In this document: positions 1 to 64,000 of the stretch, piece by piece
How positions within the stretch are numbered: position 1 is the stretch's first letter
Layout: every line of letters starts with the position of its first letter
DNA from: Rhodococcus sp. B7740
Lineage (GTDB): Bacteria; Actinomycetota; Actinomycetes; Mycobacteriales; Mycobacteriaceae
DNA length: 64,000 nt
Reading direction: 5' to 3'
Assembly: GCF_000954115.1 (NCBI RefSeq)
Contig: NZ_CP010797.1
Coordinates: 2,728,001 to 2,792,000 of the forward strand
Program-made: the position numbers and the translations under genes
Notes under the pieces: model-generated
What the model was told of the DNA's origin: nothing
The model's database searches: none
What the model saw: the letters and a program-made list of their open reading frames with translations, nothing else

Positions 1-709
1 GATTGTCCAGACGCGGCGCACTGACCAGTTCGGACTCGACGCCCACGACGGCACTGGGTGCGAGGTCGTGGGTCATCAACTCCCAACCCAGTACCGAATG
101 CGGGTCGACGCCTTCTCTTTCGGCGACGTAGGCGATGAACGACTGAGGTGAATTGCCGACGCCCCAAATGGCATTGACGTGTCGCTGCGGATCGAGGGTG
201 ACGCCCTTGCGATCCTCGGACAGGTGGATTGCCAGCTGCGGAACTCGCAGAATGGGCTCGTCGACCTTCACCAGTACCTCGCGGGCGGTGTTGCCGTCGC
301 GCACACTCAACCGGCCGGAGATACCCAGATCGCGATCGAGCCAGGAGTTGAGCCAGGCACCACCGTACGGTTCGAGGCCCACCATCTGCCAGCCCGCGGA
401 TTGCAGATCTGGATGCTGCTTCACCCGAAGATTCGGGCTGTCGGTGTGCCCGCCGACGATTCGGAAGGGGCCGTCAGGAGTGGAGCCTGCGGAACGACCC
501 GAATTACTGTGCTCGGTACTCCACGCGACGAGTGATCCGCCACGAACGAGGTAGTAGCGGCCCGGGTCCGTCGACCAGGCGTCGGTCTCCTCGAGGCGTA
601 CGAAACCGGCGTCCTCGAGCTGCACCGACACCGTGTTGCAGACGTGGAACGGTGACGGCGAGACGTCGACGAAGTTGCAGAGACCGGTGGCGGAGGCGTG
701 AGTCGACAT
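1..709 (-). CDS. M18 family aminopeptidase (N-terminal part, runs off window)
   Basis: The protein begins [20 protein letters not shown] at the ATG at 709 and is open to the left edge, so about 236 N-terminal residues are visible of a family usually about 430 long. The block [12 protein letters not shown], with the metal-binding His and Asp, is the signature of M18 (aspartyl/leucyl) aminopeptidases, dinuclear-zinc cytosolic enzymes that trim N-terminal residues from peptides. The following [23 protein letters not shown] is also typical of the family. It is divergent from the next gene, with 67 bp between starts. In M. tuberculosis the homologue (pepC) lies in the same purine-gene neighbourhood. 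The C-terminal metal ligands are outside the window and cannot be checked. Confidence 0.93.
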
Positions 710-776
710 GGGAACCATTGTGGCAGCCGCCGCGTCGAACACCTCGAGAGCACACACCGACCGGGGGGACGACGTC

Positions 777-1685
777 ATGAAATTTCATTCTTTGCCCGAC
801 TACGGCGCAGTTCACGCGACCACATTCGCCATCGTGCGGATGAAGACGATCGAAGCATTTCGCAAGCGCGGGGTGGTGGTTCACCGCGAGGACGCGACTA
901 CTTTGGCGGTGGGCTCGGGCGTTCGCATGTCACTGAACAATGTGTTCGCCCGATGCTCCGGGGTGAGTCGATCGGCGTGGGACGGCATCATCGCCGGCCA
1001 TGTCGACCTCATGATCGAGACGATGCGCGAGGCGGATCCCACGTTCTTCACCGGATTGTCGGACGACGAATTCCACTCGAGGCTGCGCGAGCGTGTCATC
1101 GCTCCGTCAGCCCTGGCGGCTATGGGTGAGTGCGAGTACGAGTATTCCGTCCCACTACTCGACGTGCCGGGCGCACCGCGACGGGTGCTGAACCTGTCTT
1201 CTCCGAATCGCGCTGTGACACTGGCAGATCGGCATCTCGTCGGCCGAGACCTGAACGCCGCCTGGGCAGCCGGACGAAGGAACACCGCGGCGCTGAAGTT
1301 CGAGGACGGCCGAATTCTCAGCAGAAACAGCATCGACATCGAGGTCCTCAGCGGTGATTCGATCTACCTCGCGTCGAAGGTTGCCGATATGACCACGCTG
1401 ATCTCCGCGCACCTCGGCGAATGTCTGTACGGCGTATTGTTCGTGGTTCCCAATGCCTACGAGTTCGTTTTTCACCGGCCGCGCAACGCCGACGTGGCGC
1501 TCATGGCAGCAGCCGAGCTCGCCGAACTGGCCGACGCGTTCTCGCGCGACACACCGAGCCCACTGTCGCGCTCGGTGTTCTTCTGGCGAGACGGCGAGTA
1601 CTGCCAGGTGTTCGACGGGATCTCGATCGAACCCACCGGCATCTTCGCCTCGACTGTGACCGAGCTGCGAGAGTGTGCGGCATGA
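777..1685 (+). CDS. Conserved hypothetical protein, 302 aa
   Basis: I do not recognise the family. The start chosen is the ATG at 777, preceded by a purine-rich GGGGGGAC, rather than an in-frame ATG at 708 that would overlap the upstream M18 promoter region. The protein is soluble-looking, with no signal peptide or membrane segment. Its second half reads like an alpha/beta domain (positions about 190-300, e.g. [18 protein letters not shown]). It is transcribed away from the M18 aminopeptidase gene and its stop is followed within 100 bp by the convergent small ORF at 1780-1941. No function is proposed. Confidence 0.7.
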
Positions 1686-1779
1686 CTGTGTTCGACGGTC
1701 CGAACGCCTGGCATTCACGACGAACGCAACGCATTCCAGAGACGGAATGCTGGGCGCTCGTGTCCTGATAGGACGCGTG

Positions 1780-1941
1780 CTATTCGGGCGGCGGGACGGT
1801 GGGTCGTCCCGCTGCGGCGTCGCGAATCCACTGAGGTACCTCACGCCCGTTGCGTTCACGGATTGCGATCGATGCGCGAGCCGCGGCCGCGGCGACTTCC
1901 GGACGCCCAGCTTTGATCTTGCGTTCCTCGGCGGTGGTCAA
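1780..1941 (-). CDS. Small conserved-looking ORF, 53 aa, TTG start
   Basis: This reads MTTAEERKIKAGRPEVAAAA and ends AAAGRPTVPPPE. The start is a TTG preceded by GGAGG six bases upstream. Its first bases overlap the stop codon of the upstream reading frame (TTGA), which suggests translational coupling with the gene now broken by the transposon. It is basic at the N terminus, Ala-rich and has no membrane segment. I do not know the family. Because the upstream half of the operon was displaced 11 kb away, its expression has probably changed. Confidence 0.5.
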   Translation of the reverse strand: MTTAEERKIKAGRPEVAAAAARASIAIRERNGREVPQWIRDAAAGRPTVPPPE

Positions 1942-2165
1942 CGCGGTTCCTCCAGTTCATCGACTCGATTGTCAGTGTCCTCGCATTCAGAGGGTTCCGC
2001 CAGTGCGCGTCGGAGGGCGCGATCGGCAACGGCAACGAGAACGTCCTGTTCTGTTCTGGTTATGAGTGGCGAATCTGTGACAGCCCCGTAGATATCCCAC
2101 CCCAGGGCAGCTTCGGCGTCGTCCGTGCTGACTGTGTGGTCGAGGCACCAGGTGATCCGCTGCCA
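1938..2165 (-). pseudogene. C-terminal half of small membrane-protein gene split by the transposon
   Basis: An open frame of 75 codons with no usable start begins at the codon TGG (2163-2165) and reads WQRITWCLDHTVSTDDAEAA, ending DNRVDELEEPR. Joined in frame after the TGG codon at 13422-13424 it restores a 110-residue protein: one N-terminal membrane segment, then the DKRAQAW/QRITW junction. That looks like the common small actinobacterial family with a TM helix followed by a TIRQRT-ADKRAQ-W linker. Orientation and frame agree on both sides, so this is one gene cut by the 11.26-kb insertion between the halves. Confidence 0.75.
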
Positions 2166-2166
2166 G

Positions 2167-2192
2167 GTTCACTGTTGGACAGTTGTGTCCGG
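2167..2192 (+). repeat. Left end of the transposon
   Basis: Read inward this end is GTTCACT, then GTTGGACA, a short spacer, then GTGTCCGG. GGACA and TGTCC within it can pair around a four-base loop, so each end holds a small palindrome. The same three blocks occur inverted at 13393-13421. Confidence 0.65.
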
Positions 2193-2259
2193 GGAGCTAT
2201 CAAAGATCACCCAGGATCGGCTGTCGTGTGCTGCGCGGCCCGCGGGCAGGTACTTATAG

Positions 2260-2892
2260 TCAGCTGCTTGGACTTGCTCGCCAGGTGATAAGGATGCGGT
2301 TGTAGAGGAGTCGACGTACTTGGGCATCGGGAAGAGCGGCGTGGGTGTTATTACGAAGTTGTCGGAGGGTCTCCGGGGGAGGCCAGCTGACGGGTGCGGT
2401 ATGCCTCCAACTGCCCCGCAACCGTTTGACAACTGCGGTGGAAACCCATGTGGCAAACCAATACGGGGCTTCGCGCGCTGATGGTTTGACGAAGGTCACC
2501 AGAGCAAGAGTCCCGCCGGGACGCACCAACGCGGACAACCGGCGGAGCGCGGCGCGGGTATCGCCTAGGTGGTGAAGGGTGGCATTGGAAACCACTGCGT
2601 CGAAGCTGTGTTCGGGCAGATCTACGATCGCGACGTCACCGTTCATCCACCGAACAGGGACGTCCGGGAACCGCGCCTCGGCGCGTTGCAGCACCGGTTC
2701 ATCGACGTCCAAGGCAGTTACCCGCGCAATACGCCTGGCCAAGCGGGCGGCCAGGAACCCGTCACCGCATCCGACGTCGAGGACATCGTGCGCGTCGGAA
2801 GAAACCAAGGAGTCGAGCAATCCGTCGTAGTGAATGTTGATGTTCCATGGACGCTCTTCGTGGCTCGGGTCGCTATCAGGTTCAAGTGTCAC
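2260..2892 (-). CDS. Class I SAM-dependent methyltransferase (210 aa)
   Basis: The start chosen is GTG at 2892 (VTLEPDSDPSHEERPWNINI), with AGGAAAG upstream; longer in-frame extensions read into low-complexity Arg-rich sequence. Motif I is VLDVGCGDGF, followed by the acidic end of beta-2 (ALDVDEP), motif II/III NGDVAIVDLPEHSFD and SNATLHHL, all typical of small cytosolic Rossmann methyltransferases. The C-terminal third is WFATWVSTAVVKRLRGSWRH-rich and possibly membrane-proximal. The substrate cannot be deduced. It is the leftmost cargo gene of the transposon, same strand as the recombinase operon and 125 bp downstream of the GNAT gene, so it may be co-transcribed with it. Confidence 0.85.
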   Translation of the reverse strand: MTLEPDSDPSHEERPWNINIHYDGLLDSLVSSDAHDVLDVGCGDGFLAARLARRIARVTALDVDEPVLQRAEARFPDVPVRWMNGDVAIVDLPEHSFDAVVSNATLHHLGDTRAALRRLSALVRPGGTLALVTFVKPSAREAPYWFATWVSTAVVKRLRGSWRHTAPVSWPPPETLRQLRNNTHAALPDAQVRRLLYNRILITWRASPSS

Positions 2893-3017
2893 GTACGGCG
2901 CTTTCCTGTAGTCGAGATTTCGGCTTGCCGCCACCGGAGAGCTGGCAGTCTGGTTAGCAGGCGGGGACAACCCAGAATAGTGCTCGCGAATCCGTGGTGT
3001 GAATCTCGTCGACTCGG

Positions 3018-3416
3018 TCACTTCAGTCGTAGTATCCCAGCGGAAGTTGAATCGAATCCACATGCAATTGAGTAAAATTCGTCGAGTTGTGCCTCGTAGT
3101 CGACGTGTAGCCACTCGACATCGGTGGTTCGTAAATCGGAAACGATGTAGGAGACGAGCTGGGTCCCGATTGCTTGGTGTCGCCATCGTGTAGCAACCGC
3201 GGTGTCGAGCAGGAACGCGTGCTTGCCTCCGTCCCATGCTGCGTGCACGAACCCGCAGAGCTCCCCACTATCGAAGGCACAAATCCATGACTTGCTGTGC
3301 CTCTCCAGCCGAGATCTCCACGGCACAAACTCGTAGACCCCGCCGAACGCATCGTGATGCAGTCGCGACAGCTCATCGTCGTCGACGGGAGGTCGGACTC
3401 GGAAATCAATGGCCAT
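3018..3416 (-). CDS. GNAT family N-acetyltransferase (132 aa)
   Basis: MAIDFRVRPPVDDDELSRLH is a typical GNAT N terminus. The beta-4/beta-5 region FLLDTAVATRWRHQAIGTQL holds the acetyl-CoA pyrophosphate loop (R-H-Q-A-I-G-T, the Q/RxxGxG/A motif). The C terminus has the DYEAQLDEFYSIACGF block common in small acetyltransferases of this type. Length is normal for a minimal GNAT. Base composition is lower in GC than the surrounding chromosome, as expected of cargo. The acetyl acceptor is unknown. It could be a resistance-type or protein-modifying enzyme, but nothing in the sequence decides this. Confidence 0.88.
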   Translation of the reverse strand: MAIDFRVRPPVDDDELSRLHHDAFGGVYEFVPWRSRLERHSKSWICAFDSGELCGFVHAAWDGGKHAFLLDTAVATRWRHQAIGTQLVSYIVSDLRTTDVEWLHVDYEAQLDEFYSIACGFDSTSAGILRLK

Positions 3417-3555
3417 GTCGAACAGCTTAGAAATATGCGCTACCTCGCAAAACGTTTGCCGCGATGAAGTACTGGTTTCTGGGAGACGTGTGAGACAGGT
3501 CGTGCCAAGGATCGATAGCGAAGTCGGCCGTCCAGGGAAGCTTCAGGTGATGCGC

Positions 3556-3942
3556 CTAGGGATGTCGCCCAGCCTGATTCGGACGCAGATACACCAGATT
3601 GAGCTGCTCCTGCTGGAGGGTCAGTTCGACGACGAGAGCAGAAAGGACTTCTATTCGCAGTTCGCGTTCCTTAATCTGCTGGACAAGTTCGTCATTACGT
3701 TTGCCGAGTTGCTCGACGGCTGATTCTGCGAGTTGCAGCTGCTTTTGGACACCGACCGGGGCGAATGACCCCGCTTGCGTTCTAAAGTGTTCGACCAGGT
3801 CAGGGAACTCGTCGTAGAGCCTCTGCCGGTGCAAACCTGCTTCCTTCGCCAGGTTGCTGACCGTAAGCTTGCCGTCTGAGCAGGTCGGGTTCCCCGAGAT
3901 GAGGTTTGCGATTGCTTTCTGAATCAGAACTCGCTTGTCCAC
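3556..3942 (-). CDS. Small HTH and coiled-coil protein of the transposon (TnpC-like)
   Basis: 128 residues. Positions about 25-50 (LTVSNLAKEAGLHRQRLYDE) form a TetR-like/HTH DNA-binding segment. Residues about 70-115 form a coiled coil rich in Glu, Gln and Leu (QLGKRNDELVQQIKERELRI). Its start overlaps the end of the preceding recombinase gene by 19 bases, making it the last gene of the four-gene operon. In Tn554 the third transposition gene, tnpC (125 aa), holds the same place and has a similar size. Families such as DUF6262 also accompany such recombinases. It probably helps orient or activate recombination; that role is inferred. Confidence 0.75.
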   Translation of the reverse strand: MDKRVLIQKAIANLISGNPTCSDGKLTVSNLAKEAGLHRQRLYDEFPDLVEHFRTQAGSFAPVGVQKQLQLAESAVEQLGKRNDELVQQIKERELRIEVLSALVVELTLQQEQLNLVYLRPNQAGRHP

Positions 3943-6101
3943 GTTTCCGCCTGTGGTTGATGTTTGTGCAGATTGGATGCTGATGTCGCCGTGCCTCGAT
4001 GGTCGGAGATGATCGCCGAGTTCGACGTTGTGCGTTCGTTGAGACGCGCCCGCAGCGGAAGCGGTAGATGCAGCTGGAGCGGGTCGCTGATCAAATCATC
4101 GTTGTGCGCTTCGAGAGCATCGATGTCCTGGTCCGTTCGAGCGATGTTGCGACAGCTGGGCTTGCATTTCCGCCAGACCGGAGCGGTATCGCTTTGGGCC
4201 GCATCTCGACACGCTGCTGTCTCAGCTCGGTAGACGCAGGTGAGGAACGCTCCGTGATGAATCTGCAGGGTTTCGTTGGCGAGTAACGCCCGTGCTTGCG
4301 CTGGGGAACTCACGCTGTGCCCGAGGAATTCTCGGGCAGCGGTGACCCTGCCGATGTAACTGCTGGCCGCTGGGCCGGAAACTTGTTCGCCAGATTGTAG
4401 TCGTTGGTGGTCCGCATGGATGGTCTCGCAGCGCAGCAAGAACTCCTCAAATCCGACATCGTCGTTGAATCCTGCATCAGCCTGACCGGCATAACCTTGG
4501 GTGATCTGAGTTCGCAGATGCCCGTACTGAATTGCTCCGGCAATGAGTCCACCCGGTCGGCGGACGATGTGCCAGGCCAATGTACGGCGAAATCGAGACA
4601 GCGTGATCGGCCCATGGGGGTCGGCGGCTATCTGCTCGTGTCCGACTGTCCCGGCAATGTCGGTGTTGAACCACTCGACAAAAGCACGCACTCGCTGGTT
4701 TGCACGACTGGCGGACATAACACGAGAACTGGAGTGCTGAAACGCATCTGGCGTGTATCTCCCGGCGTAGGGGAACAGTAGTTCTCCTGGAGCCAGTTGT
4801 TCCAGGAGAGCGATGGCCCTGCCGACGTGCTCGGTGACAACCCACGGAATGGTCGCAGGTGAGCGTTCGCGGCGACCGGGTTGGGTTTTCTCTTGGGTGC
4901 CCGAGAGGAATACGAGCTCGAGGGTTTTCGAGCGGCTGATGCAACCGCGTCTGAGATTCAGCGCTTCCCCTGGCCTGATGCCCGACAAGTAGGTGGTGAG
5001 TACCAAACACGCTGCGACGACGTGGTCGATCAGTTTGAGCAACTCACGGGCCCCGACGGGTTCATCCCGCCATCGGTGGCCAGTGATCTCTGAAAAGTCT
5101 GTTACTCGCAGGAGGTCCACTGTGGTCGGGATCCGTTGTTGCGCAATGTCGGAGATCAGTGAGGCCATCCCCTTGAGGGTTGTCGTGTCCATGAAGCTGC
5201 CGACCGCAAGGCCTTCGACATCTATGCCGAGGGCGCTGCCTCCGATCCCAGGTATAGGGATCTTCGCCTCCCGCAACGCCGGAAGTAGGGTCTCGAACCT
5301 CGCTGTCGCGCCGGCCAGATCAGGCTTACCCCATCGAGATGGCTGTTGCCTGCCAATGCTTTCGTGGGCAATTCGGCGCATGGTCGATACCGTGATGGCG
5401 GTACCGACTATGTCAGGGCCGATGACGTCGATGGTGACGAGCGCGGCGGACAGCAGTGCTCCCATGACATCCGGGGTGATGCGAGATGTTGCGTTCTCCG
5501 ATCTGCTTGCATTTGAAACGCCTACGATCTGACCTGCGGTGGCTGCTCCCCACAAAGAACGAACGACCTGCAGTCGACAGTGTTCTGGCAGGTATTCCCG
5601 GTATGCGTGCAGTCTCATGACTGCGCACAACAACGAGCGTTTGACCCTCGCCGAAGTATCTTCTCTGGAAAGTACGAGCCTGGCGTAGTCGTCGAGGTCA
5701 TCGTCGTGGAGTTGATCGAACCTGTGATAGCCGCGTCCGACAAGCCACCCGGCAAAACGTCGCAAGTGTTGCAGGTCGTGCTTGATCGTCGGAAGGGATG
5801 GAAATCCGCTGTTGGCGGCGACGAGCCGTGGGGAACGGTTTGTGACGTTGATCAGCGCGAAGGTGTAAAGCTTCATCGGTTCACGGAACTCGGCGGGAAA
5901 TGCCAGCCAGTTCACGGTCACTTTCCGGTGTCTGAGATGCATCGCGGGTGTGAGGTCCCAGAAATCGTCACCGAACCGAGGTGCACCGATCGACCCGACT
6001 TCGTGCAATGGCCTGCGGTGGAACACGGGAGCATCGGGAACTGCTGCAATGCCGTCGATTACGGGAAATTCGGGCGCAGATGCCGATGCTGGCCGACTCA
6101 T
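3924..6101 (-). CDS. Tyrosine recombinase/integrase, third of three (725 aa)
   Basis: A large tyrosine recombinase. The N-terminal half holds a SAM-like core-binding region (TIKHDLQHLRRFAGWLVGRG). The catalytic domain shows the first Arg in YLSGIRPGEALNL, then SRFRRT with the second Arg but Ser where the usual catalytic His stands, then QYGHLRTQITQGYAG with the GH and the nucleophilic Tyr. A Cys-rich tail follows (CVYRAETAAC ... CKPSC), perhaps a zinc finger. Its ATG overlaps the stop of the upstream recombinase (ATGA). Loss of the H of the RHRHY set may mean it works only together with its partners. Confidence 0.82.
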   Translation of the reverse strand: MSRPASASAPEFPVIDGIAAVPDAPVFHRRPLHEVGSIGAPRFGDDFWDLTPAMHLRHRKVTVNWLAFPAEFREPMKLYTFALINVTNRSPRLVAANSGFPSLPTIKHDLQHLRRFAGWLVGRGYHRFDQLHDDDLDDYARLVLSREDTSARVKRSLLCAVMRLHAYREYLPEHCRLQVVRSLWGAATAGQIVGVSNASRSENATSRITPDVMGALLSAALVTIDVIGPDIVGTAITVSTMRRIAHESIGRQQPSRWGKPDLAGATARFETLLPALREAKIPIPGIGGSALGIDVEGLAVGSFMDTTTLKGMASLISDIAQQRIPTTVDLLRVTDFSEITGHRWRDEPVGARELLKLIDHVVAACLVLTTYLSGIRPGEALNLRRGCISRSKTLELVFLSGTQEKTQPGRRERSPATIPWVVTEHVGRAIALLEQLAPGELLFPYAGRYTPDAFQHSSSRVMSASRANQRVRAFVEWFNTDIAGTVGHEQIAADPHGPITLSRFRRTLAWHIVRRPGGLIAGAIQYGHLRTQITQGYAGQADAGFNDDVGFEEFLLRCETIHADHQRLQSGEQVSGPAASSYIGRVTAAREFLGHSVSSPAQARALLANETLQIHHGAFLTCVYRAETAACRDAAQSDTAPVWRKCKPSCRNIARTDQDIDALEAHNDDLISDPLQLHLPLPLRARLNERTTSNSAIISDHRGTATSASNLHKHQPQAETWTSEF

Positions 6102-7894
6102 GGCGTGTCGAACACTCCGTCCAGTAATCGCAGAGCCAGGCGGCGCTCATCGTCGGAGATCTTCTCGCGGGCCACGCGTACTTGTGCAGGCTCGTATGCG
6201 CTGATCATGTCCTCGATCTGCGCGACACGACCGGCGTATTCGAGTGCCCATCGGTGGGCTGTCAGAGCGGCTCTGAGGTCGCGCAGCGCGTCGAGGACGG
6301 CGAGCTGCATGGGTAGATGCCGAGGTAACGCTCTGGCATTGGAACAGTCCAGACAACTGAGGAAGTTTTGAGAGCATGTCCGACCACCATCGAGAGGTGA
6401 ATGAGTGAAGTCGGTGCATACCCCCAACGCCGTATCGTCGCCCGCGACCATCGCATTCTGCTCGAGTGTCATCTCACGGCGCGCAAGCGCCGACTCGACT
6501 TGTTCGGCCAATGCTTCGTGGACGATCTGAAATCCCTCGAAGCGGACAGTGTCCATCCGGGAGAGGTAGCCGGCCAATGTTGCTGGAGTGTGCGCGGTCG
6601 GCGTCCGGGTCCGCTCCAGGTAGGTCTTGCGCATACGGTTGAAGCCAATCCCGAGGAGCAGTGCGTCGTCCTGTTCGTTTCCGGTCAGCCAGGGCCGAAG
6701 CCAGCGGGGATGGCAACGGCGGTGGTCCCCGTCGGCGGGCAGTCCATCGCTCAATACGACCGCGCCCCGGGCGGGCGGGGTTGGGTTGTAGTAGACGAAC
6801 GCGCACTGGGTGTTCAAGACTGCTCTGCCGGGCTCGGTGAGGTCGAGGAGGAGGGTGAACACTCCGTATGCACTGGTCAGTGACGTCTCTGCAATGCGCG
6901 GTGGTCGGGGGTCGGCCATGGGCGAACGTAGCTCAGGCGGCACGCCGGTCAGGGGAACGGTCATTCGAGCTCGCCGGCCTCTGCGGGGTTTGTTCATCTC
7001 GACCAGGGCAATCTGAGGCTCGTCCGCTGCGGTCGCGAGATGGTGACGGGCAGGGAGGGCTTCGATGACCGATCGGTTGTGTCCGGTGGTCGCGGCCAGC
7101 AACATCGCGAATGCCCACGCTTCCCCAGCGGTCAGGTGAATCAGCGTGTGGAGGGGACGGCTGCCGCCGACGAGATACGCCTGCCACGCCCTGGCGGATC
7201 GCTTCGGTGTGCGTATGCCGGTCAGGGGAAGTGAGCCGGTCCGCATGCAGTAGTCGAGCACCTCGGCAAGAACCACGCGTGGTTCGTTTCGATCGAGATC
7301 ATCGAATTTTCCGGCTCGGTAGTCCGTGACCAGCTGACGATGTTCACGCAGCCGGCTTTTCGCGTTCCGAACCATCGCGCGCAATACCGTTGTGATGCGC
7401 TGAAACTCGACGTCGGAATACGGCTGCGCGGGGTCGGATCGAACCTTTTTATCGAACTGAGCGAACCTGTCGATGACGCCCGGTCGGAGCTGCACCGTGC
7501 CGGCACGCAGAAGCACCCGAAACTCGTAACAACGTTTGTCCCCACTCGGCAACCGCAGCGCCATGCAGATCATCTCGATGTCCGCAGCGGTCAACTCGCT
7601 CAGCGACCGTAGTCCCGGGCGCGTCTTCGCCAGCCACTTCGAGACGAACCGCACTGTGCCCCAATAAGATTGCGCAGTTTTAACGCGACGGCTCGTCCCC
7701 AACGGCCCGTTCACGGCGGTGAAGCACGTCGCCAGTTCTTTTCGCACCCTGACGTCACAGGGCAGGCGATCGAAATCGAAGACGGCGCGCTGCGTCCCAT
7801 CCTCACTGATGAACGGCACCTGAAGCTCTGGACCGCATACAAATGGTGCCACCCACCCCGCCGGAGGCGGCGTAGCAGGCCTCCCCACCGTCAC
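6098..7894 (-). CDS. Tyrosine recombinase/integrase, second of three (TnpB-like, 598 aa)
   Basis: The start chosen is GTG at 7894, which overlaps the stop of the first recombinase (GTGA) and has GAGGGGATC upstream; the open frame extends further upstream only inside the preceding gene. The core-binding region is about residues 80-150 (KTAQSYWGTVRFVSKWLAKT). The catalytic domain has TTGHNRSVIEAL (first Arg), FNRMRKTY (second Arg, with Asn in place of the usual His) and HTPATLAGYL (His/Tyr). A C-terminal Cys cluster (C-TDFTH ... C-SQNFLSC-LDC) suggests a zinc-binding module as in other TnpB-type transposon recombinases. Confidence 0.8.
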   Translation of the reverse strand: MTVGRPATPPPAGWVAPFVCGPELQVPFISEDGTQRAVFDFDRLPCDVRVRKELATCFTAVNGPLGTSRRVKTAQSYWGTVRFVSKWLAKTRPGLRSLSELTAADIEMICMALRLPSGDKRCYEFRVLLRAGTVQLRPGVIDRFAQFDKKVRSDPAQPYSDVEFQRITTVLRAMVRNAKSRLREHRQLVTDYRAGKFDDLDRNEPRVVLAEVLDYCMRTGSLPLTGIRTPKRSARAWQAYLVGGSRPLHTLIHLTAGEAWAFAMLLAATTGHNRSVIEALPARHHLATAADEPQIALVEMNKPRRGRRARMTVPLTGVPPELRSPMADPRPPRIAETSLTSAYGVFTLLLDLTEPGRAVLNTQCAFVYYNPTPPARGAVVLSDGLPADGDHRRCHPRWLRPWLTGNEQDDALLLGIGFNRMRKTYLERTRTPTAHTPATLAGYLSRMDTVRFEGFQIVHEALAEQVESALARREMTLEQNAMVAGDDTALGVCTDFTHSPLDGGRTCSQNFLSCLDCSNARALPRHLPMQLAVLDALRDLRAALTAHRWALEYAGRVAQIEDMISAYEPAQVRVAREKISDDERRLALRLLDGVFDTP

Positions 7895-9381
7895 GGCCCG
7901 ATCCCCTCGATGACACGCGGATGCCCGGCACCGACAGCGCCGGCCAACCGCTCCAGCGCGTCCCGATCGTCTGCGTCCATCAGCGCCACCAGCTGTTCGA
8001 CCTGCAACCCTTGAAACGGCTCCAGATAGACCTGCCTGGTAGTTTCCGCACTTCGGTGCCCGAGCAACGTCGCCAACAAGAACCAGACGTCGCCCAGCTG
8101 GTTGCGGAAATCTCGGCGCTCGGCGACGGTGAGCATGTCGGTTCGTTGCCAGGCGACGAAGGTCGCAATGCAGTACCACCGCAGCGCGAAGCTGTGCCGC
8201 AGCATGTGCGGGCGACACCACAGCCTCCCGGACCGGTCACCCAGCTCCTTTGCCGCTCGCCTGTTCGCATCACGAAAGGTGTTGTACCAAGCTGCTTTAT
8301 GTCGCGGAAGACCATCCATATTGAGGAACAACATCATCGGTTCCAATCCCGCCGGAGTACGGATGAACAGTCGACTCCGCAACGAAGGACCCACGCTGTC
8401 CACATTCACCCGACGTCGCACCCCGTCCTGATCGGTTGCCAGCAAGATGCCGTTCGAACCGATCTCATCGACCACCCATTTATTAGGGACGACGTCGTAC
8501 CGTCCATTGCGCTGAGCTGCTGCCACTACCGCCTGACGGCTACCGTCCTCGATGTAGAACCGAACAGCCTGTAAGACCGCTCGCCGCAACCAGTAGGGAC
8601 GAGAGACGCCGGACTTTGCGCAGGCCGATGCGAGCCTGAGACGCAGTAGTCGCTCCGTCGAGACCCCGGGAATTTCGGACGTGAGCACGCTGGCCCACTC
8701 CCCCATCCGCAGCCCGGCACCGTAGAGCCCGTCTGCGTACGCGACGTCGCGGTCCTCTGTGCGTCCAACCCACCGTTCACGCTGCTGGCCGTCGCGCGTG
8801 TATCCGCTCAAACCGATGGTGCGCCATTGCCGAAATGCCGAAGGAGTCATCCATTTGACGTCTGACGTGCGGATATCCGAAGGCGTGGCGTCCAGCCGAG
8901 TTTCGCCTCGGTAGCCGCCCGACAGCACATGGCTCCGCACGGGATTCGCCACGCCGCACTCGTCTGCAGCCCACAGATACAGCTTCCGCACGGCAGCCAG
9001 GTCCAACCGGAATGTGTTGGCAGATACAGGATCCGGATTGCTTTCTACTGACATCCGCCAGTTCTTGAACACTGCGAGGTCGTTCGAGGTGGCCGCGGTC
9101 CATTCGACGTCCACGGCGTGTAGGAAGTCCAACCAGACTTTGATGCTGAGGGCGTAGCGACGGACTGTGCTATCTGCTGCGCCCCAAAGCACCGGCGAGC
9201 GCCAAAAAGCGTTGAGTCGGCCATCTGCCCTGCCCCCTGGACTCAGAAAGTAAGGCGTTCCATGTCTGGCCCCGTTGGCTTTGGCTAGTGCGAGTACATC
9301 GTCGAAGGCGATCCCCGCGACGTCAACTCGAACTAACGGGCGGCTGAAATCGTAGAATCTCACGAACCAGCCGACCGCCAC
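7891..9381 (-). CDS. Tyrosine recombinase/integrase, first of three (TnpA-like, 496 aa)
   Basis: First gene of the recombinase operon; GTG start at 9381 with GAGGTGA just upstream. It has a core-binding domain around residues 75-160 and a complete catalytic set: YGAGLRMGEWAS (Arg), RPHMLRHSFA (H-x-x-R), LLGHRSAETTRQVYLEPF (His and nucleophilic Tyr). It is therefore the member most likely to cut and rejoin DNA by itself. It is coupled by a GTGA overlap to the second recombinase. Confidence 0.88.
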   Translation of the reverse strand: MAVGWFVRFYDFSRPLVRVDVAGIAFDDVLALAKANGARHGTPYFLSPGGRADGRLNAFWRSPVLWGAADSTVRRYALSIKVWLDFLHAVDVEWTAATSNDLAVFKNWRMSVESNPDPVSANTFRLDLAAVRKLYLWAADECGVANPVRSHVLSGGYRGETRLDATPSDIRTSDVKWMTPSAFRQWRTIGLSGYTRDGQQRERWVGRTEDRDVAYADGLYGAGLRMGEWASVLTSEIPGVSTERLLRLRLASACAKSGVSRPYWLRRAVLQAVRFYIEDGSRQAVVAAAQRNGRYDVVPNKWVVDEIGSNGILLATDQDGVRRRVNVDSVGPSLRSRLFIRTPAGLEPMMLFLNMDGLPRHKAAWYNTFRDANRRAAKELGDRSGRLWCRPHMLRHSFALRWYCIATFVAWQRTDMLTVAERRDFRNQLGDVWFLLATLLGHRSAETTRQVYLEPFQGLQVEQLVALMDADDRDALERLAGAVGAGHPRVIEGIGP

Positions 9382-9681
9382 GATTCACCTCAACCGATAT
9401 TGAGTTGCGCTCGGTCCAGACCTTGCCTCATACCTGCAGGGTATTACCGACCGTAAAGCGACCTGCGCCAGACACGCGGACCGACTGTCCGAACAGAACT
9501 TCACCAGTCCTCGAACACGGATCCCGTCACATGCGCAGTGTCTATCCTGTGGGAATGGCACTCCACGACCGTCGCGAACGCTGGCTCGCGAACGCCCGCT
9601 CCGTGCACTCGACCACGGATCAAATGCTGACGGGCGGCCTACCCGTCGACCGCGACGCACGGATAAACATGGCCACTGACG

Positions 9682-9725
9682 GCGCTCATCGAAATTCCCC
9701 ACTAGCGCTCATCGAAATTCCCCAC
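9682..9725 (+). repeat. Two tandem transposase-binding repeats at the IS left end
   Basis: Two identical 21-bp copies, GCGCTCATCGAAATTCCCCA plus C, at 9682-9702 and 9705-9725, with a 23-bp period. IS21 elements are known to carry multiple end repeats bound by the transposase. Confidence 0.85.
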
Positions 9726-9813
9726 CCGTGTGGCACCGCCAACGAGGGCGGGTCTCCAACGAAGCTGATGGTCTCTGACCACGCACCAGCTATCCGAAGG
9801 AGACCCGCTCCTC

Positions 9814-11205
9814 ATGCTTACACAGGAGGAAGATGTGGAAATCAACGCCTTGCACAAACGAGGCTGGAAGATCGCGGACATCGCGCGTCACACCGGCCGC
9901 GACCGCAAGACCATCAGGTCGTACCTGAACGGCACCACCACTCCCGGGGTGCGTAAACGCAGCGCACCGGACCCATTCGAGGTGTTCCTCGCCTACGTCA
10001 CTGCACGTCTGATCGACGACCCACACCTGTGGGTCCGCACGCTCTGCGACGAACTCGAGGACCTCGGCTATCTGATGTCGTATCAAACGCTGCACCGCAA
10101 GATCCGCGAACTCAAACTCCGGCCGATCTGCCAAGCGTGCCTGACGGCCACCGAAAGACCCAACGCGGTCATCGAACACCCGCCAGGGGAAGAGACACAA
10201 TGGGATTGGGTCGATCTACCCAACCCACCCGCCTCGTGGGGCTGGGGATCGATGGCCCACCTGTTCGTCGGAACTCTGGCGTGTTCGGGCAAATGGCGCG
10301 GCGTCCTCGCACCGAACATGACCCAACCACATGTCGTCGACGGACTCGACCGGATCTGCCGAGGCCTCGGCGGGATCAGCCGAGTCTGGCGGTTCGACCG
10401 AATGGCCACAGTCTGCCACCCCGAGTCCGGCCGGGTCACCGCCAGCTTCACCGGCGTCGCGAAACATTACGGTGTCTCCGTTGCGATCTGCCCACCGAGG
10501 CGCGGCAACCGCAAAGGTGCAGTGGAGAAGTCCAATCACACTGCAGCGCAGCGGTGGTGGCGAAATCTCTCCGACGATCTGAGCGTCGAGCAAGCCCAAG
10601 CGAGCCTCGATCGGTTCTGCAGTCTGCGCGGCGATACTCGCTTGCGGCCGACGAAGGACGGCAAAACTTCGGTAGCGACGATCGCCACCGCCGAAGGACT
10701 GCATCCGATGCCGCCGTCCGCGTATCCCGCGATCCTGTCCACTCATCGAGTCGTATCCCGGCAGGCGTTGGTGTCCTACCGCGGCAACCGCTACTCAGTG
10801 CCGCCCGAGCTCGCGTCCGCGCAGGTCACCGTCACCCACGTTCTCGGGACCGACGTCATCGACATCGTCACCACCTCGGGTATCGCCATCGCCCGGCACC
10901 GGCTGGCGGCCGATGGGACCGGGGCGATGGTCCGCGATCACGGCCACATCTACGCCCTCGAGCAAGCAGCGATGGCCGGCGCGAACACCGGACGTCCGCA
11001 CCGCCGCAAGGAACGTATTCCGCCCGGACCGGACGCACTCGCCGCTGCAGAGAAGCTCCGAACAACAACCAGTGCAACATATCCCGACGCAGCGGACAGA
11101 TCGGAAAACGACAGTCACGCAACCGAATCCGATACCGCAGGAGCGATTATCTACGACCTGTCGATCTATGAACGCGCCGCACACGGAAGGAACACCCTGT
11201 CATGA
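9814..11205 (+). CDS. istA: IS21 family transposase IstA (463 aa)
   Basis: The N-terminal HTH (INALHKRGWKIADIARHTGR) precedes a DDE integrase core: QWDWVDLP (first Asp), WRFDRMATV (second Asp) and RRGNRKGAVEKSN (Glu). The C-terminal beta-barrel region VSYRGNRYSVPPE is also standard for IstA. The ATG follows GAAGGAGA. The stop overlaps the istB start (ATGA), the usual translational coupling of this family. Length is normal. Confidence 0.95.
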   Translation: MLTQEEDVEINALHKRGWKIADIARHTGRDRKTIRSYLNGTTTPGVRKRSAPDPFEVFLAYVTARLIDDPHLWVRTLCDELEDLGYLMSYQTLHRKIRELKLRPICQACLTATERPNAVIEHPPGEETQWDWVDLPNPPASWGWGSMAHLFVGTLACSGKWRGVLAPNMTQPHVVDGLDRICRGLGGISRVWRFDRMATVCHPESGRVTASFTGVAKHYGVSVAICPPRRGNRKGAVEKSNHTAAQRWWRNLSDDLSVEQAQASLDRFCSLRGDTRLRPTKDGKTSVATIATAEGLHPMPPSAYPAILSTHRVVSRQALVSYRGNRYSVPPELASAQVTVTHVLGTDVIDIVTTSGIAIARHRLAADGTGAMVRDHGHIYALEQAAMAGANTGRPHRRKERIPPGPDALAAAEKLRTTTSATYPDAADRSENDSHATESDTAGAIIYDLSIYERAAHGRNTLS

Positions 11206-12053
11206 CCGACCAGAAAGCTGCCACGAACGCCGACCGGTTACCGGCCCCGAACACCGCCGCTGCAGCCAGCCTTTACCAACGCCTGCGGGGGCATCTCGCT
11301 GTCCTGAAACTTCACGACGCCGCCGAAGCGCTGCCGTCGGTCCTCGATCAAGCAGCCGCCGAAGAACTGTCGATGACCGCGGCGTTGGACCGGTTGCTCT
11401 CGATCGAGGTCGAGGCCACCGAAGCCCGCCGACTGAACGGCAGACTCCGATTCGCGTGCCTGCCGACACCGGCATCGCTCGAGGACTTCGACTACGACGC
11501 AGCCGCTGGTGTCGACAGGAAGTTGATCGAGGAGTTGGCGACCTGCCGATACTTGGAGACAGCGACGAATGTGCTGCTCATCGGCCCGCCCGGGGTCGGC
11601 AAAACGCATCTGTCGGTCGGGCTGGCGCGTGCCGCAGCTCATGCCGGCTATCGAACGTATTTCACCACCGCAGCTGATCTCGCTGCCCGCTGTCATCGAG
11701 CCGCTCTCGAAGGAAGGTGGGCTACGACGATGCGGTTCTACGCTGGACCGACACTTCTCGTCGTTGATGAACTCGGCTACCTACCGTTGCCCGGCGAGGC
11801 AGCGTCGGCGTTGTTTCAGGTTGTCTCGCAACGGTATATGAAGACGTCGATCGTGATGACCACCAACCGTGGCGTGGGATCGTGGGGTGAAGTGCTCGGT
11901 GACAACACCGTCGCAGCAGCCATGCTCGACCGGCTTCTGCATCGATCCGTCGTGCTCAACCTCGACGGTGATTCCTACCGTCTCCGAGACCACAACGCCA
12001 GATCGGAGAAGCTCCGCAAAGCCACCACAGGAACCCGCCAACCACTACAGTGA
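11202..12053 (+). CDS. istB: IS21 family helper ATPase IstB (283 aa)
   Basis: AAA+ ATPase with Walker A IGPPGVGKTH (about residue 125) and Walker B LLVVDELGYLPL, then sensor MTTNRGVGSWGEVLGD and the family C-terminal block AAAMLDRLLHRSVVLNLDGD. IstB binds target DNA as a multimer and directs IstA there. It is intact and coupled to istA. Confidence 0.95.
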   Translation: MTDQKAATNADRLPAPNTAAAASLYQRLRGHLAVLKLHDAAEALPSVLDQAAAEELSMTAALDRLLSIEVEATEARRLNGRLRFACLPTPASLEDFDYDAAAGVDRKLIEELATCRYLETATNVLLIGPPGVGKTHLSVGLARAAAHAGYRTYFTTAADLAARCHRAALEGRWATTMRFYAGPTLLVVDELGYLPLPGEAASALFQVVSQRYMKTSIVMTTNRGVGSWGEVLGDNTVAAAMLDRLLHRSVVLNLDGDSYRLRDHNARSEKLRKATTGTRQPLQ

Positions 12054-12066
12054 AGTTCGCTCACGA

Positions 12067-12109
12067 GTGGGGAATTTCGGTGAGCGCGGTTGGGGAATTT
12101 CGCTGAGCC
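12067..12109 (-). repeat. Two tandem transposase-binding repeats at the IS right end
   Basis: Inverted copies of the left-end repeat at 12067-12087 and 12089-12109, each containing GGGGAATTTCG, with small differences (GGTGAGC and GCTGAGC). They match the pair at 9682-9725 in inverted orientation. Confidence 0.83.
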
Positions 12110-13149
12110 TCGTCACCACTATCGTAGGAACGCTCCAAGGCGTGTTCGCGGACCAGATCGAAGCTCTCGACGGCGATGCGCCCGCGGGACACATCGCGCT
12201 AGCCATCGCTCCGCTGGCGGCGGCTCTGCACAAGTTCGATTCACTGGGCAAACCTAACCTCCCTAAAACGAACGGTGAGCTGCGCGACGCATTGGATGAG
12301 CTACGAGCTGCCGCTGGATCGGTTGCGACAACCCTGGATGGGGACCCCTCCCTACGCGTGCAAACGGTCGACGAAGTGATCGCCGAATTCGCCGAGAGCT
12401 ACCGGGTCGCGCTGCTGCTCACACTGACCGCGTGCCACGCGCTGTCGACGAAAATCGTTGAGTGGCGTGAATCAAAGGACAACGGCAAGGCCGTCGGTGA
12501 CCACCTGAATGTGCCGACAATGAAGCTGCAGAGCACAAATACTGATGGTGCAGTTCCCATGTCGATGTTATCGAGCCTGATGACCGCTCCCCCTTCCATC
12601 ATGACACCCGGAAACGAAGCCGCCGCTTTTGCTGAGATGTTCAGCGGTGGCACACCTCCACCCCTGTACCGGATGGCATATGGCCAATGGTTCGGCACCA
12701 TCGCTGCGATGTGGGAAGACGTGTATCGGGAAAGACTTGCGACCGCACACGGAACTGACGCCGAAGGCCACGGTTGGGACAGGAACGATGTGAAGTCGGA
12801 GTTCTTCTACGAGCTCTCTCAAATCCGGCACGACTTCGCGCACAAAGACGGCTTGTGTGTGGAAAGCGCCGGAAACTCCATTCTGAAGTGGGGAGTCGCC
12901 GGGCAACCGCTCGCACCCACCCCGCGCCAGATGATGTCTTTGCTCGACCTATTTCCGACCGAGGAGCTAAGCAAAACCCCGGTACGGACGCCACGCACTT
13001 CCGAACGATTGCCGTTCAATTTCCCGTCCGAGTGGGTTGCGAAGGTCAGAAAAAGGGTTACCGAAATCGAAGAGGTCAAGCGCCTTCGACCCGATGTCCT
13101 CAAGCGCGTCATCGACAGATGGCTGGACGAGATTGTTTAAAGCATTGAG

Positions 13150-13176
13150 GCACCTGCCAATTCCATTGGCAGGTGC
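13150..13176 (+). terminator. Perfect 11-bp hairpin after the HEPN-like gene
   Basis: GCACCTGCCAA and TTGGCAGGTGC pair perfectly around the loop TTCCA, ten bases after the TAA at 13138-13140. There is no clear T run after it, so it may be a weak or Rho-assisted terminator, or a processing or protection stem. From here to the transposon end no further gene is recognised. Confidence 0.6.
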
Positions 13177-13392
13177 CCGATAGTCGGACCGCCGACCTCG
13201 ATGCCTTCACAGGCGACCACGTCCATCGCGGTCACGCAATCAACGAACAATTCCACCCAGACCTTGAGACACCCCTTCTCGCACCTTCGTCGGGGGTTCT
13301 GCCTCAGCGCGACCTGCCTGGTGTTGGCGCGCCTTCAACCTCATCCGCGCCACGAAGCACTTTGCGAGACGAGAGCACTTCGCAGAAATACT

Positions 13393-13421
13393 CCGGACAC
13401 GTGTCCAACGGACTAGTGAAG
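13393..13421 (-). repeat. Right end of the transposon
   Basis: Read inward on the minus strand: CTTCACT, AGTCC, GTTGGACA, C, GTGTCCGG. It carries the same three blocks as the left end (2167-2192) in inverted orientation. GGACACGTGTCC inside it is a perfect 12-bp palindrome. Confidence 0.65.
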
Positions 13422-13529
13422 CCATGCCTGCGCTCGTTTGTCGGCGACGGTGCGCTGGCGAATGGTGAGAGCGACTCCGACGACGGCGAGGACGCCCACC
13501 ACCAGAGTCACCCATGCCTGGGCCGGCAT
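13422..13529 (-). pseudogene. N-terminal half of small membrane-protein gene split by the transposon
   Basis: Starts at ATG 13529, seven bases after the VOC gene's stop, and reads MPAQAWVTLVVGVLAVVGVA then LTIRQRTVADKRAQAW. A single hydrophobic helix spans about residues 5-22. Two codons into the transposon the frame meets a stop (TAG at 13413-13415). Its continuation lies at 1938-2165. The original gene probably belonged to the purS-purQ-VOC transcription unit. A truncated 38-residue peptide could still be made. Confidence 0.72.
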
Positions 13530-13536
13530 TCACTGC

Positions 13537-13887
13537 TCAGTGCGACCCGGACACGCAGAACACGTTGCCGTCGGGGTCGCTCAGCGTCACCCAGCGAAAG
13601 TCGCCCATGGTGTGCTGCGCAACTTCGCGTGCACCCGCCTCGACCAGCCGCGCGACCTCAGCGTCGAGGTCAAGGGTGGTCATGTCGAGGTGGACGCGAT
13701 TCTTGCCCGGCGTCGGGTCGTCGACCTTCTGAAACGCCATTCGGTACGGTGCCGCAGCGAGTTCGACGACGTAGAACCAGCCGTCGTTATCTTCCACGAT
13801 CGTTCCGTCCACCTGTGCCGCCCACCAGTGTGCGAGCGGTTCCGGATCGGTTGTGTCGAACGTGATCATGCCCAAGGTCAGTGTCAT
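13537..13887 (-). CDS. VOC (glyoxalase/bleomycin-resistance fold) family protein, 116 aa
   Basis: A single glyoxalase-fold unit: MTLTLGMITFDTTDPEPLAH at the N terminus, RVHLDMTTLDLD mid-protein and the C-terminal WVTLSDPDGNVFCV, which supplies the usual metal-side Glu/Asp strand. Such proteins are metal-dependent lyases, dioxygenases or binding proteins and the substrate cannot be told. It lies 34 bp after purQ on the same strand, so it is probably co-transcribed with it. Confidence 0.88.
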   Translation of the reverse strand: MTLTLGMITFDTTDPEPLAHWWAAQVDGTIVEDNDGWFYVVELAAAPYRMAFQKVDDPTPGKNRVHLDMTTLDLDAEVARLVEAGAREVAQHTMGDFRWVTLSDPDGNVFCVSGSH

Positions 13888-13921
13888 GGCGGCACAATAA
13901 CCGCGACCACCGACACGAAAC

Positions 13922-14599
13922 TCAGGCGTTGACGATCGTGTCCAGTGCCGAGTAGAAGATCCCCAGGCCGTCGTCGCTCGGTCCGGTCAACGGCTCGGTG
14001 GCGTGCTCGGGGTGCGGCATCAAACCGACGACCCGACCGTTGGCCGAGGATATTCCTGCGATCCCCCGCTGCGATCCGTTCGGGTTGGTGCCGCTGTAGC
14101 GGAACACGACGCGACCCTCGCCCTCGAGCTCGTCGAGCACGTTCTGCGGTGCCTGGAACCGGCCCTCGGCATTCTTGACCGGGATCAGGATCTCGGCACC
14201 GGGCTCGTAGCGCGACGACCATGCGGTGTCGGTGTTCTCCACCTTCAGCCACTGATCGCGGCAGACGAAGTGCAGACCCTCGTTACGGGTCAGCGCGCCG
14301 GGGAGCAGGCCCACCTCGCAGAGCACCTGAAAGCCGTTGCAAATGCCGAGGATCGGCATGCCACCCTCGGCGGCCTTCACGACGGACTCCATCACGGGGG
14401 CGAAGCGAGCGATTGCACCGGCCCGGAGGTAGTCGCCGTACGAGAATCCGCCGGGGACGACGATGGCGTCGACGTTCTTCAGATCCGCATCGGCATGCCA
14501 CAGACTGACGGCCTCGCCACCGGCGAGGGTTACGGCGCGCGAGGCGTCGACGTCGTCGAGGGTCCCGGGAAACGTGATGACCCCTACGCGGGCGCTCAT
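13922..14599 (-). CDS. purQ: Phosphoribosylformylglycinamidine synthase subunit PurQ
   Basis: Glutaminase subunit of the three-part FGAM synthase (PurS-PurQ-PurL) of de novo purine synthesis; it releases ammonia from glutamine for the PurL-catalysed amidination of FGAR. It has the type-1 amidotransferase nucleophile elbow ILGICNGFQ (Cys about residue 87), the oxyanion region [12 protein letters not shown], and the C-terminal [10 protein letters not shown] with catalytic His and Glu. Length 225 aa is normal. Its ATG overlaps the purS stop (ATGA). purL is not in this window. Confidence 0.98.
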
Positions 14600-14847
14600 G
14601 CGGCGGGCTCCACCGAGACGCGAGTGACCGTCCAGTCCTCGATCACGGTGTTGGCCAGCAGTGATTCTGCGATCTTCTCGAGTTCAGCGTCGTCGACGGT
14701 GTCGTCGACCTCGAGCTCGAAGCGCTTGCCCTGGCGGACGTCGGACACGCCGGAGATCCCCAGACGGCCGAGCGCTCCTGCGATCGCCTGACCCTGCGGA
14801 TCGAGAATCTCGGCCTTGGGCATGACATCGACAACGACTCGGGCCAC
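14596..14847 (-). CDS. purS: Phosphoribosylformylglycinamidine synthase subunit PurS (83 aa)
   Basis: [20 protein letters not shown] and [20 protein letters not shown] are diagnostic for PurS, the small bridging subunit between PurQ and PurL. The GTG start at 14847 is chosen because it has AAGGAG seven bases upstream and gives the family length; the frame is open further upstream without homology. It is coupled to purQ by a 4-bp overlap, and divergent from the MBL hydrolase gene 100 bp away. Confidence 0.97.
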
Positions 14848-14947
14848 GAAAGCGCTCCTTGAAATACGTACAGCAAGACAGTTACCGGCAGGTGGGAGTC
14901 TACGCAGCCCTGGCGGGAGGCGCGAAACCGCGCTTACTGTGGAGTCC

Positions 14948-15586
14948 ATGCGGCTGACACACTTCGGACATTCCTGCGTTCTCGTCGAACTCAACGGCAC
15001 CACCGCGTTGTTCGATCCCGGCACGTTCTCTCACGGGTTCGAGGGCATCACCGGACTCGACGCGATCCTCGTCACCCATCAGCATCCGGATCACGTTGAT
15101 CTGCAACGGCTTCCCGCGCTCGTCGAGGCGAATCCGCGAGCGGCACTGCACGCCGATCCGATGACCGCAGGCCAGCTCGGCGGCAAATGGGCGGCAGCTC
15201 CAGCAGGCAAGGCCTTCACCGTCGGCGGCATCACGGTTACCGGCGTCGGCGGCACGCACGCCGTCATCCATCCCGAGCTGCCCGAGATCGACAACACCGG
15301 CTACCTGCTGGGCACCCCGGAGAACCCCGGCCAGCTCTTCCATCCGGGCGACTCGCTGTTCGTTCCAGAACAACAGGTCGACGTGCTCGCACTTCCTGCG
15401 GCAGCACCCTGGTCGAAGCTGTCCGAAACCGTCGAATTCTTGCGTGCGGTGGCGCCGCGGATGGCCTTCCCCATTCACCAGGCCGTGGTTGCGGAGCAGG
15501 CCAGGGGCATCTATTACGGCCGCTTCAAGGAGATGTCCGACGCCGAAATCCGCGAGCTACCCGAGGAATCCTCCGTCTCGATCTAG
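14948..15586 (+). CDS. Metallo-beta-lactamase-fold metal-dependent hydrolase (212 aa)
   Basis: Start ATG 14948 (MRLTHFGHSCVLVELNGTTA). The zinc site is visible as THQHPDHVD (HxHxDH) and GGTHAVIH, with HPGDSLF supplying the bridging Asp; AFPIHQAVV gives the final His. This is the UlaG/YfiP-like branch of L-ascorbate-lactonase-related hydrolases of unknown substrate. The 3' end overlaps the convergent lipoprotein gene by four bases. Confidence 0.9.
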   Translation: MRLTHFGHSCVLVELNGTTALFDPGTFSHGFEGITGLDAILVTHQHPDHVDLQRLPALVEANPRAALHADPMTAGQLGGKWAAAPAGKAFTVGGITVTGVGGTHAVIHPELPEIDNTGYLLGTPENPGQLFHPGDSLFVPEQQVDVLALPAAAPWSKLSETVEFLRAVAPRMAFPIHQAVVAEQARGIYYGRFKEMSDAEIRELPEESSVSI

Positions 15587-16209
15587 CCCGTGACCTCGGG
15601 CGGGAGGGTCCCGATCATGGTCACTTGCGTCCCGTCCCACCGATAGTCGATCGTCACCGGGCCGCCGGTCGGATTCGCGTTGGCGTCGTTCGCGAGCGGC
15701 CAGCGATAGTTCACCGTGATCGTGTCGGCGGATTGCGCCGCGACAGAGGTGAACCCGTAGGGCTCGAGGGTGGCCGTGCCCAGATAGTCGGCGTCATGGA
15801 AGAACAGCAGATGCGTCGGCGAACTCACCGTCGCGCCGTACGGCAAGGCTTCGACCCAGGTGAACGACGCACACGGATCGCCCATCCGCGTCGCCACCCA
15901 CGGTGAATCGGCGAACACCAGCGGCAACGCGTCAACGGCCCGTGTCACCGGCCCCGACGCCAGATCCAGACACTGCGGCTCGGTGTCCGGCGGGCCAGTC
16001 GGAACCAGGTCGCCGGCCTCCTCGGGCGGTGTCCGCTGCGGCTGCGTGCCTTCGGTGACGGTGGCCGAGTCGGGTGTCACCGGAGTCGTGCTCGCCGCCG
16101 TGGCCGCCGGAACAGCCGAGGACGGTGCTGCCGCGGGCGTTCCTTGCTCCGCTCCGCCGCAGGCGACGAGAGCCGATGCACCGAGGGCGAGGAATAGAAG
16201 TCGTTTCAT
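15583..16209 (-). CDS. LppP/LprE-type lipoprotein (208 aa)
   Basis: Start ATG 16209 gives MKRLLFLALGASALVACGGA, a signal peptide with lipobox LVAC, followed by a Pro/Ala/Thr-rich linker. The folded domain (about residue 80 onwards; CLDLASGPVTRAV, PCASFTWVEALPYGAT, HLLFFHDADYLGT) resembles the actinobacterial LppP/LprE lipoprotein family. It is predicted to be anchored on the outer face of the membrane. The function is not known. An in-frame upstream ATG would place the signal peptide internally and is not used. Confidence 0.85.
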   Translation of the reverse strand: MKRLLFLALGASALVACGGAEQGTPAAAPSSAVPAATAASTTPVTPDSATVTEGTQPQRTPPEEAGDLVPTGPPDTEPQCLDLASGPVTRAVDALPLVFADSPWVATRMGDPCASFTWVEALPYGATVSSPTHLLFFHDADYLGTATLEPYGFTSVAAQSADTITVNYRWPLANDANANPTGGPVTIDYRWDGTQVTMIGTLPPEVTG

Positions 16210-16401
16210 GAAGACCACCTGGTTCGATTCGTCCGACGCCAGGTATGTCGACCGCAAACGTGTTCCGTTACATCACGTTTCGGTCAAGAGGGCGTTACCT
16301 TCGCTGCGATCTGCATTTTTCGCACCACTACGCGCACATTTCGCGGCATTCCCGCGGATACTGCGGCACAGTGGAACGCCAGGTGCACATTGGAGCGCGC
16401 G

Positions 16402-17220
16402 TCATTCAGGCCAGCCGATGTCGAGCCGAACCAATTGACGAATTGCCGACTCGTCGACCGTGTCGAGTCCGTCGAGGAACGCGGCAGCGAAGGATCCCGG
16501 CCGCGACGTCGACCGGGCCGCGATCTCCGACGCCACCGCGACATGCGCGTGCGCCGCGACGGCACCGATCAGCGCATTCGGTGACACCGAGCAATAGGCA
16601 GCCGTCAGTGCACCGAGCGCACACCCGGTAGCCGTAACTCGCTGCAGCAGTGCACTTCCGCCGCCCACCTTCACCAGGCCGCCGGGACCGAGGATGTGAT
16701 CGATCCCCCCTGATGCAGCCACCACGTCCACTCGATCGAGCAGCGACCGGGCCGCTTCGACCGAATCTGCCACGGCTGCAGACGAATCCACGCCGCGCGA
16801 TCCACCGTCAGCGCCCGCCAGTCCCATGACTTCCGATGCATTTGCGCGAATGACGCTGGGCCGGTTGGCAAGCAGTTCCACGGCCACCTGGGTTCGCCAC
16901 GGCAGACCGCCCGCTCCCACCGGATCGAGTACCCACGGCTTCCCCGCTGCCCTCGCCGCGGCCGACGCCAGCCGAGAACTTTCCACCTGCGCCGCCGTCG
17001 GAGTTCCGAGATTGACCAGGACCGCGTCGGCGATCTCCGCGAAACCGGCCGCCTCCTCTGGGTTGTCCACCATCGCCGGAGCCGCCCCTGCGGACAACAG
17101 TGCGTTCGCGACGAACTGAACCGACACGGTGTTGGTCAGACACTGCACCAGCGGATTGCGATCGCGCAGAATACGATGCGCGGCGACGATGTCGTCCAGG
17201 GTCACAGTCGAGACACTCAT
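16402..17220 (-). CDS. thiM: Hydroxyethylthiazole kinase ThiM
   Basis: Phosphorylates 4-methyl-5-(2-hydroxyethyl)thiazole in thiamine salvage. The N-terminal block PLVQCLTNTVSVQFVANALL, the PEEAAGF and LVNLGT segments, WVLDPVGAG, RANASEV and the C-terminal VTATGCALGALTAAY (anion hole and catalytic Cys) are the ThiM pattern. 272 aa is normal. No TPP riboswitch-like sequence was noticed upstream; instead the complex palindromic repeat at 17253 lies 30 bp ahead of the start. Confidence 0.97.
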   Translation of the reverse strand: MSVSTVTLDDIVAAHRILRDRNPLVQCLTNTVSVQFVANALLSAGAAPAMVDNPEEAAGFAEIADAVLVNLGTPTAAQVESSRLASAAARAAGKPWVLDPVGAGGLPWRTQVAVELLANRPSVIRANASEVMGLAGADGGSRGVDSSAAVADSVEAARSLLDRVDVVAASGGIDHILGPGGLVKVGGGSALLQRVTATGCALGALTAAYCSVSPNALIGAVAAHAHVAVASEIAARSTSRPGSFAAAFLDGLDTVDESAIRQLVRLDIGWPE

Positions 17221-17252
17221 TGTTGCGAGTCTACGACCGCGCCCACCCCGTT

Positions 17253-17369
17253 CGCGTCAATGGACCATTGCATACGTCTGAGCGCTGCAAAGTGCCATTC
17301 ACGCCACAACCCCGTGCTCGTGAATGTCGCATTGCATACGTCTGGGGAGTGCAATGGTCCATTGACGCG
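17253..17369. repeat. Complex nested palindromic repeat between thiM and the DUF2334 gene
   Basis: The outer arms CGCGTCAATGGACCATTGCA (17253-17272) and its exact reverse complement (17350-17369) are 20 bp each. Inside, the 15-bp CATTGCATACGTCTG is directly repeated (17266-17280 and 17330-17344), and TGCCATTCACG faces CGTGAATGTCGCA as imperfect inverted arms. The unit resembles mobile palindromic intergenic repeats. It sits between two same-strand genes (thiM downstream, start 17220; the DUF2334 gene's stop at 17390). Confidence 0.8.
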
Positions 17370-17389
17370 CGAGCGAGCGAAGCGGTCCG

Positions 17390-18091
17390 CTAGGCCACGC
17401 GTGATTTGGTGCGCGGGGTCCATTCGTAGACCCCGGCCTCGGCTCCGTGGTGCAGGGAGAGGTCGATGGCGTCGAGGATTGCCTGGCGCGGTCCGGGTCG
17501 TCCGAGTTGCTTGGCGCTGATGGCCAGGCGTACCACTCCGTCGCGGCGGGCGGTGCGGCCTGCGCCGAGTACCAGTGCTTTGAACCACCAGGGTTCGGCT
17601 TTGAATCCTTCGCCGATTCCCCAGACCCGGGCGCGGACGACACCGTCCCGGTCGAGGTCGTGAATACCGTTGAGCGCAGCCAACGTTCGAAATCCCGCGT
17701 CGGGCAGTGCTTCCACGGCACCGGGTGAAGCGATCCAGCGGGGAGCGGCGAACACCCGGGTGCGCAGGCCGGTCTGTTCCATGACGCGGTCGGCGGCCAT
17801 CAGTCGAAGTCGGGCTTCGTGACGCGGCAGTGCGGAGAACTCGGAGCGTCGACGCTTCGTCGCGGCCTGGTCGTAGCCGTGCAGAACGATCGCGTCGCCG
17901 CCGTCGCGTCGCGCCCGCAACCATTCCTGGGTTGGCGCGTCCGCTGCGAGACGGTATTTGTCCTTCAACCGAGGCGCGACGAGCAGTGAGAGCGGAACGC
18001 CTCGTCCGTCGAGGATCCGCGCGAACTCGGCGGCGTGCTCGTAGGTGTCGTTCTTGATACCGCTCACCGACACGATCAGGCGTCCAGACAT
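17390..18091 (-). CDS. DUF2334-like polysaccharide-deacetylase-fold protein (233 aa)
   Basis: Start ATG 18091 (MSGRLIVSVSGIKNDTYEHA). The order SVSGI ... FARILDGRGVPLSLLVAPR ... DAIVLHGYDQAATKRR ... FAAPRWIASPGAVEALPDAG corresponds to a NodB-like TIM-barrel as in DUF2334 proteins: the first Asp region, an HGYD metal site and the FxAPxW motif. It has no signal peptide and is probably cytosolic. The substrate is unknown. Confidence 0.8.
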   Translation of the reverse strand: MSGRLIVSVSGIKNDTYEHAAEFARILDGRGVPLSLLVAPRLKDKYRLAADAPTQEWLRARRDGGDAIVLHGYDQAATKRRRSEFSALPRHEARLRLMAADRVMEQTGLRTRVFAAPRWIASPGAVEALPDAGFRTLAALNGIHDLDRDGVVRARVWGIGEGFKAEPWWFKALVLGAGRTARRDGVVRLAISAKQLGRPGPRQAILDAIDLSLHHGAEAGVYEWTPRTKSRVA

Positions 18092-18146
18092 GACTCGAGC
18101 CTCGCACACCAGCGTGAACGAGGCTCGAAGTCGATGCAGACAGAAG

Positions 18147-18656
18147 CTAAACGGTCATCGTTTCCTTCGGCAGGATCTTGTCGATCGCTGCGAGCACCTC
18201 GGGGGCGTCCGGCTCGGTGCGCGGACGGAAACGGTTGGTGACGACGCCGTCGGGCGAGATCAGGAACTTCTCGAAGTTCCACTGGACGTCTCCGGCCTTG
18301 CCTTCGGCGTCTTCGGTCTTGGTCAGTTCGGCGTACAACGGGTGCTGATTGTCACCGTTGACGTCGACCTTCTCGGTCATCGCGAACGTGATGCCGTAGG
18401 TGGTGGAGCAGAAGGTTTCGATCTCTTCTGCCGTGCCGGGCTCCTGGCCACCGAACTGGTTGCAGGGCACTCCGACGACCGACAGGCCACGAGAGGAGTA
18501 ATCGTTGGCGAGCTTCTCGAGCTTTTCGTACTGTGGGGTCAGTCCACACTTGGACGCGACATTGACCACGAGCACGGCCCGTCCGGCGTACTCGTCGAGC
18601 GAGGTGGGCGCACCGCCCAGCGTGTTGATGCCGATGTTCTGAACTTCAGTCATCAT
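18147..18656 (-). CDS. Glutathione peroxidase family thiol peroxidase
   Basis: NVASKCGLTPQYEKLE holds the peroxidatic Cys (not selenocysteine), VPCNQFGGQEPG the Gln and possible resolving Cys, and WNFEKFLI the Trp and Asn of the catalytic tetrad. In actinobacteria such enzymes are usually reduced by thioredoxin. Length 169 (or 168 from the second ATG) is normal. It lies after the dctA terminator and is expressed from its own short upstream region. Confidence 0.95.
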   Translation of the reverse strand: MMTEVQNIGINTLGGAPTSLDEYAGRAVLVVNVASKCGLTPQYEKLEKLANDYSSRGLSVVGVPCNQFGGQEPGTAEEIETFCSTTYGITFAMTEKVDVNGDNQHPLYAELTKTEDAEGKAGDVQWNFEKFLISPDGVVTNRFRPRTEPDAPEVLAAIDKILPKETMTV

Positions 18657-18705
18657 CCGAACTTACCTGTGAGTACGCCGAGAACGGGAACCGACGTGGA
18701 AAACA

Positions 18706-18736
18706 AGAACGACCCCGCTGGTGGCGGGGTCGTTCT
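18706..18736 (-). terminator. Strong Rho-independent terminator after the dicarboxylate transporter gene
   Basis: GAACGACCCCGC and GCGGGGTCGTTC form a 12-bp GC-rich stem (13 with the flanking A-T) around TGGTG. On the minus strand the stem is followed by TTGTTTTCC, so it ends the transcript from 20179-18785 before the peroxidase gene. The plus-strand side also has a T run. Confidence 0.9.
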
Positions 18737-18784
18737 CGGTTTTCCGAACCGGGCGACGGGGGGATGCGCGGCGCCCGGCAGGCA

Positions 18785-20179
18785 CTACGCCTTGGCGGCG
18801 TGCTTTTCGATGATGACCTGCTTGTCTGCAGGCCGGTCGTCCTCGGGGAGGTGGTCGTCGACCATGGTCTCCTCGTCGAACGGAAGGCCGCCGTCGAGCA
18901 CCGTGTTGACCCGGTCCTTGTCGATGGTCTTGGTCCAGGTGCCGACCAGCAGGGTGGCGACGGCGTTACCCGAGAAGTTCGTCAGCGCACGGGCCTCGGA
19001 CATGAAGCGGTCGATTCCGACGATCAGGCCGACTCCGTCGAGCAGTTCGGGGCGATGGCTCTGCAAGCCACCGGCCAGCGTGGCCAGACCGGCTCCGGAG
19101 ACGCCGGCTGCGCCCTTGGAGGCGATGATCATGAAGAGCAGCAGCGAGAACTGCTCGCCGATCGAGAGCGGCATGTTCATGGCGTCGGCGATGAAGATCG
19201 AGGCCATCGTCAGGTAGATCGCGGTGCCGTCGAGGTTGAACGAGTATCCGGTGGGGACGACGATGCCGACGGTGGTGCGCTCGACTCCGACGTGCTCCAT
19301 CTTGGCGATCAGACGCGGCAGGGCCGACTCGGAGGACGACGTGGCGACGATGAGCAGGTACTCACGGGCCAGGTACTTGACCAGCTTGAAGATCGAGAAG
19401 CCGGAGACGAAGCGCAGGATCAGTCCGAGGAAGAAGAAGACGAAGATGAAGCAGGTGATGTAGAAGGCGAGCATCAGGGTGCCGAGCTGGATGACGGCGT
19501 CGAACCCGGTCTTGCCGACGACACCGGCAATGGCTCCGAAGGCACCGATCGGGGCGAGCCACAGGATCATGGTCAGGATGCGGAAGACGAGCTTCTGCAC
19601 CGAACCGATGCCCTTGAGGATGCCCTCGCCGCTCTTGCCCATGGCCTGCAGCGCGAAGCCGACGAGGATGGCGACGAACAGCGTCTGCAGGACGGATCCG
19701 GCGGTCAGCGACGACAGCAAGCTCTCCGGGATGATGCCGGCGATGAAGTCCATGGTTCCGCCTGCACCCTCTGCGGTTTTGGCGTACTCATCGCCACCGC
19801 CGGGCACGATATTGAGTCCCTCGCCGGGCTGAATCAGGTTGCCGACGACCATGCCGATACCGAGGGCGATGGTCGACATCGTGATGAAGTAGGCCAGGGC
19901 AAGGCCACCGACTCGGCCGACGCTGGCTGCCGCTCGAACCGATCCGATACCGAGGACGATGGTGCAGAAGATGACCGGGCTGATCATCATCTTGATCAGG
20001 CTGACGAAGAGCGTGCCGAGGACCGCGAGCTCGACGGCGAAGTCCTTGGCGGTCAGTCCTACGATGACGCCGGCGACGACGGCGATGATCACGGCGATGT
20101 AGAGCCAGTGAGTCTTGTCGCGCTTCTTCTTGGGCTCGGTGGGCGGATTGTCGAACCGCTCCGCATCGATGGTTGTCAT
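18785..20179 (-). CDS. dctA: DctA-type C4-dicarboxylate:cation symporter (464 aa)
   Basis: A DAACS-family transporter with several membrane spans. Signature blocks: LGTLFVSLIKMMISPVIFCT, the serine-rich ATSSSESALPRL hairpin, the VPTGYSFNLDGTAIYLTMA substrate/sodium site, and VGIDRFMSEARALTNFSGNA. Start ATG 20179 has AAGGA at good spacing. The protein takes up succinate, fumarate, malate or related acids. Gene context (divergent CitA/CitB-type sensor and regulator) supports an organic-acid substrate and induction by it. Confidence 0.95.
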   Translation of the reverse strand: MTTIDAERFDNPPTEPKKKRDKTHWLYIAVIIAVVAGVIVGLTAKDFAVELAVLGTLFVSLIKMMISPVIFCTIVLGIGSVRAAASVGRVGGLALAYFITMSTIALGIGMVVGNLIQPGEGLNIVPGGGDEYAKTAEGAGGTMDFIAGIIPESLLSSLTAGSVLQTLFVAILVGFALQAMGKSGEGILKGIGSVQKLVFRILTMILWLAPIGAFGAIAGVVGKTGFDAVIQLGTLMLAFYITCFIFVFFFLGLILRFVSGFSIFKLVKYLAREYLLIVATSSSESALPRLIAKMEHVGVERTTVGIVVPTGYSFNLDGTAIYLTMASIFIADAMNMPLSIGEQFSLLLFMIIASKGAAGVSGAGLATLAGGLQSHRPELLDGVGLIVGIDRFMSEARALTNFSGNAVATLLVGTWTKTIDKDRVNTVLDGGLPFDEETMVDDHLPEDDRPADKQVIIEKHAAKA

Positions 20180-20289
20180 GAATGTTCCTTCTGGGTTCCG
20201 GTGAAGCGCGAGTCGAACTGCTGACTTCGTGACTACTGGGAGTGGAGTGAGGTGGATCACCCCTGCTGAGAGATGATGTTGCTGCACCG

Positions 20290-20305
20290 GGTGACAGGAG
20301 TCACC
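20290..20305. promoter_or_regulatory. Inverted repeat in the dctA / sensor-kinase intergenic region
   Basis: GGTGAC and GTCACC are separated by AGGA between divergent starts (20179 and 20354). It is a candidate operator for the response regulator encoded at 21904-22578, or for carbon control. Position and symmetry are the only evidence. Confidence 0.4.
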
Positions 20306-20353
20306 TATACGTTCATTTCGTTCACGTTCGATGTATTGCACGAAAGGATTGCG

Positions 20354-21907
20354 TTGTCCTCGAAGCGCCCACTGAGCGTCGCCGGCCAGGTGTTGGTGCT
20401 CCAGCTCGTCGTCATGGCGGTCGTCGTGTTCGCCGGCGGCATCCTGACGGTGCTCAACGAGCGGTCCAACAGCGACGACGCGACCCGACGCGAAGTCACG
20501 GCGATCGCGGTCAGTATCGCCAACGAACCGTCGACGCCCATTGCTATCGAGTCCGACGATCCGACGTCCCGGCTGCAGCCGGAAACCGAGAAGATCCGTC
20601 AGGTCACGGGTGTCGATTTCATCGTGGTCATGGCCCCGGATCGGACCCGTTACACCCACACGACCGTCGACCTGATCGGTAAGCCGTTCAGCGGCAACAT
20701 CGATCGCGCGTTGCAGGGCGAGACGTTCACCGAGACGTACGTGGGTTCTCTCGGCCCGTCGATCCGTTCGGTCACTCCGGTCACCGATTCCTCCGGCGAG
20801 ATCGTCGGCCTCGTCTCGGCGGGCGTGACCAGGGCCAAGATCAGCGACCAGTTCTTCCAGGGTCTACCCCTCATCGTCGGGGTCGTTCTCGCCGCCTTCG
20901 TAGTCGCCGCCGCGGGATCGACGCTGCTCAGCCGCCGGCTCCGGCGTCAGACACTGGGGATGGCTCCTGCGGAGCTGCGCACGATGTACGAGCATCACGA
21001 CGCCGTTCTGCATTCCATCGGTGAAGGCTTGCTGGTGTTCGGCCGGGGTGACGAGGCGGAGTTGGTCAACGACGAGGCCCGACGCCTCCTCGATCTGCCC
21101 GAGGGCCCTGTCTCGTTCGGCTCGTTGCCGGAGTCCATGCAGCAGATGGACACCGGCATCGTGCGCGGTGAACTGCATCTGACGAAGGATCGCGTGCTCG
21201 TGGTCAATCAGGATCCGGTGATGTGGGAGGGCCGACGCCTGGGCAACGTACTCACGATTCGCGATCAGACCGAATTGCGTTCGTTGATGGGTGAATTGGA
21301 CTCGGTGCGCAGTTTCGCGGAGTCGCTGCGTTCGCAGGCTCACGAGTCGGCGAACAGGCTGCACACCGTCATCACGATGGTCGAGCTCGGCCGACCCGAG
21401 GAGGCAGTCGAATTCGCGACGGCCGATCTGGAGCTGTCGCAGGCTCTCATCGATCGCCTGATGAACGCGGTCAGCGAACCTGCGCTCGCTGCACTGCTGC
21501 TGGGCAAGGTCAGTCAGGCCGCCGAGCAGGGCGTGGAGCTGACGATCACCGACGACACGGCCATGGAGCACGAGGGTGTGCTCACTGCACGTGAATTGGT
21601 CACGCTGGTAGGCAATCTGATAGACAATGCCATCGATGCCTCGAAAGAATCCGACCAGCCGTGGGTCGAAGTGACGGTCCGTGACGCCGATGGTGAACTC
21701 GTCGTCCGAGTCGCCGACAGCGGTCCCGGAATGCCGCCGGAAACGCTCAAAGCTGCTCTGCGGCGCGGCTACTCGACCAAGTCCGGCTCACGCGGTCTCG
21801 GCCTCGCCCTGGTGACTCAGGTGATCGGTCGCCATCGCGGCACCTTGACCTCGGAAGTGACGTACGGATCGGTCATGGTCGCCACCATCCCGGGATCGCT
21901 CTCGTGA
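20354..21907 (+). CDS. CitA/DcuS-type sensor histidine kinase
   Basis: Membrane sensor kinase: TM1 (VLVLQLVVMAVVVFAGGILT), an extracytoplasmic PAS/Cache domain (about residues 45-165; TGVDFIVVMAPDRTRYTHT, VGLVSAGV), TM2 (LPLIVGVVLAAFVVAAAGST), a cytosolic PAS, the SpoOB-like H box (SQAHESANRLHTV) and an HATPase domain (NLIDNAIDAS, VADSGPGMPP, GSRGLGLALV). This order is that of CitA/DcuS/DctB-type carboxylate sensors. TTG 20354 with AAGGA ahead is preferred; an in-frame ATG at 20273 would run through the intergenic operator-like repeat. Confidence 0.92.
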   Translation: MSSKRPLSVAGQVLVLQLVVMAVVVFAGGILTVLNERSNSDDATRREVTAIAVSIANEPSTPIAIESDDPTSRLQPETEKIRQVTGVDFIVVMAPDRTRYTHTTVDLIGKPFSGNIDRALQGETFTETYVGSLGPSIRSVTPVTDSSGEIVGLVSAGVTRAKISDQFFQGLPLIVGVVLAAFVVAAAGSTLLSRRLRRQTLGMAPAELRTMYEHHDAVLHSIGEGLLVFGRGDEAELVNDEARRLLDLPEGPVSFGSLPESMQQMDTGIVRGELHLTKDRVLVVNQDPVMWEGRRLGNVLTIRDQTELRSLMGELDSVRSFAESLRSQAHESANRLHTVITMVELGRPEEAVEFATADLELSQALIDRLMNAVSEPALAALLLGKVSQAAEQGVELTITDDTAMEHEGVLTARELVTLVGNLIDNAIDASKESDQPWVEVTVRDADGELVVRVADSGPGMPPETLKAALRRGYSTKSGSRGLGLALVTQVIGRHRGTLTSEVTYGSVMVATIPGSLS

Positions 21908-22578
21908 TCCGCGTCCTGATCGTCGACGACGAACCGCTGATCGCCGAAGCGCACAAGACGTACGTCGAGCGCACCCCGGGCTTCGAGGTGGCGGGGGTGG
22001 CGCACACCGGAGCGTCGGCCATGCGCTTCGCCAGCACCGAGGCCGTCGATCTGGTGTTGCTCGACATCGGTCTGCCCGACGCGAGCGGCATCGACGTGGC
22101 GGCGGCGCTCGGCGGTCTACGCCCGAGTCCCGACGTCATCGCCATCACCTCCGAACGGGATCTGTCGGTGGTGCGCTCCGCCGTGGCACACGGCATCGTG
22201 CTGTATCTGCTCAAGCCGTTCACGTTCGCCGCGTTCCGCGACAAGCTCGAGCGCTATCGCGAATTCCATGCCGCGTTGCCTGCCGGAGAGAACGCGTCGA
22301 GTCAACGCGACATCGACCGCGCGATGGCGCATCTGCGGACGGCCGACGAACGCGTCTCGACACCCAAGGGCATCGCCCCGCAGACGATGGACGGCATCAC
22401 CGCGAGCATCAAGGAAGCGGCCGACGGACTCAATGCATCCGAGGCTGCCAAGGTCGTCGGAGTGTCCCGAGTGACGGCGTGGCGATATCTCGAGCGCCTC
22501 GCCGACGACGGACTGGTCACCCGGCACACCGAATACGGCAAGGCCGGGCGACCGCAGGTCCGCTACGTGTGGCGTTAG
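21904..22578 (+). CDS. CitB/DcuR-type response regulator (224 aa)
   Basis: Receiver domain residues 1-120: acidic pocket VDDEP, phosphoacceptor in LVLLDIGLPD, Thr/Ser in AITSERD and Lys in LLKPF. The output domain is a C-terminal winged HTH (LNASEAAKVVGVSRVTAWRY, then LERLADDGLVTR). The GTG start overlaps the kinase stop (GTGA). It most likely controls the divergent dctA gene in response to external dicarboxylates or citrate. Confidence 0.94.
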   Translation: MIRVLIVDDEPLIAEAHKTYVERTPGFEVAGVAHTGASAMRFASTEAVDLVLLDIGLPDASGIDVAAALGGLRPSPDVIAITSERDLSVVRSAVAHGIVLYLLKPFTFAAFRDKLERYREFHAALPAGENASSQRDIDRAMAHLRTADERVSTPKGIAPQTMDGITASIKEAADGLNASEAAKVVGVSRVTAWRYLERLADDGLVTRHTEYGKAGRPQVRYVWR

Positions 22579-22601
22579 AGCGGCTGCGCCGCATGTGAGC
22601 G

Positions 22602-22627
22602 GAAATTCGTAGCAGGCTACGAATTTC
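22602..22627. terminator. Perfect 12-bp hairpin between convergent genes
   Basis: GAAATTCGTAGC and GCTACGAATTTC pair around AG. It lies between the stop of the response regulator (22578) and the stop of oligopeptidase B (22627-22629) and can end both transcripts. With the preceding GTGAGCGG it resembles the sequence at 32203-32242, so it may be one copy of a dispersed repeat. Confidence 0.75.
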
Positions 22628-24753
22628 TATGCACGTGCGCCGGAGGCGCTCACAATCCACGCGTACTCGAAAGCCGCTTCCTTCCATTTCTCGTAGCGTC
22701 CGCTGACGCCGCCGTGTCCGGCGCTCATCTCGGTCTTGAGCAGCAGGTCCGAGTCACCGGTCTTCGTCGCACGCAGAGCCGCAACCCATTTGGCGGGTTC
22801 GACGTAGAGGACGCGAGTGTCGTTGATGGACGTGATCGCCAGGATCGACGGGTAGTCCTTGGCCTCGACGTTCTCGTAGGGGCTGTACGACTTCATGTAG
22901 TCGTACACCTCCTTGTCGGCCAACGGGTTTCCCCATTCGTCCCATTCGATGACCGTCAGCGGCAGCGACGGGTCGAGAATGGAGGTGAGCGGATCGACGA
23001 ACGGAACGTTGGCGAGGATGCCGTTGAACAGCTCCGGTGCCATGTTCGCCACCGCTCCCATGAGCAGTCCGCCTGCGCTGCCGCCGTCGGCGACCAGATG
23101 CTTCGGTGAGGTGCGCCCGGTGTCGATGAGATGCTGTGCGGCAGCGATGAAGTCGGTGAAGGTGTTCTTCTTCTTCAGTGTCTTGCCGTTGTCGTACCAG
23201 TGCCGACCCATCTCGCCGCCGCCGCGTACGTGTGCGACGACGAACACGATGCCGCGGTCGAGCAACGACAACCGGGCGACCGAGAACGACGGGTCCATCG
23301 ACGCCTCGTACGATCCGTAGCCGTAGAGCAACGTGGGAGCCGGCCCCTCGGGGACATCCTTGCGCGCGATGACCGACAGCGGGACCTGAGTTCCGTCCGG
23401 CGCAGTGGCCCACTCTCGGTGCTGCACGTAGTCACCGGCATCGAACTTGCCCAGAACCGGCTGTGATTTGCGGAGCAGCAGTTCGCCACTGGCGATGTCG
23501 AGGTCGTAGACCTGGCCGGGGGTGATGAACGAGGTGTAGACCATCCGCAGCAGCGGCTGATCCCATTCCGGGTTCGAACCTGCGCCGACGGAGTAGAGCT
23601 CCTCGTCGAATTCGAGCTCGCGGTACTCGCCGTACCCCTCGTCGGTCAGCGGCCAGATCGCCATGCGCGTCAAGGCTTCTCGTCGGTACGTGAAGATCAG
23701 GTGGCCGGCGAACGCATCGATGTCCTCGACGCGGACGTCGTCGCGGTGCGGAACCAGCGTGCGCTGATCGAGTGGGTCCGAGACCGGAGCCTCGGCGAGC
23801 AGGAAGTTCTCGGCCTTCTCCCCCTCGGTGCCCCAACCGTTCACCGAGCCGTTGTGGGTGATGAGGAATCGATCCTCACCGGCCACGACGGCGTGCTCGA
23901 TGCTGTATTCGACGCCGTCCGTGCGGGGCAGTACGACGCGGAACTCGCCCTCGGGATCGGTGGATTCGAGCACGAGGCACTCGGAGGTGATCTTCGAGCC
24001 GACCCAGATCATCAGGTACTTCTCGCTGCGGGTGGAACCGAAACCGACCCAGTAACTTTCGTCGGGCTCGTGGAAGACCTCGACGTCCCCCGACTTGCCG
24101 AGGGTGTGCCGCCAGACGGTATCGGGACGCCAGGATTCGTCGACCGTCAGGTAGAACACGTGGGTCGCGTCGGCCGTCCAGGTGGCCCCGGGCGCGACGT
24201 TCTCGATGGTGTCGGCGAGCAGCTCGCCGGTCTCGAGGTTCTTGAAACGCAGTGTGTAGCGCTCGTCGCCCTCGGTGTCGGTGGAATAGGCCAGCAGGTT
24301 GCCGTCGAGGCTGATCGAGAACGCGCCGAGGGAGAAGAAGTCGTGTCCCTTCGCCTCTTCGTTGGCATCGAGCAGGATCTGCTCACCGGGGACGTCCACG
24401 TCGGACGACAGGGTGGGCGGTGTCCAGTCGTCGGGAGAGTCGACGGGACAACGGCATTGAAGTCCGTAGGACTGTCCTTCGACGGTGCGCGAGTAGTACC
24501 ACCACTGCCCCATGCGCGTGGGCACGGACAGGTCGGTCTCCTGGGTTCGCGACTTGATCTCGTCGAAGATCTTTCCTCGCAGTGACTCGAGGCCGGCCGT
24601 CTGCTGCTCGGTGTAGGCGTTCTCGGCTTCGAGGTGGGCGATCACCTCGGGATCGTCCTTGGCACGCAACCACTCGTAGTTGTCGATGAACGTGTCCCCG
24701 TGATGGGTGCGCTCGTGCGGCACCTTCTTGGCAACGGGAGGGGTGATCGTCAT
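22627..24753 (-). CDS. ptrB: Oligopeptidase B (protease II), S9 family
   Basis: 708 residues: an N-terminal seven-bladed beta-propeller (about 70-410) and a C-terminal alpha/beta hydrolase. The catalytic triad is visible as [10 protein letters not shown] (Ser), [13 protein letters not shown] (Asp) and [10 protein letters not shown] (His); [13 protein letters not shown] is characteristic of oligopeptidase B. It cleaves short peptides after basic residues in the cytosol. The ATG at 24753 overlaps the purC stop (ATGA); longer readings lie inside purC. The purC-ptrB linkage is the same in mycobacteria. Confidence 0.95.
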
Positions 24754-25634
24754 GGCGTGACCCAATCGTCGAAGTTCAGACCCGAGATGCGCTCGTAGGC
24801 CTCGATGTAGCGGCTGCGGGTTGCGGCGACGATGTCGTCCGGCAACGGTGGCGGTGGAGTGTCGGAGCTGCGATCCCAGCCGGATTCGCCCGTCAACCAG
24901 TCGCGGACGAACTGCTTGTCGAAGCTGGGCTGGACGCGGCCTTCCTGGTACGAATCGGCAGGCCAGTAGCGTGAGGAATCAGGGGTGAGAACCTCGTCGG
25001 CGAGGACCAGGTTGCCGTCGGCGTCGGTACCGAACTCGAACTTGGTGTCGGCCAGAATGATTCCGCGTTCCAGAGCGAAGTTGGCTGCGCGCGTGTAGAT
25101 CTCGATGGTGTCCTCACGCAGCTTGAACGCGAGTTCGGCACCGACCTGCTCGACGGCCTGGTCGAAGGTGATGTTCTCGTCGTGGTCGCCGATCTCGGCC
25201 TTCGACGCGGGAGTGAAGATCGCCTGGTCGAGTTTGCTGGATTCCACGAGCCCGGGGGGAAGCTGCACACCGCACACGGCTCCGGTCGCGTTGTAGTCCG
25301 CCAACCCGGATCCGGTGAGGTACCCACGCGCGACGCATTCGATCGGCACCATGTTCAGCTTCTTCACCACGAGGGCACGGCCGAGCAGTTCGGCGGGAAT
25401 GCGTTCGTCGAGCGGATCGCCGGCCAGGTGGTTGACGCCGCCGAGCTCCTCGAAGAAGAACACGCTCATCGCCGTCAGCACGCGTCCCTTGTCCGGGATC
25501 GGGGTGTCGAGGATGTGGTCGTAGGCCGAGATTCGGTCGCTCGCGACGAGCAACAGATGCGCGTCGTCGATCGTGTACAGATCGCGGACCTTGCCGCCGG
25601 CCAGATGCTCGTAGCTACTCAGTGATGGTCGCAC
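24750..25634 (-). CDS. purC: Phosphoribosylaminoimidazole-succinocarboxamide synthase PurC
   Basis: SAICAR synthetase of purine biosynthesis, joining aspartate to CAIR with ATP. Blocks [56 protein letters not shown] and [12 protein letters not shown]-like [12 protein letters not shown] are diagnostic. GTG 25634 ([10 protein letters not shown]) is preferred because mycobacterial PurC starts with a matching MRPALSDY; a GTG four codons upstream is possible. It is divergent from the MFS exporter, with 62 bp between starts. Confidence 0.97.
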
Positions 25635-25696
25635 GGTGTTCAACACTATCTGGGCCGGTGGCCGCGGGGGTGCCGGCAGGCATCAGACTGGTAGCT

Positions 25697-27109
25697 GTGG
25701 CAACGAACAACACGACATCGGATGTCGGATTCCGCTCCGAACGAGGACCGATACTGGTTGCGCTGATGCTCAGCACGTCTCTGGTCGCTCTCGACTCGAC
25801 CATCATCGCCACGGCGGTGCTGTCCATCGTCGACGACCTGGGCGGGTTCACTCAGTTTCCGTGGCTGTTCTCCATCTATCTTCTGGCGCAGGCGGTGTCG
25901 GTGCCGCTGTACGGCAAACTGGCCGACCTGTTCGGCCGCAAGAAGATCATGCTGTTCGGCATCGCGGTGTTTCTACTCGGCTCGATCCTGTGCGGCCTGG
26001 CCTGGAGCATGCCCGCCCTGATCGCTTTCCGTGCTGTCCAGGGTCTCGGCGCGGGTGCCGTGCAGCCGATGGCCATCACCATCGCCGGCGACATCTACAC
26101 CCTGGCCGAGCGCGCCAAGGTGCAGGGCTACCTCGCCAGCGTATGGGCGATGTCCTCGGTACTCGGCCCGGCGCTCGGCGGTATCTTCTCCGAATTCCTG
26201 ACGTGGCGTTGGATCTTCTTCGTCAACATTCCGCTGTGCGCGCTGGCCGCGGTGATGCTGTGGCGCAAGTTCGACGAGGGAGCCGTGGAGCGCACCAAGC
26301 CCAAGATCGACTACCTCGGTGCAGGCCTGCTGACGGTGGGCGCAGCGATGGTGCTGCTCGGGCTGCTCGAGGGCGGACAGTCCTGGGCCTGGAACTCCCC
26401 CGTCAGCATCGCCATCTTCGTCGCCGGATTCTCCTTGCTGGCCGCGTTCGCAGTGGTGCAGACCAAAGTCGAGGAGCCGATCCTGCCGCTGTGGGTGTTC
26501 ACCCGTCGGGTGCTGGTGGTCAGCAGTTCCATCTCACTGCTCGTCGGGGCATTGATTCTCGGCCTGACGTCCTACGTTCCGACGTTCGTGCAGGGCGTGC
26601 TCGGCACCGGCGCGATCGTCGCCGGATTCGCCCTGTCCACCCTCACACTCGGCTGGCCCATCGCGGCATCACTCTCCGGGCGGGTGTACCTGCGGTTCGG
26701 CTTCCGCACCACGGCGCTCATCGGTGCCTCCATCGCGGTCGTCGGAGCGGCATTCGCCACCGGCCTCGGTGCCGGTTCACAGGTGTGGCAGGTGGGCGCG
26801 GTGTGCTTCGTCATCGGCCTCGGTATGGGTCTGATCGCCAGCCCCACCCTCATCGCCGCTCAGTCGAGCGTCGAATGGTCCGAGCGCGGCGTCGCCACCT
26901 CGACCAACATGTTCGCCCGCTCCATCGGCAGCGCAGTCGGAGTCGCGGTGTTCGGTGCCATCGTCAACTCACGGATCTCCGCCGACCCGAGCCCCGAACA
27001 ACTGTCCGACGCCATCCATCCGGTCTTTCTCGGTGTCCTGGCCGCGGCGGCGGTGATGGCCGTCGCGGCACTGTTCATGCCCAAGCGTGGAGCGGAGCCG
27101 ACCCGATAG
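25697..27109 (+). CDS. MFS drug exporter, EmrB/QacA type (14 TM)
   Basis: 470 residues with 14 predicted membrane helices. DHA2-family marks: STSLVALDSTIIATAV (motif D1, TM1), GKLADLFGRKKIM (motif A), FRAVQGLGAGAVQP (motif B) and SVLGPALGGIFSEFLTWRWI (motif C of antiporters). It exports hydrophobic compounds using the proton gradient; substrates are unknown. GTG 25697 is preferred over upstream starts that overlap purC. The mycobacterial counterpart beside purC-ptrB is annotated emrB. It could conceivably export the siderophore made further right, but its conserved place makes that only a possibility. Confidence 0.9.
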   Translation: MATNNTTSDVGFRSERGPILVALMLSTSLVALDSTIIATAVLSIVDDLGGFTQFPWLFSIYLLAQAVSVPLYGKLADLFGRKKIMLFGIAVFLLGSILCGLAWSMPALIAFRAVQGLGAGAVQPMAITIAGDIYTLAERAKVQGYLASVWAMSSVLGPALGGIFSEFLTWRWIFFVNIPLCALAAVMLWRKFDEGAVERTKPKIDYLGAGLLTVGAAMVLLGLLEGGQSWAWNSPVSIAIFVAGFSLLAAFAVVQTKVEEPILPLWVFTRRVLVVSSSISLLVGALILGLTSYVPTFVQGVLGTGAIVAGFALSTLTLGWPIAASLSGRVYLRFGFRTTALIGASIAVVGAAFATGLGAGSQVWQVGAVCFVIGLGMGLIASPTLIAAQSSVEWSERGVATSTNMFARSIGSAVGVAVFGAIVNSRISADPSPEQLSDAIHPVFLGVLAAAAVMAVAALFMPKRGAEPTR

Positions 27110-27206
27110 CGTCCCTTTCGGTTGCTTGTCGGCATGGCACTCGTTTCGTCGGTCCGGCGCGTGATCGTGCCCGACACGGCCGGTCGTGCCGGTGCGTCTG
27201 CGAAAA

Positions 27207-28262
27207 CTAGTCCGCCGAACCCGCGAACCAGTGCACCGTCGATGTCACCGTGACGTCGACGGCGGTGCCGGGGGCAAGTCGGTCGCCGGTCCGGGCGATG
27301 GCTCGAAGCCGCAGCCCGGTGGCGCTGTGCCGCAGGGTGACCGAGGATTCGGGGCCGGTGAAGAGCTCGTGTTCGACGACGAACGCGCCGTCGTCGAACT
27401 CCGAGACCAGCAGCTGCTCGGGCCGAAGCAACGCCTGTCCGTTTCCCGTCTCTCGGGTCGTGGATTCGAGACGCCCCAGGACGGTGTCGACGTGGCCGCC
27501 GTGGGCCGCAGCGTCGACGAAGTAGGCGTCGCCGACGAAGCGCGCGATCGCGGGTGTGGCGGGTCGCTCGTACACCTCACGCGGGGTGTCGATCTGGGCG
27601 CAGCGACCACCCAGCAGCACGGCGACCCGATCGGCAGTTCCAAGTGCCTCGGCGCGGTCGTGAGTGACCAGGATCGACGCGGTCTTGCTGGACTGCAACA
27701 ACTCTCGCACGTCCTGCCTGATCGAGGTACGCAGCCCCGCGTCGAGGGCGGCGAACGGCTCGTCCATCAGCACCACCGACGGAGCAGGCGCGAGCGCCCG
27801 CGCCAACGCGATGCGCTGCTGTTGGCCGCCCGAGAGCTCGCTGGGTCTGACCCCACCGGCGTCGGGCAGTCCGACGAGCTCGAGCATCTCGTCGACCCGC
27901 CGCGTGCGCTCTGCGCGACCGGACAGATGGGGTCGCAGAAACCCTGCACGCAAACCGAATTCGATGTTTTTTCGTACCGTCAGGTGTGGGAAGAGTCCAC
28001 CTTCCTGCGGCATCAGGCCTATTCCCCGCTTCTCCGGTGGCACCTGAATCTGCCCCGCCACCGAGATGTCCCGCCCGTCCGAGGTGATCCGGCCCGCGTC
28101 GATGCGATGCAGTCCCGCAATGGATCGCAACAGCGTCGTCTTGCCGCAGCCGGAGGGTCCGAGAACGGCAAGCATCTCGCCGTCGCCGAGGTCGAGGTCG
28201 ATCCCGTGCAGCACGGCCGTACTGCCGTACGAGGCAACGAGTCCGGAAATCACCATGCTCAT
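27207..28262 (-). CDS. Ferric iron ABC transporter ATP-binding protein (FbpC type)
   Basis: Walker A LGPSGCGKTTL, Q-loop LMPQEGGLFPHL, signature LSGGQQQRIALARAL, Walker B VVLMDEPFAALDA and H-loop VTHDRAEAL are all intact. A C-terminal TOBE-like region (about 270-351) is present, as in FbpC/PotA-type importers. The ATG at 28262 overlaps the permease stop (ATGA). It powers uptake through the adjoining permease. Confidence 0.93.
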   Translation of the reverse strand: MSMVISGLVASYGSTAVLHGIDLDLGDGEMLAVLGPSGCGKTTLLRSIAGLHRIDAGRITSDGRDISVAGQIQVPPEKRGIGLMPQEGGLFPHLTVRKNIEFGLRAGFLRPHLSGRAERTRRVDEMLELVGLPDAGGVRPSELSGGQQQRIALARALAPAPSVVLMDEPFAALDAGLRTSIRQDVRELLQSSKTASILVTHDRAEALGTADRVAVLLGGRCAQIDTPREVYERPATPAIARFVGDAYFVDAAAHGGHVDTVLGRLESTTRETGNGQALLRPEQLLVSEFDDGAFVVEHELFTGPESSVTLRHSATGLRLRAIARTGDRLAPGTAVDVTVTSTVHWFAGSAD

Positions 28263-29821
28263 GGCAGTGCTACTCGCTTCCGCGTCGTGCGCCCCAGCGC
28301 CCGTGTCAGTACGACGGTCGGGACCACCGAGATCAGGATCAGGGCCAGGGCGTAGGGAGCCGCCTCGCCGTATCGGAACGCCTCGGTGGTGGACCACAGC
28401 GTGGTCGCGAGCGTGTCGACTCCCCGAGGGCGCAGCATCAGCGTCGCCGGTAGCTCCTTGGCGACGGTCAGGAACACCAGAGCGGCCCCGGCGGCGATGC
28501 CGGGAGCCGCGATCGGAATCGTCACTCGAAGGTCGGTCTGCAGCCGGCCCGCGCCCAGGGTCCGTGAGACATCCTCGAGGACAACGGGAGTGGCGTCGAC
28601 GACCGCTCTCGTACTGCCGACGGCCAACGGCAGGAACAACACCACGTATGCCAGCACCAGCAGCACCGCCGTCTGGTAGAACGACGGCAGGAACCTGATT
28701 CCGAGAAAGACCGTGGCGAGCCCGACGGTGATACCCGGTAGTCCGTGCGCGATGTAGGTGGACAATTCGGCACCGCGGGCGGCCCTCGACGTGGATCGGG
28801 CCGCGAACAGCGCGACCGGCAACGCGAGCACGGCCACCACCACCGCGGCGGTCGCGGAGTACTGGACGGTCTTGGCCGTGACGGCCAGCACGTCCACCCA
28901 GTCGACGGTGAAGCGCAACGATCGACTCAGCCACCGGGCCAGGGCCAGAATCGGTACCAGCACCGAAACACCGAGGGCTGCAACGACAACGGCCAGAGCA
29001 GGCACGCGCCACCGGCCCAGAACCACAGGCTCGGCCATCCGGTCCGTTCCTGATCCCACCCTCGCCGTGGCACCGCGTCGGGCACGCCGTTCGAGGAGGG
29101 TGAGCACCAACGCGCCCACCACGAGGACCAGTCCGAGAACCGCGGCCGCGGTGCGATCGAGTCCCCCGCGGTACGCACTGTAGATGCCGAGCGTGAAGGC
29201 GTCGTATCGCATCAGAGCCACCGCCCCGAAGTCACTGATGGTGTAGAGCGCGACCAGCAGCGCACCCGCCGCCGCGGCCGGAACGACGCGACGGCACTCG
29301 ACGGTCAGCGCCGTGCGCACAGCGCCTCGACCGAGGGTGCGCGAGACCTCGGCCAACGACGGGTCCGCAGTGGCGAAGGCCGCGGACACCGGCAGCATCA
29401 CCAGCGGGAAACAGGACAGCGTGAGGACCAGGGCTGCACCGGAAAAGCCTGCCAACGAGGGGAACTCGGCGATCCACAGATATCCGGACACGTAGGACGG
29501 GATGGCCAGCGGGGCGGCGAGCACCATCGCGAAGAAGCGTCGCCCCGGTAGATCGGTCCTAACGGTCAACCACGCCAGCAGCGTCCCGACCACGACCGAC
29601 GCAACGAGCACGGTGAGCGTCAGTGTTGCCGTGCGGACGGCGAGGTCGAGTGTGCGTTGCCGCAACAGCAGCCCCAGGACCTTCTCGGTGCCGCCGTCGA
29701 ACGCTCGGACGAACAGATACACCAGCGGTGTCAGCGTCAGCGCTCCCACGCACAACGCGGCCGTCCCGAGAACGGGACGACCGCCGAAGTGGTGCCGCCG
29801 AAGCGGCTGGAGTGCAGACAC
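28259..29821 (-). CDS. Ferric iron ABC transporter permease (FbpB type, fused double permease)
   Basis: 520 residues with about 12 membrane helices in two homologous halves. Each half has an EAA-like loop, for example EVSRTLGRGAVRTALTVE and EDVSRTLGAGRLQTDLRVTI, which contact the ATPase. Such a double permease is typical of FbpB/SfuB ferric-iron importers. It follows the binding-protein gene by 21 bp and overlaps the ATPase gene. Confidence 0.92.
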   Translation of the reverse strand: MSALQPLRRHHFGGRPVLGTAALCVGALTLTPLVYLFVRAFDGGTEKVLGLLLRQRTLDLAVRTATLTLTVLVASVVVGTLLAWLTVRTDLPGRRFFAMVLAAPLAIPSYVSGYLWIAEFPSLAGFSGAALVLTLSCFPLVMLPVSAAFATADPSLAEVSRTLGRGAVRTALTVECRRVVPAAAAGALLVALYTISDFGAVALMRYDAFTLGIYSAYRGGLDRTAAAVLGLVLVVGALVLTLLERRARRGATARVGSGTDRMAEPVVLGRWRVPALAVVVAALGVSVLVPILALARWLSRSLRFTVDWVDVLAVTAKTVQYSATAAVVVAVLALPVALFAARSTSRAARGAELSTYIAHGLPGITVGLATVFLGIRFLPSFYQTAVLLVLAYVVLFLPLAVGSTRAVVDATPVVLEDVSRTLGAGRLQTDLRVTIPIAAPGIAAGAALVFLTVAKELPATLMLRPRGVDTLATTLWSTTEAFRYGEAAPYALALILISVVPTVVLTRALGRTTRKRVALP

Positions 29822-29842
29822 GAGCCCGGAACCGAGGATTGC

Positions 29843-30886
29843 CTAGATGATTCCGACGTCGGTCAGCAGAGTCTGGGTGGCCTCGAGAGACGAGAGGCGA
29901 CCCAGATCGAGATCGGTCGAGCCCAGCTCCGACAGCGGCGGCAGGTCGTAGTCGGAGGTGACTCCGTCGATGACGGGATATTCGGCGGTCTCGTTCGCGA
30001 AGTAGGTCTGCGATTCGGTCGAGAGCAACTCGCGCACGAAATCGAAGGCCGCTTCCTGGTTGTCCGAAGCAGCCAGCACACCCGCACCGGCGACGTTGAT
30101 CAGTGCGCCGGGGTCGCCGGGCTCGAAGTAGTGCAGCTCGACCGGGGCGTCGTCGCCGTTCTCGTCCTTGAAGGGGTACCAGTAGTAGTGGTTGAGCAGG
30201 CCGGTGGCCACCTGTCCGTCGTTGACGGCGGTCAACAGCGGGCCGTTGCCCTCGAAGGCGACGGGCTCGTTGGCGACGAATCCCTCGAGCCAGGTGCGGG
30301 CGCCGTCCTCGCCGCGCTGCACGCGCAGGGCGGTGACGAAGGCCTGGAACGAGGCGTTGGTCGGTGCGTAGCCGATTTGTCCGCGCCAGCGTGGGTCGAG
30401 CAGTCCGTCGATGCCGGTGGGCAGGTCGGCTGCCTGCACCGAATCGGAGTTGTAGGCCAGCACACGAGCCCGCGCGGAGGTGGCGACCCAGGTGCCGTCG
30501 GCACCGCGGTACTGCTCGGGGACGAGGGAGAGGATGTCCTCGGGCAGCGGTGCGAGAGCGCCCGCCTCGTCGAGGGCACCGAGTGCTCCTGCGTCCTGTC
30601 CGTAGAAGACGTCCGCCGGGGTCGCGTCGCCCTCTTCGAGGATCTTTGCGGCCTGGGCGTTGGTGTTGCCGGAGTAATCGACCTCGATACCGCCGCCGAT
30701 GCGCTCGATCAGGGGGTCGACGAGCTCTTCACCGCGGCCGGAGTAGACCACGAGGGCAGACTCAGCGGAGGCGGACTCGGAGGTGGACGTGCCGTCGTCG
30801 GACGAGCCGTCCGAGCTGCATGCGACGAGACCGAGGGCGAGGGTTGCGCTGATCGAGAGCAGCGCCAGACGGCGAACGGTGAACAC
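29843..30886 (-). CDS. Ferric iron-binding lipoprotein (FbpA type)
   Basis: The GTG at 30886 with AGGAGA close upstream gives VFTVRRLALLSISATLALG with lipobox LVAC, so a membrane-anchored lipoprotein. The mature part starts LVVYSGRGEELVDPLIE, the usual N-lobe of FbpA/FutA proteins. NHYYWYPFKDENG provides the Tyr pair expected for Fe3+ binding, and NVAGAGVLAAS is also typical. It is the first gene of the three-gene importer, downstream of an iron-box-like sequence at 30941. Confidence 0.92.
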   Translation of the reverse strand: MFTVRRLALLSISATLALGLVACSSDGSSDDGTSTSESASAESALVVYSGRGEELVDPLIERIGGGIEVDYSGNTNAQAAKILEEGDATPADVFYGQDAGALGALDEAGALAPLPEDILSLVPEQYRGADGTWVATSARARVLAYNSDSVQAADLPTGIDGLLDPRWRGQIGYAPTNASFQAFVTALRVQRGEDGARTWLEGFVANEPVAFEGNGPLLTAVNDGQVATGLLNHYYWYPFKDENGDDAPVELHYFEPGDPGALINVAGAGVLAASDNQEAAFDFVRELLSTESQTYFANETAEYPVIDGVTSDYDLPPLSELGSTDLDLGRLSSLEATQTLLTDVGII

Positions 30887-30940
30887 GGTTCTCCTGACGA
30901 AAACGGGACATTGAAGACAATTCGATGAAAGTACACCACA

Positions 30941-30959
30941 AAGGTGAGGCTCAGCTACT
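30941..30959. promoter_or_regulatory. IdeR/DtxR iron-box-like site
   Basis: AAAGGTGAGGCTCAGCTAC matches 13 of 19 positions of the consensus TTAGGTTAGGCTAACCTAA. It lies between the divergent starts of the ferric-iron importer (30886) and the FAD monooxygenase (31005), placed to repress the importer when iron is plentiful. Confidence 0.55.
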
Positions 30960-31004
30960 TTCCCTCCGGGATTGAACGACCGGCCGCCCGGGCATGCGCG
31001 CCCC

Positions 31005-32213
31005 ATGACTTCTCGTGTTCTCGTCACCGGTGCCAGCATCGCCGGTCCCACCGTGGCGTTCTGGCTGGACCGAGCCGGCTTCGAGGTCACCGTCCTCGAA
31101 CGCTCACCGCAACTGCGACTCGGCGGCCAGAACATCGACGTTCGCGGCTCCGGCCGCGAGGTGCTGCAGCGCATGGGCCTGGACGCGACCCTCCTCGCGA
31201 ACGGCACCACCGAGAAGGGCACCCGATTCGTCGACGACGCCGACGCCACCATCGCGGCCTTCCCGGCCGGCGACGGAACCCATGACGGGCCGACGGCGGA
31301 GTTGGAGATTCTGCGGGGCGAGTTCGCGCGGATCCTCGTAGAATCCGCCGGACCACGAACCGAGTATCGCTACGGCGATCGCGTCGTCGGCGTGGTCCAG
31401 GATGCCGACGGAGTCGATGTGACATTCGCAACGGGCGCAGCGGAAAGGTTCGACCTCGTTCTCTTCGCCGACGGAATACGTTCCAGCAGCAGGGAACTGG
31501 TGTTCTCCGGGGAGGCCGAGACCACACCCGTCGGCCTGTACACCGCCTACGGCGTACTGCCGAAGGGACCGAGCGACGACGGCTGGTGGCGCTGGTACAA
31601 CGCCCCCGGATCTCGCGTGGCGAATCTACGACCGGACAACCTCGGCACGACGCGATTCAGCCTGTCCTGGGTGTCCGACGACAGCGGCTACGAGGGCGTG
31701 TCCACCGAACGCGTCATCGCCGCCCTGCGTTCGACATTCGCCGATGTCGGTTGGGAAGTGCCCCGGATCCTGGACTCGCTGGGACCGGATTCGGAGCTGT
31801 ACGTCGACTATCTGGCGCAGGTGAAGGCCCCGCGCTGGTCCGACGGCAGAATCGGCATGCTCGGCGATGCCGCCTGGTGCGCAACGCCGTTGAGCGGCAT
31901 GGGAACAACATTGTCGGTCACCGGCGCGTACGTGCTCGCGGGCGAGCTCGCGCGGGCGAGCGATCATCGCGCCGGATTCGAGGCCTTCGAGGCGCGGATG
32001 CGGCCGTTCGTCGAGCAGGCGCAGAAACTCCCACCCGGCGTGCCTCGCGTCGCGCATCCGAAGACCTCGGCAGGAGTCACTGCATTCCGCACCGTGCTGC
32101 GCCTGGCCGGATCCAAGCCTGTACAGGCCGTGACCAGCAAGTTCCTCGGTCCCGACGCGGCGACGCTAGAGCTGCCGGATTACGAGTTCGACGCAGCCCC
32201 ACGTGAGCGGTAA
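31005..32213 (+). CDS. FAD-dependent monooxygenase (PHBH/UbiH-like, 402 aa)
   Basis: The GxGxxG-type N terminus is VLVTGASIAGPTVAFWLDRA, with VLERSP at the end of beta-2. The second FAD motif is LVLFADGIRSSSR, and MLGDAAWCATPLSGMGTTLS binds the FAD ribityl and phosphate. This is the class A aromatic/tetracycline-type flavin hydroxylase group (NADPH plus O2). ATG 31005 is chosen as the start. It is divergent from the iron importer. The substrate is unknown and there is no sign of a link to the siderophore pathway. Confidence 0.88.
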   Translation: MTSRVLVTGASIAGPTVAFWLDRAGFEVTVLERSPQLRLGGQNIDVRGSGREVLQRMGLDATLLANGTTEKGTRFVDDADATIAAFPAGDGTHDGPTAELEILRGEFARILVESAGPRTEYRYGDRVVGVVQDADGVDVTFATGAAERFDLVLFADGIRSSSRELVFSGEAETTPVGLYTAYGVLPKGPSDDGWWRWYNAPGSRVANLRPDNLGTTRFSLSWVSDDSGYEGVSTERVIAALRSTFADVGWEVPRILDSLGPDSELYVDYLAQVKAPRWSDGRIGMLGDAAWCATPLSGMGTTLSVTGAYVLAGELARASDHRAGFEAFEARMRPFVEQAQKLPPGVPRVAHPKTSAGVTAFRTVLRLAGSKPVQAVTSKFLGPDAATLELPDYEFDAAPRER

Positions 32214-32242
32214 TTCGACCCCTGCTACGAAGTTGTGCTCAC
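32203..32242. repeat. Imperfect palindrome between convergent genes, resembling 22595-22627
   Basis: GTGAGC at 32203 pairs with GCTCAC ending at 32242, and AATTCG with CGAAGTT inside. The order GTGAGCGG-AATTCG-GCTACGAA is shared with the hairpin at 22595-22627. It lies between the stops of the monooxygenase and the SIP gene and may act as a two-way terminator. Confidence 0.55.
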
Positions 32243-33136
32243 CTACAGTCCGACACGTTCCAGCAGCGCATCGAATGCCTCGCTGGCTTCCTGCTCCGAG
32301 CGGCCGGATTCGATGACGCCGTTGTACACCGCCAGCGCCTCCTCCTGGTATTGCTTGTACTTCTCGAGCCACTTCTCGGAGTCGGCGCGCCAGTATCCGA
32401 TGATGTCGAAATACGCGATGTCGTAGCCCAATTCCTTGCGGAAGTGCTTGCGCACCCGACGCGAGGACGACGCCTCGCCGGCGAACCACACGTAGCCACG
32501 TCCCTCGGGCAATGGGTACGCCAGCACCGCGTCGTCGAGAACGCTTGCGCTGTCGCCGTTTCCGGATCCGATACGCCAATCGAACGTCACGTCGGCGGGG
32601 GTCTCGAAGGATTGGATGTCGCCGCGCTCGAGCACCTCGACGATCGCGTGCGCACGCGTTCCGGCGGGCAACTGCTCGACGAGACGACCGAGCGCGGGCA
32701 ACCCGGTCATGTCCGCGACCAACAGCAGCCATTCGACGTCGGCGGGCGGTGAATACCAGGAGCGGGGGCGGGTGAACAGCACCGTCTGCCCCGGGGCGGC
32801 CTGCTGGGCCCAGGTCGATGCGACACCGCCCTCGTGTGCGAAGAAGTCGATGGTCAGCTCACCGCGCTCCTCGTCGAGGCGGCGAATGGTGTAGTTGCGA
32901 CCTTCGGGTGCATCGTCGAGACCGTGGAACCACCACAACCCGTCGACCTCGGTCATCGGCGGCGGGATCACTTCGTCTGCCCTGGGAAAATAGACTCCGA
33001 CGCATTCGTCGGGCACCCCGAGCGTGCGGTAGCCGGCGACGTGCTCGCCGCCGAACGTCACACGCACCATGTGCACCGTGAGTCGTTCCACCGCAACGAC
33101 ATCGGCGTAGTAGAAGCCACGCGGTTGTTCACTCAT
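32243..33136 (-). CDS. Siderophore-interacting protein (flavin ferric reductase, SIP family)
   Basis: 297 residues. FAD domain with GRNYTIRRLD (R-x-Y-S/T motif) and FFAHEGGVASTWAQQAAPGQ, followed by the NAD(P)H-binding region LLLVADMTGLPALGRLV and the C-terminal VWFAGEASSSRRVRKHFRKE. ViuB/SIP reductases release iron from imported ferric siderophores. The ATG at 33136 with GAGGAC ahead is preferred to an upstream ATG. It is the last gene of the locus, behind its own iron box at 33216. Confidence 0.93.
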   Translation of the reverse strand: MSEQPRGFYYADVVAVERLTVHMVRVTFGGEHVAGYRTLGVPDECVGVYFPRADEVIPPPMTEVDGLWWFHGLDDAPEGRNYTIRRLDEERGELTIDFFAHEGGVASTWAQQAAPGQTVLFTRPRSWYSPPADVEWLLLVADMTGLPALGRLVEQLPAGTRAHAIVEVLERGDIQSFETPADVTFDWRIGSGNGDSASVLDDAVLAYPLPEGRGYVWFAGEASSSRRVRKHFRKELGYDIAYFDIIGYWRADSEKWLEKYKQYQEEALAVYNGVIESGRSEQEASEAFDALLERVGL

Positions 33137-33215
33137 CTTCGTCCTCGATACATATCTCGACGTCACTCCTGCGAGAAACCCTCAGGGCCGACTCGGGGCC
33201 GTTCTCCCTCAACTT

Positions 33216-33234
33216 TAAACTAAGCCTTGCCTAG
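33216..33234 (-). promoter_or_regulatory. IdeR/DtxR iron-box-like site upstream of the SIP gene
   Basis: On the minus strand CTAGGCAAGGCTTAGTTTA matches 12 of 19 consensus positions. It overlaps the stop codon of the ATPase gene (33220-33222) and lies 80 bp ahead of the SIP start, which suggests a separate iron-controlled promoter for SIP. Confidence 0.5.
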
Positions 33235-34026
33235 CCTGCGACCGACCCCCTTGGGGATCACCAGCGGAGTGTGCGATTCCGGATCGTCGATGATGCGGCA
33301 CGGCAGCCCGAAGACCGCCTCGACCAGCTCGGCGGTGACGACGTCGGCGGGCGCGCCCTCGGTGACCACTGCGCCGTCCTTCATCGCGATGATGTGGTCG
33401 GCGTACCGGCAGGCGTGGTTGAGGTCGTGCAGCACGGCGACGAGAGTGCGGCCGTTCTCGCGGTTCAGAGTGGCCAACAGGTCGAGCAGTTCGATCTGGT
33501 GGGCGATGTCGAGAAAGGTGGTCGGTTCGTCCAACAGCAGCAGCGGTGTCTGCTGCGCCAGAACCATTGCCACCCAGACGCGTTGCTGCTGTCCGCCGGA
33601 CAGTTCGTCCACCGGACGAGCCGACAGCGATGTCACTGCCGTTGCGTTCATGGCCTCGATCACCGCAGCCTCGTCCACCGCCGACCACTGCCGGATCAAC
33701 TTCTGATGCGGATAACGGCCCCGCGCAACGAGATCGGCCACCGAGATCCCGTCGGGCGCGATGGAGGTCTGCGGAAGCAGGCCGAGGCGTCGGGCAACTT
33801 CTTTCGCGGGATACGACGAGATCGCCTTCCCGTCCAGCAGAACGGTTCCGTGCGTCGGCTTCAGCAGCCGCGAGAGCGCCCGCAGCAGAGTCGACTTACC
33901 ACAGGCATTCGGTCCCACGACGACGGTGAACTTGCCGTCGGGAATCTCGACGGTCAGGTTCTCGCTGATGACGCTGCTGTCGTATCCGACCGTGATCTCG
34001 TCGGTGTGCAATCGAGGCTTCGTCAC
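33220..34026 (-). CDS. Ferric-siderophore ABC transporter ATP-binding protein (FecE/FepC type)
   Basis: 268 residues: Walker A VGPNACGKSTLLRAL, Q-loop LLPQTSIAPDGISV, signature ELSGGQQQRVWVAMVLAQ, Walker B LLLLDEPTTFLDIAHQ and H-loop AVLHDLNHACRYADH. These are typical for FepC-type siderophore importers. The GTG overlaps the stop of the upstream permease (GTGA). It works with the two FecCD permeases and a FecB-like lipoprotein. Confidence 0.96.
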   Translation of the reverse strand: MTKPRLHTDEITVGYDSSVISENLTVEIPDGKFTVVVGPNACGKSTLLRALSRLLKPTHGTVLLDGKAISSYPAKEVARRLGLLPQTSIAPDGISVADLVARGRYPHQKLIRQWSAVDEAAVIEAMNATAVTSLSARPVDELSGGQQQRVWVAMVLAQQTPLLLLDEPTTFLDIAHQIELLDLLATLNRENGRTLVAVLHDLNHACRYADHIIAMKDGAVVTEGAPADVVTAELVEAVFGLPCRIIDDPESHTPLVIPKGVGRRLGKA

Positions 34027-35090
34027 TGCTTCCTGCCTTCCCGCGCCAACAACCACACGAAGTATGCGCCGCCGACCGATACGGTCACCACACCCACCGG
34101 CAGCTGGGTGGGAGCGAACACGCGCTGCGCGACAACGTCGCTCACGACCAGCAGCAGCGCTCCCATGCACGCGGCAGGCATCAGCGCCACCGACGAGGTG
34201 CCGGTGAGGCGGCGAGCCAACTGCGGCGCAGCGAGCGCGATGAAGGAGATGGGTCCCGCGGCCGCGGTGACCATCGCGATCAACGCGACACCCAGAAACA
34301 CCAGCATCAGACGGGTCGGCTCGGCGCGCACGCCGAGCGCCCTCGCCGCGTCGTCCCCCATCTCCAACATCGGCAGCCGACGCGAGAGCACCGCCGAGCA
34401 CGACGCGATGACGACCGACACTGCCAGTACCGGCCCTACCTGCGACCACCCCAGCCCGTTCAGGGTGCCCGCACCCCACACGGCGGCCGCGATGGCGTCG
34501 TCCAGATCGGCCCTGATCACCAGCCAGGTGTTGACGGAGGCCAGCACGGCGCTGACCGCGATCCCGACGATGATCAACCGAAAGCCCTGCACCCCGCGCC
34601 GGTACGCGAGCAGGTAGACCACGGCGGCCGTTGCGAGTCCGCCGACGAGCGCGCCTGCTCCGGTCCGGTAGTAGCCACCACCGAGAGTGAGGATGACGAC
34701 GAGCGCGCCGGTGTAGGAACCGGTACCGAACCCGATGATGTCCGGGCTGCCCAACGGATTTCGCGTCAAGGATTGAAAGACCGCGCCCGATACACCGAGG
34801 GCGGCACCGAACAGGAAGGCCAGTGCCACTCGGGGAAACCGCCACTCCATCACCACGATCTCGGTCAGGCGTGGCGCATCGCCGAACACTGCGGCGAGCA
34901 CCTCGTTCGGCGGAATGTAGAGGTCGCCGGTCCCGACGGCGACTATGGAGACCACCGCCGTCACGGCAAGCAGGGCCGCGCAGACGCCCACCGTTCGGAT
35001 GCCGATGCGGCCGTCCACTCGATCCCGCACTCGCACGACCCACAACTTTCGGCCGAAATCGATGTTGCCGCCGCGTTGCTCACCGATCAC
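34023..35090 (-). CDS. Ferric-siderophore ABC transporter permease (FecCD family), second
   Basis: 355 residues, about nine to ten TM helices. Blocks RFPRVALAFLFGAALGVSGA, FQSLTRNPLGSPDIIGF and GPISFIALAAPQLARRL are the FecCD signatures, the last forming the ATPase-coupling loop. The GTG at 35090 overlaps the stop of the first permease. It forms a heterodimer with that protein. Confidence 0.95.
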   Translation of the reverse strand: MIGEQRGGNIDFGRKLWVVRVRDRVDGRIGIRTVGVCAALLAVTAVVSIVAVGTGDLYIPPNEVLAAVFGDAPRLTEIVVMEWRFPRVALAFLFGAALGVSGAVFQSLTRNPLGSPDIIGFGTGSYTGALVVILTLGGGYYRTGAGALVGGLATAAVVYLLAYRRGVQGFRLIIVGIAVSAVLASVNTWLVIRADLDDAIAAAVWGAGTLNGLGWSQVGPVLAVSVVIASCSAVLSRRLPMLEMGDDAARALGVRAEPTRLMLVFLGVALIAMVTAAAGPISFIALAAPQLARRLTGTSSVALMPAACMGALLLVVSDVVAQRVFAPTQLPVGVVTVSVGGAYFVWLLAREGRKQ

Positions 35091-36160
35091 AGTCCGCTCG
35101 CCTTCTTCCGGCGAACGAGCACGATCAGCACCGGTGCGCCGACGAACGCGGTGACGATACCGACCTGCAGCTCCCCCGGCCTGATCACGATGCGGCCGAC
35201 CACGTCCGAGAGCAGCAGCAATCCCGGTGCCGCGAACACCGTGTAGATCAGAATCCAACGCTGGTCCGGTCCGACGATCCAACGCACCATGTGCGGGATC
35301 ATCAGTCCGACGAATCCGATGGGCCCGGCCGCCGCGGTCGCGGCTCCGGCGAGCAGAGTCACAGCGACGACGCCGACGATTCGCGTCCGAACCACGTTCG
35401 CTCCCAGTGACCGGGCCAGATCGTCGCCGAGCGATATCGCATTGAGGGGACGAGCGATCAGGGCCGCCAGAAAGACTCCGAGCGCGATGAACGGGGCAAC
35501 CTCGGACGCGATGTCCAGGCCTCGACCGGCCAACGACCCCGCGCCCCAGAACCTCATCCTGTCGAAGGCATCCGGATCGAGCAGCAGCATGCCCGAGGTG
35601 ACGCCGCCCAGTACCGCACCGAGCGCAATTCCGGAGAGCGTCAAGCGAATCGGAGTGGCTCCGGCACGCCCCAGTGACCCCAGCGCGTACACCACGATCG
35701 TTGCGAACACCGCCCCGGCGAACGCGAACCAGATGTACGAGCCGATTCCGGTGAAACCGAACACGCCGACGGCGATCGCGACGAAGAACGCCGCCCCGGC
35801 GTTGACACCGAGAATTCCCGGGTCGGCCAGCGGATTTCGCGTCATCGCCTGAATCAGCGCACCGGCGACCCCGAGGGCGAGTCCGACGAGCAAACCCAGA
35901 ACCGTACGCGGAAGCCGCAGTTCGCGAACGATCACGGATTCGGTGGATCCGTCGGCGTGCAGCAGCCCGTGCCACACCCGACCGATCGGGATGTACTCGG
36001 TGCCCACCGAAATGCTCACCAAGCACAGCGCTGCCAGAACACCCAGGACGACGAACAACCCTGCGGCCCGACGCGCATCGGTGCGAGCGAGACCACCGAC
36101 TTCGGCCGGAACATCTCGCTGTTCCGGCTCGTCGCCCACGCTCGCACTCACCCGATTCAC
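35087..36160 (-). CDS. Ferric-siderophore ABC transporter permease (FecCD family), first
   Basis: 357 residues. LRLPRTVLGLLVGLALGVAG, IQAMTRNPLADPGILGVNAG and GPIGFVGLMIPHMVRWIVG mark it as FecCD. It has an N-terminal cytosolic extension of about 25 residues. The GTG at 36160 overlaps the stop of the ornithine hydroxylase gene (GTGA), tying import directly to biosynthesis in one operon. Confidence 0.95.
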   Translation of the reverse strand: MNRVSASVGDEPEQRDVPAEVGGLARTDARRAAGLFVVLGVLAALCLVSISVGTEYIPIGRVWHGLLHADGSTESVIVRELRLPRTVLGLLVGLALGVAGALIQAMTRNPLADPGILGVNAGAAFFVAIAVGVFGFTGIGSYIWFAFAGAVFATIVVYALGSLGRAGATPIRLTLSGIALGAVLGGVTSGMLLLDPDAFDRMRFWGAGSLAGRGLDIASEVAPFIALGVFLAALIARPLNAISLGDDLARSLGANVVRTRIVGVVAVTLLAGAATAAAGPIGFVGLMIPHMVRWIVGPDQRWILIYTVFAAPGLLLLSDVVGRIVIRPGELQVGIVTAFVGAPVLIVLVRRKKASGL

Positions 36161-37428
36161 ACCACCGATCGCACCCTCGCGCTCACTGCGGACTTCACGA
36201 TCTCACCGCTGCGAACAGCGATGTTCGACAGCAACGACGAGGTCAGACCGTGCGTGTGCTCGGTGCCGCCCTGCAGGTAGATCGAACCCGCACTCGGTTC
36301 GCGCGTCACGAGTCGATAATCCCGCGTCACGCGAGGACCGCGGGAGTCGTATTCGACGGCGTCGAACAGCGGACCGAGGATCTCGGGTAGATCGAGGGAC
36401 GTGAAGCCGGTGGCATAGACGACAGCGTCGCACAGTATGTCCTCGGCCAGACCCGTCGGGCCGTGCTCGACGGCGACCCGGACGCCGGACGGCTCCTCGA
36501 CGGCGTCGACCACTCGAGATGCTCCGTGCACGAACAGCCTGCGCTGCCCGCTGACCCGCTCGGCGTACTCGCGCGAGTACAGCTCCTCGATCAGGGGCAG
36601 GTCGACGGCGGAGTAGTTGGTACCGCGGTGATACTGCAGCAGCTGCTCGCGCAGCGTGTGGGACGACGAATAGAAGTCGTCGACGGCCGTCGGATCGAAG
36701 ATGCGATTGGCATAGGGGCTGTCGTCGGCGGGGCTGTACCCGTACTTGCGGAGCACGGCGTGCACGGAGGAATCGCCGTACGACGAGTGCAGGTAGTCCA
36801 CCACCTCGGCCGCGCTCTGCCCGGCACCGACGACGACGAACGTGCGATGCGTCCGCGACGGCAGGCGGTCCAGGTGCCCGAGGAGATCGTGGTTGTGGAA
36901 CTGCCGCGCCGACGCCGTCACCCCGTCCGGCAGGGTGGCCGTCAAACCGCCGGCGAGCACGATGTTGCGACCCCGCACGGTCCCGGTTCGTCGTCCCTCG
37001 GTTCGGACGCCGTAACCGTCACCGGTGTCGACGACGTCCACTGCCCGGGTGCCGTAGTGCACCGTCGCGTCGACCTTTCCGGCGGCCCACGTCAGGTAGT
37101 CGTGGAATTCGAGTCTGCTGGGGAAGAACGTCTGCAGGTTGATGAAGTGATTGAGTCGACCGTGCTCCGACAGGTACGCCAGAAAGGTGTACTCGCTGCC
37201 TGCATTGCGCTGGGTCGCCAGGTCCTTGAGAAACGAGATCTGCATCGTCGTCCCCGGCAACAACATGCCGGGGTGCCAGGCGAACTCGTCCTTGGACTCG
37301 ACGAAGCAGGCCGTCAACCGTTCTGTGGGAGCGCAGGTTCGGTTGTGCTCCTCGATCGCGATGGCCAGTCCCAGATTGGAGGGCCCGAATCCGACGCCGA
37401 CGATGTCGTAGTTCTCGTGCGACGTCAT
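36157..37428 (-). CDS. L-ornithine N5-monooxygenase (SidA/PvdA/IucD family)
   Basis: 423 residues. The FAD motif is [17 protein letters not shown], the substrate region [25 protein letters not shown] motif [18 protein letters not shown], and the C-terminal ATGF-like [13 protein letters not shown]. The family hydroxylates the side-chain amine of ornithine or lysine, making the hydroxamate precursor. The hOrn-type code of the NRPS A domain at 50049-53411 argues for ornithine. Its ATG overlaps the panD stop. No N-acyl or N-formyl transferase is seen nearby. Confidence 0.93.
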
Positions 37429-37841
37429 CGAACGCTCGCCCCCGACATCTGATCGACGGCACCCGGAACCGGCTCGGACGGGTCGACTCCGAGAGCGACG
37501 ATCTCGTTGGCAGAATCGACGTGCACCACCGACGGGGTGTGCGAGGACAGCTCGGAGTTTTCCACCTGTCGGAACGACATGATGATCACCAGATCACCTG
37601 GGGACACCAGATGCGCTGCTGCGCCGTTGATTCCGATGACACCGGAACCGGGGTGCCCTTCGATCACATACGTCACCAGGCGCGCTCCGTTGGTGATGTC
37701 GACGACGTGAACCTGTTCGCCCTCGATCAGGTCGGCGGCGTGCATCAAAGTGGAGTCGATGGTGATCGAACCGACGTAGTGCAGGTCGGCGTGAGTGACA
37801 GTGGCGCGGTGGATCTTTCCACCCAACATGGTGCGATGCAT
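37425..37841 (-). CDS. panD: Aspartate 1-decarboxylase PanD within the siderophore operon
   Basis: 138 residues. Pyruvoyl enzyme with the self-cleavage site Gly-Ser in [11 protein letters not shown] (position about 24/25), the conserved Lys in GGKIHRATV, and the Arg and Tyr in [31 protein letters not shown] is typical. It makes beta-alanine from aspartate. It overlaps the salicylate synthase stop (TGATG) and the hydroxylase start (ATGA), so it is translated as part of the siderophore operon. It may supply beta-alanine as a building block, or pantetheine for carrier proteins. The C-terminal 25 residues extend past the usual end. Confidence 0.95.
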
Positions 37842-39187
37842 CAGGCGTCTTCCTCCTTCTTACGGACGAGATACGGGGCGACGCTGCCGAGTTTCTCGCA
37901 GGTTTCGTCGAATTCACGATCGGGAGTCGACTGGCCGACGATGCCGGCACCGGCACGCAGCCATGCCGATCCGCGCTGTTCGTACACAGCTCGAAGCACC
38001 AGCGCCGCTTCGAGTTCCCCCGTGGACGACGCCTTCACGACGGCCCCCGAGTACAGGCCGCGAGGCGGGTCGTCGAGCCGCCCTATCGCCTCGATGGCCT
38101 CACGTTTGGGAATGCCCGATGCCGTGACGGCCGGGAACAGGGCCCCGAAAGCGTCCCAGCAGGACAGGTCGTCACGCAGACGTGCCCGCACGGTCGACGC
38201 GAGGTGCTGGACGCTTCCGCGCTCTCGCACACTCATGAAGTCCGACACGGCGGTCGACCCGGGTCGTGCGATCGATTCCAGCTCCTCGAACGAGGTACGA
38301 ACGGACACAGCGTGTTCGGTGATTTCCTTGGGATCCTGCTCGAGATCGGTTTTCGCTGCGGAGTCGGCCTCGGAGCCGAGACCGAAGGCCCGCGTGCCTG
38401 CCAACGGTTCGGTGGTGACCACACCACGTGCGTCGACGGACGCAACCAGCTCCGGGCTGAAACCCGAGGCACGTAGGTCACCGAGGTGCAGAAGGAACGA
38501 GCGAGCCGGAGTGTTCGCTGCTCGCCCCGCCCGGTAGGTACCCGGCATGTCCAGATCGAACGGAATACGCACCGTGCGAGAGAGAATGACCTTGGCGTAC
38601 TCACCTCGGTGAATCTCTGCAACAGCTTGCGCCACCCGACCGCGATAGTCGTCGAGGTCGCCGCCGACATCGAGCGGGTGGACCGTCGGTGGCTCGTCGA
38701 CGGAGGCGGCGGTGAGTACGGCGAACACCGCGGCGCGGTCCTCCTCGGTCCCGGTGACCTCGATATCGTCGCAGTCATGTCCGAATCGGACCTCGACTCG
38801 CGGCACGACCATATGGGCGAGCACCTCGTCGGACTCGGACTCGGCGACGGCGTCGTGCAGGTGGGCTGCGAACCCGAATCCGACGTAGCCGTACGCATTC
38901 CAGGATTCGCGAGTGAGACCGTCGCAGGCCTCACGCAACGCCGCCGCCGGGTTGCCGGACCACCGACGCACCGTCGGAGCCCCGCTCCCCCACGTTGTCG
39001 TGACGACATCCGGTTGCAGGACGATGCGAGCGACCACGCCACCCGCGAACACCCAGCGTCCTCTGTCCTCGTACACGACGTACTCGTCGAACAAGCCGGA
39101 CTCGGCCAACGTGACCACCGTCTGCAACCCGCGCTGCAGGATGGTCGTATCGGCCGTGCCCGACGCCGTTTCTTCGACAACGGTCAT
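37841..39187 (-). CDS. Salicylate synthase (MbtI/Irp9 type)
   Basis: 448 residues, the size of MbtI. Converts chorismate to salicylate by way of isochorismate with Mg2+. The chorismate-binding fold is seen in [77 protein letters not shown] and [12 protein letters not shown]. The [20 protein letters not shown] segment is much closer to MbtI than to DHB-pathway isochorismate synthases, and no entA/entB-type genes are present. ATG 39187 with GGAGTG ahead is preferred over ATG 39247. Confidence 0.88.
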
Positions 39188-39273
39188 GTGTATGTGCACT
39201 CCTGACGGTGAATCGGTCCGAGACCGCGCATCGCGCGCAACCGACATGCCGAGAGCATCGCCGCGCGCCTTCA

Positions 39274-39292
39274 GTAGGCAACGCTAACCTAA
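39274..39292. promoter_or_regulatory. IdeR/DtxR iron box upstream of salicylate synthase
   Basis: GTAGGCAACGCTAACCTAA matches 15 of 19 consensus positions, the best iron box in the window. It ends one base before the stop codon of the reductase-methyltransferase gene (39293) and lies 87 bp ahead of the salicylate synthase start, implying an internal iron-repressed promoter for salicylate synthase, panD, the hydroxylase and the importer. Confidence 0.75.
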
Positions 39293-41185
39293 CTAGACCT
39301 CGCGCACAACGGCTTCGGACGCACGCCGCAGGTCGAGTACGGCGATACCCCAACCGACCAGTCGAGACGCGGTCACCGTCAGTCCCGCCGCGGCTGCCAC
39401 CGACTCGAACTCGGCTCTGGTTCGCACTCCGCTGCCGTGCATGCACAGCATCAGCAGATCGAACTCGGCCTGGTCCTCGTTGATCGACTGCTCGTCCGAC
39501 AGCCGTTCCACCACAATCAGTTTGCCGCTCTCGGAGACGCCCGATGCGGCACTCGCCAGCAGCAACGCCAGATCGTCGTCGCGGTAGTGCCCGGTGACCT
39601 CGAGCAACAGATACGCGTCGAATCCACCGGCCGGGGTCGTACGCGGTTCGGACACGACGCTCTGAGCGCACTCGGTCACGCGCGCCGGAAGTTCCGGCCT
39701 CGTCTGCAGATCACGTCGGACGAGGTCGAGCTCGCTGGGCAATCCGAGAACGGTTGCCGACATCGCGTCGTGGGCCGTCAGGATCGAGCCGAGCACCACA
39801 CCGGAGGCCGCACCGGTCACCGCCAACGTCGACACGTCGTCGAACGAATAGTCCTGCACGAGGGCCGGACCGAGGAACGCAGCCTCGTCGGCGATGTGGT
39901 TGTGATGCAGTTCGGTCAGCCGCGGCGAACCTGCGAGGTCCTCACTCAACGTCCTGCCGGTGAGCAGGCTGGCGCTGGCACCGCCGGTGCGCAGGCTCTC
40001 CACGAGCCCGGTGATCGACAGTTCCACTCGCGCCTCGATTCCCTCGAGATCCAGCCAATGCGAGATCCAGTCGTCACCGAGCATGGCCTCACCGATATCG
40101 GCGAGGACCACACCGCCGTCCGAGTCCTCGCCGAGCACGTCGACGGCCCGCAGATAGCGGACGAATTTTGCCAAGGCTCGCACGTCGGTGTCGGTGACCG
40201 TCGCTAGATCCCCAACGGTGCGTACGCCGCGAGAGACATGCTGCGGAATGCGCAACGTGTTGGCCGCTCTGATTGCGAAGGGCGAGAACAACTCCGCACG
40301 TTCGGCGAGCCTGTCGAACGGCTCGGATTCGCGGGCGGTCAGATCGGGAACTTCCGGATCGTCCGTGCGAGTGAGAACCTCTGCGCGACGCCAGTATCCG
40401 GTGACCTCGACCATTTCGGGCGGCAGGGCGCGATCCTCCCGCAGGTATCGCCTGATGCCCTTGAGGGCTGTGGATTCGCCTGCAACCCAGGCGAACACGG
40501 TTCCGTCCCACCAGGGCGCACTGCGCACGGCCGTTTCGAGCAGATCCCCGGTGCCTGCAACTGCGCCGTCGCGGTGGACCCAGGTGATCTCGGCGTCGGC
40601 GGCCGTCGGCAGCGGTAGTTCTCGCTCGGCGTCGGCCACCTCGACGAACACCCGGATTCGCTCGCCCGCCGCGGCCTCGTCGAGATAGCGAGCAACGGCA
40701 GGCAACGCTGTCTCGTCGCCGACGAGCAGCACCCAATCCACTTCGGCGGGTGCATGACCCGACCGCACCGGACCGAGCAGCGGGATGGAGTCACCCACCG
40801 AGCAGCGACGCCCCCACGTCGATGCAATTCCGGTGTCGTGGGTGACGAAATCGAGCGTCAGTTCCGCACTGTCGGTGTCGACGCTGCGCACGGTGTAGTT
40901 GCGAGTAACCGGCCGCGGGTCGCGCGGCCACTCCACCGTGCGCTCGTGCTGGACGGGCAGCGCCATCGTGCCCATGTCGTCGAGGGGAAAGAACAGGCGA
41001 ACGAAATCGTCGAATCCCTCACTGCGCAGAGCCGGGAACTCGAATCCGTCACGCGTGAACTCACGCAGCTGCGGCCCACCCAACACGATCCTGCGCATTC
41101 CAGGACCGAGTTGCCGCGTGTCGATCACGGTGGCCGTACGGATGACTTCGGGAAAGACGACCTGAAGTCGGTGGGACCTTGCCAC
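39293..41185 (-). CDS. Siderophore-interacting reductase fused to a methyltransferase-like domain
   Basis: 630 residues. Residues 1-280 are a SIP flavin reductase: TRNYTVRSVD (FAD), DTGIASTWGRRCSVGD, VLLVGDETALPAVARYL (NADPH) and FAWVAGESTALKGIRRYLRE. Residues about 295-630 resemble an O-methyltransferase with a winged-helix dimerisation part (FSPFAIRAANTLRIPQHVSR) and a Rossmann part in which motif I is degenerate (TLAVTGAASGVVLGSIL), then DAYLLLEVTGHYRDDDLALL and SGKLIVVERLSDEQS. GTG start with AAGGAG upstream. The fusion may couple iron release to siderophore methylation or binding. That is inference; the second domain may be catalytically dead. Confidence 0.82.
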   Translation of the reverse strand: MARSHRLQVVFPEVIRTATVIDTRQLGPGMRRIVLGGPQLREFTRDGFEFPALRSEGFDDFVRLFFPLDDMGTMALPVQHERTVEWPRDPRPVTRNYTVRSVDTDSAELTLDFVTHDTGIASTWGRRCSVGDSIPLLGPVRSGHAPAEVDWVLLVGDETALPAVARYLDEAAAGERIRVFVEVADAERELPLPTAADAEITWVHRDGAVAGTGDLLETAVRSAPWWDGTVFAWVAGESTALKGIRRYLREDRALPPEMVEVTGYWRRAEVLTRTDDPEVPDLTARESEPFDRLAERAELFSPFAIRAANTLRIPQHVSRGVRTVGDLATVTDTDVRALAKFVRYLRAVDVLGEDSDGGVVLADIGEAMLGDDWISHWLDLEGIEARVELSITGLVESLRTGGASASLLTGRTLSEDLAGSPRLTELHHNHIADEAAFLGPALVQDYSFDDVSTLAVTGAASGVVLGSILTAHDAMSATVLGLPSELDLVRRDLQTRPELPARVTECAQSVVSEPRTTPAGGFDAYLLLEVTGHYRDDDLALLLASAASGVSESGKLIVVERLSDEQSINEDQAEFDLLMLCMHGSGVRTRAEFESVAAAAGLTVTASRLVGWGIAVLDLRRASEAVVREV

Positions 41186-41250
41186 GGTGAAACACGCTCC
41201 TTCTCGGATGAATGCACGTCTGCGGTGCGGCGGGTGGGCCTGCGCTCGGA

Positions 41251-42324
41251 TCAGCCCTGGACGTTCTCGGCGGCGGTGTTCAGCGCCGATGCCACGTCGT
41301 CGAGGATGTACGGAATGGTGAGCACCGTCAGGCCGCCGAACGCGAAGTTCTTGTCCGCACTGAGGTTCTCGGTCGATGCAGTGCGCCCCTGCGCCAGCAC
41401 GGGCTGCGAGGCCACGGCCGGTTCGACGAGGAAGGCACCCAGCGATTCCTTGTCGTAGGCGACGACGAACAACACATCCGACTTCAGCAACGAGGCCTGC
41501 TCGAGGCTGAGCTCGAAGTACACGGCATCGGGATCCTCGACCGGGTCGGCCTCCTGGATGGTGGGCTCGTTGACCAGACCGAGCTGTTCGAGGAACTCGA
41601 CGCGCACGTCGTCGTCCTTGCTGACGGCGAACGTGCCCGGAGCGTTGGGCAACGCGATGGTGACCGTCTTACCCTTCAGCGCCGGATATTTCGCAGCCGC
41701 GTCGGCGATGGAACCCTCGACTCCGGACACCAGATCGGCAGCCTCCTTCTCCTTGCCCAGGGCCTTGCCCGCGATGGTCAGCTGGTCCTCCCACGAGGTG
41801 GTCCACTGCTCGTCCGGGTACGCGACGACCGGCGCGATGTCGGAGAGCTGGTCGAACTCCTCCTGGGTCAGTCCCGAGTACGGAGCGAAGATGAGGTCGG
41901 GGGCGGCGGCGGCGAACTGCTCGACCGGGACCGCGCCGGTTCCGTCACCGGAGAGCAGCGTGGGTGTTTCGCCGCCCAGGTCGGCGAGCGCCTTCGCGTC
42001 CCACTGCAGAATGCCGCGGTCGTCCGCTCCGTACTGAGCGCCGTCGAAGGTCGGCATGGCGACGGGCACGACACCGAGGGCGAGAATGGCGTCCTGGTTG
42101 GACCAACCCCAGGTCGCGATCCGCTCGGGTGCCTCGGGGATCGTCGCGGATCCGAGTGCGGAATCGATGGTGACCGGGAATGCCGATTCCTGCGCAGCAG
42201 TCGTGGATTCGGCTGTGGGTGCCTCGTCGGTACCACTGCTGCACCCGGCGGCGAGGGCGATGGTCAGCCCTCCGGCGAGCGCGATCGACGCGGCGCTCCT
42301 CATCCACTTCGTACGAACCTTCAT
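41251..42324 (-). CDS. Ferric-siderophore-binding lipoprotein (FecB/FhuD family)
   Basis: 357 residues from ATG 42324: signal peptide with lipobox LAAGC, then the class III binding-protein fold. EAPERIATWGWSNQDAILAL and APDLIFAPYSGLTQEEFDQL form the N-lobe, and VLFVVAYDKESLGAFL lies in the C-lobe. It delivers ferric siderophore to the FecCD/FecE importer at 33220-36160. Its own iron box lies 84 bp upstream. Confidence 0.93.
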   Translation of the reverse strand: MKVRTKWMRSAASIALAGGLTIALAAGCSSGTDEAPTAESTTAAQESAFPVTIDSALGSATIPEAPERIATWGWSNQDAILALGVVPVAMPTFDGAQYGADDRGILQWDAKALADLGGETPTLLSGDGTGAVPVEQFAAAAPDLIFAPYSGLTQEEFDQLSDIAPVVAYPDEQWTTSWEDQLTIAGKALGKEKEAADLVSGVEGSIADAAAKYPALKGKTVTIALPNAPGTFAVSKDDDVRVEFLEQLGLVNEPTIQEADPVEDPDAVYFELSLEQASLLKSDVLFVVAYDKESLGAFLVEPAVASQPVLAQGRTASTENLSADKNFAFGGLTVLTIPYILDDVASALNTAAENVQG

Positions 42325-42404
42325 CGTTGCTCGGTACCTCTCGACTCGACCACGCGCTTCGGCGTCCAACACCCGACCGGGTGAGGCGACTGACAAGGTA
42401 ACAC

Positions 42405-45400
42405 TTATGAGGTAATCCTTGCCTCACTAGGAGCGCCGGCAGCGAGTATTCGGCACGTGGCCGACAACGCGTCGTGCCACAGCCCCGCGAGTTCCTCGAC
42501 ACCGGACAGCACCCCCTCCGGCCAGCTCATCGTCACACCCAGCACGGACGAGTCACGGAGGTCGTGGATGTAACTGTCCACGATCAAGGCGTAGCCGCAG
42601 GGGGTGTTCACCCCGGGGGTCGAGTCGAGGCTGCTGCGCAGCCGACTGGCACCGAACGGCCCGTCGGTTGTCGCGTCGAAACGACCGAGGTAGTTGAATT
42701 CGATGTCTGCACCGGGTGTTCCGCGCAGAGTCTCGCCGGCGTCGCCGCCCATCCACCGCAACAGTCCATAGGTCGATCCGTCTCCCGGCACCGAGTCCCT
42801 GGACGCCTTGGCGGCGGTTGTCAGTTCACGCAGAACGGACTCTGCCGCAGGGAGATTCCCCTCGTGCGCGGTCAAGGTGCGGTGATCCCGAGGCTTCGCG
42901 GTCAGACGGAGCGGGAACACCGCAGTGAGCCATCCGACCACGGCCGAGCCGTCCACTCGGTCGGAGGCCACTCCCGAGCGTCCGTGACCTTCGACATCGA
43001 CGACGAACGACTGCGGGTCCACTGCATCGGGATTCGTCCAGTGTGCGACTGCCGCAGCGAAAGTCGCCAACAGCAGGTGTTCGACGGAGACCCCGAGGTG
43101 AGTACGAACCGCCGATATCAGCCCTGCACTCTCGTCCTCCGACAGGGCGAAGAGAGTGGTACGCACGCGGGCACCGGTGTCGATCGACGGGTCGAGTGGC
43201 CGCGTCGACGGAATCTGCGCCGCTCCGTCACCGATGCTCGCCCAGTAGCCGAGATCGGCGAGCACCTCGGGCGAGTCTGCGAGACTGCGCATCTCGTACG
43301 CCCACTGCCGCATCGACGGACCGACGGGGTTTCGCTCGACGGCGGCCTGCGTCCAGCAACCGACCAGATCGGGCAACAGTATCCGCCAACTCACCCCGTC
43401 GACCACGAGGTGATGCAGCGTGATCAGCAGCTCTCCCGACGACGCGGGATCGCGTCCGTGCCGCAGCCACACGACATCGACCATCCTCGCCGCGGCCGGA
43501 TTCAACCGCGCACGTGCAGAACGTGATTCGGCAGCGACCCGATCCGCCGGCTCGGACTCGGCCGTTCCGTCGCAATCCTCGATGCGAATCCACTCGGTCA
43601 CATCGGCGGTGCCGTCCGGCAACACCGTGAAGCTGGACTCCGAACCCGGGCTCCGCTGGAATCGAGAATGCAGAATCGGATGCCGAGCAACGAGGCGGAC
43701 GAGGAGCTCCGTCAGCGAGTCCTCGGTGAGCGACGCCGGAGCATCGAGCAACACCGCCTGCGAGATCTCGTCGATGGGCCCGTCGAGTGCGTCCATCCAC
43801 CGGACGATCGGTGTCAGCGGAACGTCCCCGTAGGGGCCGACAGCAGGGGTTGCGTTCGACGGTCCGCTCGACTCGAGCTGACCTGCAATGGTTTCCGGCG
43901 TACGGAGCGACACGATGTGCCACGGTGACACCCCGACGCCGGCCGATCGGAGCCTCGCGGACAGCTCCATCGCCATGATGCTGTCGCCGCCCAGATCGAA
44001 GAAATCGTCGTCGGCACCGACCTGGGACAGATGCAACACCTCGGCCACGGCAGCGCAGATCCGCCGCTCGACATCGGTACGTGGAGCACGCCCGGTCCGT
44101 GTCGAGAACACGGGCTCGGGCAACGCGGCGGCATCGACCTTGCCGTTCGGCAACAGCGGAAAAGCATCGAGCACGGTCAAAGACGCCGGCACCATGTACG
44201 ACGGCAGCAGACCCCGCAACCGGGCACGGGCAAGATTCGTGTCGAGCTCGCGATCCGATGCCGCAACCAGATACCCGGCGAGCGTGGCGTTCCCGGTATC
44301 GGCACCTCGGACCACCACTCGCGCGTCGGCGACTGCGTCGAGGTCGCGCAATCGAGCCTCGACCTCCCCCACCTCCACTCGGTGGCCACGAATCTTGACC
44401 TGATCGTCCGAGCGGCCGCCGTATCGCAGCGCAGTGTTCTCGGTCCACGCCACGAGATCTCCGGTCCGGTACAGCCGCGTGCCGTCTGCAGCGAAGGGAT
44501 CGGCAACGAAGCGGTGAGCCGTACGCCCCGGCGCGTGTCGGTAGCCCCGCGCGACTCCGGGACCGGCCAGGTAGAGCTCGCCGAGCACGCCGGGCGGGAC
44601 CAGCCGCAGGTTGCGGTCCAGCACGTATGCCCGCATGTTGGTCACCGGCCTACCGATCACCGGCTCGCTCACCAGTTCGGTGGAGGTGTACACCGCATCC
44701 ACCGTCGCCTCGGTCGGGCCGTAGAAGTTGTAGGCCACCAGGGTTTCACTGGTGCGCAGTCGATTCCACAGGTCCGCAGATACCGCTTCTCCGCCGACCC
44801 CGACCGTGGACAGGGTGTCGATCGATCCCACTCGCATCATCTGCTCGAGCAACGACGGCACGACCTCGACGAAGTCCGCCGACAGCTTCGTCAGCCGGGC
44901 TGCCAGTTCCACCGGATCGAGGACGGTCCCCGGATCGATCAGATGAAGTGTGTGACCGCCGAACAGCCACAGCTGCGGTTGCCAGGACGCGTCGAAGGCC
45001 ATCGACCACGCGTGCGCAACGTTCAGGGTGGGCTTGCCCGCGCGAGCGATCGCCGGAGTGTGCACGTTCTCGCGGTGCGAGTGGTACAGATTGGCCAGGC
45101 CTCGATGCGAGACCAGAACGCCCTTGGGCACACCCGTCGTGCCGGAGGTGTAGATCGTGTACACCGGATGATCGGGATGCAACGATGCCCGACGCTCCGC
45201 ATCGGTCACGGCGACGGAATCCGTGGACGACGGCTGCAGCGCCGCAACGGAATCCGTGGTCACCGTAACCACCGGCTGTGCTTCGTCGAGGATCTGGTGA
45301 GTGCGCTCGACCGGCCAGTTCGGATCCATCGGCAGGTAGGCAGCCCCCGACTTCATCACGCCGAGGATCGCTGCCATCGTCGTCGCCGTGCGCGGGGCCT

Positions 45401-48400
45401 CGACGGCCACGATGTCCTCGGCGCCGATTCCGGATCCGATGAGCGATCGTGCAATTCGATTGGACACGCGATCCAACTCCGCGAACGTCCACACCGTGGT
45501 GTCGTCCTGAACAGCGATCGAATCGGGCTGCTGCACAACACGATCGGTGAACAGGTCGACCATTGTTCCGTCAGGGTAGGCGCGCTCGATGCCGGCGCAC
45601 TCCGAGGTCAGCCGAGCCGCCGTCGACTCGTCCACGAGGGACACCGATGCGATGGGCGGGTCGCCCGGCTCGGCGAACGTTCGAAGCACTGCCGTCATGG
45701 CCGACGCCACCGCATGTGCGCGCTCCGCCGACACGGCGTCGCTGCGGTATTCGAGCACCAGCCGCAGCCTTTCGCCGGGGAACACCGTCAACGTCAGTGG
45801 GTAATGAGTCACCGTATGGAACCGGGCGACCGAGACCGAGAAGTCCTCCGAGTCGATACCGTTCGTTTCGGCGGTGGCAAAGTTCTCGAACACCACGAGG
45901 GTGTCGAACAGTGTCCCCCGGCCGACTGCCTTCTGGATGTCCGACAGGCCGACGTGATGATGCGCGGCAACGGCGATGGAGAACTCGCGCAGGCCCGCGA
46001 GAATCGACGACAGGGTGGCATCGCGACCGACCGCGGCGCGCACCGGGATGGTGTTGATGAACAACCCGACCATGTCCCCGACACGGTCCAGGTCCGTCGG
46101 GCGTCCGGATACCGTCGACCCGAACACGACCGATTCGCTGTCGGTGAAGGACGACAGAACCACGGCCCATGCCGCATTGATCAGCTCGCTCGCCGTCACC
46201 GATCGCCGACGGGCGGAGTCGGTGAGGCGAGCAGTGTCGTCGGCATCCCAGCCGATCTCGATCTCCCGAACCTCGGACCGGTCGTTCGAGGTCAGCGGTG
46301 CGGACGGCGCGATGGTCGTGGGAGCGACGTCCGGGCCGAGCGCCTCGCGCCATACATCGATCGACGAGTCGTTCCGACGCGACAGCCACTGCAGGTAGTC
46401 GTCGAACGGAGCCGGAGCCGGTAGATCTCGGCCTCGGTACAGCATGAACAACTCGGTGCCGACGGTCCCCATGGACCACCCGTCGACGAGCAGATGGTGC
46501 ACGGTCAGCACCACACGGTGCAGCTGTTCTCCGCAGTCCAGCACGAGAATTCGCACGAGCGGATCGTGCTCGATATCGAAAGTACGGCGATCCTCGAGCA
46601 CCGATGCGCGCGCCGAGTACGAATCAGGATCGTCCACCGCGAGCCTGACGACCTGCACCCGACCCGCATCACGCACGGCGACGGTGGTCCCCGTACTCAG
46701 CGTGAGAAAGCGTGAGCGAAGAGCAGGATGACGATCGAACAGCGCGTCCAGCGCGGCATCGAGTCGATCGGTGCGTAGCTCGCCGCGCACCTCGAACTCG
46801 GTGGCGATGACGTAGATCTCCTTGACTCCGTCCCCGGCGGCAACGGACTGGAATGCCAGACCCTGCTGCAGCGGAGTCGCCGGACGTGCGAGATCGGCGT
46901 CGACACCGAGTCGGCTCAGTTCGGCCAGATCGTCTGCATCGAGCAACGGGGTAGTGCTGTCGGGTTCCGCTGCGCCGACGGCACATTCGGCCTGTCGGGC
47001 TCGTCGGACGAGTCCGGAGACGGTACGGCATTCGAAAACGTCCGCCGTGGTGATGGCCAACCCGGCTCCCCGCGCGTGATACACGAGCGTGATGGCGGTG
47101 ATGCTGTCCCCGCCGAGTGCGAAGAAGTCGTCGTCGACGCCGATGGACTCGGCACCCGCACGAGTGGCGTCGACGAAAAGGCCGACGAGGCAACGCTCGT
47201 CGTCGGTGGCAGCTGCACGTGAGCGGCTGGGTACGCTCTTTGGAATTCCTCTCTGTACCAGAGCAATCCGGTCCGTCTTGCCGTTGGGAGTGTTCGGCAG
47301 TCGGTCGAGCGGCACCCAGAACACCGGCACCAGGTAGTCGGGTACACGGGCGCGCAGAGCGTCGCGTACTGCCGCGGTATCGACACTCTCGGGGGTCAGG
47401 TAAGCAACGAGCACGGTCGCGCCTGCGCTGTCCGTCACCGCCACCACCGCGCACTCGTTCACGGATTCGCAGTCGGCCGTGAGGTTCTCGACCTCACCGA
47501 GCTCGACGCGATGTCCCCGGACCTTGACCTGCCTGTCGTCGCGTCCCAGAAATTCCAGCGCTCCGTCTTCGACGATGCGGGCGCGGTCACCGGTGCGATA
47601 CATTCGCCCACCGTCGACGCGAGGGTCCGCAACGAAGCGAGCCGCGGTGTCCGCAGGCCTGCCGGCGTACCCGCGGGCAAGTTGGGCTCCCGAGACGTAG
47701 ATGTCGCCGCCGACGCCCGTCCGTACCGGGAGCAAGCGGCCGTCGAGCAACCCCAGGACCGTGTTGTCCACTGCCGTTCCGATGACCGTCGGATCACCTG
47801 CGACGCGATGCACCGCGACGTCCCCGGCCACCTCGGACGAGCCGTAGGAGTTGTGTACCGAGGCGTGGGGCGTGGCGTGTCCGATGGCGTCGATCGTGCT
47901 GCTGGTCAACGGCTCTCCGCTGAGGATCCAACCGGTCAGCGAACGGCATTCCGGCGTCGAGGTGGTTGCCAATGCCGCAGCGAGTGACCCGACGGCGGTG
48001 ATCTGCTCGGCACCGGACCGTTCGAGGAGCGCAGCCAACGCGCCCGCGTCGGCGTAGTCGTGGTCCTGCGCCAACACCACTCGTTGACCCGCGAGGATTC
48101 CGGTGAGCAGTTCAGTGGCCCCGTCGATGAACGACAGCGAGCTCTTGGCAATCCGACTCGTGGGTCCGCCCCATCGCTCGGTCGCCCAGTGCAGGCGATT
48201 GGCGAGCGCGTTCCTCGAGCCGAGCACACCCTTGGGTGTACCTGTCGAACCCGACGTGTAGACGAGATAGGCCCCGCAGCCGCCCGGAATGCTCAGGGTG
48301 AAGGGTTCTTCCACCGCCTCCGTAGCCGAACTCGAACGGATTCTCGTCGCGGTCTCGAGTTCGGCCAGCGCGGCAGGTGTGGCGTCGTCGACCAACAGGA

Positions 48401-50048
48401 TGTCGTGGCACGAATCCGACAACAGGTGGTCGATACGCTCGCGCGGGTAGCGAATGTCGATGGGAACGAACACCGCACCCACGTCGATGGTCGCCAGCAG
48501 CGCGGCCACCATGTCCGTACCCCTGCCGAGGGCGATAGCGACACGGCTCTCGGTCCCGACGCCGTGGGCGCGCAGGAGCGCCGACACCTCGGACACCCGA
48601 GTCCGGAGTCGGCCGTACGTCGTCTCGTCGTCGCCGACCACCAGCGCGATATCCTCGCTCGACCGCGCGAACCTCTCTGCGAGGGCCGCTTCCAGCGTCG
48701 GCACCGACCGGTGTGGCCCGATGCTGTATCCCTGGCCGTCCGGGGCCGACAAGAGCTGCGGCACATCGACGTCCGGACGGCTCGTCAGTCGGTCCAGCAT
48801 CTCGACGAAGGTCTCGGCGCACACCGTGGCCGAACGATGATCGACGGCTGAGTCGTCGTGCAGGACGAATGCCCACAGCGTCGGGTCGGGCCCGACGATC
48901 AGAGCCATCGGAAAACTCATGTGCGCGCCCAGTACCGTGACCTCGTCCACGACGGGGTGCTCGACGGCCGCCTCGCTCGCATTCGGGACCGGTGCCGGAT
49001 AGTTCTGATACACGACGATGGTGTCGAACAATTCACCGCCACCGACGGTTCCGGCGATGTCGGACAGGCCGAGGAATCGGTGCTCGTCCAGGTCGAGATG
49101 GTCTGCCTGTAGGCCGTCGACCACCTCTGCGACCGCCGACGTCGAATCGAACCGAAGCCGCACGGGCACGGTGTTGAGCAGCAGACCGACCATCGCCTCG
49201 GCCCCGTCCAGATCGAACGGCCTGATGGAGCTCGCCATTCCGAACGACACGTCGACTGCTCCGGTGCGAGCTGCCAGCATCGACGCCCACGCCACCTGCA
49301 CCACCACGTTCGTGGTCACTCCGCGGCTCCGCGCGTAGTCGGCGACGCGTCGTCCCAGCCGGTCGTCGATGTCGAGATCGATACGGGAGGATGAATTCGC
49401 CTGTGACGGTGCGCCGTCTGCGATCAGGGTCGGAGAATCGAAGCCGTCGAGATACTGCGCCCACCGCGCCAGCGCCGCATCACGATCCTGACCGGCCGTC
49501 CAGGCCAGGTAGTCGGAAAAGTCCGGAGCAGGGGGCAGAGCAGCCGACTCCACCGATGTGTAGAGGGCGATCAATTCACGAACGAAGATGGCCTCGGACC
49601 ATCCGTCCATCAAGGCGTGATGGTAGGTGATCAGTACCCGTGGCGACCGAGGATCGGTGGAGTACGCGAATCGGATCAACGGACCTTCGAAGAACGCGAA
49701 TCCGGCGGACCTGTCGCGGCCCAGATGATCGTTCCACTCTCCGACGACAGGTGTCGGTTCCGGTGTCGATGCGCGCGGAACCACCCACACCAGGTCGCCA
49801 TTACGGCGCTGGCGCAGCTGCGCTTTGATGTTCGGATGACGCTCGAGCAGGTGTTCGAGGGCGCGGGTGAGACGGCCGCCATCCACCGGAGCAGACAGGT
49901 CGAGCACTGTCTGCGACAGGTACGGGTCCTGTGTCGCCGCAGCAAGACTCGACTGCAGGTACATGCCGGTCTGCAGCGCCGTCAGCGGGAGGACAGCGGC
50001 GATCTTGGATTGCGGAGCAGCCGCGGTATCGGTCGTCGTCTCGGTCAC
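42405..50048 (-). CDS. Nonribosomal peptide synthetase, C-A-PCP-C-A-PCP-E (2547 aa)
   Basis: Domains (approximate residues): C1 15-440 (TYHHALMDGW at 141-150), A1 450-935, PCP1 945-1020 (ALGGDSITAI), C2 1045-1475 (VHHLLVDGWS), A2 1490-2000, PCP2 2010-2085 (DLGGDSIMAM), and a final epimerisation domain 2100-2530 (LHHLVVDGVSWRIL, EGHGR, FNYLGRF). Specificity residues read D-G-E-T-I-S-S-G-D for A1 and D-A-Q-E-G-G-F-V-D for A2; I cannot assign either with confidence. A1 has YGSSE in place of the usual YGPTE. No thioesterase domain follows. The GTG start directly abuts the stop of the preceding NRPS gene. It adds two residues, the second epimerised to D. Confidence 0.93.
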   Translation of the reverse strand: MTETTTDTAAAPQSKIAAVLPLTALQTGMYLQSSLAAATQDPYLSQTVLDLSAPVDGGRLTRALEHLLERHPNIKAQLRQRRNGDLVWVVPRASTPEPTPVVGEWNDHLGRDRSAGFAFFEGPLIRFAYSTDPRSPRVLITYHHALMDGWSEAIFVRELIALYTSVESAALPPAPDFSDYLAWTAGQDRDAALARWAQYLDGFDSPTLIADGAPSQANSSSRIDLDIDDRLGRRVADYARSRGVTTNVVVQVAWASMLAARTGAVDVSFGMASSIRPFDLDGAEAMVGLLLNTVPVRLRFDSTSAVAEVVDGLQADHLDLDEHRFLGLSDIAGTVGGGELFDTIVVYQNYPAPVPNASEAAVEHPVVDEVTVLGAHMSFPMALIVGPDPTLWAFVLHDDSAVDHRSATVCAETFVEMLDRLTSRPDVDVPQLLSAPDGQGYSIGPHRSVPTLEAALAERFARSSEDIALVVGDDETTYGRLRTRVSEVSALLRAHGVGTESRVAIALGRGTDMVAALLATIDVGAVFVPIDIRYPRERIDHLLSDSCHDILLVDDATPAALAELETATRIRSSSATEAVEEPFTLSIPGGCGAYLVYTSGSTGTPKGVLGSRNALANRLHWATERWGGPTSRIAKSSLSFIDGATELLTGILAGQRVVLAQDHDYADAGALAALLERSGAEQITAVGSLAAALATTSTPECRSLTGWILSGEPLTSSTIDAIGHATPHASVHNSYGSSEVAGDVAVHRVAGDPTVIGTAVDNTVLGLLDGRLLPVRTGVGGDIYVSGAQLARGYAGRPADTAARFVADPRVDGGRMYRTGDRARIVEDGALEFLGRDDRQVKVRGHRVELGEVENLTADCESVNECAVVAVTDSAGATVLVAYLTPESVDTAAVRDALRARVPDYLVPVFWVPLDRLPNTPNGKTDRIALVQRGIPKSVPSRSRAAATDDERCLVGLFVDATRAGAESIGVDDDFFALGGDSITAITLVYHARGAGLAITTADVFECRTVSGLVRRARQAECAVGAAEPDSTTPLLDADDLAELSRLGVDADLARPATPLQQGLAFQSVAAGDGVKEIYVIATEFEVRGELRTDRLDAALDALFDRHPALRSRFLTLSTGTTVAVRDAGRVQVVRLAVDDPDSYSARASVLEDRRTFDIEHDPLVRILVLDCGEQLHRVVLTVHHLLVDGWSMGTVGTELFMLYRGRDLPAPAPFDDYLQWLSRRNDSSIDVWREALGPDVAPTTIAPSAPLTSNDRSEVREIEIGWDADDTARLTDSARRRSVTASELINAAWAVVLSSFTDSESVVFGSTVSGRPTDLDRVGDMVGLFINTIPVRAAVGRDATLSSILAGLREFSIAVAAHHHVGLSDIQKAVGRGTLFDTLVVFENFATAETNGIDSEDFSVSVARFHTVTHYPLTLTVFPGERLRLVLEYRSDAVSAERAHAVASAMTAVLRTFAEPGDPPIASVSLVDESTAARLTSECAGIERAYPDGTMVDLFTDRVVQQPDSIAVQDDTTVWTFAELDRVSNRIARSLIGSGIGAEDIVAVEAPRTATTMAAILGVMKSGAAYLPMDPNWPVERTHQILDEAQPVVTVTTDSVAALQPSSTDSVAVTDAERRASLHPDHPVYTIYTSGTTGVPKGVLVSHRGLANLYHSHRENVHTPAIARAGKPTLNVAHAWSMAFDASWQPQLWLFGGHTLHLIDPGTVLDPVELAARLTKLSADFVEVVPSLLEQMMRVGSIDTLSTVGVGGEAVSADLWNRLRTSETLVAYNFYGPTEATVDAVYTSTELVSEPVIGRPVTNMRAYVLDRNLRLVPPGVLGELYLAGPGVARGYRHAPGRTAHRFVADPFAADGTRLYRTGDLVAWTENTALRYGGRSDDQVKIRGHRVEVGEVEARLRDLDAVADARVVVRGADTGNATLAGYLVAASDRELDTNLARARLRGLLPSYMVPASLTVLDAFPLLPNGKVDAAALPEPVFSTRTGRAPRTDVERRICAAVAEVLHLSQVGADDDFFDLGGDSIMAMELSARLRSAGVGVSPWHIVSLRTPETIAGQLESSGPSNATPAVGPYGDVPLTPIVRWMDALDGPIDEISQAVLLDAPASLTEDSLTELLVRLVARHPILHSRFQRSPGSESSFTVLPDGTADVTEWIRIEDCDGTAESEPADRVAAESRSARARLNPAAARMVDVVWLRHGRDPASSGELLITLHHLVVDGVSWRILLPDLVGCWTQAAVERNPVGPSMRQWAYEMRSLADSPEVLADLGYWASIGDGAAQIPSTRPLDPSIDTGARVRTTLFALSEDESAGLISAVRTHLGVSVEHLLLATFAAAVAHWTNPDAVDPQSFVVDVEGHGRSGVASDRVDGSAVVGWLTAVFPLRLTAKPRDHRTLTAHEGNLPAAESVLRELTTAAKASRDSVPGDGSTYGLLRWMGGDAGETLRGTPGADIEFNYLGRFDATTDGPFGASRLRSSLDSTPGVNTPCGYALIVDSYIHDLRDSSVLGVTMSWPEGVLSGVEELAGLWHDALSATCRILAAGAPSEARITS
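42408..42426. promoter_or_regulatory. IdeR/DtxR iron-box-like site upstream of the FecB-like lipoprotein gene
   Basis: TGAGGTAATCCTTGCCTCA is a near-perfect palindrome (TGAGG / CCTCA) matching the consensus at 12-13 of 19 positions depending on strand. It lies within the last codons of the NRPS gene, next to its stop at 42405-42407. A second half-site-like ACAAGGTAACACT lies adjacent. Confidence 0.55.
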
Positions 50049-53000
50049 TCAGATACTGCTTTCGAATTCGTCGAGCTCGTCCTGGGACAGATCCACGGTG
50101 ACCGCCGCAGCAGAGACCGCAGGCCGGGCGGAGTCGTCGGTGACGAGCTCCGCACCGAACATCCGCACTGTTCGCTTGCGCATCACCTCACGCGGTGCCA
50201 GCGGTATCGAGGCCTTGCGCGCCCGCGATGCCACGGCGAGGGAGGTGATGCTGTCACCGCCGAGGGCGAAGAAATCGTCGTCGATACCCACCCGGCCGAC
50301 CCCGAGAACCGCCTCGACGATCTCGCACAACATCGTCTCCACCGGTGTTCGCGGCGGCACGAACGTACCGCCGCCCGCGGCGTCGACGGCGGGCAGAGCT
50401 CGTACGTCGAGCTTGCCGTTGATCGTCATCGGAACGCGTTCCAGCGCGGCGAACAGCGTGGGCACCATGTACTCCGGCAGGACGGCCGCAAGCTCGTCCC
50501 GAATGGATCCGAACAACGCGGAATGGTCCTCGCCCGCAGCGGCATCGCGGGGAACCACGTACGCGGCGAGCGCCCGGGTACCCGCGCCGATCTCCACCGC
50601 TCGCACCACCGCACCGGCAACCGCGTCGCAGTTCGTCACTGCCCGCTCGACTTCCGCGGTCTCCACGCGATAGCCGCGGATCTTGACCTGGTCGTCGGCA
50701 CGGCCCAGATAGTCGAACAGGCCATCGGGCCTGATCCGCACCAGATCGCCGGTGCGGTACATCCGCTCGCTCGGCGACCAGGGATCGGCGACGAAACTGG
50801 TTGCCGTCTGCGCGTATCGGTGCAGGTAACCGCGGGCCAGACCCACACCCGACAGATGCAGCTCACCGACAGATCCCACGGGGACGGGACGTAGCCACTG
50901 ATCCAGAACGTACGCGCGGGTTCCGAGGATCGGTGCACCGATCGACGGGGTGTCACTGTCTCGGGTACCCGCACCGAGCGCATTGATCGTGTACTCGGTA
51001 GGCCCGTAGAGGTTGTAGCCGACACCGCCGAGCTGCTGCCACAACGAATCGGGTACCGCTTCCCCGCCGAGGAGCACCAGCGGAATCCGATGTCCGTCGT
51101 GCTCGTTCAGCAATCCCAGGTCCAGCAGGTGCCCGGCGTACGTGGGCGTCACGTTCACCACGTCGATCAGGTTCTGCTCGCAGTATCGCGCCAATGCTTC
51201 ACCGTCACGGCGCAATTCCTCGTCGCAGACGTGCACCTCGTGGCCTTCGACGAGCCACAGCAGCTCTTCCCACGACATGTCGAAGGAGAACGAAACGGTG
51301 TGCGCGATCCGCAGCGTCCGATCCCCGGCCGCGGCGATGGTCGGAACGAAGATCTCGTCTCGGTGGTTGATCTGCATGTTCGTCAGACCCCGGTACGGGG
51401 TGACGACGCCTTTGGGCGTGCCGGTCGAGCCCGAGGTGTAGATGACGTAGGCCGGGTGCTCGAGGCGGCCGGGTGTCCCGGGCGCGAACGGCCCCGAGTC
51501 GAACTCCGACGCGTTGACAAGTTCCGCCAATTCGGCTGCCACGGCGGGATCGTCGACGATCATCGCGGTGGCGTCGGTCGTCAGTCCTCGGGCCTTCGTC
51601 TCGGTGGTCGTCACCAGGATCGTGGGCCGTGCGTCGGCCAACATCAGGTCGAGGCGATCGCTCGGATAGTCGAGTTCGAGGGGCAGATAGGCCGAGCCGG
51701 TGCGCAGTACCGCGAACAGCGCCACCACCATCTCCACCGACCGCGGCAGCGCGAGGGCGACGATGCGTTCCGGACCGGCACCTCGGCGCAGGAGTGCCCG
51801 TGCGCACGCACCGACGCGCGCGTCCAAGTCTCCGAACGTCACTCGTTCGGCCCCGAACACCAGCGCGGTCGCGTCGGGAATGGATGCGGCCCGGTCGGCG
51901 AGCAACTCGGCGATCGTGGAATCGCCCAGTCGCTCGAGCCTGTCGTCGAAACCGTTGTCCACGATGCTCACCGATTCGGCGGCCGGTGCCGGCCACTGCG
52001 ATATCGGCAGATCGGGCTGCTCGGCAACGGTTTTCAGAGCGTTCTCGAAGGAGTCGAGCAGATACCGTGCGCGATCGTCGTCCACCGAGTCGGGCAGGTA
52101 CGTCACCGACAGGTTCAGCTCGCTACCCGGGTCGACGGCAATCGACACCGGGAACTCCGAGCCGTCGACGGTCGAGACGTGTCGTACCCGATGCTCCGAC
52201 GGAGCACCGGTGTCCACTGCAGGACCGGCCGCGTTGCGCAGCACCAGCAGGGTGTCGAACAGCGCACCGGCACCGATCGCCTTCTGAATTCCGCCGAGAC
52301 CGAGGGTGTCGTGTGCCATCAGATCCAGGCGCTGATCCTGCACTCGCGCAGCGATGCCCGCGACGGTGTCGGATCCGCCCGCCGTGACCCGGAGGGGAAC
52401 GGTACTGATGAACGCGCCGATGGCATGCTCCGAGCCCGGCACCTCCATCGGGCGCCCGGCAACGGCGGTACCGAACACCACGTCGGACCGACCGGATATG
52501 CGCATGAGCACGCTGGCCCACGCGGCCGCCAACACGGTGAAGAGCGTCGACCCGGATTCGCGCGCAATCGAATCCAGTCGTCCGGAGACCGCCTGCGACA
52601 GTCTCCGTTCGACGCGTCGAGGAGCCTCGTCGCCGCCCTGACCCGATTCGGCCACCAGTGTGGGCGTGTCGACATCGCCGAACCAGCGCTGCCACGCCCG
52701 CTCGGACTCGACCCGGTCGCGAGAGGCCAACCAGCGCAGATACTCCCGGTAGCCGTGATCGAGGTTCGGGCTCGCGCCGTCGTACTGTTCCAGGACACGC
52801 GAGACCAACAACGCCGAGGACCCGCCGTCGAAACACCCGAACCAGTAGGTCGTCAACAGGCGATCGACACCGTCGGGAAAGTGCACGAGCGTGACCCGGA
52901 ACAGTGGCGGCGCAGCGATGTCGAACGACCGCTGCCGGTCGTCGGCGAGTATCCGGTTCCACTGCTGGTCGATCTCGCTCGCCGAGCAGCTACCGAGGTC

Positions 53001-53411
53001 CACCACCGTCAACGGTGCCTGCACCGTCGACAGAACCACTTGCACCGGCATGCCGCCGTCGGGAGTGACGAACGCCGTGCGCAGCGCCGCAGTGGAGTCG
53101 ACCACCGACTGCAGAGCACGACGAACCCTGTCACCGTCCAGAACCCGGTTCACCTCGACCACGGTACGAACGGTGTAGAGCTCGGTGGCGTCCGCATCCA
53201 CGCCGACCTGATAGACCAGCCCGAGCTGCAGCGCACACAACGGCCATACATCGTCGACGGAGCCGAATCGTGCTTTCAGCGCACCGAATTCGGGCGATTC
53301 GAGGTCGGCGAGAGGACCGCGCTCGATCTCGGCGGTCTCGCCACCCCGGGCGCGCCGGAGCCGATCCGCCAGCAACCGGCGCTTGATGTCGTCGAGATCC
53401 GTCGCCTTCAT
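50049..53411 (-). CDS. Nonribosomal peptide synthetase, single C-A-PCP module for N5-hydroxyornithine (1120 aa)
   Basis: C domain about 40-470, A domain 490-990, PCP 1010-1080 (ALGGDSITSL). The A-domain pocket, aligned to PheA through FDMSWEELL, NVTPTYAG, LLGGEAV and LYGPTEYTIN, reads D-M-E-N-L-G-L-I-N. This is the code I know for N5-hydroxyornithine (coelichelin module 3), and it fits the hydroxylase in the operon. The C domain lacks the normal HHxxxDG: the site reads WFGCFDG, so both His are replaced. ATG 53411 overlaps the ligase stop. The C domain may be inactive, or the module may act in a non-standard way. Confidence 0.93.
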   Translation of the reverse strand: MKATDLDDIKRRLLADRLRRARGGETAEIERGPLADLESPEFGALKARFGSVDDVWPLCALQLGLVYQVGVDADATELYTVRTVVEVNRVLDGDRVRRALQSVVDSTAALRTAFVTPDGGMPVQVVLSTVQAPLTVVDLGSCSASEIDQQWNRILADDRQRSFDIAAPPLFRVTLVHFPDGVDRLLTTYWFGCFDGGSSALLVSRVLEQYDGASPNLDHGYREYLRWLASRDRVESERAWQRWFGDVDTPTLVAESGQGGDEAPRRVERRLSQAVSGRLDSIARESGSTLFTVLAAAWASVLMRISGRSDVVFGTAVAGRPMEVPGSEHAIGAFISTVPLRVTAGGSDTVAGIAARVQDQRLDLMAHDTLGLGGIQKAIGAGALFDTLLVLRNAAGPAVDTGAPSEHRVRHVSTVDGSEFPVSIAVDPGSELNLSVTYLPDSVDDDRARYLLDSFENALKTVAEQPDLPISQWPAPAAESVSIVDNGFDDRLERLGDSTIAELLADRAASIPDATALVFGAERVTFGDLDARVGACARALLRRGAGPERIVALALPRSVEMVVALFAVLRTGSAYLPLELDYPSDRLDLMLADARPTILVTTTETKARGLTTDATAMIVDDPAVAAELAELVNASEFDSGPFAPGTPGRLEHPAYVIYTSGSTGTPKGVVTPYRGLTNMQINHRDEIFVPTIAAAGDRTLRIAHTVSFSFDMSWEELLWLVEGHEVHVCDEELRRDGEALARYCEQNLIDVVNVTPTYAGHLLDLGLLNEHDGHRIPLVLLGGEAVPDSLWQQLGGVGYNLYGPTEYTINALGAGTRDSDTPSIGAPILGTRAYVLDQWLRPVPVGSVGELHLSGVGLARGYLHRYAQTATSFVADPWSPSERMYRTGDLVRIRPDGLFDYLGRADDQVKIRGYRVETAEVERAVTNCDAVAGAVVRAVEIGAGTRALAAYVVPRDAAAGEDHSALFGSIRDELAAVLPEYMVPTLFAALERVPMTINGKLDVRALPAVDAAGGGTFVPPRTPVETMLCEIVEAVLGVGRVGIDDDFFALGGDSITSLAVASRARKASIPLAPREVMRKRTVRMFGAELVTDDSARPAVSAAAVTVDLSQDELDEFESSI

Positions 53412-55101
53412 CGAGTCGCCTGCCGTTCGGAGGACTGCGTGACGAGCAAGGACTTGTCCACTTTTCCGATTGCCGTCACGGGCAGCGACGGTCGGGTCAC
53501 CACGCGGTCGGGCAGCTTGAATCCTGCACAGCCTGCGGCCGTGAGGAATGCTCTCACCTCGGCGACGGTCGGAGCGCTGTCGTTTCCAGCGCTGTCGTTC
53601 CGAGCACTGTCGTTCGGCACGATCACGGCGCAGATGCTCTCGCCCACATCGGGATCGGGTACTCCGATCACCGCGGCTCGGGCAACTCCGGGATGGGTGA
53701 GCAGGAGATCCTCGAGCTCGTCGGCCGCGACGTTCTCCCCGTTGCGGGTGATGACGTCCTTGATCCGGCCGGTGACGACCAGGTGACCGGAAGGCAATCG
53801 TCGAACCTGATCTCCGCTGCGGTAGAAACCGTCGGGGGTGATGGCCGTCGTATTGTGCTCTGCCGCAGCGTAGTAGCCGTTGATCGTGTACGGGCCGCGG
53901 GTGAGCAGCTCGCCCGTCTGCCCTGCCGGTACGTCGTGACCGTCGGCGTCGACGATCCGGATCTCGTCGTGCTCGGACAGGGGACGTCCTTGGGTGCCGA
54001 TCACCAGCTCCGGTGCGTCGTCGGTCCGCGTGTAGTTCAAGAGCCCCTCGGCCATTCCGAACACCTGCTGCAACCGGCACCCGAGCGACGGTTCGACGAT
54101 CTTGGCGATCTCGGGTGTCAGCTTCGCTCCCCCGACCTGCAACAAGCGCAGGCTGGACAGGTCCGCTTCTTCCCAGTCCGTCGCCTCGCACCACAGATGT
54201 GTCAACGTCGGAACCAACGCGGTGACCGTGACCCGATGCCGCTCGATCACCGCGAACACCTGATCGGGACTGGGGTACGGGAGAACACCACTGTTGCTCC
54301 GACCCCGAGAGCACCGAGCAGACCAGGACAGGCCAGCGGAAAGTTGTGCGCGGCAGGCAGAACCGCGAGATACACGTCCTCGGCCGTCAGCTCACAGACC
54401 TGCGCGCTGGCCCGTGCGTTGTACTCGTAGTCGTTGTGGGTACGCGGAATCAACTTCGGCAGACCCGTCGTTCCGCCGGATACCAACAGCACCGCGATAT
54501 CCGCAGGGGACGCGCGCGGAAAATCCCCTGGCGTACCGACGACCTCGGACAACGGACTGTGCGAGCCGCACGATCCATCGACGAAGACGTCCCGAATGCT
54601 CGGTACCGCCGCCACTGTCTCGTCGGCGAGCGCACGGTAGTCGAACTGTCCGTCCCGGTCGGCGATCACGTACGCCACGGCCTTCGATGTGGCTGCCAGA
54701 TGGATGATTTCGCGTCGGCGATGTGCGGGGAGAGTCAGTACCGGGACCGCGCCGCACTCGAGCAACGCCAGCAGTACGACCGCGAACGACACCGAATTGG
54801 GTAGTTGCACCACCACTCGATCCCCCGGCCCGATGCCGCGGTCGGCAAACCCTGCTGCGGTCGCTCGTACTCGCGAATACAGCTCGTCGTACGTCAGCTC
54901 CTCGGATTCGTCCACTACCGCGCGTCCGGAGCCGAAGCGGTGCACCCACGAGGTGAACACGTCGGGAAGTGTTGTCTCGCGCCAGAGTCCGGCGTCGAGG
55001 TACGTTCGGGCGCGGCCCCGGTCGAACGGTACGAAGTCAGCGTTGTGCTCGATGACTGGGTGCACTGTGGATTCCCGATCGTGGAAGGAGTGGGTGGGCA
55101 T
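53408..55101 (-). pseudogene. Salicyl-AMP ligase (MbtA/YbtE type), frameshifted
   Basis: Two reading frames together make one about 564-residue aryl-acid adenylating enzyme. Frame 1 (55101 to about 54280) has DLY-like TYLDAGLWRETTL and the aryl-ligase P-loop VSGGTTGLPKLIPRTHNDYE, ending GVGATVVFS. Frame 2 (from about 54279 down to 53408) continues PYPSPDQVFAVIERH and ends with GRIKDVITRNGENV and GKVDKSLL (catalytic Lys). The shift needs one extra C in the CCC run at 54279-54281 (GGG on the plus strand). Function: activates salicylate and loads the ArCP of the next-upstream NRPS. A true mutation, programmed slippage or sequencing error cannot be told apart here. Confidence 0.88.
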
Positions 55102-55107
55102 GTCGAT

Positions 55108-58100
55108 TCAGGGGGTGTGCTGGTGGTCGAGTGCGGCCACCAGTTGGTCCTCCGTCATGGATTCGATCGATACGTAGATCTCTGCGGTCGCCTCCAGCAG
55201 TTCGGCGTCACCTTCGGCTGCGATCATCGACTCCGCCAGACCCGACACGGTCGGCGCGGAGAACAGCATCCTCACCGTGACGGAGGTGATGTCGAAGGCC
55301 GCGCGAATTCGAGCGACGATGGTGGTCGCGAGCACGGAGTCGCCGCCCAGCGCGAACAGGGTGTCGGTGACTCCCACCTCCTCGGCACCGAGCACGCTCT
55401 GCCAGATCAGGGCGAGTGCACCCTCGAGTCGAGTTCGAGGCGCGACACGAGCCCTGACCCGCTCGGTATCACCTGCCGCCCGGCACAGTCGGACGATTTC
55501 CGCCGAATCGATCTTCCCGTTGACGGTCAGCGGCAGGGCCTTCAGTGCCACCATCCGGTCCGGCACCATGTGGGCAGGCAAACGGTCGGCAACCCTGGCG
55601 GTGATGCCCGCGACGGTCTCGTCGGAATCCGCGTCGGAATCGCCGAGCACCACCGCTGCCATCACCACCGCAGCGCCCGAGCGATCGACAACTGCCGCGG
55701 CGGCGGCGACGTCGGGATCGCCGACCAGGACCGACTCGATCTCTCCCAGCTCGATGCGAAACCCGTTGATCTTGATCTGATTGTCGACGCGGCCGATGAA
55801 TTCCACCATCGAGTCCGTGCCGTAGCGAACCAGATCGCCGGTGCGGTACCAGCGATATCCCTCGACCTCGACGAAGCGTTCGCTCGTGCGCTCGGGGTCG
55901 TCCAGGTAACCGTCGGCCAATCCTGTTCCTGCCACCCACAGCTCGCCGGGTACCCAGTCCGGCACCGGATACCCACGCGCATCGACGACCCGCAACGCCA
56001 TCGAACGCAGCGGCAGTCCGAACGGCACCGTACGCCAGTGCGGATCGACCTCGACGACCTCGCAGATGCTGTTGTGGATGGCCGTTTCGGTTGCGCCGCC
56101 GAGTCCGGCGAATCGGCATTCCGGAACGGCTGCCCTCAGTCGGCGGTAGAGATCGACACCGACCTTGTCGCCGCCGAGCATGACGACCTGCAGCGAGTCA
56201 CCCAGATCCTCACCGGCGGAGAGGATCATGTCCAGCAGCGGCGGTACGCAGCTGATCACCGTGACTCGATGCGCACGAATCAGAGCGGCCCACCGCTGCG
56301 GATCCTTGCGCTCGTGCTCCTGGACGAGCACGGCGCTGCCGCCGGCGGCGAACACCGAGAACAGGTCGAACGTGCAGAGGTCGAAATCCAACTCGGACAG
56401 GCACAACGGGCGGTAGCGCTCGTCAAGCGCGAATCGGTCGACCAGGTCGCCGATCGTGTTCATCGCCGCACGATGCGACACGACCACACCCTTGGGCTCC
56501 CCCGTCGAACCGGAGGTGAAGATCATGTACGCGGGAGCGGTGTCGGGTCCGAGATGTGGGGCGGGCAGAGCGTCACCGAGGACCGCGTCGGACACCGCGA
56601 GGCCGTCGCCACCCTTTCCTCCGATCGTCACCGCGAACCCTGCTTTTCGCGCGATCAGTGCAGCGCGACTCGCCGGTTGGTCGACGCCGATCGGGACGTA
56701 CACCCCGCCCGCGGCGAGCACACCGAGAACGGCGACCACTTGATCGGGCCCCTTCGGCAGCGTCACCCCTACGGTGTCGCCCACTACCACATCTCGATCC
56801 TTCAGTGTCGCAGCCACTCTCAGCGCTCGGTCACACAGATCGCCGTACGTCATCGACTCGTTCTCGCCCCACTCGAGCGCCACCGCATCGGGATTCTGCG
56901 ACGCGCGATCGAAGAAGGCGCGGTGCAGGGACTCGTTCCCGGCTGCCTGCGACGCGTCCGTTCGGGGTACATCGTCCGACGGAGTTCGTGAGACCAGCTG
57001 ATGCGGCGGAACCAGCCGACCCACCGGTTCCGACCACACGGTGTCACCGTCGACGACGAGTCCGCGAACCAGCGCCTCGAAAGCGTCGAACATCGCCTCG
57101 GAAACCCCTGGCAGGAACTCGTTCTCGCGAATGTCCCAGTTGACCAGCACGCCGCCGTCGAGCTCGGTGATCTGGGCGTCCAGTACGACCTGCGGTCCCT
57201 GCGACATGATCCACACCGGGTCCCCGAAAATTTCCCGCGCGCGGGCGTCGAACAACTCGCCCAACCCGAGCGCACTGGTGAAGACCACGGGCGCAAGTAC
57301 CGGTTCTCCCCGACGACGGCCGAGGTCACGGAGAACCTCGACTCCGGAGTAGTCGACGTGCGAGGCATCCTCGTGCAGTCGAGCCCTCAGTTGCCGGGAC
57401 CGCTCGGCGAACGACAGGTTCTCGCTCAGATCGACGTCCAGCATGACCGAGGACGAGAAGTCGCCGACGAGATCACCGACAGCGGGGTGCGTCGGGGCGC
57501 GGTCGAACATCGGAACGTTGAGCAGAAATCGCTGCTCACGTGACCAGGCCCCGACCACCTCGGCGAACGCCGATGCCACCGCTACCGCCGGGGTGACGCC
57601 ATGTGCGCGAGCCCGCGACTGCAAGAGCGAATAGTTCTGCGAATCGAGGTGAAACGACCGCCTGGTCGCCGACGGAGATCCCGAATGATGTTCCAGCAGA
57701 GGCAGAGTGGGTGCACCGGGCAGCGCGTCGAGTCGATCGGTCCAGTATCGCTGTGCCTGCGCCCGCGCCTCGCGGCGATCCTGCGGGCGGTCGGCGAGGT
57801 AGCCCGCATAGCTGTAATCGACGGTGGGAAGCACCTGTCCGTCGTATGCCGTGGCCAGATCTGCGACCAGGATTCTGAAGCTGACGGCGTCGCCCGCAAT
57901 CATGTCCATGTCGAGATGCAGTCGCGTTCGACCGTCCGGGAGCAACGACAGATCGGCCGAGAACACTTCTCCGGCTTCGATGTCGAGCATCTGGTGCGTC
58001 AGGCGTTGACGAGTTCGTTCCAGCTCGTCCGTTGCGTCGTCCTCGCTCCGCAGATCGTGCACCGTCAACCCGCGCCACCCTGGCGTGGACTCGATCACCT

Positions 58101-58593
58101 GCTGTCCGTTGTCGGTGATCCGAGCCCGCAGCATGTCGTGCCTGCGGGCCACGGCTTCGAGTGCAACGCGCAGTCGATCGGGATCGACTGCGCTGCCGTC
58201 GAACTCGGTGTAAAGGTGCGGCGAGACGCCACCGAACCGCTGCTCAGCGCTGCGGCCGATCCAGTAAGCATGCTGCAGTACAGCGAGATCGAAGCTGTCC
58301 GTGTCGAGCGTGCGCGCGGCCGGTATCGCCTCGGGGGCGGGAGTCCGGGGTGCCGGTTCGTCTGCGGCACCGACCAATTCGCACCACGCCGATATCGTCG
58401 GCTGCGCCGCGAGGTCGGCGAACGTCACCGCACTGCCCTGTTTGCGAAACCTACCGACCAACCGCATCAGCACGATCGATTCCAGCCCCAACTCGAACAG
58501 GTTCGCATCGACCGGCACAGCGTCGGGCTCGGAGCCGATCAGCTCTGCGACCGACGTTCGCAGTTCGTCGAGCCCTGTTCCCTGCTGATCCAT
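55108..58593 (-). CDS. Starter NRPS, ArCP-Cy-A-PCP (MbtB-like, 1161 aa)
   Basis: Start ATG 58593 (MDQQGTGLDELRTSVAELIG) with AAGGGG nine bases upstream. An aryl carrier protein (residues 1-80; FELGLESIVLM, with Ser for the phosphopantetheine arm) is followed by a heterocyclisation domain (about 100-520; DMIAGDAVS fits DxxxxDxxS, replacing HHxxxDG), an A domain (about 560-1040; TSGSTGEPKGV) and a PCP (ALGGDSVLAT). The A pocket reads D-L-F-S-M-G-L-I-H. A Cy partner implies Ser, Thr or Cys, giving a salicyl-oxazoline or thiazoline. No oxidase or thioesterase is present. This should be the first gene of the operon. Confidence 0.95.
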   Translation of the reverse strand: MDQQGTGLDELRTSVAELIGSEPDAVPVDANLFELGLESIVLMRLVGRFRKQGSAVTFADLAAQPTISAWCELVGAADEPAPRTPAPEAIPAARTLDTDSFDLAVLQHAYWIGRSAEQRFGGVSPHLYTEFDGSAVDPDRLRVALEAVARRHDMLRARITDNGQQVIESTPGWRGLTVHDLRSEDDATDELERTRQRLTHQMLDIEAGEVFSADLSLLPDGRTRLHLDMDMIAGDAVSFRILVADLATAYDGQVLPTVDYSYAGYLADRPQDRREARAQAQRYWTDRLDALPGAPTLPLLEHHSGSPSATRRSFHLDSQNYSLLQSRARAHGVTPAVAVASAFAEVVGAWSREQRFLLNVPMFDRAPTHPAVGDLVGDFSSSVMLDVDLSENLSFAERSRQLRARLHEDASHVDYSGVEVLRDLGRRRGEPVLAPVVFTSALGLGELFDARAREIFGDPVWIMSQGPQVVLDAQITELDGGVLVNWDIRENEFLPGVSEAMFDAFEALVRGLVVDGDTVWSEPVGRLVPPHQLVSRTPSDDVPRTDASQAAGNESLHRAFFDRASQNPDAVALEWGENESMTYGDLCDRALRVAATLKDRDVVVGDTVGVTLPKGPDQVVAVLGVLAAGGVYVPIGVDQPASRAALIARKAGFAVTIGGKGGDGLAVSDAVLGDALPAPHLGPDTAPAYMIFTSGSTGEPKGVVVSHRAAMNTIGDLVDRFALDERYRPLCLSELDFDLCTFDLFSVFAAGGSAVLVQEHERKDPQRWAALIRAHRVTVISCVPPLLDMILSAGEDLGDSLQVVMLGGDKVGVDLYRRLRAAVPECRFAGLGGATETAIHNSICEVVEVDPHWRTVPFGLPLRSMALRVVDARGYPVPDWVPGELWVAGTGLADGYLDDPERTSERFVEVEGYRWYRTGDLVRYGTDSMVEFIGRVDNQIKINGFRIELGEIESVLVGDPDVAAAAAVVDRSGAAVVMAAVVLGDSDADSDETVAGITARVADRLPAHMVPDRMVALKALPLTVNGKIDSAEIVRLCRAAGDTERVRARVAPRTRLEGALALIWQSVLGAEEVGVTDTLFALGGDSVLATTIVARIRAAFDITSVTVRMLFSAPTVSGLAESMIAAEGDAELLEATAEIYVSIESMTEDQLVAALDHQHTP

Positions 58594-58666
58594 TCGGTGC
58601 ATCCCCTTCGATCGGCTGCTGTGCGTCGTACCGGTCGCGGCCAGGAGGTTTGCCACCCCAGAGGCA

Positions 58667-58685
58667 TAAGGAAAGGCTACCCTCG
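58667..58685. promoter_or_regulatory. IdeR/DtxR iron-box-like site at the head of the NRPS operon
   Basis: TAAGGAAAGGCTACCCTCG matches 13 of 19 consensus positions. It sits between the divergent starts of the NRPS operon (58593) and a second FecB-like lipoprotein (58792), so it could repress both. A further half-site CAGGCTAAC lies about 20 bp to the right. Confidence 0.6.
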
Positions 58686-58791
58686 CTTAGTCGACCCTCA
58701 GCAGGCTAACATCTGTCCGCCCGGAGGAGTGGTCGGACCTGCACCACCCGCCCAGGACATCGGACCGGCAGACCCACAACGGAAGTGACTC

Positions 58792-59913
58792 ATGATTTCC
58801 CACCACAACCACAGGACGGGCCACTTCGGATCCCGACAGCACGCACTCGTCGGAGGCGTCGCGGTCCTGGTTCTTCTTGCTGCATCGGCGTGCAGCAGCA
58901 ACGACACGGACCTGGAAGACCACCGCACCCAGGTCGTCGACCTGAACGCCAACCCGGCCGCGTGCAGCGAGAACGACCGCGTCGAGACAGTCGATCGAGA
59001 AGAAGGACCGTTTACCTACACCGACGGCCGCGGTCGGACCATCTCGCTCGAGTCGCAACCGACCAGAATCATCGCCGACGAGGAATCCGCCGCAGCGCTG
59101 ATGTCGTACGGAATCAAACCCGTCGCCATCTGGTCGACGACGCCGATGAGCACCAGCCCCATCCTCAGCTGCTCCGACCTGTCCGGCATCGAATCGGTCG
59201 GCGAGAGCTGGGGGACATTCGATTTCGAGAAGGCTGCGAGCCTCGACCCGGATCTGGTCGTCGGTGAGTTCAACCCTCGATTCGGGCAATTCGGCAAGCT
59301 GACCACCACGGCCGATTCGTCCGAGGCCGACACCATCGATCAGCTCGCTCCCACCCTGGGAGTCACCTTGGACACGACATCGACGGCAAAGACCATCGAG
59401 AACTACGCGGGGCTCGCGTCCTCACTCGGAGTCGACCTCGACACCCCACAACTGGCAGACATCAAGGCCGAATACGACGCTGCCGTCGCGAATTTCGAGA
59501 AGGTTGCTTCCGAACGCCAGGACCTCACGGGCGTCGGAGTCTGGCCACTCGACGTCGCGTACGTACTCGATCCGTCTGCGGACCCAGACTTCGGCGACTA
59601 CCAACGCTGGGGACTGAAGATGTACACCCCCGACGGTACCGACGACGGGTACTGGAAGAAGGTGTCGTGGGAGAACGTGTCGACCGTCGACGCCGACGTG
59701 GCGTTCGTCTACCACGACGTCGCCAACGCTGCCGACGTGAAGCTTGCGGACATTCCCGGCCGCTACCCCGGCTTCGACGCCATCTCGGCCGTCGACAACC
59801 AGCAGATGGTGCTGTGGGACTACGGCGCCAACAAGAGCTACAGCCGGTACACCAAGACCATCGACATCTACGCCGACGCACTGTCCAAGGCGCAGAAAGT
59901 CACGGCCGAGTGA
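58792..59913 (+). CDS. Second siderophore-binding lipoprotein (FecB/FhuD-like, 373 aa)
   Basis: Signal peptide with lipobox SAC (VLVLLAASACSSNDTD). The mature protein has the class III binding fold: GRTISLESQPTRIIADEESA, SYGIKPVAIW, DFEKAASLDPDLVVGEFNPR and the C-lobe VAFVYHDVANAADVKL. The unusually Asp- and Tyr-rich C-terminal part resembles periplasmic proteins for xenosiderophores or siderophore-like ligands. It is divergent from the NRPS operon and under the same iron box. No permease accompanies it, so it may share the importer at 33-36 kb. The 3' end overlaps the HIT gene by 14 bases. Confidence 0.88.
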   Translation: MISHHNHRTGHFGSRQHALVGGVAVLVLLAASACSSNDTDLEDHRTQVVDLNANPAACSENDRVETVDREEGPFTYTDGRGRTISLESQPTRIIADEESAAALMSYGIKPVAIWSTTPMSTSPILSCSDLSGIESVGESWGTFDFEKAASLDPDLVVGEFNPRFGQFGKLTTTADSSEADTIDQLAPTLGVTLDTTSTAKTIENYAGLASSLGVDLDTPQLADIKAEYDAAVANFEKVASERQDLTGVGVWPLDVAYVLDPSADPDFGDYQRWGLKMYTPDGTDDGYWKKVSWENVSTVDADVAFVYHDVANAADVKLADIPGRYPGFDAISAVDNQQMVLWDYGANKSYSRYTKTIDIYADALSKAQKVTAE

Positions 59914-60331
59914 GAGCCGCGGCGATCTCGGCGGCCTGCCTGTCCAGTTCGGATCGCTGCGGCGACGACGGTCGAGCACGGAGGCCGAAGCCGTCGCCGA
60001 TCATGCGGGGGATGACGTGCAGGTGCACGTGGAAGATTTCCTGACCGGCCACCGTGCCGTCGGCGAGAAAGAAGTTGACGCCCGCGACACGCGGATTGCT
60101 CGCTCGCACAGCGGCGGCCACTTTCTGCCCCACCACGAACAGGTGCGCCCCGATTTCGGGTGGCAACTCCGCCAGTGTCCGGAACTGCTGCCGGGGCACC
60201 ACCAACACATGTCCGCTGGTGAGCGGGCGAATGTCCATGAACGCAACCGCTGTCTCGTCCTCGTGGACGCGCGACGCCTCGGCCGTCCCGGCAATGATCT
60301 CGGCGAAAATCGTGTAAGGGTTCACAGTCAC
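59900..60331 (-). CDS. HIT family (histidine triad) nucleotide-binding protein
   Basis: 143 residues from GTG 60331 (or GTG 60325). EIIAGTAEASRVHEDETAVA and FMDIRPLTSGHVLVVPRQQ lead to the triad IFHVHLHVIPR (H-x-H-x-H). HIT proteins hydrolyse nucleoside phosphoramidates or related nucleotides in the cytosol. It is convergent with, and slightly overlapping, the lipoprotein gene. Confidence 0.95.
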   Translation of the reverse strand: MTVNPYTIFAEIIAGTAEASRVHEDETAVAFMDIRPLTSGHVLVVPRQQFRTLAELPPEIGAHLFVVGQKVAAAVRASNPRVAGVNFFLADGTVAGQEIFHVHLHVIPRMIGDGFGLRARPSSPQRSELDRQAAEIAAALTRP

Positions 60332-60336
60332 CGACT

Positions 60337-61383
60337 CTAGGGCTTTCGCTCCCTCTCGATTTCTTCCATCGGGAAAGGCGTTTCCTTGCTGTCGCTGACG
60401 AGGCGTCGATGGAAGGCATTCAGCAGGGCTGTCGGACGAACGTGGCGATCGATCAGTGCGGCGAGGTCCGACGTGACGCCATCGGGACGTGCACGTCCGA
60501 TCCAAGGGTCCGGAAATTCGGCGCGTTCGGTCTCGGTGAACTTCTCGGCGATCACGCACCGAAGCAAATGCCCGGCGCAGTAGACACTGTCGTACGACAG
60601 GTGGCGGGCGAGAAACGTGGACTCGCGCATCGACAAGTCGAAGCTCGAGCTCAGGGCGAGTCCGAAATCCGCGAAGTAGAGCTGCTGCCCGTCGGTCAGA
60701 ATGTTGGCGAAGTGAGCATCGAAGTGGACGAGACCATGCGCACTCATGAAAGCAGTTCCGCGAGCGAGTGCGTCCTCCATCCAGAAATACATCGAATCGT
60801 CGTCGGTGTCGGAATTGTTGTGCTGCAGGGCAATCCATTCGGCGAGTGTATGTGGCACATACTCCAGGAACAGCACCAGACTGTGCGTGCACTCGCCGAT
60901 CGCCTTCAAACGACCCCGCACTGCAGGCGACCGCTCCCAGTAGGTCACCGCGCGTTCCACGCCTCCGAATTCGTCGACGAATCCTTCGGGGATCGAGTCC
61001 GGGAGAATCCGCCAGTGATGCATCAACGGAAAGACTGAAAAGGTCCTGCCGAGGACCCACTCGGTCGTCATGGTGTGAGCGGCGAGTTCTCGCCACGCAC
61101 CGAAACCGGACGACCCCAACCCGTACTGATAGAACGTCGGGAGTCCGAAAACGTTCGCGGTCGAGAACATGTTCTGCGGCAGCATCTCGATGTCGGTCAG
61201 GGGGATTCGTTTGACGAAGACCCGGTCACCTTCGAGGTCCATCGCCATCGAGCGACCGCCGATTCCTGCACCGAGCGGAGCGGCCGTTGCTACTGCCCGC
61301 GCGAGTTCTCGGTCGCTCATCGATGACAGAAGTGCACTCGCAGCTATGTGGCGGGCGCAGCGCGCGACATGGTGTGCGTCCAT
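60337..61383 (-). CDS. Kinase-fold (APH/protein kinase-like) protein of unknown target, 348 aa
   Basis: Start ATG 61383 (MDAHHVARCARHIAASALLS). The ATP-binding N-lobe is seen in SMAMDLEGDRVFVKRIPLTD (candidate Lys). The catalytic loop GLVHFDAHFANIL (H-x-D-x4-N) and YFADFGLALS (DFG) are complete, so activity is plausible. The middle segment EYVPHTLAEWIALQHNNSDT is hinge-like. It is neither a classic Ser/Thr kinase nor a named APH family that I recognise. It precedes the HIT gene on the same strand, six bases apart, so the two may be co-expressed. Confidence 0.75.
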   Translation of the reverse strand: MDAHHVARCARHIAASALLSSMSDRELARAVATAAPLGAGIGGRSMAMDLEGDRVFVKRIPLTDIEMLPQNMFSTANVFGLPTFYQYGLGSSGFGAWRELAAHTMTTEWVLGRTFSVFPLMHHWRILPDSIPEGFVDEFGGVERAVTYWERSPAVRGRLKAIGECTHSLVLFLEYVPHTLAEWIALQHNNSDTDDDSMYFWMEDALARGTAFMSAHGLVHFDAHFANILTDGQQLYFADFGLALSSSFDLSMRESTFLARHLSYDSVYCAGHLLRCVIAEKFTETERAEFPDPWIGRARPDGVTSDLAALIDRHVRPTALLNAFHRRLVSDSKETPFPMEEIERERKP

Positions 61384-61479
61384 CGCCGGCTCCTCACTGC
61401 CTACATCAGGCGCTGTCGACCCTACGTGGACGAGATGGCTGAGGCTGCAGGCGTTCGGTAACCCGACTACTGTTTGCCG

Positions 61480-62271
61480 ATGAGCATCGGCGGGGTTCTC
61501 TTCGACATCGACGGCGTCCTGGTCACGTCGTGGCAGGCGGTGCCAGGGGCAGCGGACACTCTGAAGTACCTGGACAGCAAGGACATTGCGCGCGCGTTCC
61601 TGACCAATACGACGTCGAAGACGCGTGAGCAGATCGCTACGGCACTGCGCGAGGTGGGGCTGGACGTGCACTCGGACGAAATCGTCACGGCCGCGTCACT
61701 CACTGCGGACCATCTTCGGGAGAACTATCCCGACGCGCGGGTGGTGCTGATCAACAACGGCGAGATCGCAGGCGACATGCCGGGAATCGAGTTCGTCGAC
61801 GAGACGTCCGATGATCCCGATGTCGTGGTCGTCGGCGGTGCAGGCCCGGAGTTCACGCACGAGCGGCTCAGCCGCGTCTACGACTGGCTGTGCCGAGGCA
61901 TACCCGTCGTTGCGATGCATCGATCGCTGATGTGGAGCACCGGTGCCGGGCTGCGCATCGACACGGGCATGTACCTCGGCGGTATGGAGCAGGCGTCGGG
62001 GCACACCGCGAAGGCCATCGGAAAACCTGCACCGCTGGGATTCCGGACGGCGTCCGAGCGAATGGGCGTCGACCCGGACGACGTCGTCATGGTCGGGGAC
62101 GATCTGGACAACGACGTACTCGCCGCCCAGGTCGTCGGGATGACGGGAGTGCTCGTGCGCACCGGAAAGTTCCGTCAGGACATGCTCGATCGACGCATCA
62201 CGGACGAGTTCGCGATGGAACCCGACCACGTGATCGACTCTGTCGCCGACCTGCCCGACGTCCTCTCCTGA
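61480..62271 (+). CDS. HAD-superfamily IIA hydrolase (263 aa)
   Basis: Motif I LFDIDGVLVTSW (nucleophile Asp and acid/base Asp), motif II FLTNTTSKT, and motif III/IV GKPAPLGFRTA with VMVGDDLDNDVLAAQ are complete. A type II cap lies between motifs II and III, as in NagD-like and LHPP-like phosphatases. The substrate is unknown. ATG 61480 is preferred; it is divergent from the kinase-fold gene and abuts the convergent purB gene. Confidence 0.92.
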   Translation: MSIGGVLFDIDGVLVTSWQAVPGAADTLKYLDSKDIARAFLTNTTSKTREQIATALREVGLDVHSDEIVTAASLTADHLRENYPDARVVLINNGEIAGDMPGIEFVDETSDDPDVVVVGGAGPEFTHERLSRVYDWLCRGIPVVAMHRSLMWSTGAGLRIDTGMYLGGMEQASGHTAKAIGKPAPLGFRTASERMGVDPDDVVMVGDDLDNDVLAAQVVGMTGVLVRTGKFRQDMLDRRITDEFAMEPDHVIDSVADLPDVLS

Positions 62272-63690
62272 CTACAGAATCGGCGACGGCGTGTACGACG
62301 CCCCGGCCGGGAATTTCGCGATCAGCCGCTCCACTGCCGAGACGACGGCAGCGACCTGGGCGTCGGCCGCCCCGATGAAGGCCGTCTTGTCGGCCAGCGC
62401 CGCATCGAGGGCAGCGCGATCGAGGGGCAGGCGATCGTCGGCGGCCAGACGGTCGAGCAGGTCCGGTTCCAGTCCCTGCTCACGCATGGCCAGCGCCACC
62501 GCGACGGCGTGTTCTTTGATCGCCTCGTGTGCGGTTTCGCGTCCGACGCCCGCGCGCACGGCAGCCATCAGCACCTTGGTCGTCGCGAGGAACGGCAGGT
62601 AGCGGTCGAGTTCTTTGGCGATGACGGCCGGGTACGCGCCGAATTCGTCGAGCACCGTCAGGAATGTCTCGATGAGTCCGTCGATGGCGAAGAAGGCGTC
62701 GGGCAGCGCCACGCGGCGCACGACGGAACAGAAGACGTCGCCCTCGTTCCACTGCGCTCCGGCGAGCTCGGCGGCCATCGAGCCGTAGCCGCGCAGCACC
62801 ACCTGCAGGCCGTTGACGCGTTCGCACGAGCGGGTGTTCATCTTGTGCGGCATCGCCGACGAGCCGACCTGTCCCGCCTGGAAGCCCTCGGTGACGAGTT
62901 CGTGGCCCGCCATCAGGCGAACGGTGTGGGCGAACGAGGACGGTCCGGCACCGATCTGGACCAGCGCGGAGACGACCTCGTGGTCGAGCGAACGGGGGTA
63001 GACCTGGCCGACACTGGTGAGCGTGTGCCGGAAACCGAGGTGGTCGGCGACGATGCGTTCGAGCGCAACGAGCTTGGCGGAGTCACCGCCGAAGAGGTCG
63101 AGCATGTCCTGCGAGGTGCCCATCGGCCCCTTGATTCCGCGGAGCGGATAACGAGCGATCAGCTCCTGCACCCGGGCCAGAGCCAACAGCAGCTCGTCCG
63201 CCGCGGACGCGAAACGCTTGCCCAGCGTCGTGGCCTGAGCTGCGACGTTGTGGCTGCGGCCGGCCATCACCAGGGAGGAGTATTCGGCAGCGCGCTCGGC
63301 CAATCGCTTCGCGACGGCGACACCGTGCGCGTGCACGTGTTCGAGTGAACGCAGAATCTGCAGCTGCTCGACGTTCTCGGTGAGGTCGCGGCTGGTGAGA
63401 CCCTTGTGGATGTGCTCGTGGCCGGCGAGGGCGTTGAACTCCTCGATGCGTGCCTTCACGTCGTGCCGGGTGACGCGCTCACGCTCGGCGATGGACGCGA
63501 GATCGACCTGGTCCACGACGGCTTCGTAGTCGGCAATCGCAGCGTTGGGTACGTCGACTCCCAGGGAGGACTGCGCGCGCAGCACAGCGATCCACAGTTG
63601 GCGTTCCAGGGCGATCTTGTGCTCCGGAGACCACAGCTCCACCAGTTCGGGACTCGCGTAACGGGTGGCCAGGACATTCGGGATGCTCAC
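62272..63690 (-). CDS. purB: Adenylosuccinate lyase PurB
   Basis: 472 residues from GTG 63690 (VSIPNVLATRYASPEL). Carries out two steps: SAICAR to AICAR and adenylosuccinate to AMP, releasing fumarate. Blocks TRHDVKARIEEFNALAG, GLTSRDLTENVEQLQ, GRSHNVAAQATTLGKR and the signature loop GSSAMPHKMNTRSCERV (with the flexible catalytic Ser) are present. It closes the purine backbone on the right side of the siderophore locus. Confidence 0.97.
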   Translation of the reverse strand: MSIPNVLATRYASPELVELWSPEHKIALERQLWIAVLRAQSSLGVDVPNAAIADYEAVVDQVDLASIAERERVTRHDVKARIEEFNALAGHEHIHKGLTSRDLTENVEQLQILRSLEHVHAHGVAVAKRLAERAAEYSSLVMAGRSHNVAAQATTLGKRFASAADELLLALARVQELIARYPLRGIKGPMGTSQDMLDLFGGDSAKLVALERIVADHLGFRHTLTSVGQVYPRSLDHEVVSALVQIGAGPSSFAHTVRLMAGHELVTEGFQAGQVGSSAMPHKMNTRSCERVNGLQVVLRGYGSMAAELAGAQWNEGDVFCSVVRRVALPDAFFAIDGLIETFLTVLDEFGAYPAVIAKELDRYLPFLATTKVLMAAVRAGVGRETAHEAIKEHAVAVALAMREQGLEPDLLDRLAADDRLPLDRAALDAALADKTAFIGAADAQVAAVVSAVERLIAKFPAGASYTPSPIL

Positions 63691-63848
63691 GAGCACCCAG
63701 CTTACGTGGCGCAGTTGTCGGCCTCGGAAGACGACTGCACACTTTCGGAAAGGACTGCACCACCGACCGCCCGCGTTCGTGCACGCGTCTCGTTCGCCCG
63801 TCGACGCCGCGTGGAATAACCGCAGCGCATTCCGCTGTTGGAGGCGTC

Positions 63849-64000
63849 GTGAGCCGAACAGTGAAGGTCGACATCTGGTCCGACATCGCATGCCCGTGGT
63901 GCTTCGTCGGTAAGCGCCGTTTCGAGGCAGGCGCCGCGGAATTCACCGCCGGGGGTGGGACGCTCGAGGTGGAGTTCCACTCGTTCGAGCTGGCACCCGA
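63849..64000 (+). CDS. DsbA/FrnE-like thiol oxidoreductase (N-terminal part, runs off window)
   Basis: GTG 63849 with TTGGAGGC upstream gives MSRTVKVDIWSDIACPWCFV followed by GKRRFEAG and VEFHSFELAP. The CPWC active site right after a first beta strand, without a signal peptide, is the FrnE/2-hydroxychromene-isomerase-like branch of the DsbA family (cytosolic). About 50 residues are visible. Confidence 0.88.
   Translation, partial: MSRTVKVDIWSDIACPWCFVGKRRFEAGAAEFTAGGGTLEVEFHSFELAP

What the first reader, a model, noticed from the sequence alone, without database searches (positions are those of the whole stretch)
32243..59913. A salicylate-capped hydroxamate siderophore locus apparently unlike the known rhodococcal siderophores
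The locus has an MbtI-type salicylate synthase and an MbtB-like ArCP-Cy-A-PCP starter, but its later modules are not mycobactin-like: no PKS, an hOrn module and a two-module NRPS ending in an E domain. The rhodococcal siderophores I know (heterobactin, rhodobactin, rhodochelin) use 2,3-dihydroxybenzoate. By gene order the product would be salicyl-oxazoline/thiazoline, hydroxyornithine and two more residues, the last of D configuration. Hydroxyornithine with possible beta-alanine recalls madurastatin-type compounds.
Basis: partly seen in the sequence, partly recalled or inferred. Interest (0 to 1): 0.85.

Follow-up and report, generated by a model that had tools for sequence, protein, structure and literature searches.

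The report
Salicylate siderophore locus, histidine-less condensation domain
A bacterium of the Rhodococcus fascians group carries genes for a probably undescribed iron-scavenging peptide, and one enzyme domain in it belongs to a family that has lost the histidine thought essential for joining building blocks, perhaps because its building block, hydroxyornithine, is reactive enough without it.

Summary
No PKS was found in the ORFs scanned. The biosynthetic genes and A-domain codes recur in 7 relatives.

Two corrections. The hOrn module more likely acts last, after the E-terminated protein, giving Sal-azoline-(beta-Ala?)-D-X-hOrn. And the ligase reading frame is interrupted in this genome; it is open in 7 of 7 relatives.

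The unexpected result: the hOrn module's C domain reads WFGCFDG where C domains read HHxxxDG. Of 84 de-duplicated C domains directly before a hOrn-code A domain, 79 lack the second, catalytic His, against 0 of 106 before other A domains. Loci found with the A domain alone gave 34 of 38. Five coelichelin-type synthetases that I annotated share the loss. Selection on the domain resembles that on intact ones. My reading is that a hydroxylamine nucleophile needs no general base. Fuscachelin-type synthetases keep the His and limit the rule.

The product structure is unproven.

The parts
55108..58656 (-). NRPS starter, ArCP-Cy-A-PCP (P0001, 1182 aa, MbtB-like); A code DLF(S/C)MGLIH
   Evidence: S by the alignment, C by my reading of the letters
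54247..55101 (-). N-terminal piece of an aryl-AMP (salicyl or 2,3-DHB) ligase (P0002)
   Evidence: TIGR02275 226 bits over residues 22-282, below the whole-protein cut-off
53408..54271 (-). C-terminal piece of the same ligase, in another reading frame; interrupted near 54.27 kb in this genome, open in 7 of 7 relatives
50049..53411 (-). NRPS2, C-A-PCP (1120 aa); A code DMENLGLIN, read as N5-hydroxyornithine
52824..52844 (-). WFGCFDG in place of HHxxxDG in the NRPS2 condensation domain (both His absent)
42405..50048 (-). NRPS3, C-A-PCP-C-A-PCP-E (2547 aa); A1 code near IDTTISSGD (beta-amino acid-like, recalled), A2 code DAQEGGFVD
41251..42396 (-). Fe-siderophore binding protein (Peripla_BP_2)
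39293..41185 (-). siderophore-interacting (ferric reductase) protein fused to an O-methyltransferase-like domain with an altered glycine-rich motif
37841..39247 (-). salicylate synthase (MbtI type)
36157..37428 (-). L-Orn/L-Lys N-monooxygenase; closest solved structure MbtG (449 bits), then KtzI (345 bits); the only strong one in the genome
35087..36160 (-). FecCD permease 1
34023..35090 (-). FecCD permease 2 (start approximate, inside ORF 34023-36026)
33220..34038 (-). FepC-like ABC ATPase (start approximate, inside ORF 33220-35043)
32243..33166 (-). second siderophore-interacting protein
58792..59913 (+). divergent Peripla_BP_2 protein; found in 4 of 7 relatives with the locus
39274..39292 (.). 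candidate iron box (IdeR/DmdR-like, 3 mismatches to a recalled consensus) upstream of the salicylate synthase; a match of 4 mismatches or fewer at a like place in 7 of 7 relatives
58667..58685 (.). candidate iron box (4 mismatches) upstream of the starter gene; 6 of 7 relatives
42408..42426 (.). candidate iron box (4 mismatches) upstream of the PBP gene; 7 of 7 relatives
33216..33234 (.). candidate iron box (4 mismatches) upstream of the second SIP gene; 6 of 7 relatives

Best explanation
This is a probably iron-regulated locus for a salicylate-capped, mixed phenolate-azoline/hydroxamate siderophore. MbtI-type synthase makes salicylate and the aryl-AMP ligase loads it onto the starter. The Cy domain condenses it with Ser, Thr or Cys and closes an azoline ring. 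NRPS3 adds a beta-amino acid (probably beta-Ala) and a basic residue X, which its terminal E domain turns to D. NRPS2 then joins that D-residue to L-N5-hydroxyornithine. Because hydroxyornithine carries a hydroxylamine, which is unprotonated at neutral pH and an alpha-effect nucleophile, this last step makes a hydroxamate through N5 and does not need the general-base His of HHxxxDG. Shown here: gene content, domain order within proteins, conservation, loss of the His in a domain under ordinary purifying selection, and the association of that loss with hOrn modules across sampled Actinomycetes. Inferred: the residues, the protein order, the N5 linkage, catalysis without His, and iron control.
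For: Gene content. A codes the same in the window and 7 relatives. hOrn code: five synthetases that I picked by length (3648-3698 aa; L219-L223) read DINYWGGIG-E, DFWN(I/V)GMVH-E, DMENLGLIN in one protein with no further domain found, which fits the residues (formyl-hOrn, Thr, hOrn), the two E domains and the missing TE that PMC9854754 gives for CchH (passages). His loss: 79 of 84 hOrn-coded C domains against 0 of 106 others; 34 of 38 among loci found with the A domain alone; 8 of 8 at this locus. Selection: median dN/dS 0.179 for the WF domain, 0.193 and 0.195 for the two intact C domains (28 pairs each). Class residues: Asp and Gly of the motif kept in 79 of 79; R361 in 99% against 1%. Order: the WF group sits inside the His-less hOrn clade; 33 of the 46 with a preceding domain in view follow E. 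Iron boxes at like places in 6 or 7 of 7 relatives.
Against: Four fuscachelin-type synthetases keep HHIVMDG before the same hOrn code. [quoted passage not shown] by my ring count that needs an N5 link, so N5-acylation does not require loss of the His. A fifth case that keeps it is G033. 78 of the 79 His-less domains form one clade and one (L190) lies outside it; parsimony needs 2 changes, so the counts are not independent events. The A1 code shifts with the alignment (IDTTISSGD, DGETISSGD, IDETISSGD), so beta-Ala is weak. X is not identified. All three downstream C domains fall with the after-E group, but under my order only one of them follows an E domain. No TE or release hydrolase was recognised in the ORFs scanned. 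The hydroxylase is closer to a lysine enzyme (MbtG) than to KtzI. In the smaller tree NRPS2-C was sister to NRPS3-C1. The interrupted ligase may make this strain a non-producer.
Confidence: 0.6

Rival explanations
1. Colinear assembly: starter, then NRPS2 (hOrn), then NRPS3, giving Sal-azoline-hOrn-(beta-Ala)-D-X released from the E-terminated protein.
For: Gene order is starter, ligase, NRPS2, NRPS3. Kasichelin synthetase also has a terminal E domain and no TE (PMC12305651 sections 6 and 9). NRPS2 ends in a short acidic tail, as the starter does, which might dock to a next protein (inference).
Against: NRPS3-C1 groups with C domains that follow E domains, yet under this order it would take an L-residue. 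The hOrn module's C domain belongs to a clade that mostly follows E domains and includes the last module of CchH-type synthetases. The kasichelin authors themselves suggest an order opposite to the genes.
Confidence: 0.2
2. The NRPS2 condensation domain is catalytically dead: the module only loads hOrn, or recruits another protein as X domains do, and a different enzyme makes the bond.
For: The second His is called invariant and important for catalysis in C domains (PMC1894796 passages). An H-to-Q change left about 1% activity in a fuscachelin C domain acting on Gly (PMC8097023 passages). X domains lost the motif, are inactive and recruit P450s (PMC8949500 passage).
Against: The domain is under about the same constraint as intact C domains, keeps Asp and Gly in 79 of 79 and has its own conserved residues. 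In five CchH-type synthetases it is the only C domain between the Thr module and hOrn.
Confidence: 0.2
3. Degenerate locus: the siderophore pathway is decaying, and both the interrupted ligase and the altered C domain are signs of it.
For: The ligase frame is broken in this genome; with the N-terminal piece as query the next best match in the genome is only 35% identical.
Against: No other break was seen in the biosynthetic genes, and the WF motif occurs in 7 of 7 relatives whose ligase frame is open. The break may be a sequencing error; I could not test this.
Confidence: 0.1

Closest known systems
Kasichelin cluster (kas, Streptomyces sp. K17/9; PMC12305651 sections 4, 6 and 9 read)
   Same: Phenolate-oxazoline cap from a Cy-A-PCP starter whose A code suggests Cys although Thr is used; a beta-amino acid linker; a hOrn residue; a terminal E domain; no TE; suggested departure from gene order
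   Different: kas lacks its own salicylate synthase and ligase, has single-module proteins and one residue fewer; its hOrn is D and forms a lactam
Madurastatin clusters (mad, rene, mds; PMC10779116 passages read)
   Same: Salicylate synthase, phenyl-oxazoline from Ser, beta-Ala and hOrn residues
   Different: Madurastatin adds Gly and has two hOrn residues, no epimerase in its cluster, and an aspartate decarboxylase there; none was seen here among the ORFs scanned
Mycobactin/nocobactin clusters (gene content recalled)
   Same: MbtI-, MbtA- and MbtB-type genes and an MbtG-like hydroxylase
   Different: No PKS found here; later modules are C-A-T and C-A-T-C-A-T-E with the codes given
Coelichelin synthetase CchH, module 3
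   Same: hOrn code DMENLGLIN, terminal C-A-PCP without TE, donor from an E-terminated module, His-less C domain (5 of 5 CchH-type proteins annotated)
   Different: Here the module is a separate protein and the rest of the assembly line has other residues
Fuscachelin-type synthetases
   Same: Aryl cap (ligase seen in 2 of the 4 fetched) and a hOrn module with the same A code; next to the His-less clade in the C-domain tree
   Different: Keep HHxxxDG in the hOrn module (4 of 4)

Membership tests
Mycobactin/nocobactin-type cluster | MbtI-type salicylate synthase | tested here: met
Mycobactin/nocobactin-type cluster | PKS genes among the NRPS genes (recalled) | tested here: not met
   no KS domain in the ORFs scanned
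Salicylate-capped azoline siderophore clusters (kasichelin, madurastatin and others) | aryl carrier plus Cy-A-PCP starter | tested here: met
Salicylate-capped azoline siderophore clusters (kasichelin, madurastatin and others) | intact aryl-AMP ligase | tested here: inconclusive
   two pieces in different frames in the window; open in 7 of 7 relatives
Salicylate-capped azoline siderophore clusters (kasichelin, madurastatin and others) | N-hydroxylase and hOrn module | tested here: met
Madurastatin | residue order Sal-Ser-Gly-beta-Ala-hOrn-hOrn | tested here: not met
   codes and number of modules differ
Kasichelin | three NRPS residues, hOrn module ending in E | tested here: not met
   four A domains in the NRPS proteins; the hOrn module has no E
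Canonical condensation domain | second His of HHxxxDG | tested here: not met
   WFGCFDG
Canonical condensation domain | sequence homology and Asp-Gly of the motif | tested here: met
   PF00668 and PvdL matches; DG present
Histidine-less hOrn condensation domains (group described here) | directly before a DMEN(L/M)GLIN A domain and inside the His-less clade | tested here: met
Histidine-less hOrn condensation domains (group described here) | forms a hydroxamate with hOrn N5 | not testable with these tools
   needs chemistry

The most novel reading that the evidence does not exclude
There is an actinobacterial subfamily of condensation domains that builds hydroxamate bonds without the histidine held to be invariant. 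The acceptor's own hydroxylamine replaces the general base, and the loss of the His marks, from sequence alone, places where a peptide chain passes through the N5 of hydroxyornithine. The window locus makes a new siderophore by this route.
Probability: 0.5. Interest if true: 0.75.

Novelty: new variant of a known kind. Interest (0 to 1): 0.55.

Why it matters
If the His-less domains are active, a textbook catalytic residue is dispensable when the nucleophile is a hydroxylamine. That bears on what the His does in condensation domains, which PMC8097023 says remains a matter of debate (passage). It might also give a sequence mark for N5-linked hydroxyornithine, which A-domain codes alone do not give; the fuscachelin-type exceptions show that its absence would prove nothing. 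The locus itself points to an unassigned siderophore held by 8 of 37 sampled species of a genus that includes a plant pathogen.

Tried and rejected
Mycobactin-like assignment: rejected, no PKS found and different modules. Strict iron-box consensus with up to 3 mismatches: no match. A looser consensus gave one with 3 mismatches and, allowing 5 and looking only at 31-60 kb, four; no chance level was computed for the looser limit. Paper search for A codes as strings: no paper. For the His loss with hOrn: the listings and passages of PMC8949500, PMC13142362, PMC1894796, PMC8097023 and PMC10212144 showed no report of it; most subscription papers are not in the library, so it may be in print. The idea that NRPS2-C arose from NRPS3-C1 with its own His loss (small tree) was dropped when the larger tree put it inside the hOrn clade. 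The simple rule 'N5-linked means no His' was weakened by the fuscachelin-type proteins. The Fisher value is not used, since the sequences are related.

Rows dropped before the count: E domains, Cy domains, gapped motifs, C domains with no following A code (for example L199, motif HLLLWDG), near-duplicates, and the loci L001-L010, L033-L052 and L061-L090. The loci examined are the best-scoring ones that the tool returned plus those I fetched, not every hit.
Full report
WHAT IS THERE. The window is G000:C1:2728001-2792000 of a 5.34 Mb single-contig genome. Nine of ten named loci that encode a relative of the reductase fusion are labelled Rhodococcus or Rhodococcoides, one of them R. fascians NBRC 12155; the tenth, Gordonia hirsuta, matched only residues 3-268. 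On the minus strand lie the starter ArCP-Cy-A-PCP, an aryl-AMP ligase, NRPS2 (C-A-PCP), NRPS3 (C-A-PCP-C-A-PCP-E), a binding protein, a reductase-methyltransferase-like fusion, the salicylate synthase, an N-hydroxylase, two permeases, an ATPase and a second reductase; a second binding protein is divergent. The N-hydroxylase is the only strong member of its family in the genome (325 bits, the next 39.8). With the N-terminal piece of the ligase as query, the next match in the genome is 35% identical.

THE LIGASE IS INTERRUPTED. The two halves are in different frames near 54.27 kb, and the ORF 50049-54314 begins in a wrong frame; NRPS2 starts near 53411. In 7 of 7 relatives with the locus the ligase is one open frame. 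I cannot tell a sequencing error from a real loss. The code at the ligase pocket reads PLPAQGVLN in 6 of 7 relatives and PLPAQGVVN in one; that L points to salicylate and V to DHB is recalled.

CONSERVATION. Seven of the nine have the starter at 81-91% identity, and four codes are the same in the eight loci: DLFSMGLIH, DMENLGLIN, IDTTISSGD, DAQEGGFVD. The divergent binding protein was found in 4 of these 7. In the genus as held (37 species) salicylate synthase exceeds the cut-off in 10: eight with this locus and two (G016, G034) with a different salicylate cluster. Candidate iron boxes stand upstream of four genes and recur at like places, with 4 mismatches or fewer, in 7, 7, 6 and 6 of 7 relatives; the consensus is recalled.

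WHAT THE MODULES LOAD. DMENLGLIN is tied to hOrn by CchH-type synthetases. Five proteins of 3648-3698 aa, picked by length among the hits, read DINYWGGIG-E, DFWN(I/V)GMVH-E, DMENLGLIN, matching the residues, E domains and missing TE stated for CchH in PMC9854754 (passages). The first code of NRPS3 resembles beta-amino acid codes (recalled) but shifts with the alignment. DAQEGGFVD is unassigned; two acidic positions suggest a basic residue (inference). For the starter, KasH gives a warning: a Cys-like code there goes with Thr.

THE CONDENSATION DOMAIN. NRPS2-C has WFGCFDG where HHxxxDG is expected, in 8 of 8 loci, and the alignment to solved PvdL places WF on HH. The 29 loci returned for the best hits across the order, the window's own left out, showed the same loss, with L, F or M in place of the second His, each before a hOrn code (29 of 29). 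More distant hits split cleanly: hOrn code without His, other codes with His. A search with the A domain alone gave, among the loci examined, 34 without and 4 with His after de-duplication. Over all loci used, 79 of 84 hOrn-coded domains lack it and 0 of 106 others do. The sample was gathered by similarity to this module. 78 of the 79 form one clade (support 0.84), the four fuscachelin-type domains with His lie just outside (0.99), G033's, also with His, between them, and one His-less domain (L190, ELILLDG) falls elsewhere; parsimony needs 2 changes. So this is mainly one old loss kept, not 79 events. The domain is not decaying: dN/dS 0.179 against 0.193 and 0.195 for intact C domains of the neighbouring protein; Asp-Gly in 79 of 79; Arg361 in 99% against 1% and Asp183 in 96% against 5%.

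MECHANISM. The His is generally thought to help deprotonate the acceptor amine, though this is debated (PMC8097023 passages), and is called invariant in C domains (PMC1894796 passages). A hydroxylamine is not protonated at neutral pH and is a strong nucleophile (general chemistry), so N5 of hOrn could attack unaided. In coelichelin the hOrn N5 is acylated by D-allo-Thr (recalled, not seen in a call), which fits. The four fuscachelin-type synthetases keep the His. I name them so because their stretches hold Gly-like, Gly-like with an HHxxxDE motif, Ser-like and hOrn modules (codes recalled) and, in two of the four, an aryl-acid ligase; the HHxxxDE variant is reported for fuscachelin C3 in PMC8097023. 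Their 10-membered hydroxamate ester (PMC13251462 passage) implies N5 linkage by ring count. Their hOrn also joins a second arm (heterodimer, same passage), and I suggest that having to acylate the alpha amine too is why the His stays there. This is a guess, and coelichelin, whose hOrn alpha amine is also acylated (recalled), does not support it plainly.

ORDER OF ASSEMBLY. NRPS2-C sits among domains that usually follow E: 33 of the 46 His-less ones with a preceding domain in view. NRPS3 ends in the only E domain. All three downstream C domains fall with the after-E group in the small tree, although under my order only NRPS2-C follows an E domain. I favour starter, NRPS3, NRPS2. Product, inferred: salicyl-azoline, beta-Ala, D-X, hOrn joined through N5.

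COMPARISON. Kasichelin and madurastatin are the nearest in chemistry that I read about, CchH module 3 the nearest for the last step; by the tests listed the locus is a member of none of them. In the papers searched for it (no 'salicyl'; no 'Rhodococcus') no salicylate siderophore of Rhodococcus is named, but the kasichelin paper mentions a salicylate synthase locus reported for R. jostii RHA1. A curated cluster comparison was not possible.

Noticed in passing
window 32243-59913 against L025-L029 (G008, G009), L110-L112 (G033), L115-L116 (G037): The biosynthetic core seems to be exchanged around kept uptake genes. 12 of 37 genus members have the reductase fusion at 70% identity or more, but four of them lack the salicylate genes there and carry other NRPS genes at or beside the uptake genes. 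In G008, FecCD1, ATPase and SIP2 are 97-98% identical to the window while the NRPS genes differ in codes and domain order.
   Followed up: partly
39293-41185: A siderophore-interacting reductase is fused to a DnrK-like methyltransferase fold in which the glycine-rich motif and an acidic residue of DnrK (taken from recall as the SAM site) are changed; paralogues of 33-39% identity sit elsewhere in the genus. Perhaps a pseudo-enzyme.
   Followed up: partly
about 54.27 kb: Aryl-AMP ligase reading frame interrupted in this genome, open in 7 of 7 relatives.
   Followed up: partly
L031, L117-L119 (G034, G016): A second kind of salicylate cluster in two genus members shares the unassigned code DAQEGGFVD.
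   Followed up: no
L184, L185, L189, L191, L192, L194, L196, L198, L202, L212, L215: A QV variant of the His-less motif goes with the code DMENMGLIN in 11 of 11 such loci, all in family f32 genomes; G033 (L110) has the same code with HH.
   Followed up: no
L190: A hOrn-coded module whose C domain (ELILLDG) lies outside the main His-less clade, perhaps a second loss.
   Followed up: no
G000:C1:1016000-1046000 and 1984000-2034000: Giant NRPS frames of about 7000-8900 codons in the same genome, products unknown.
   Followed up: no
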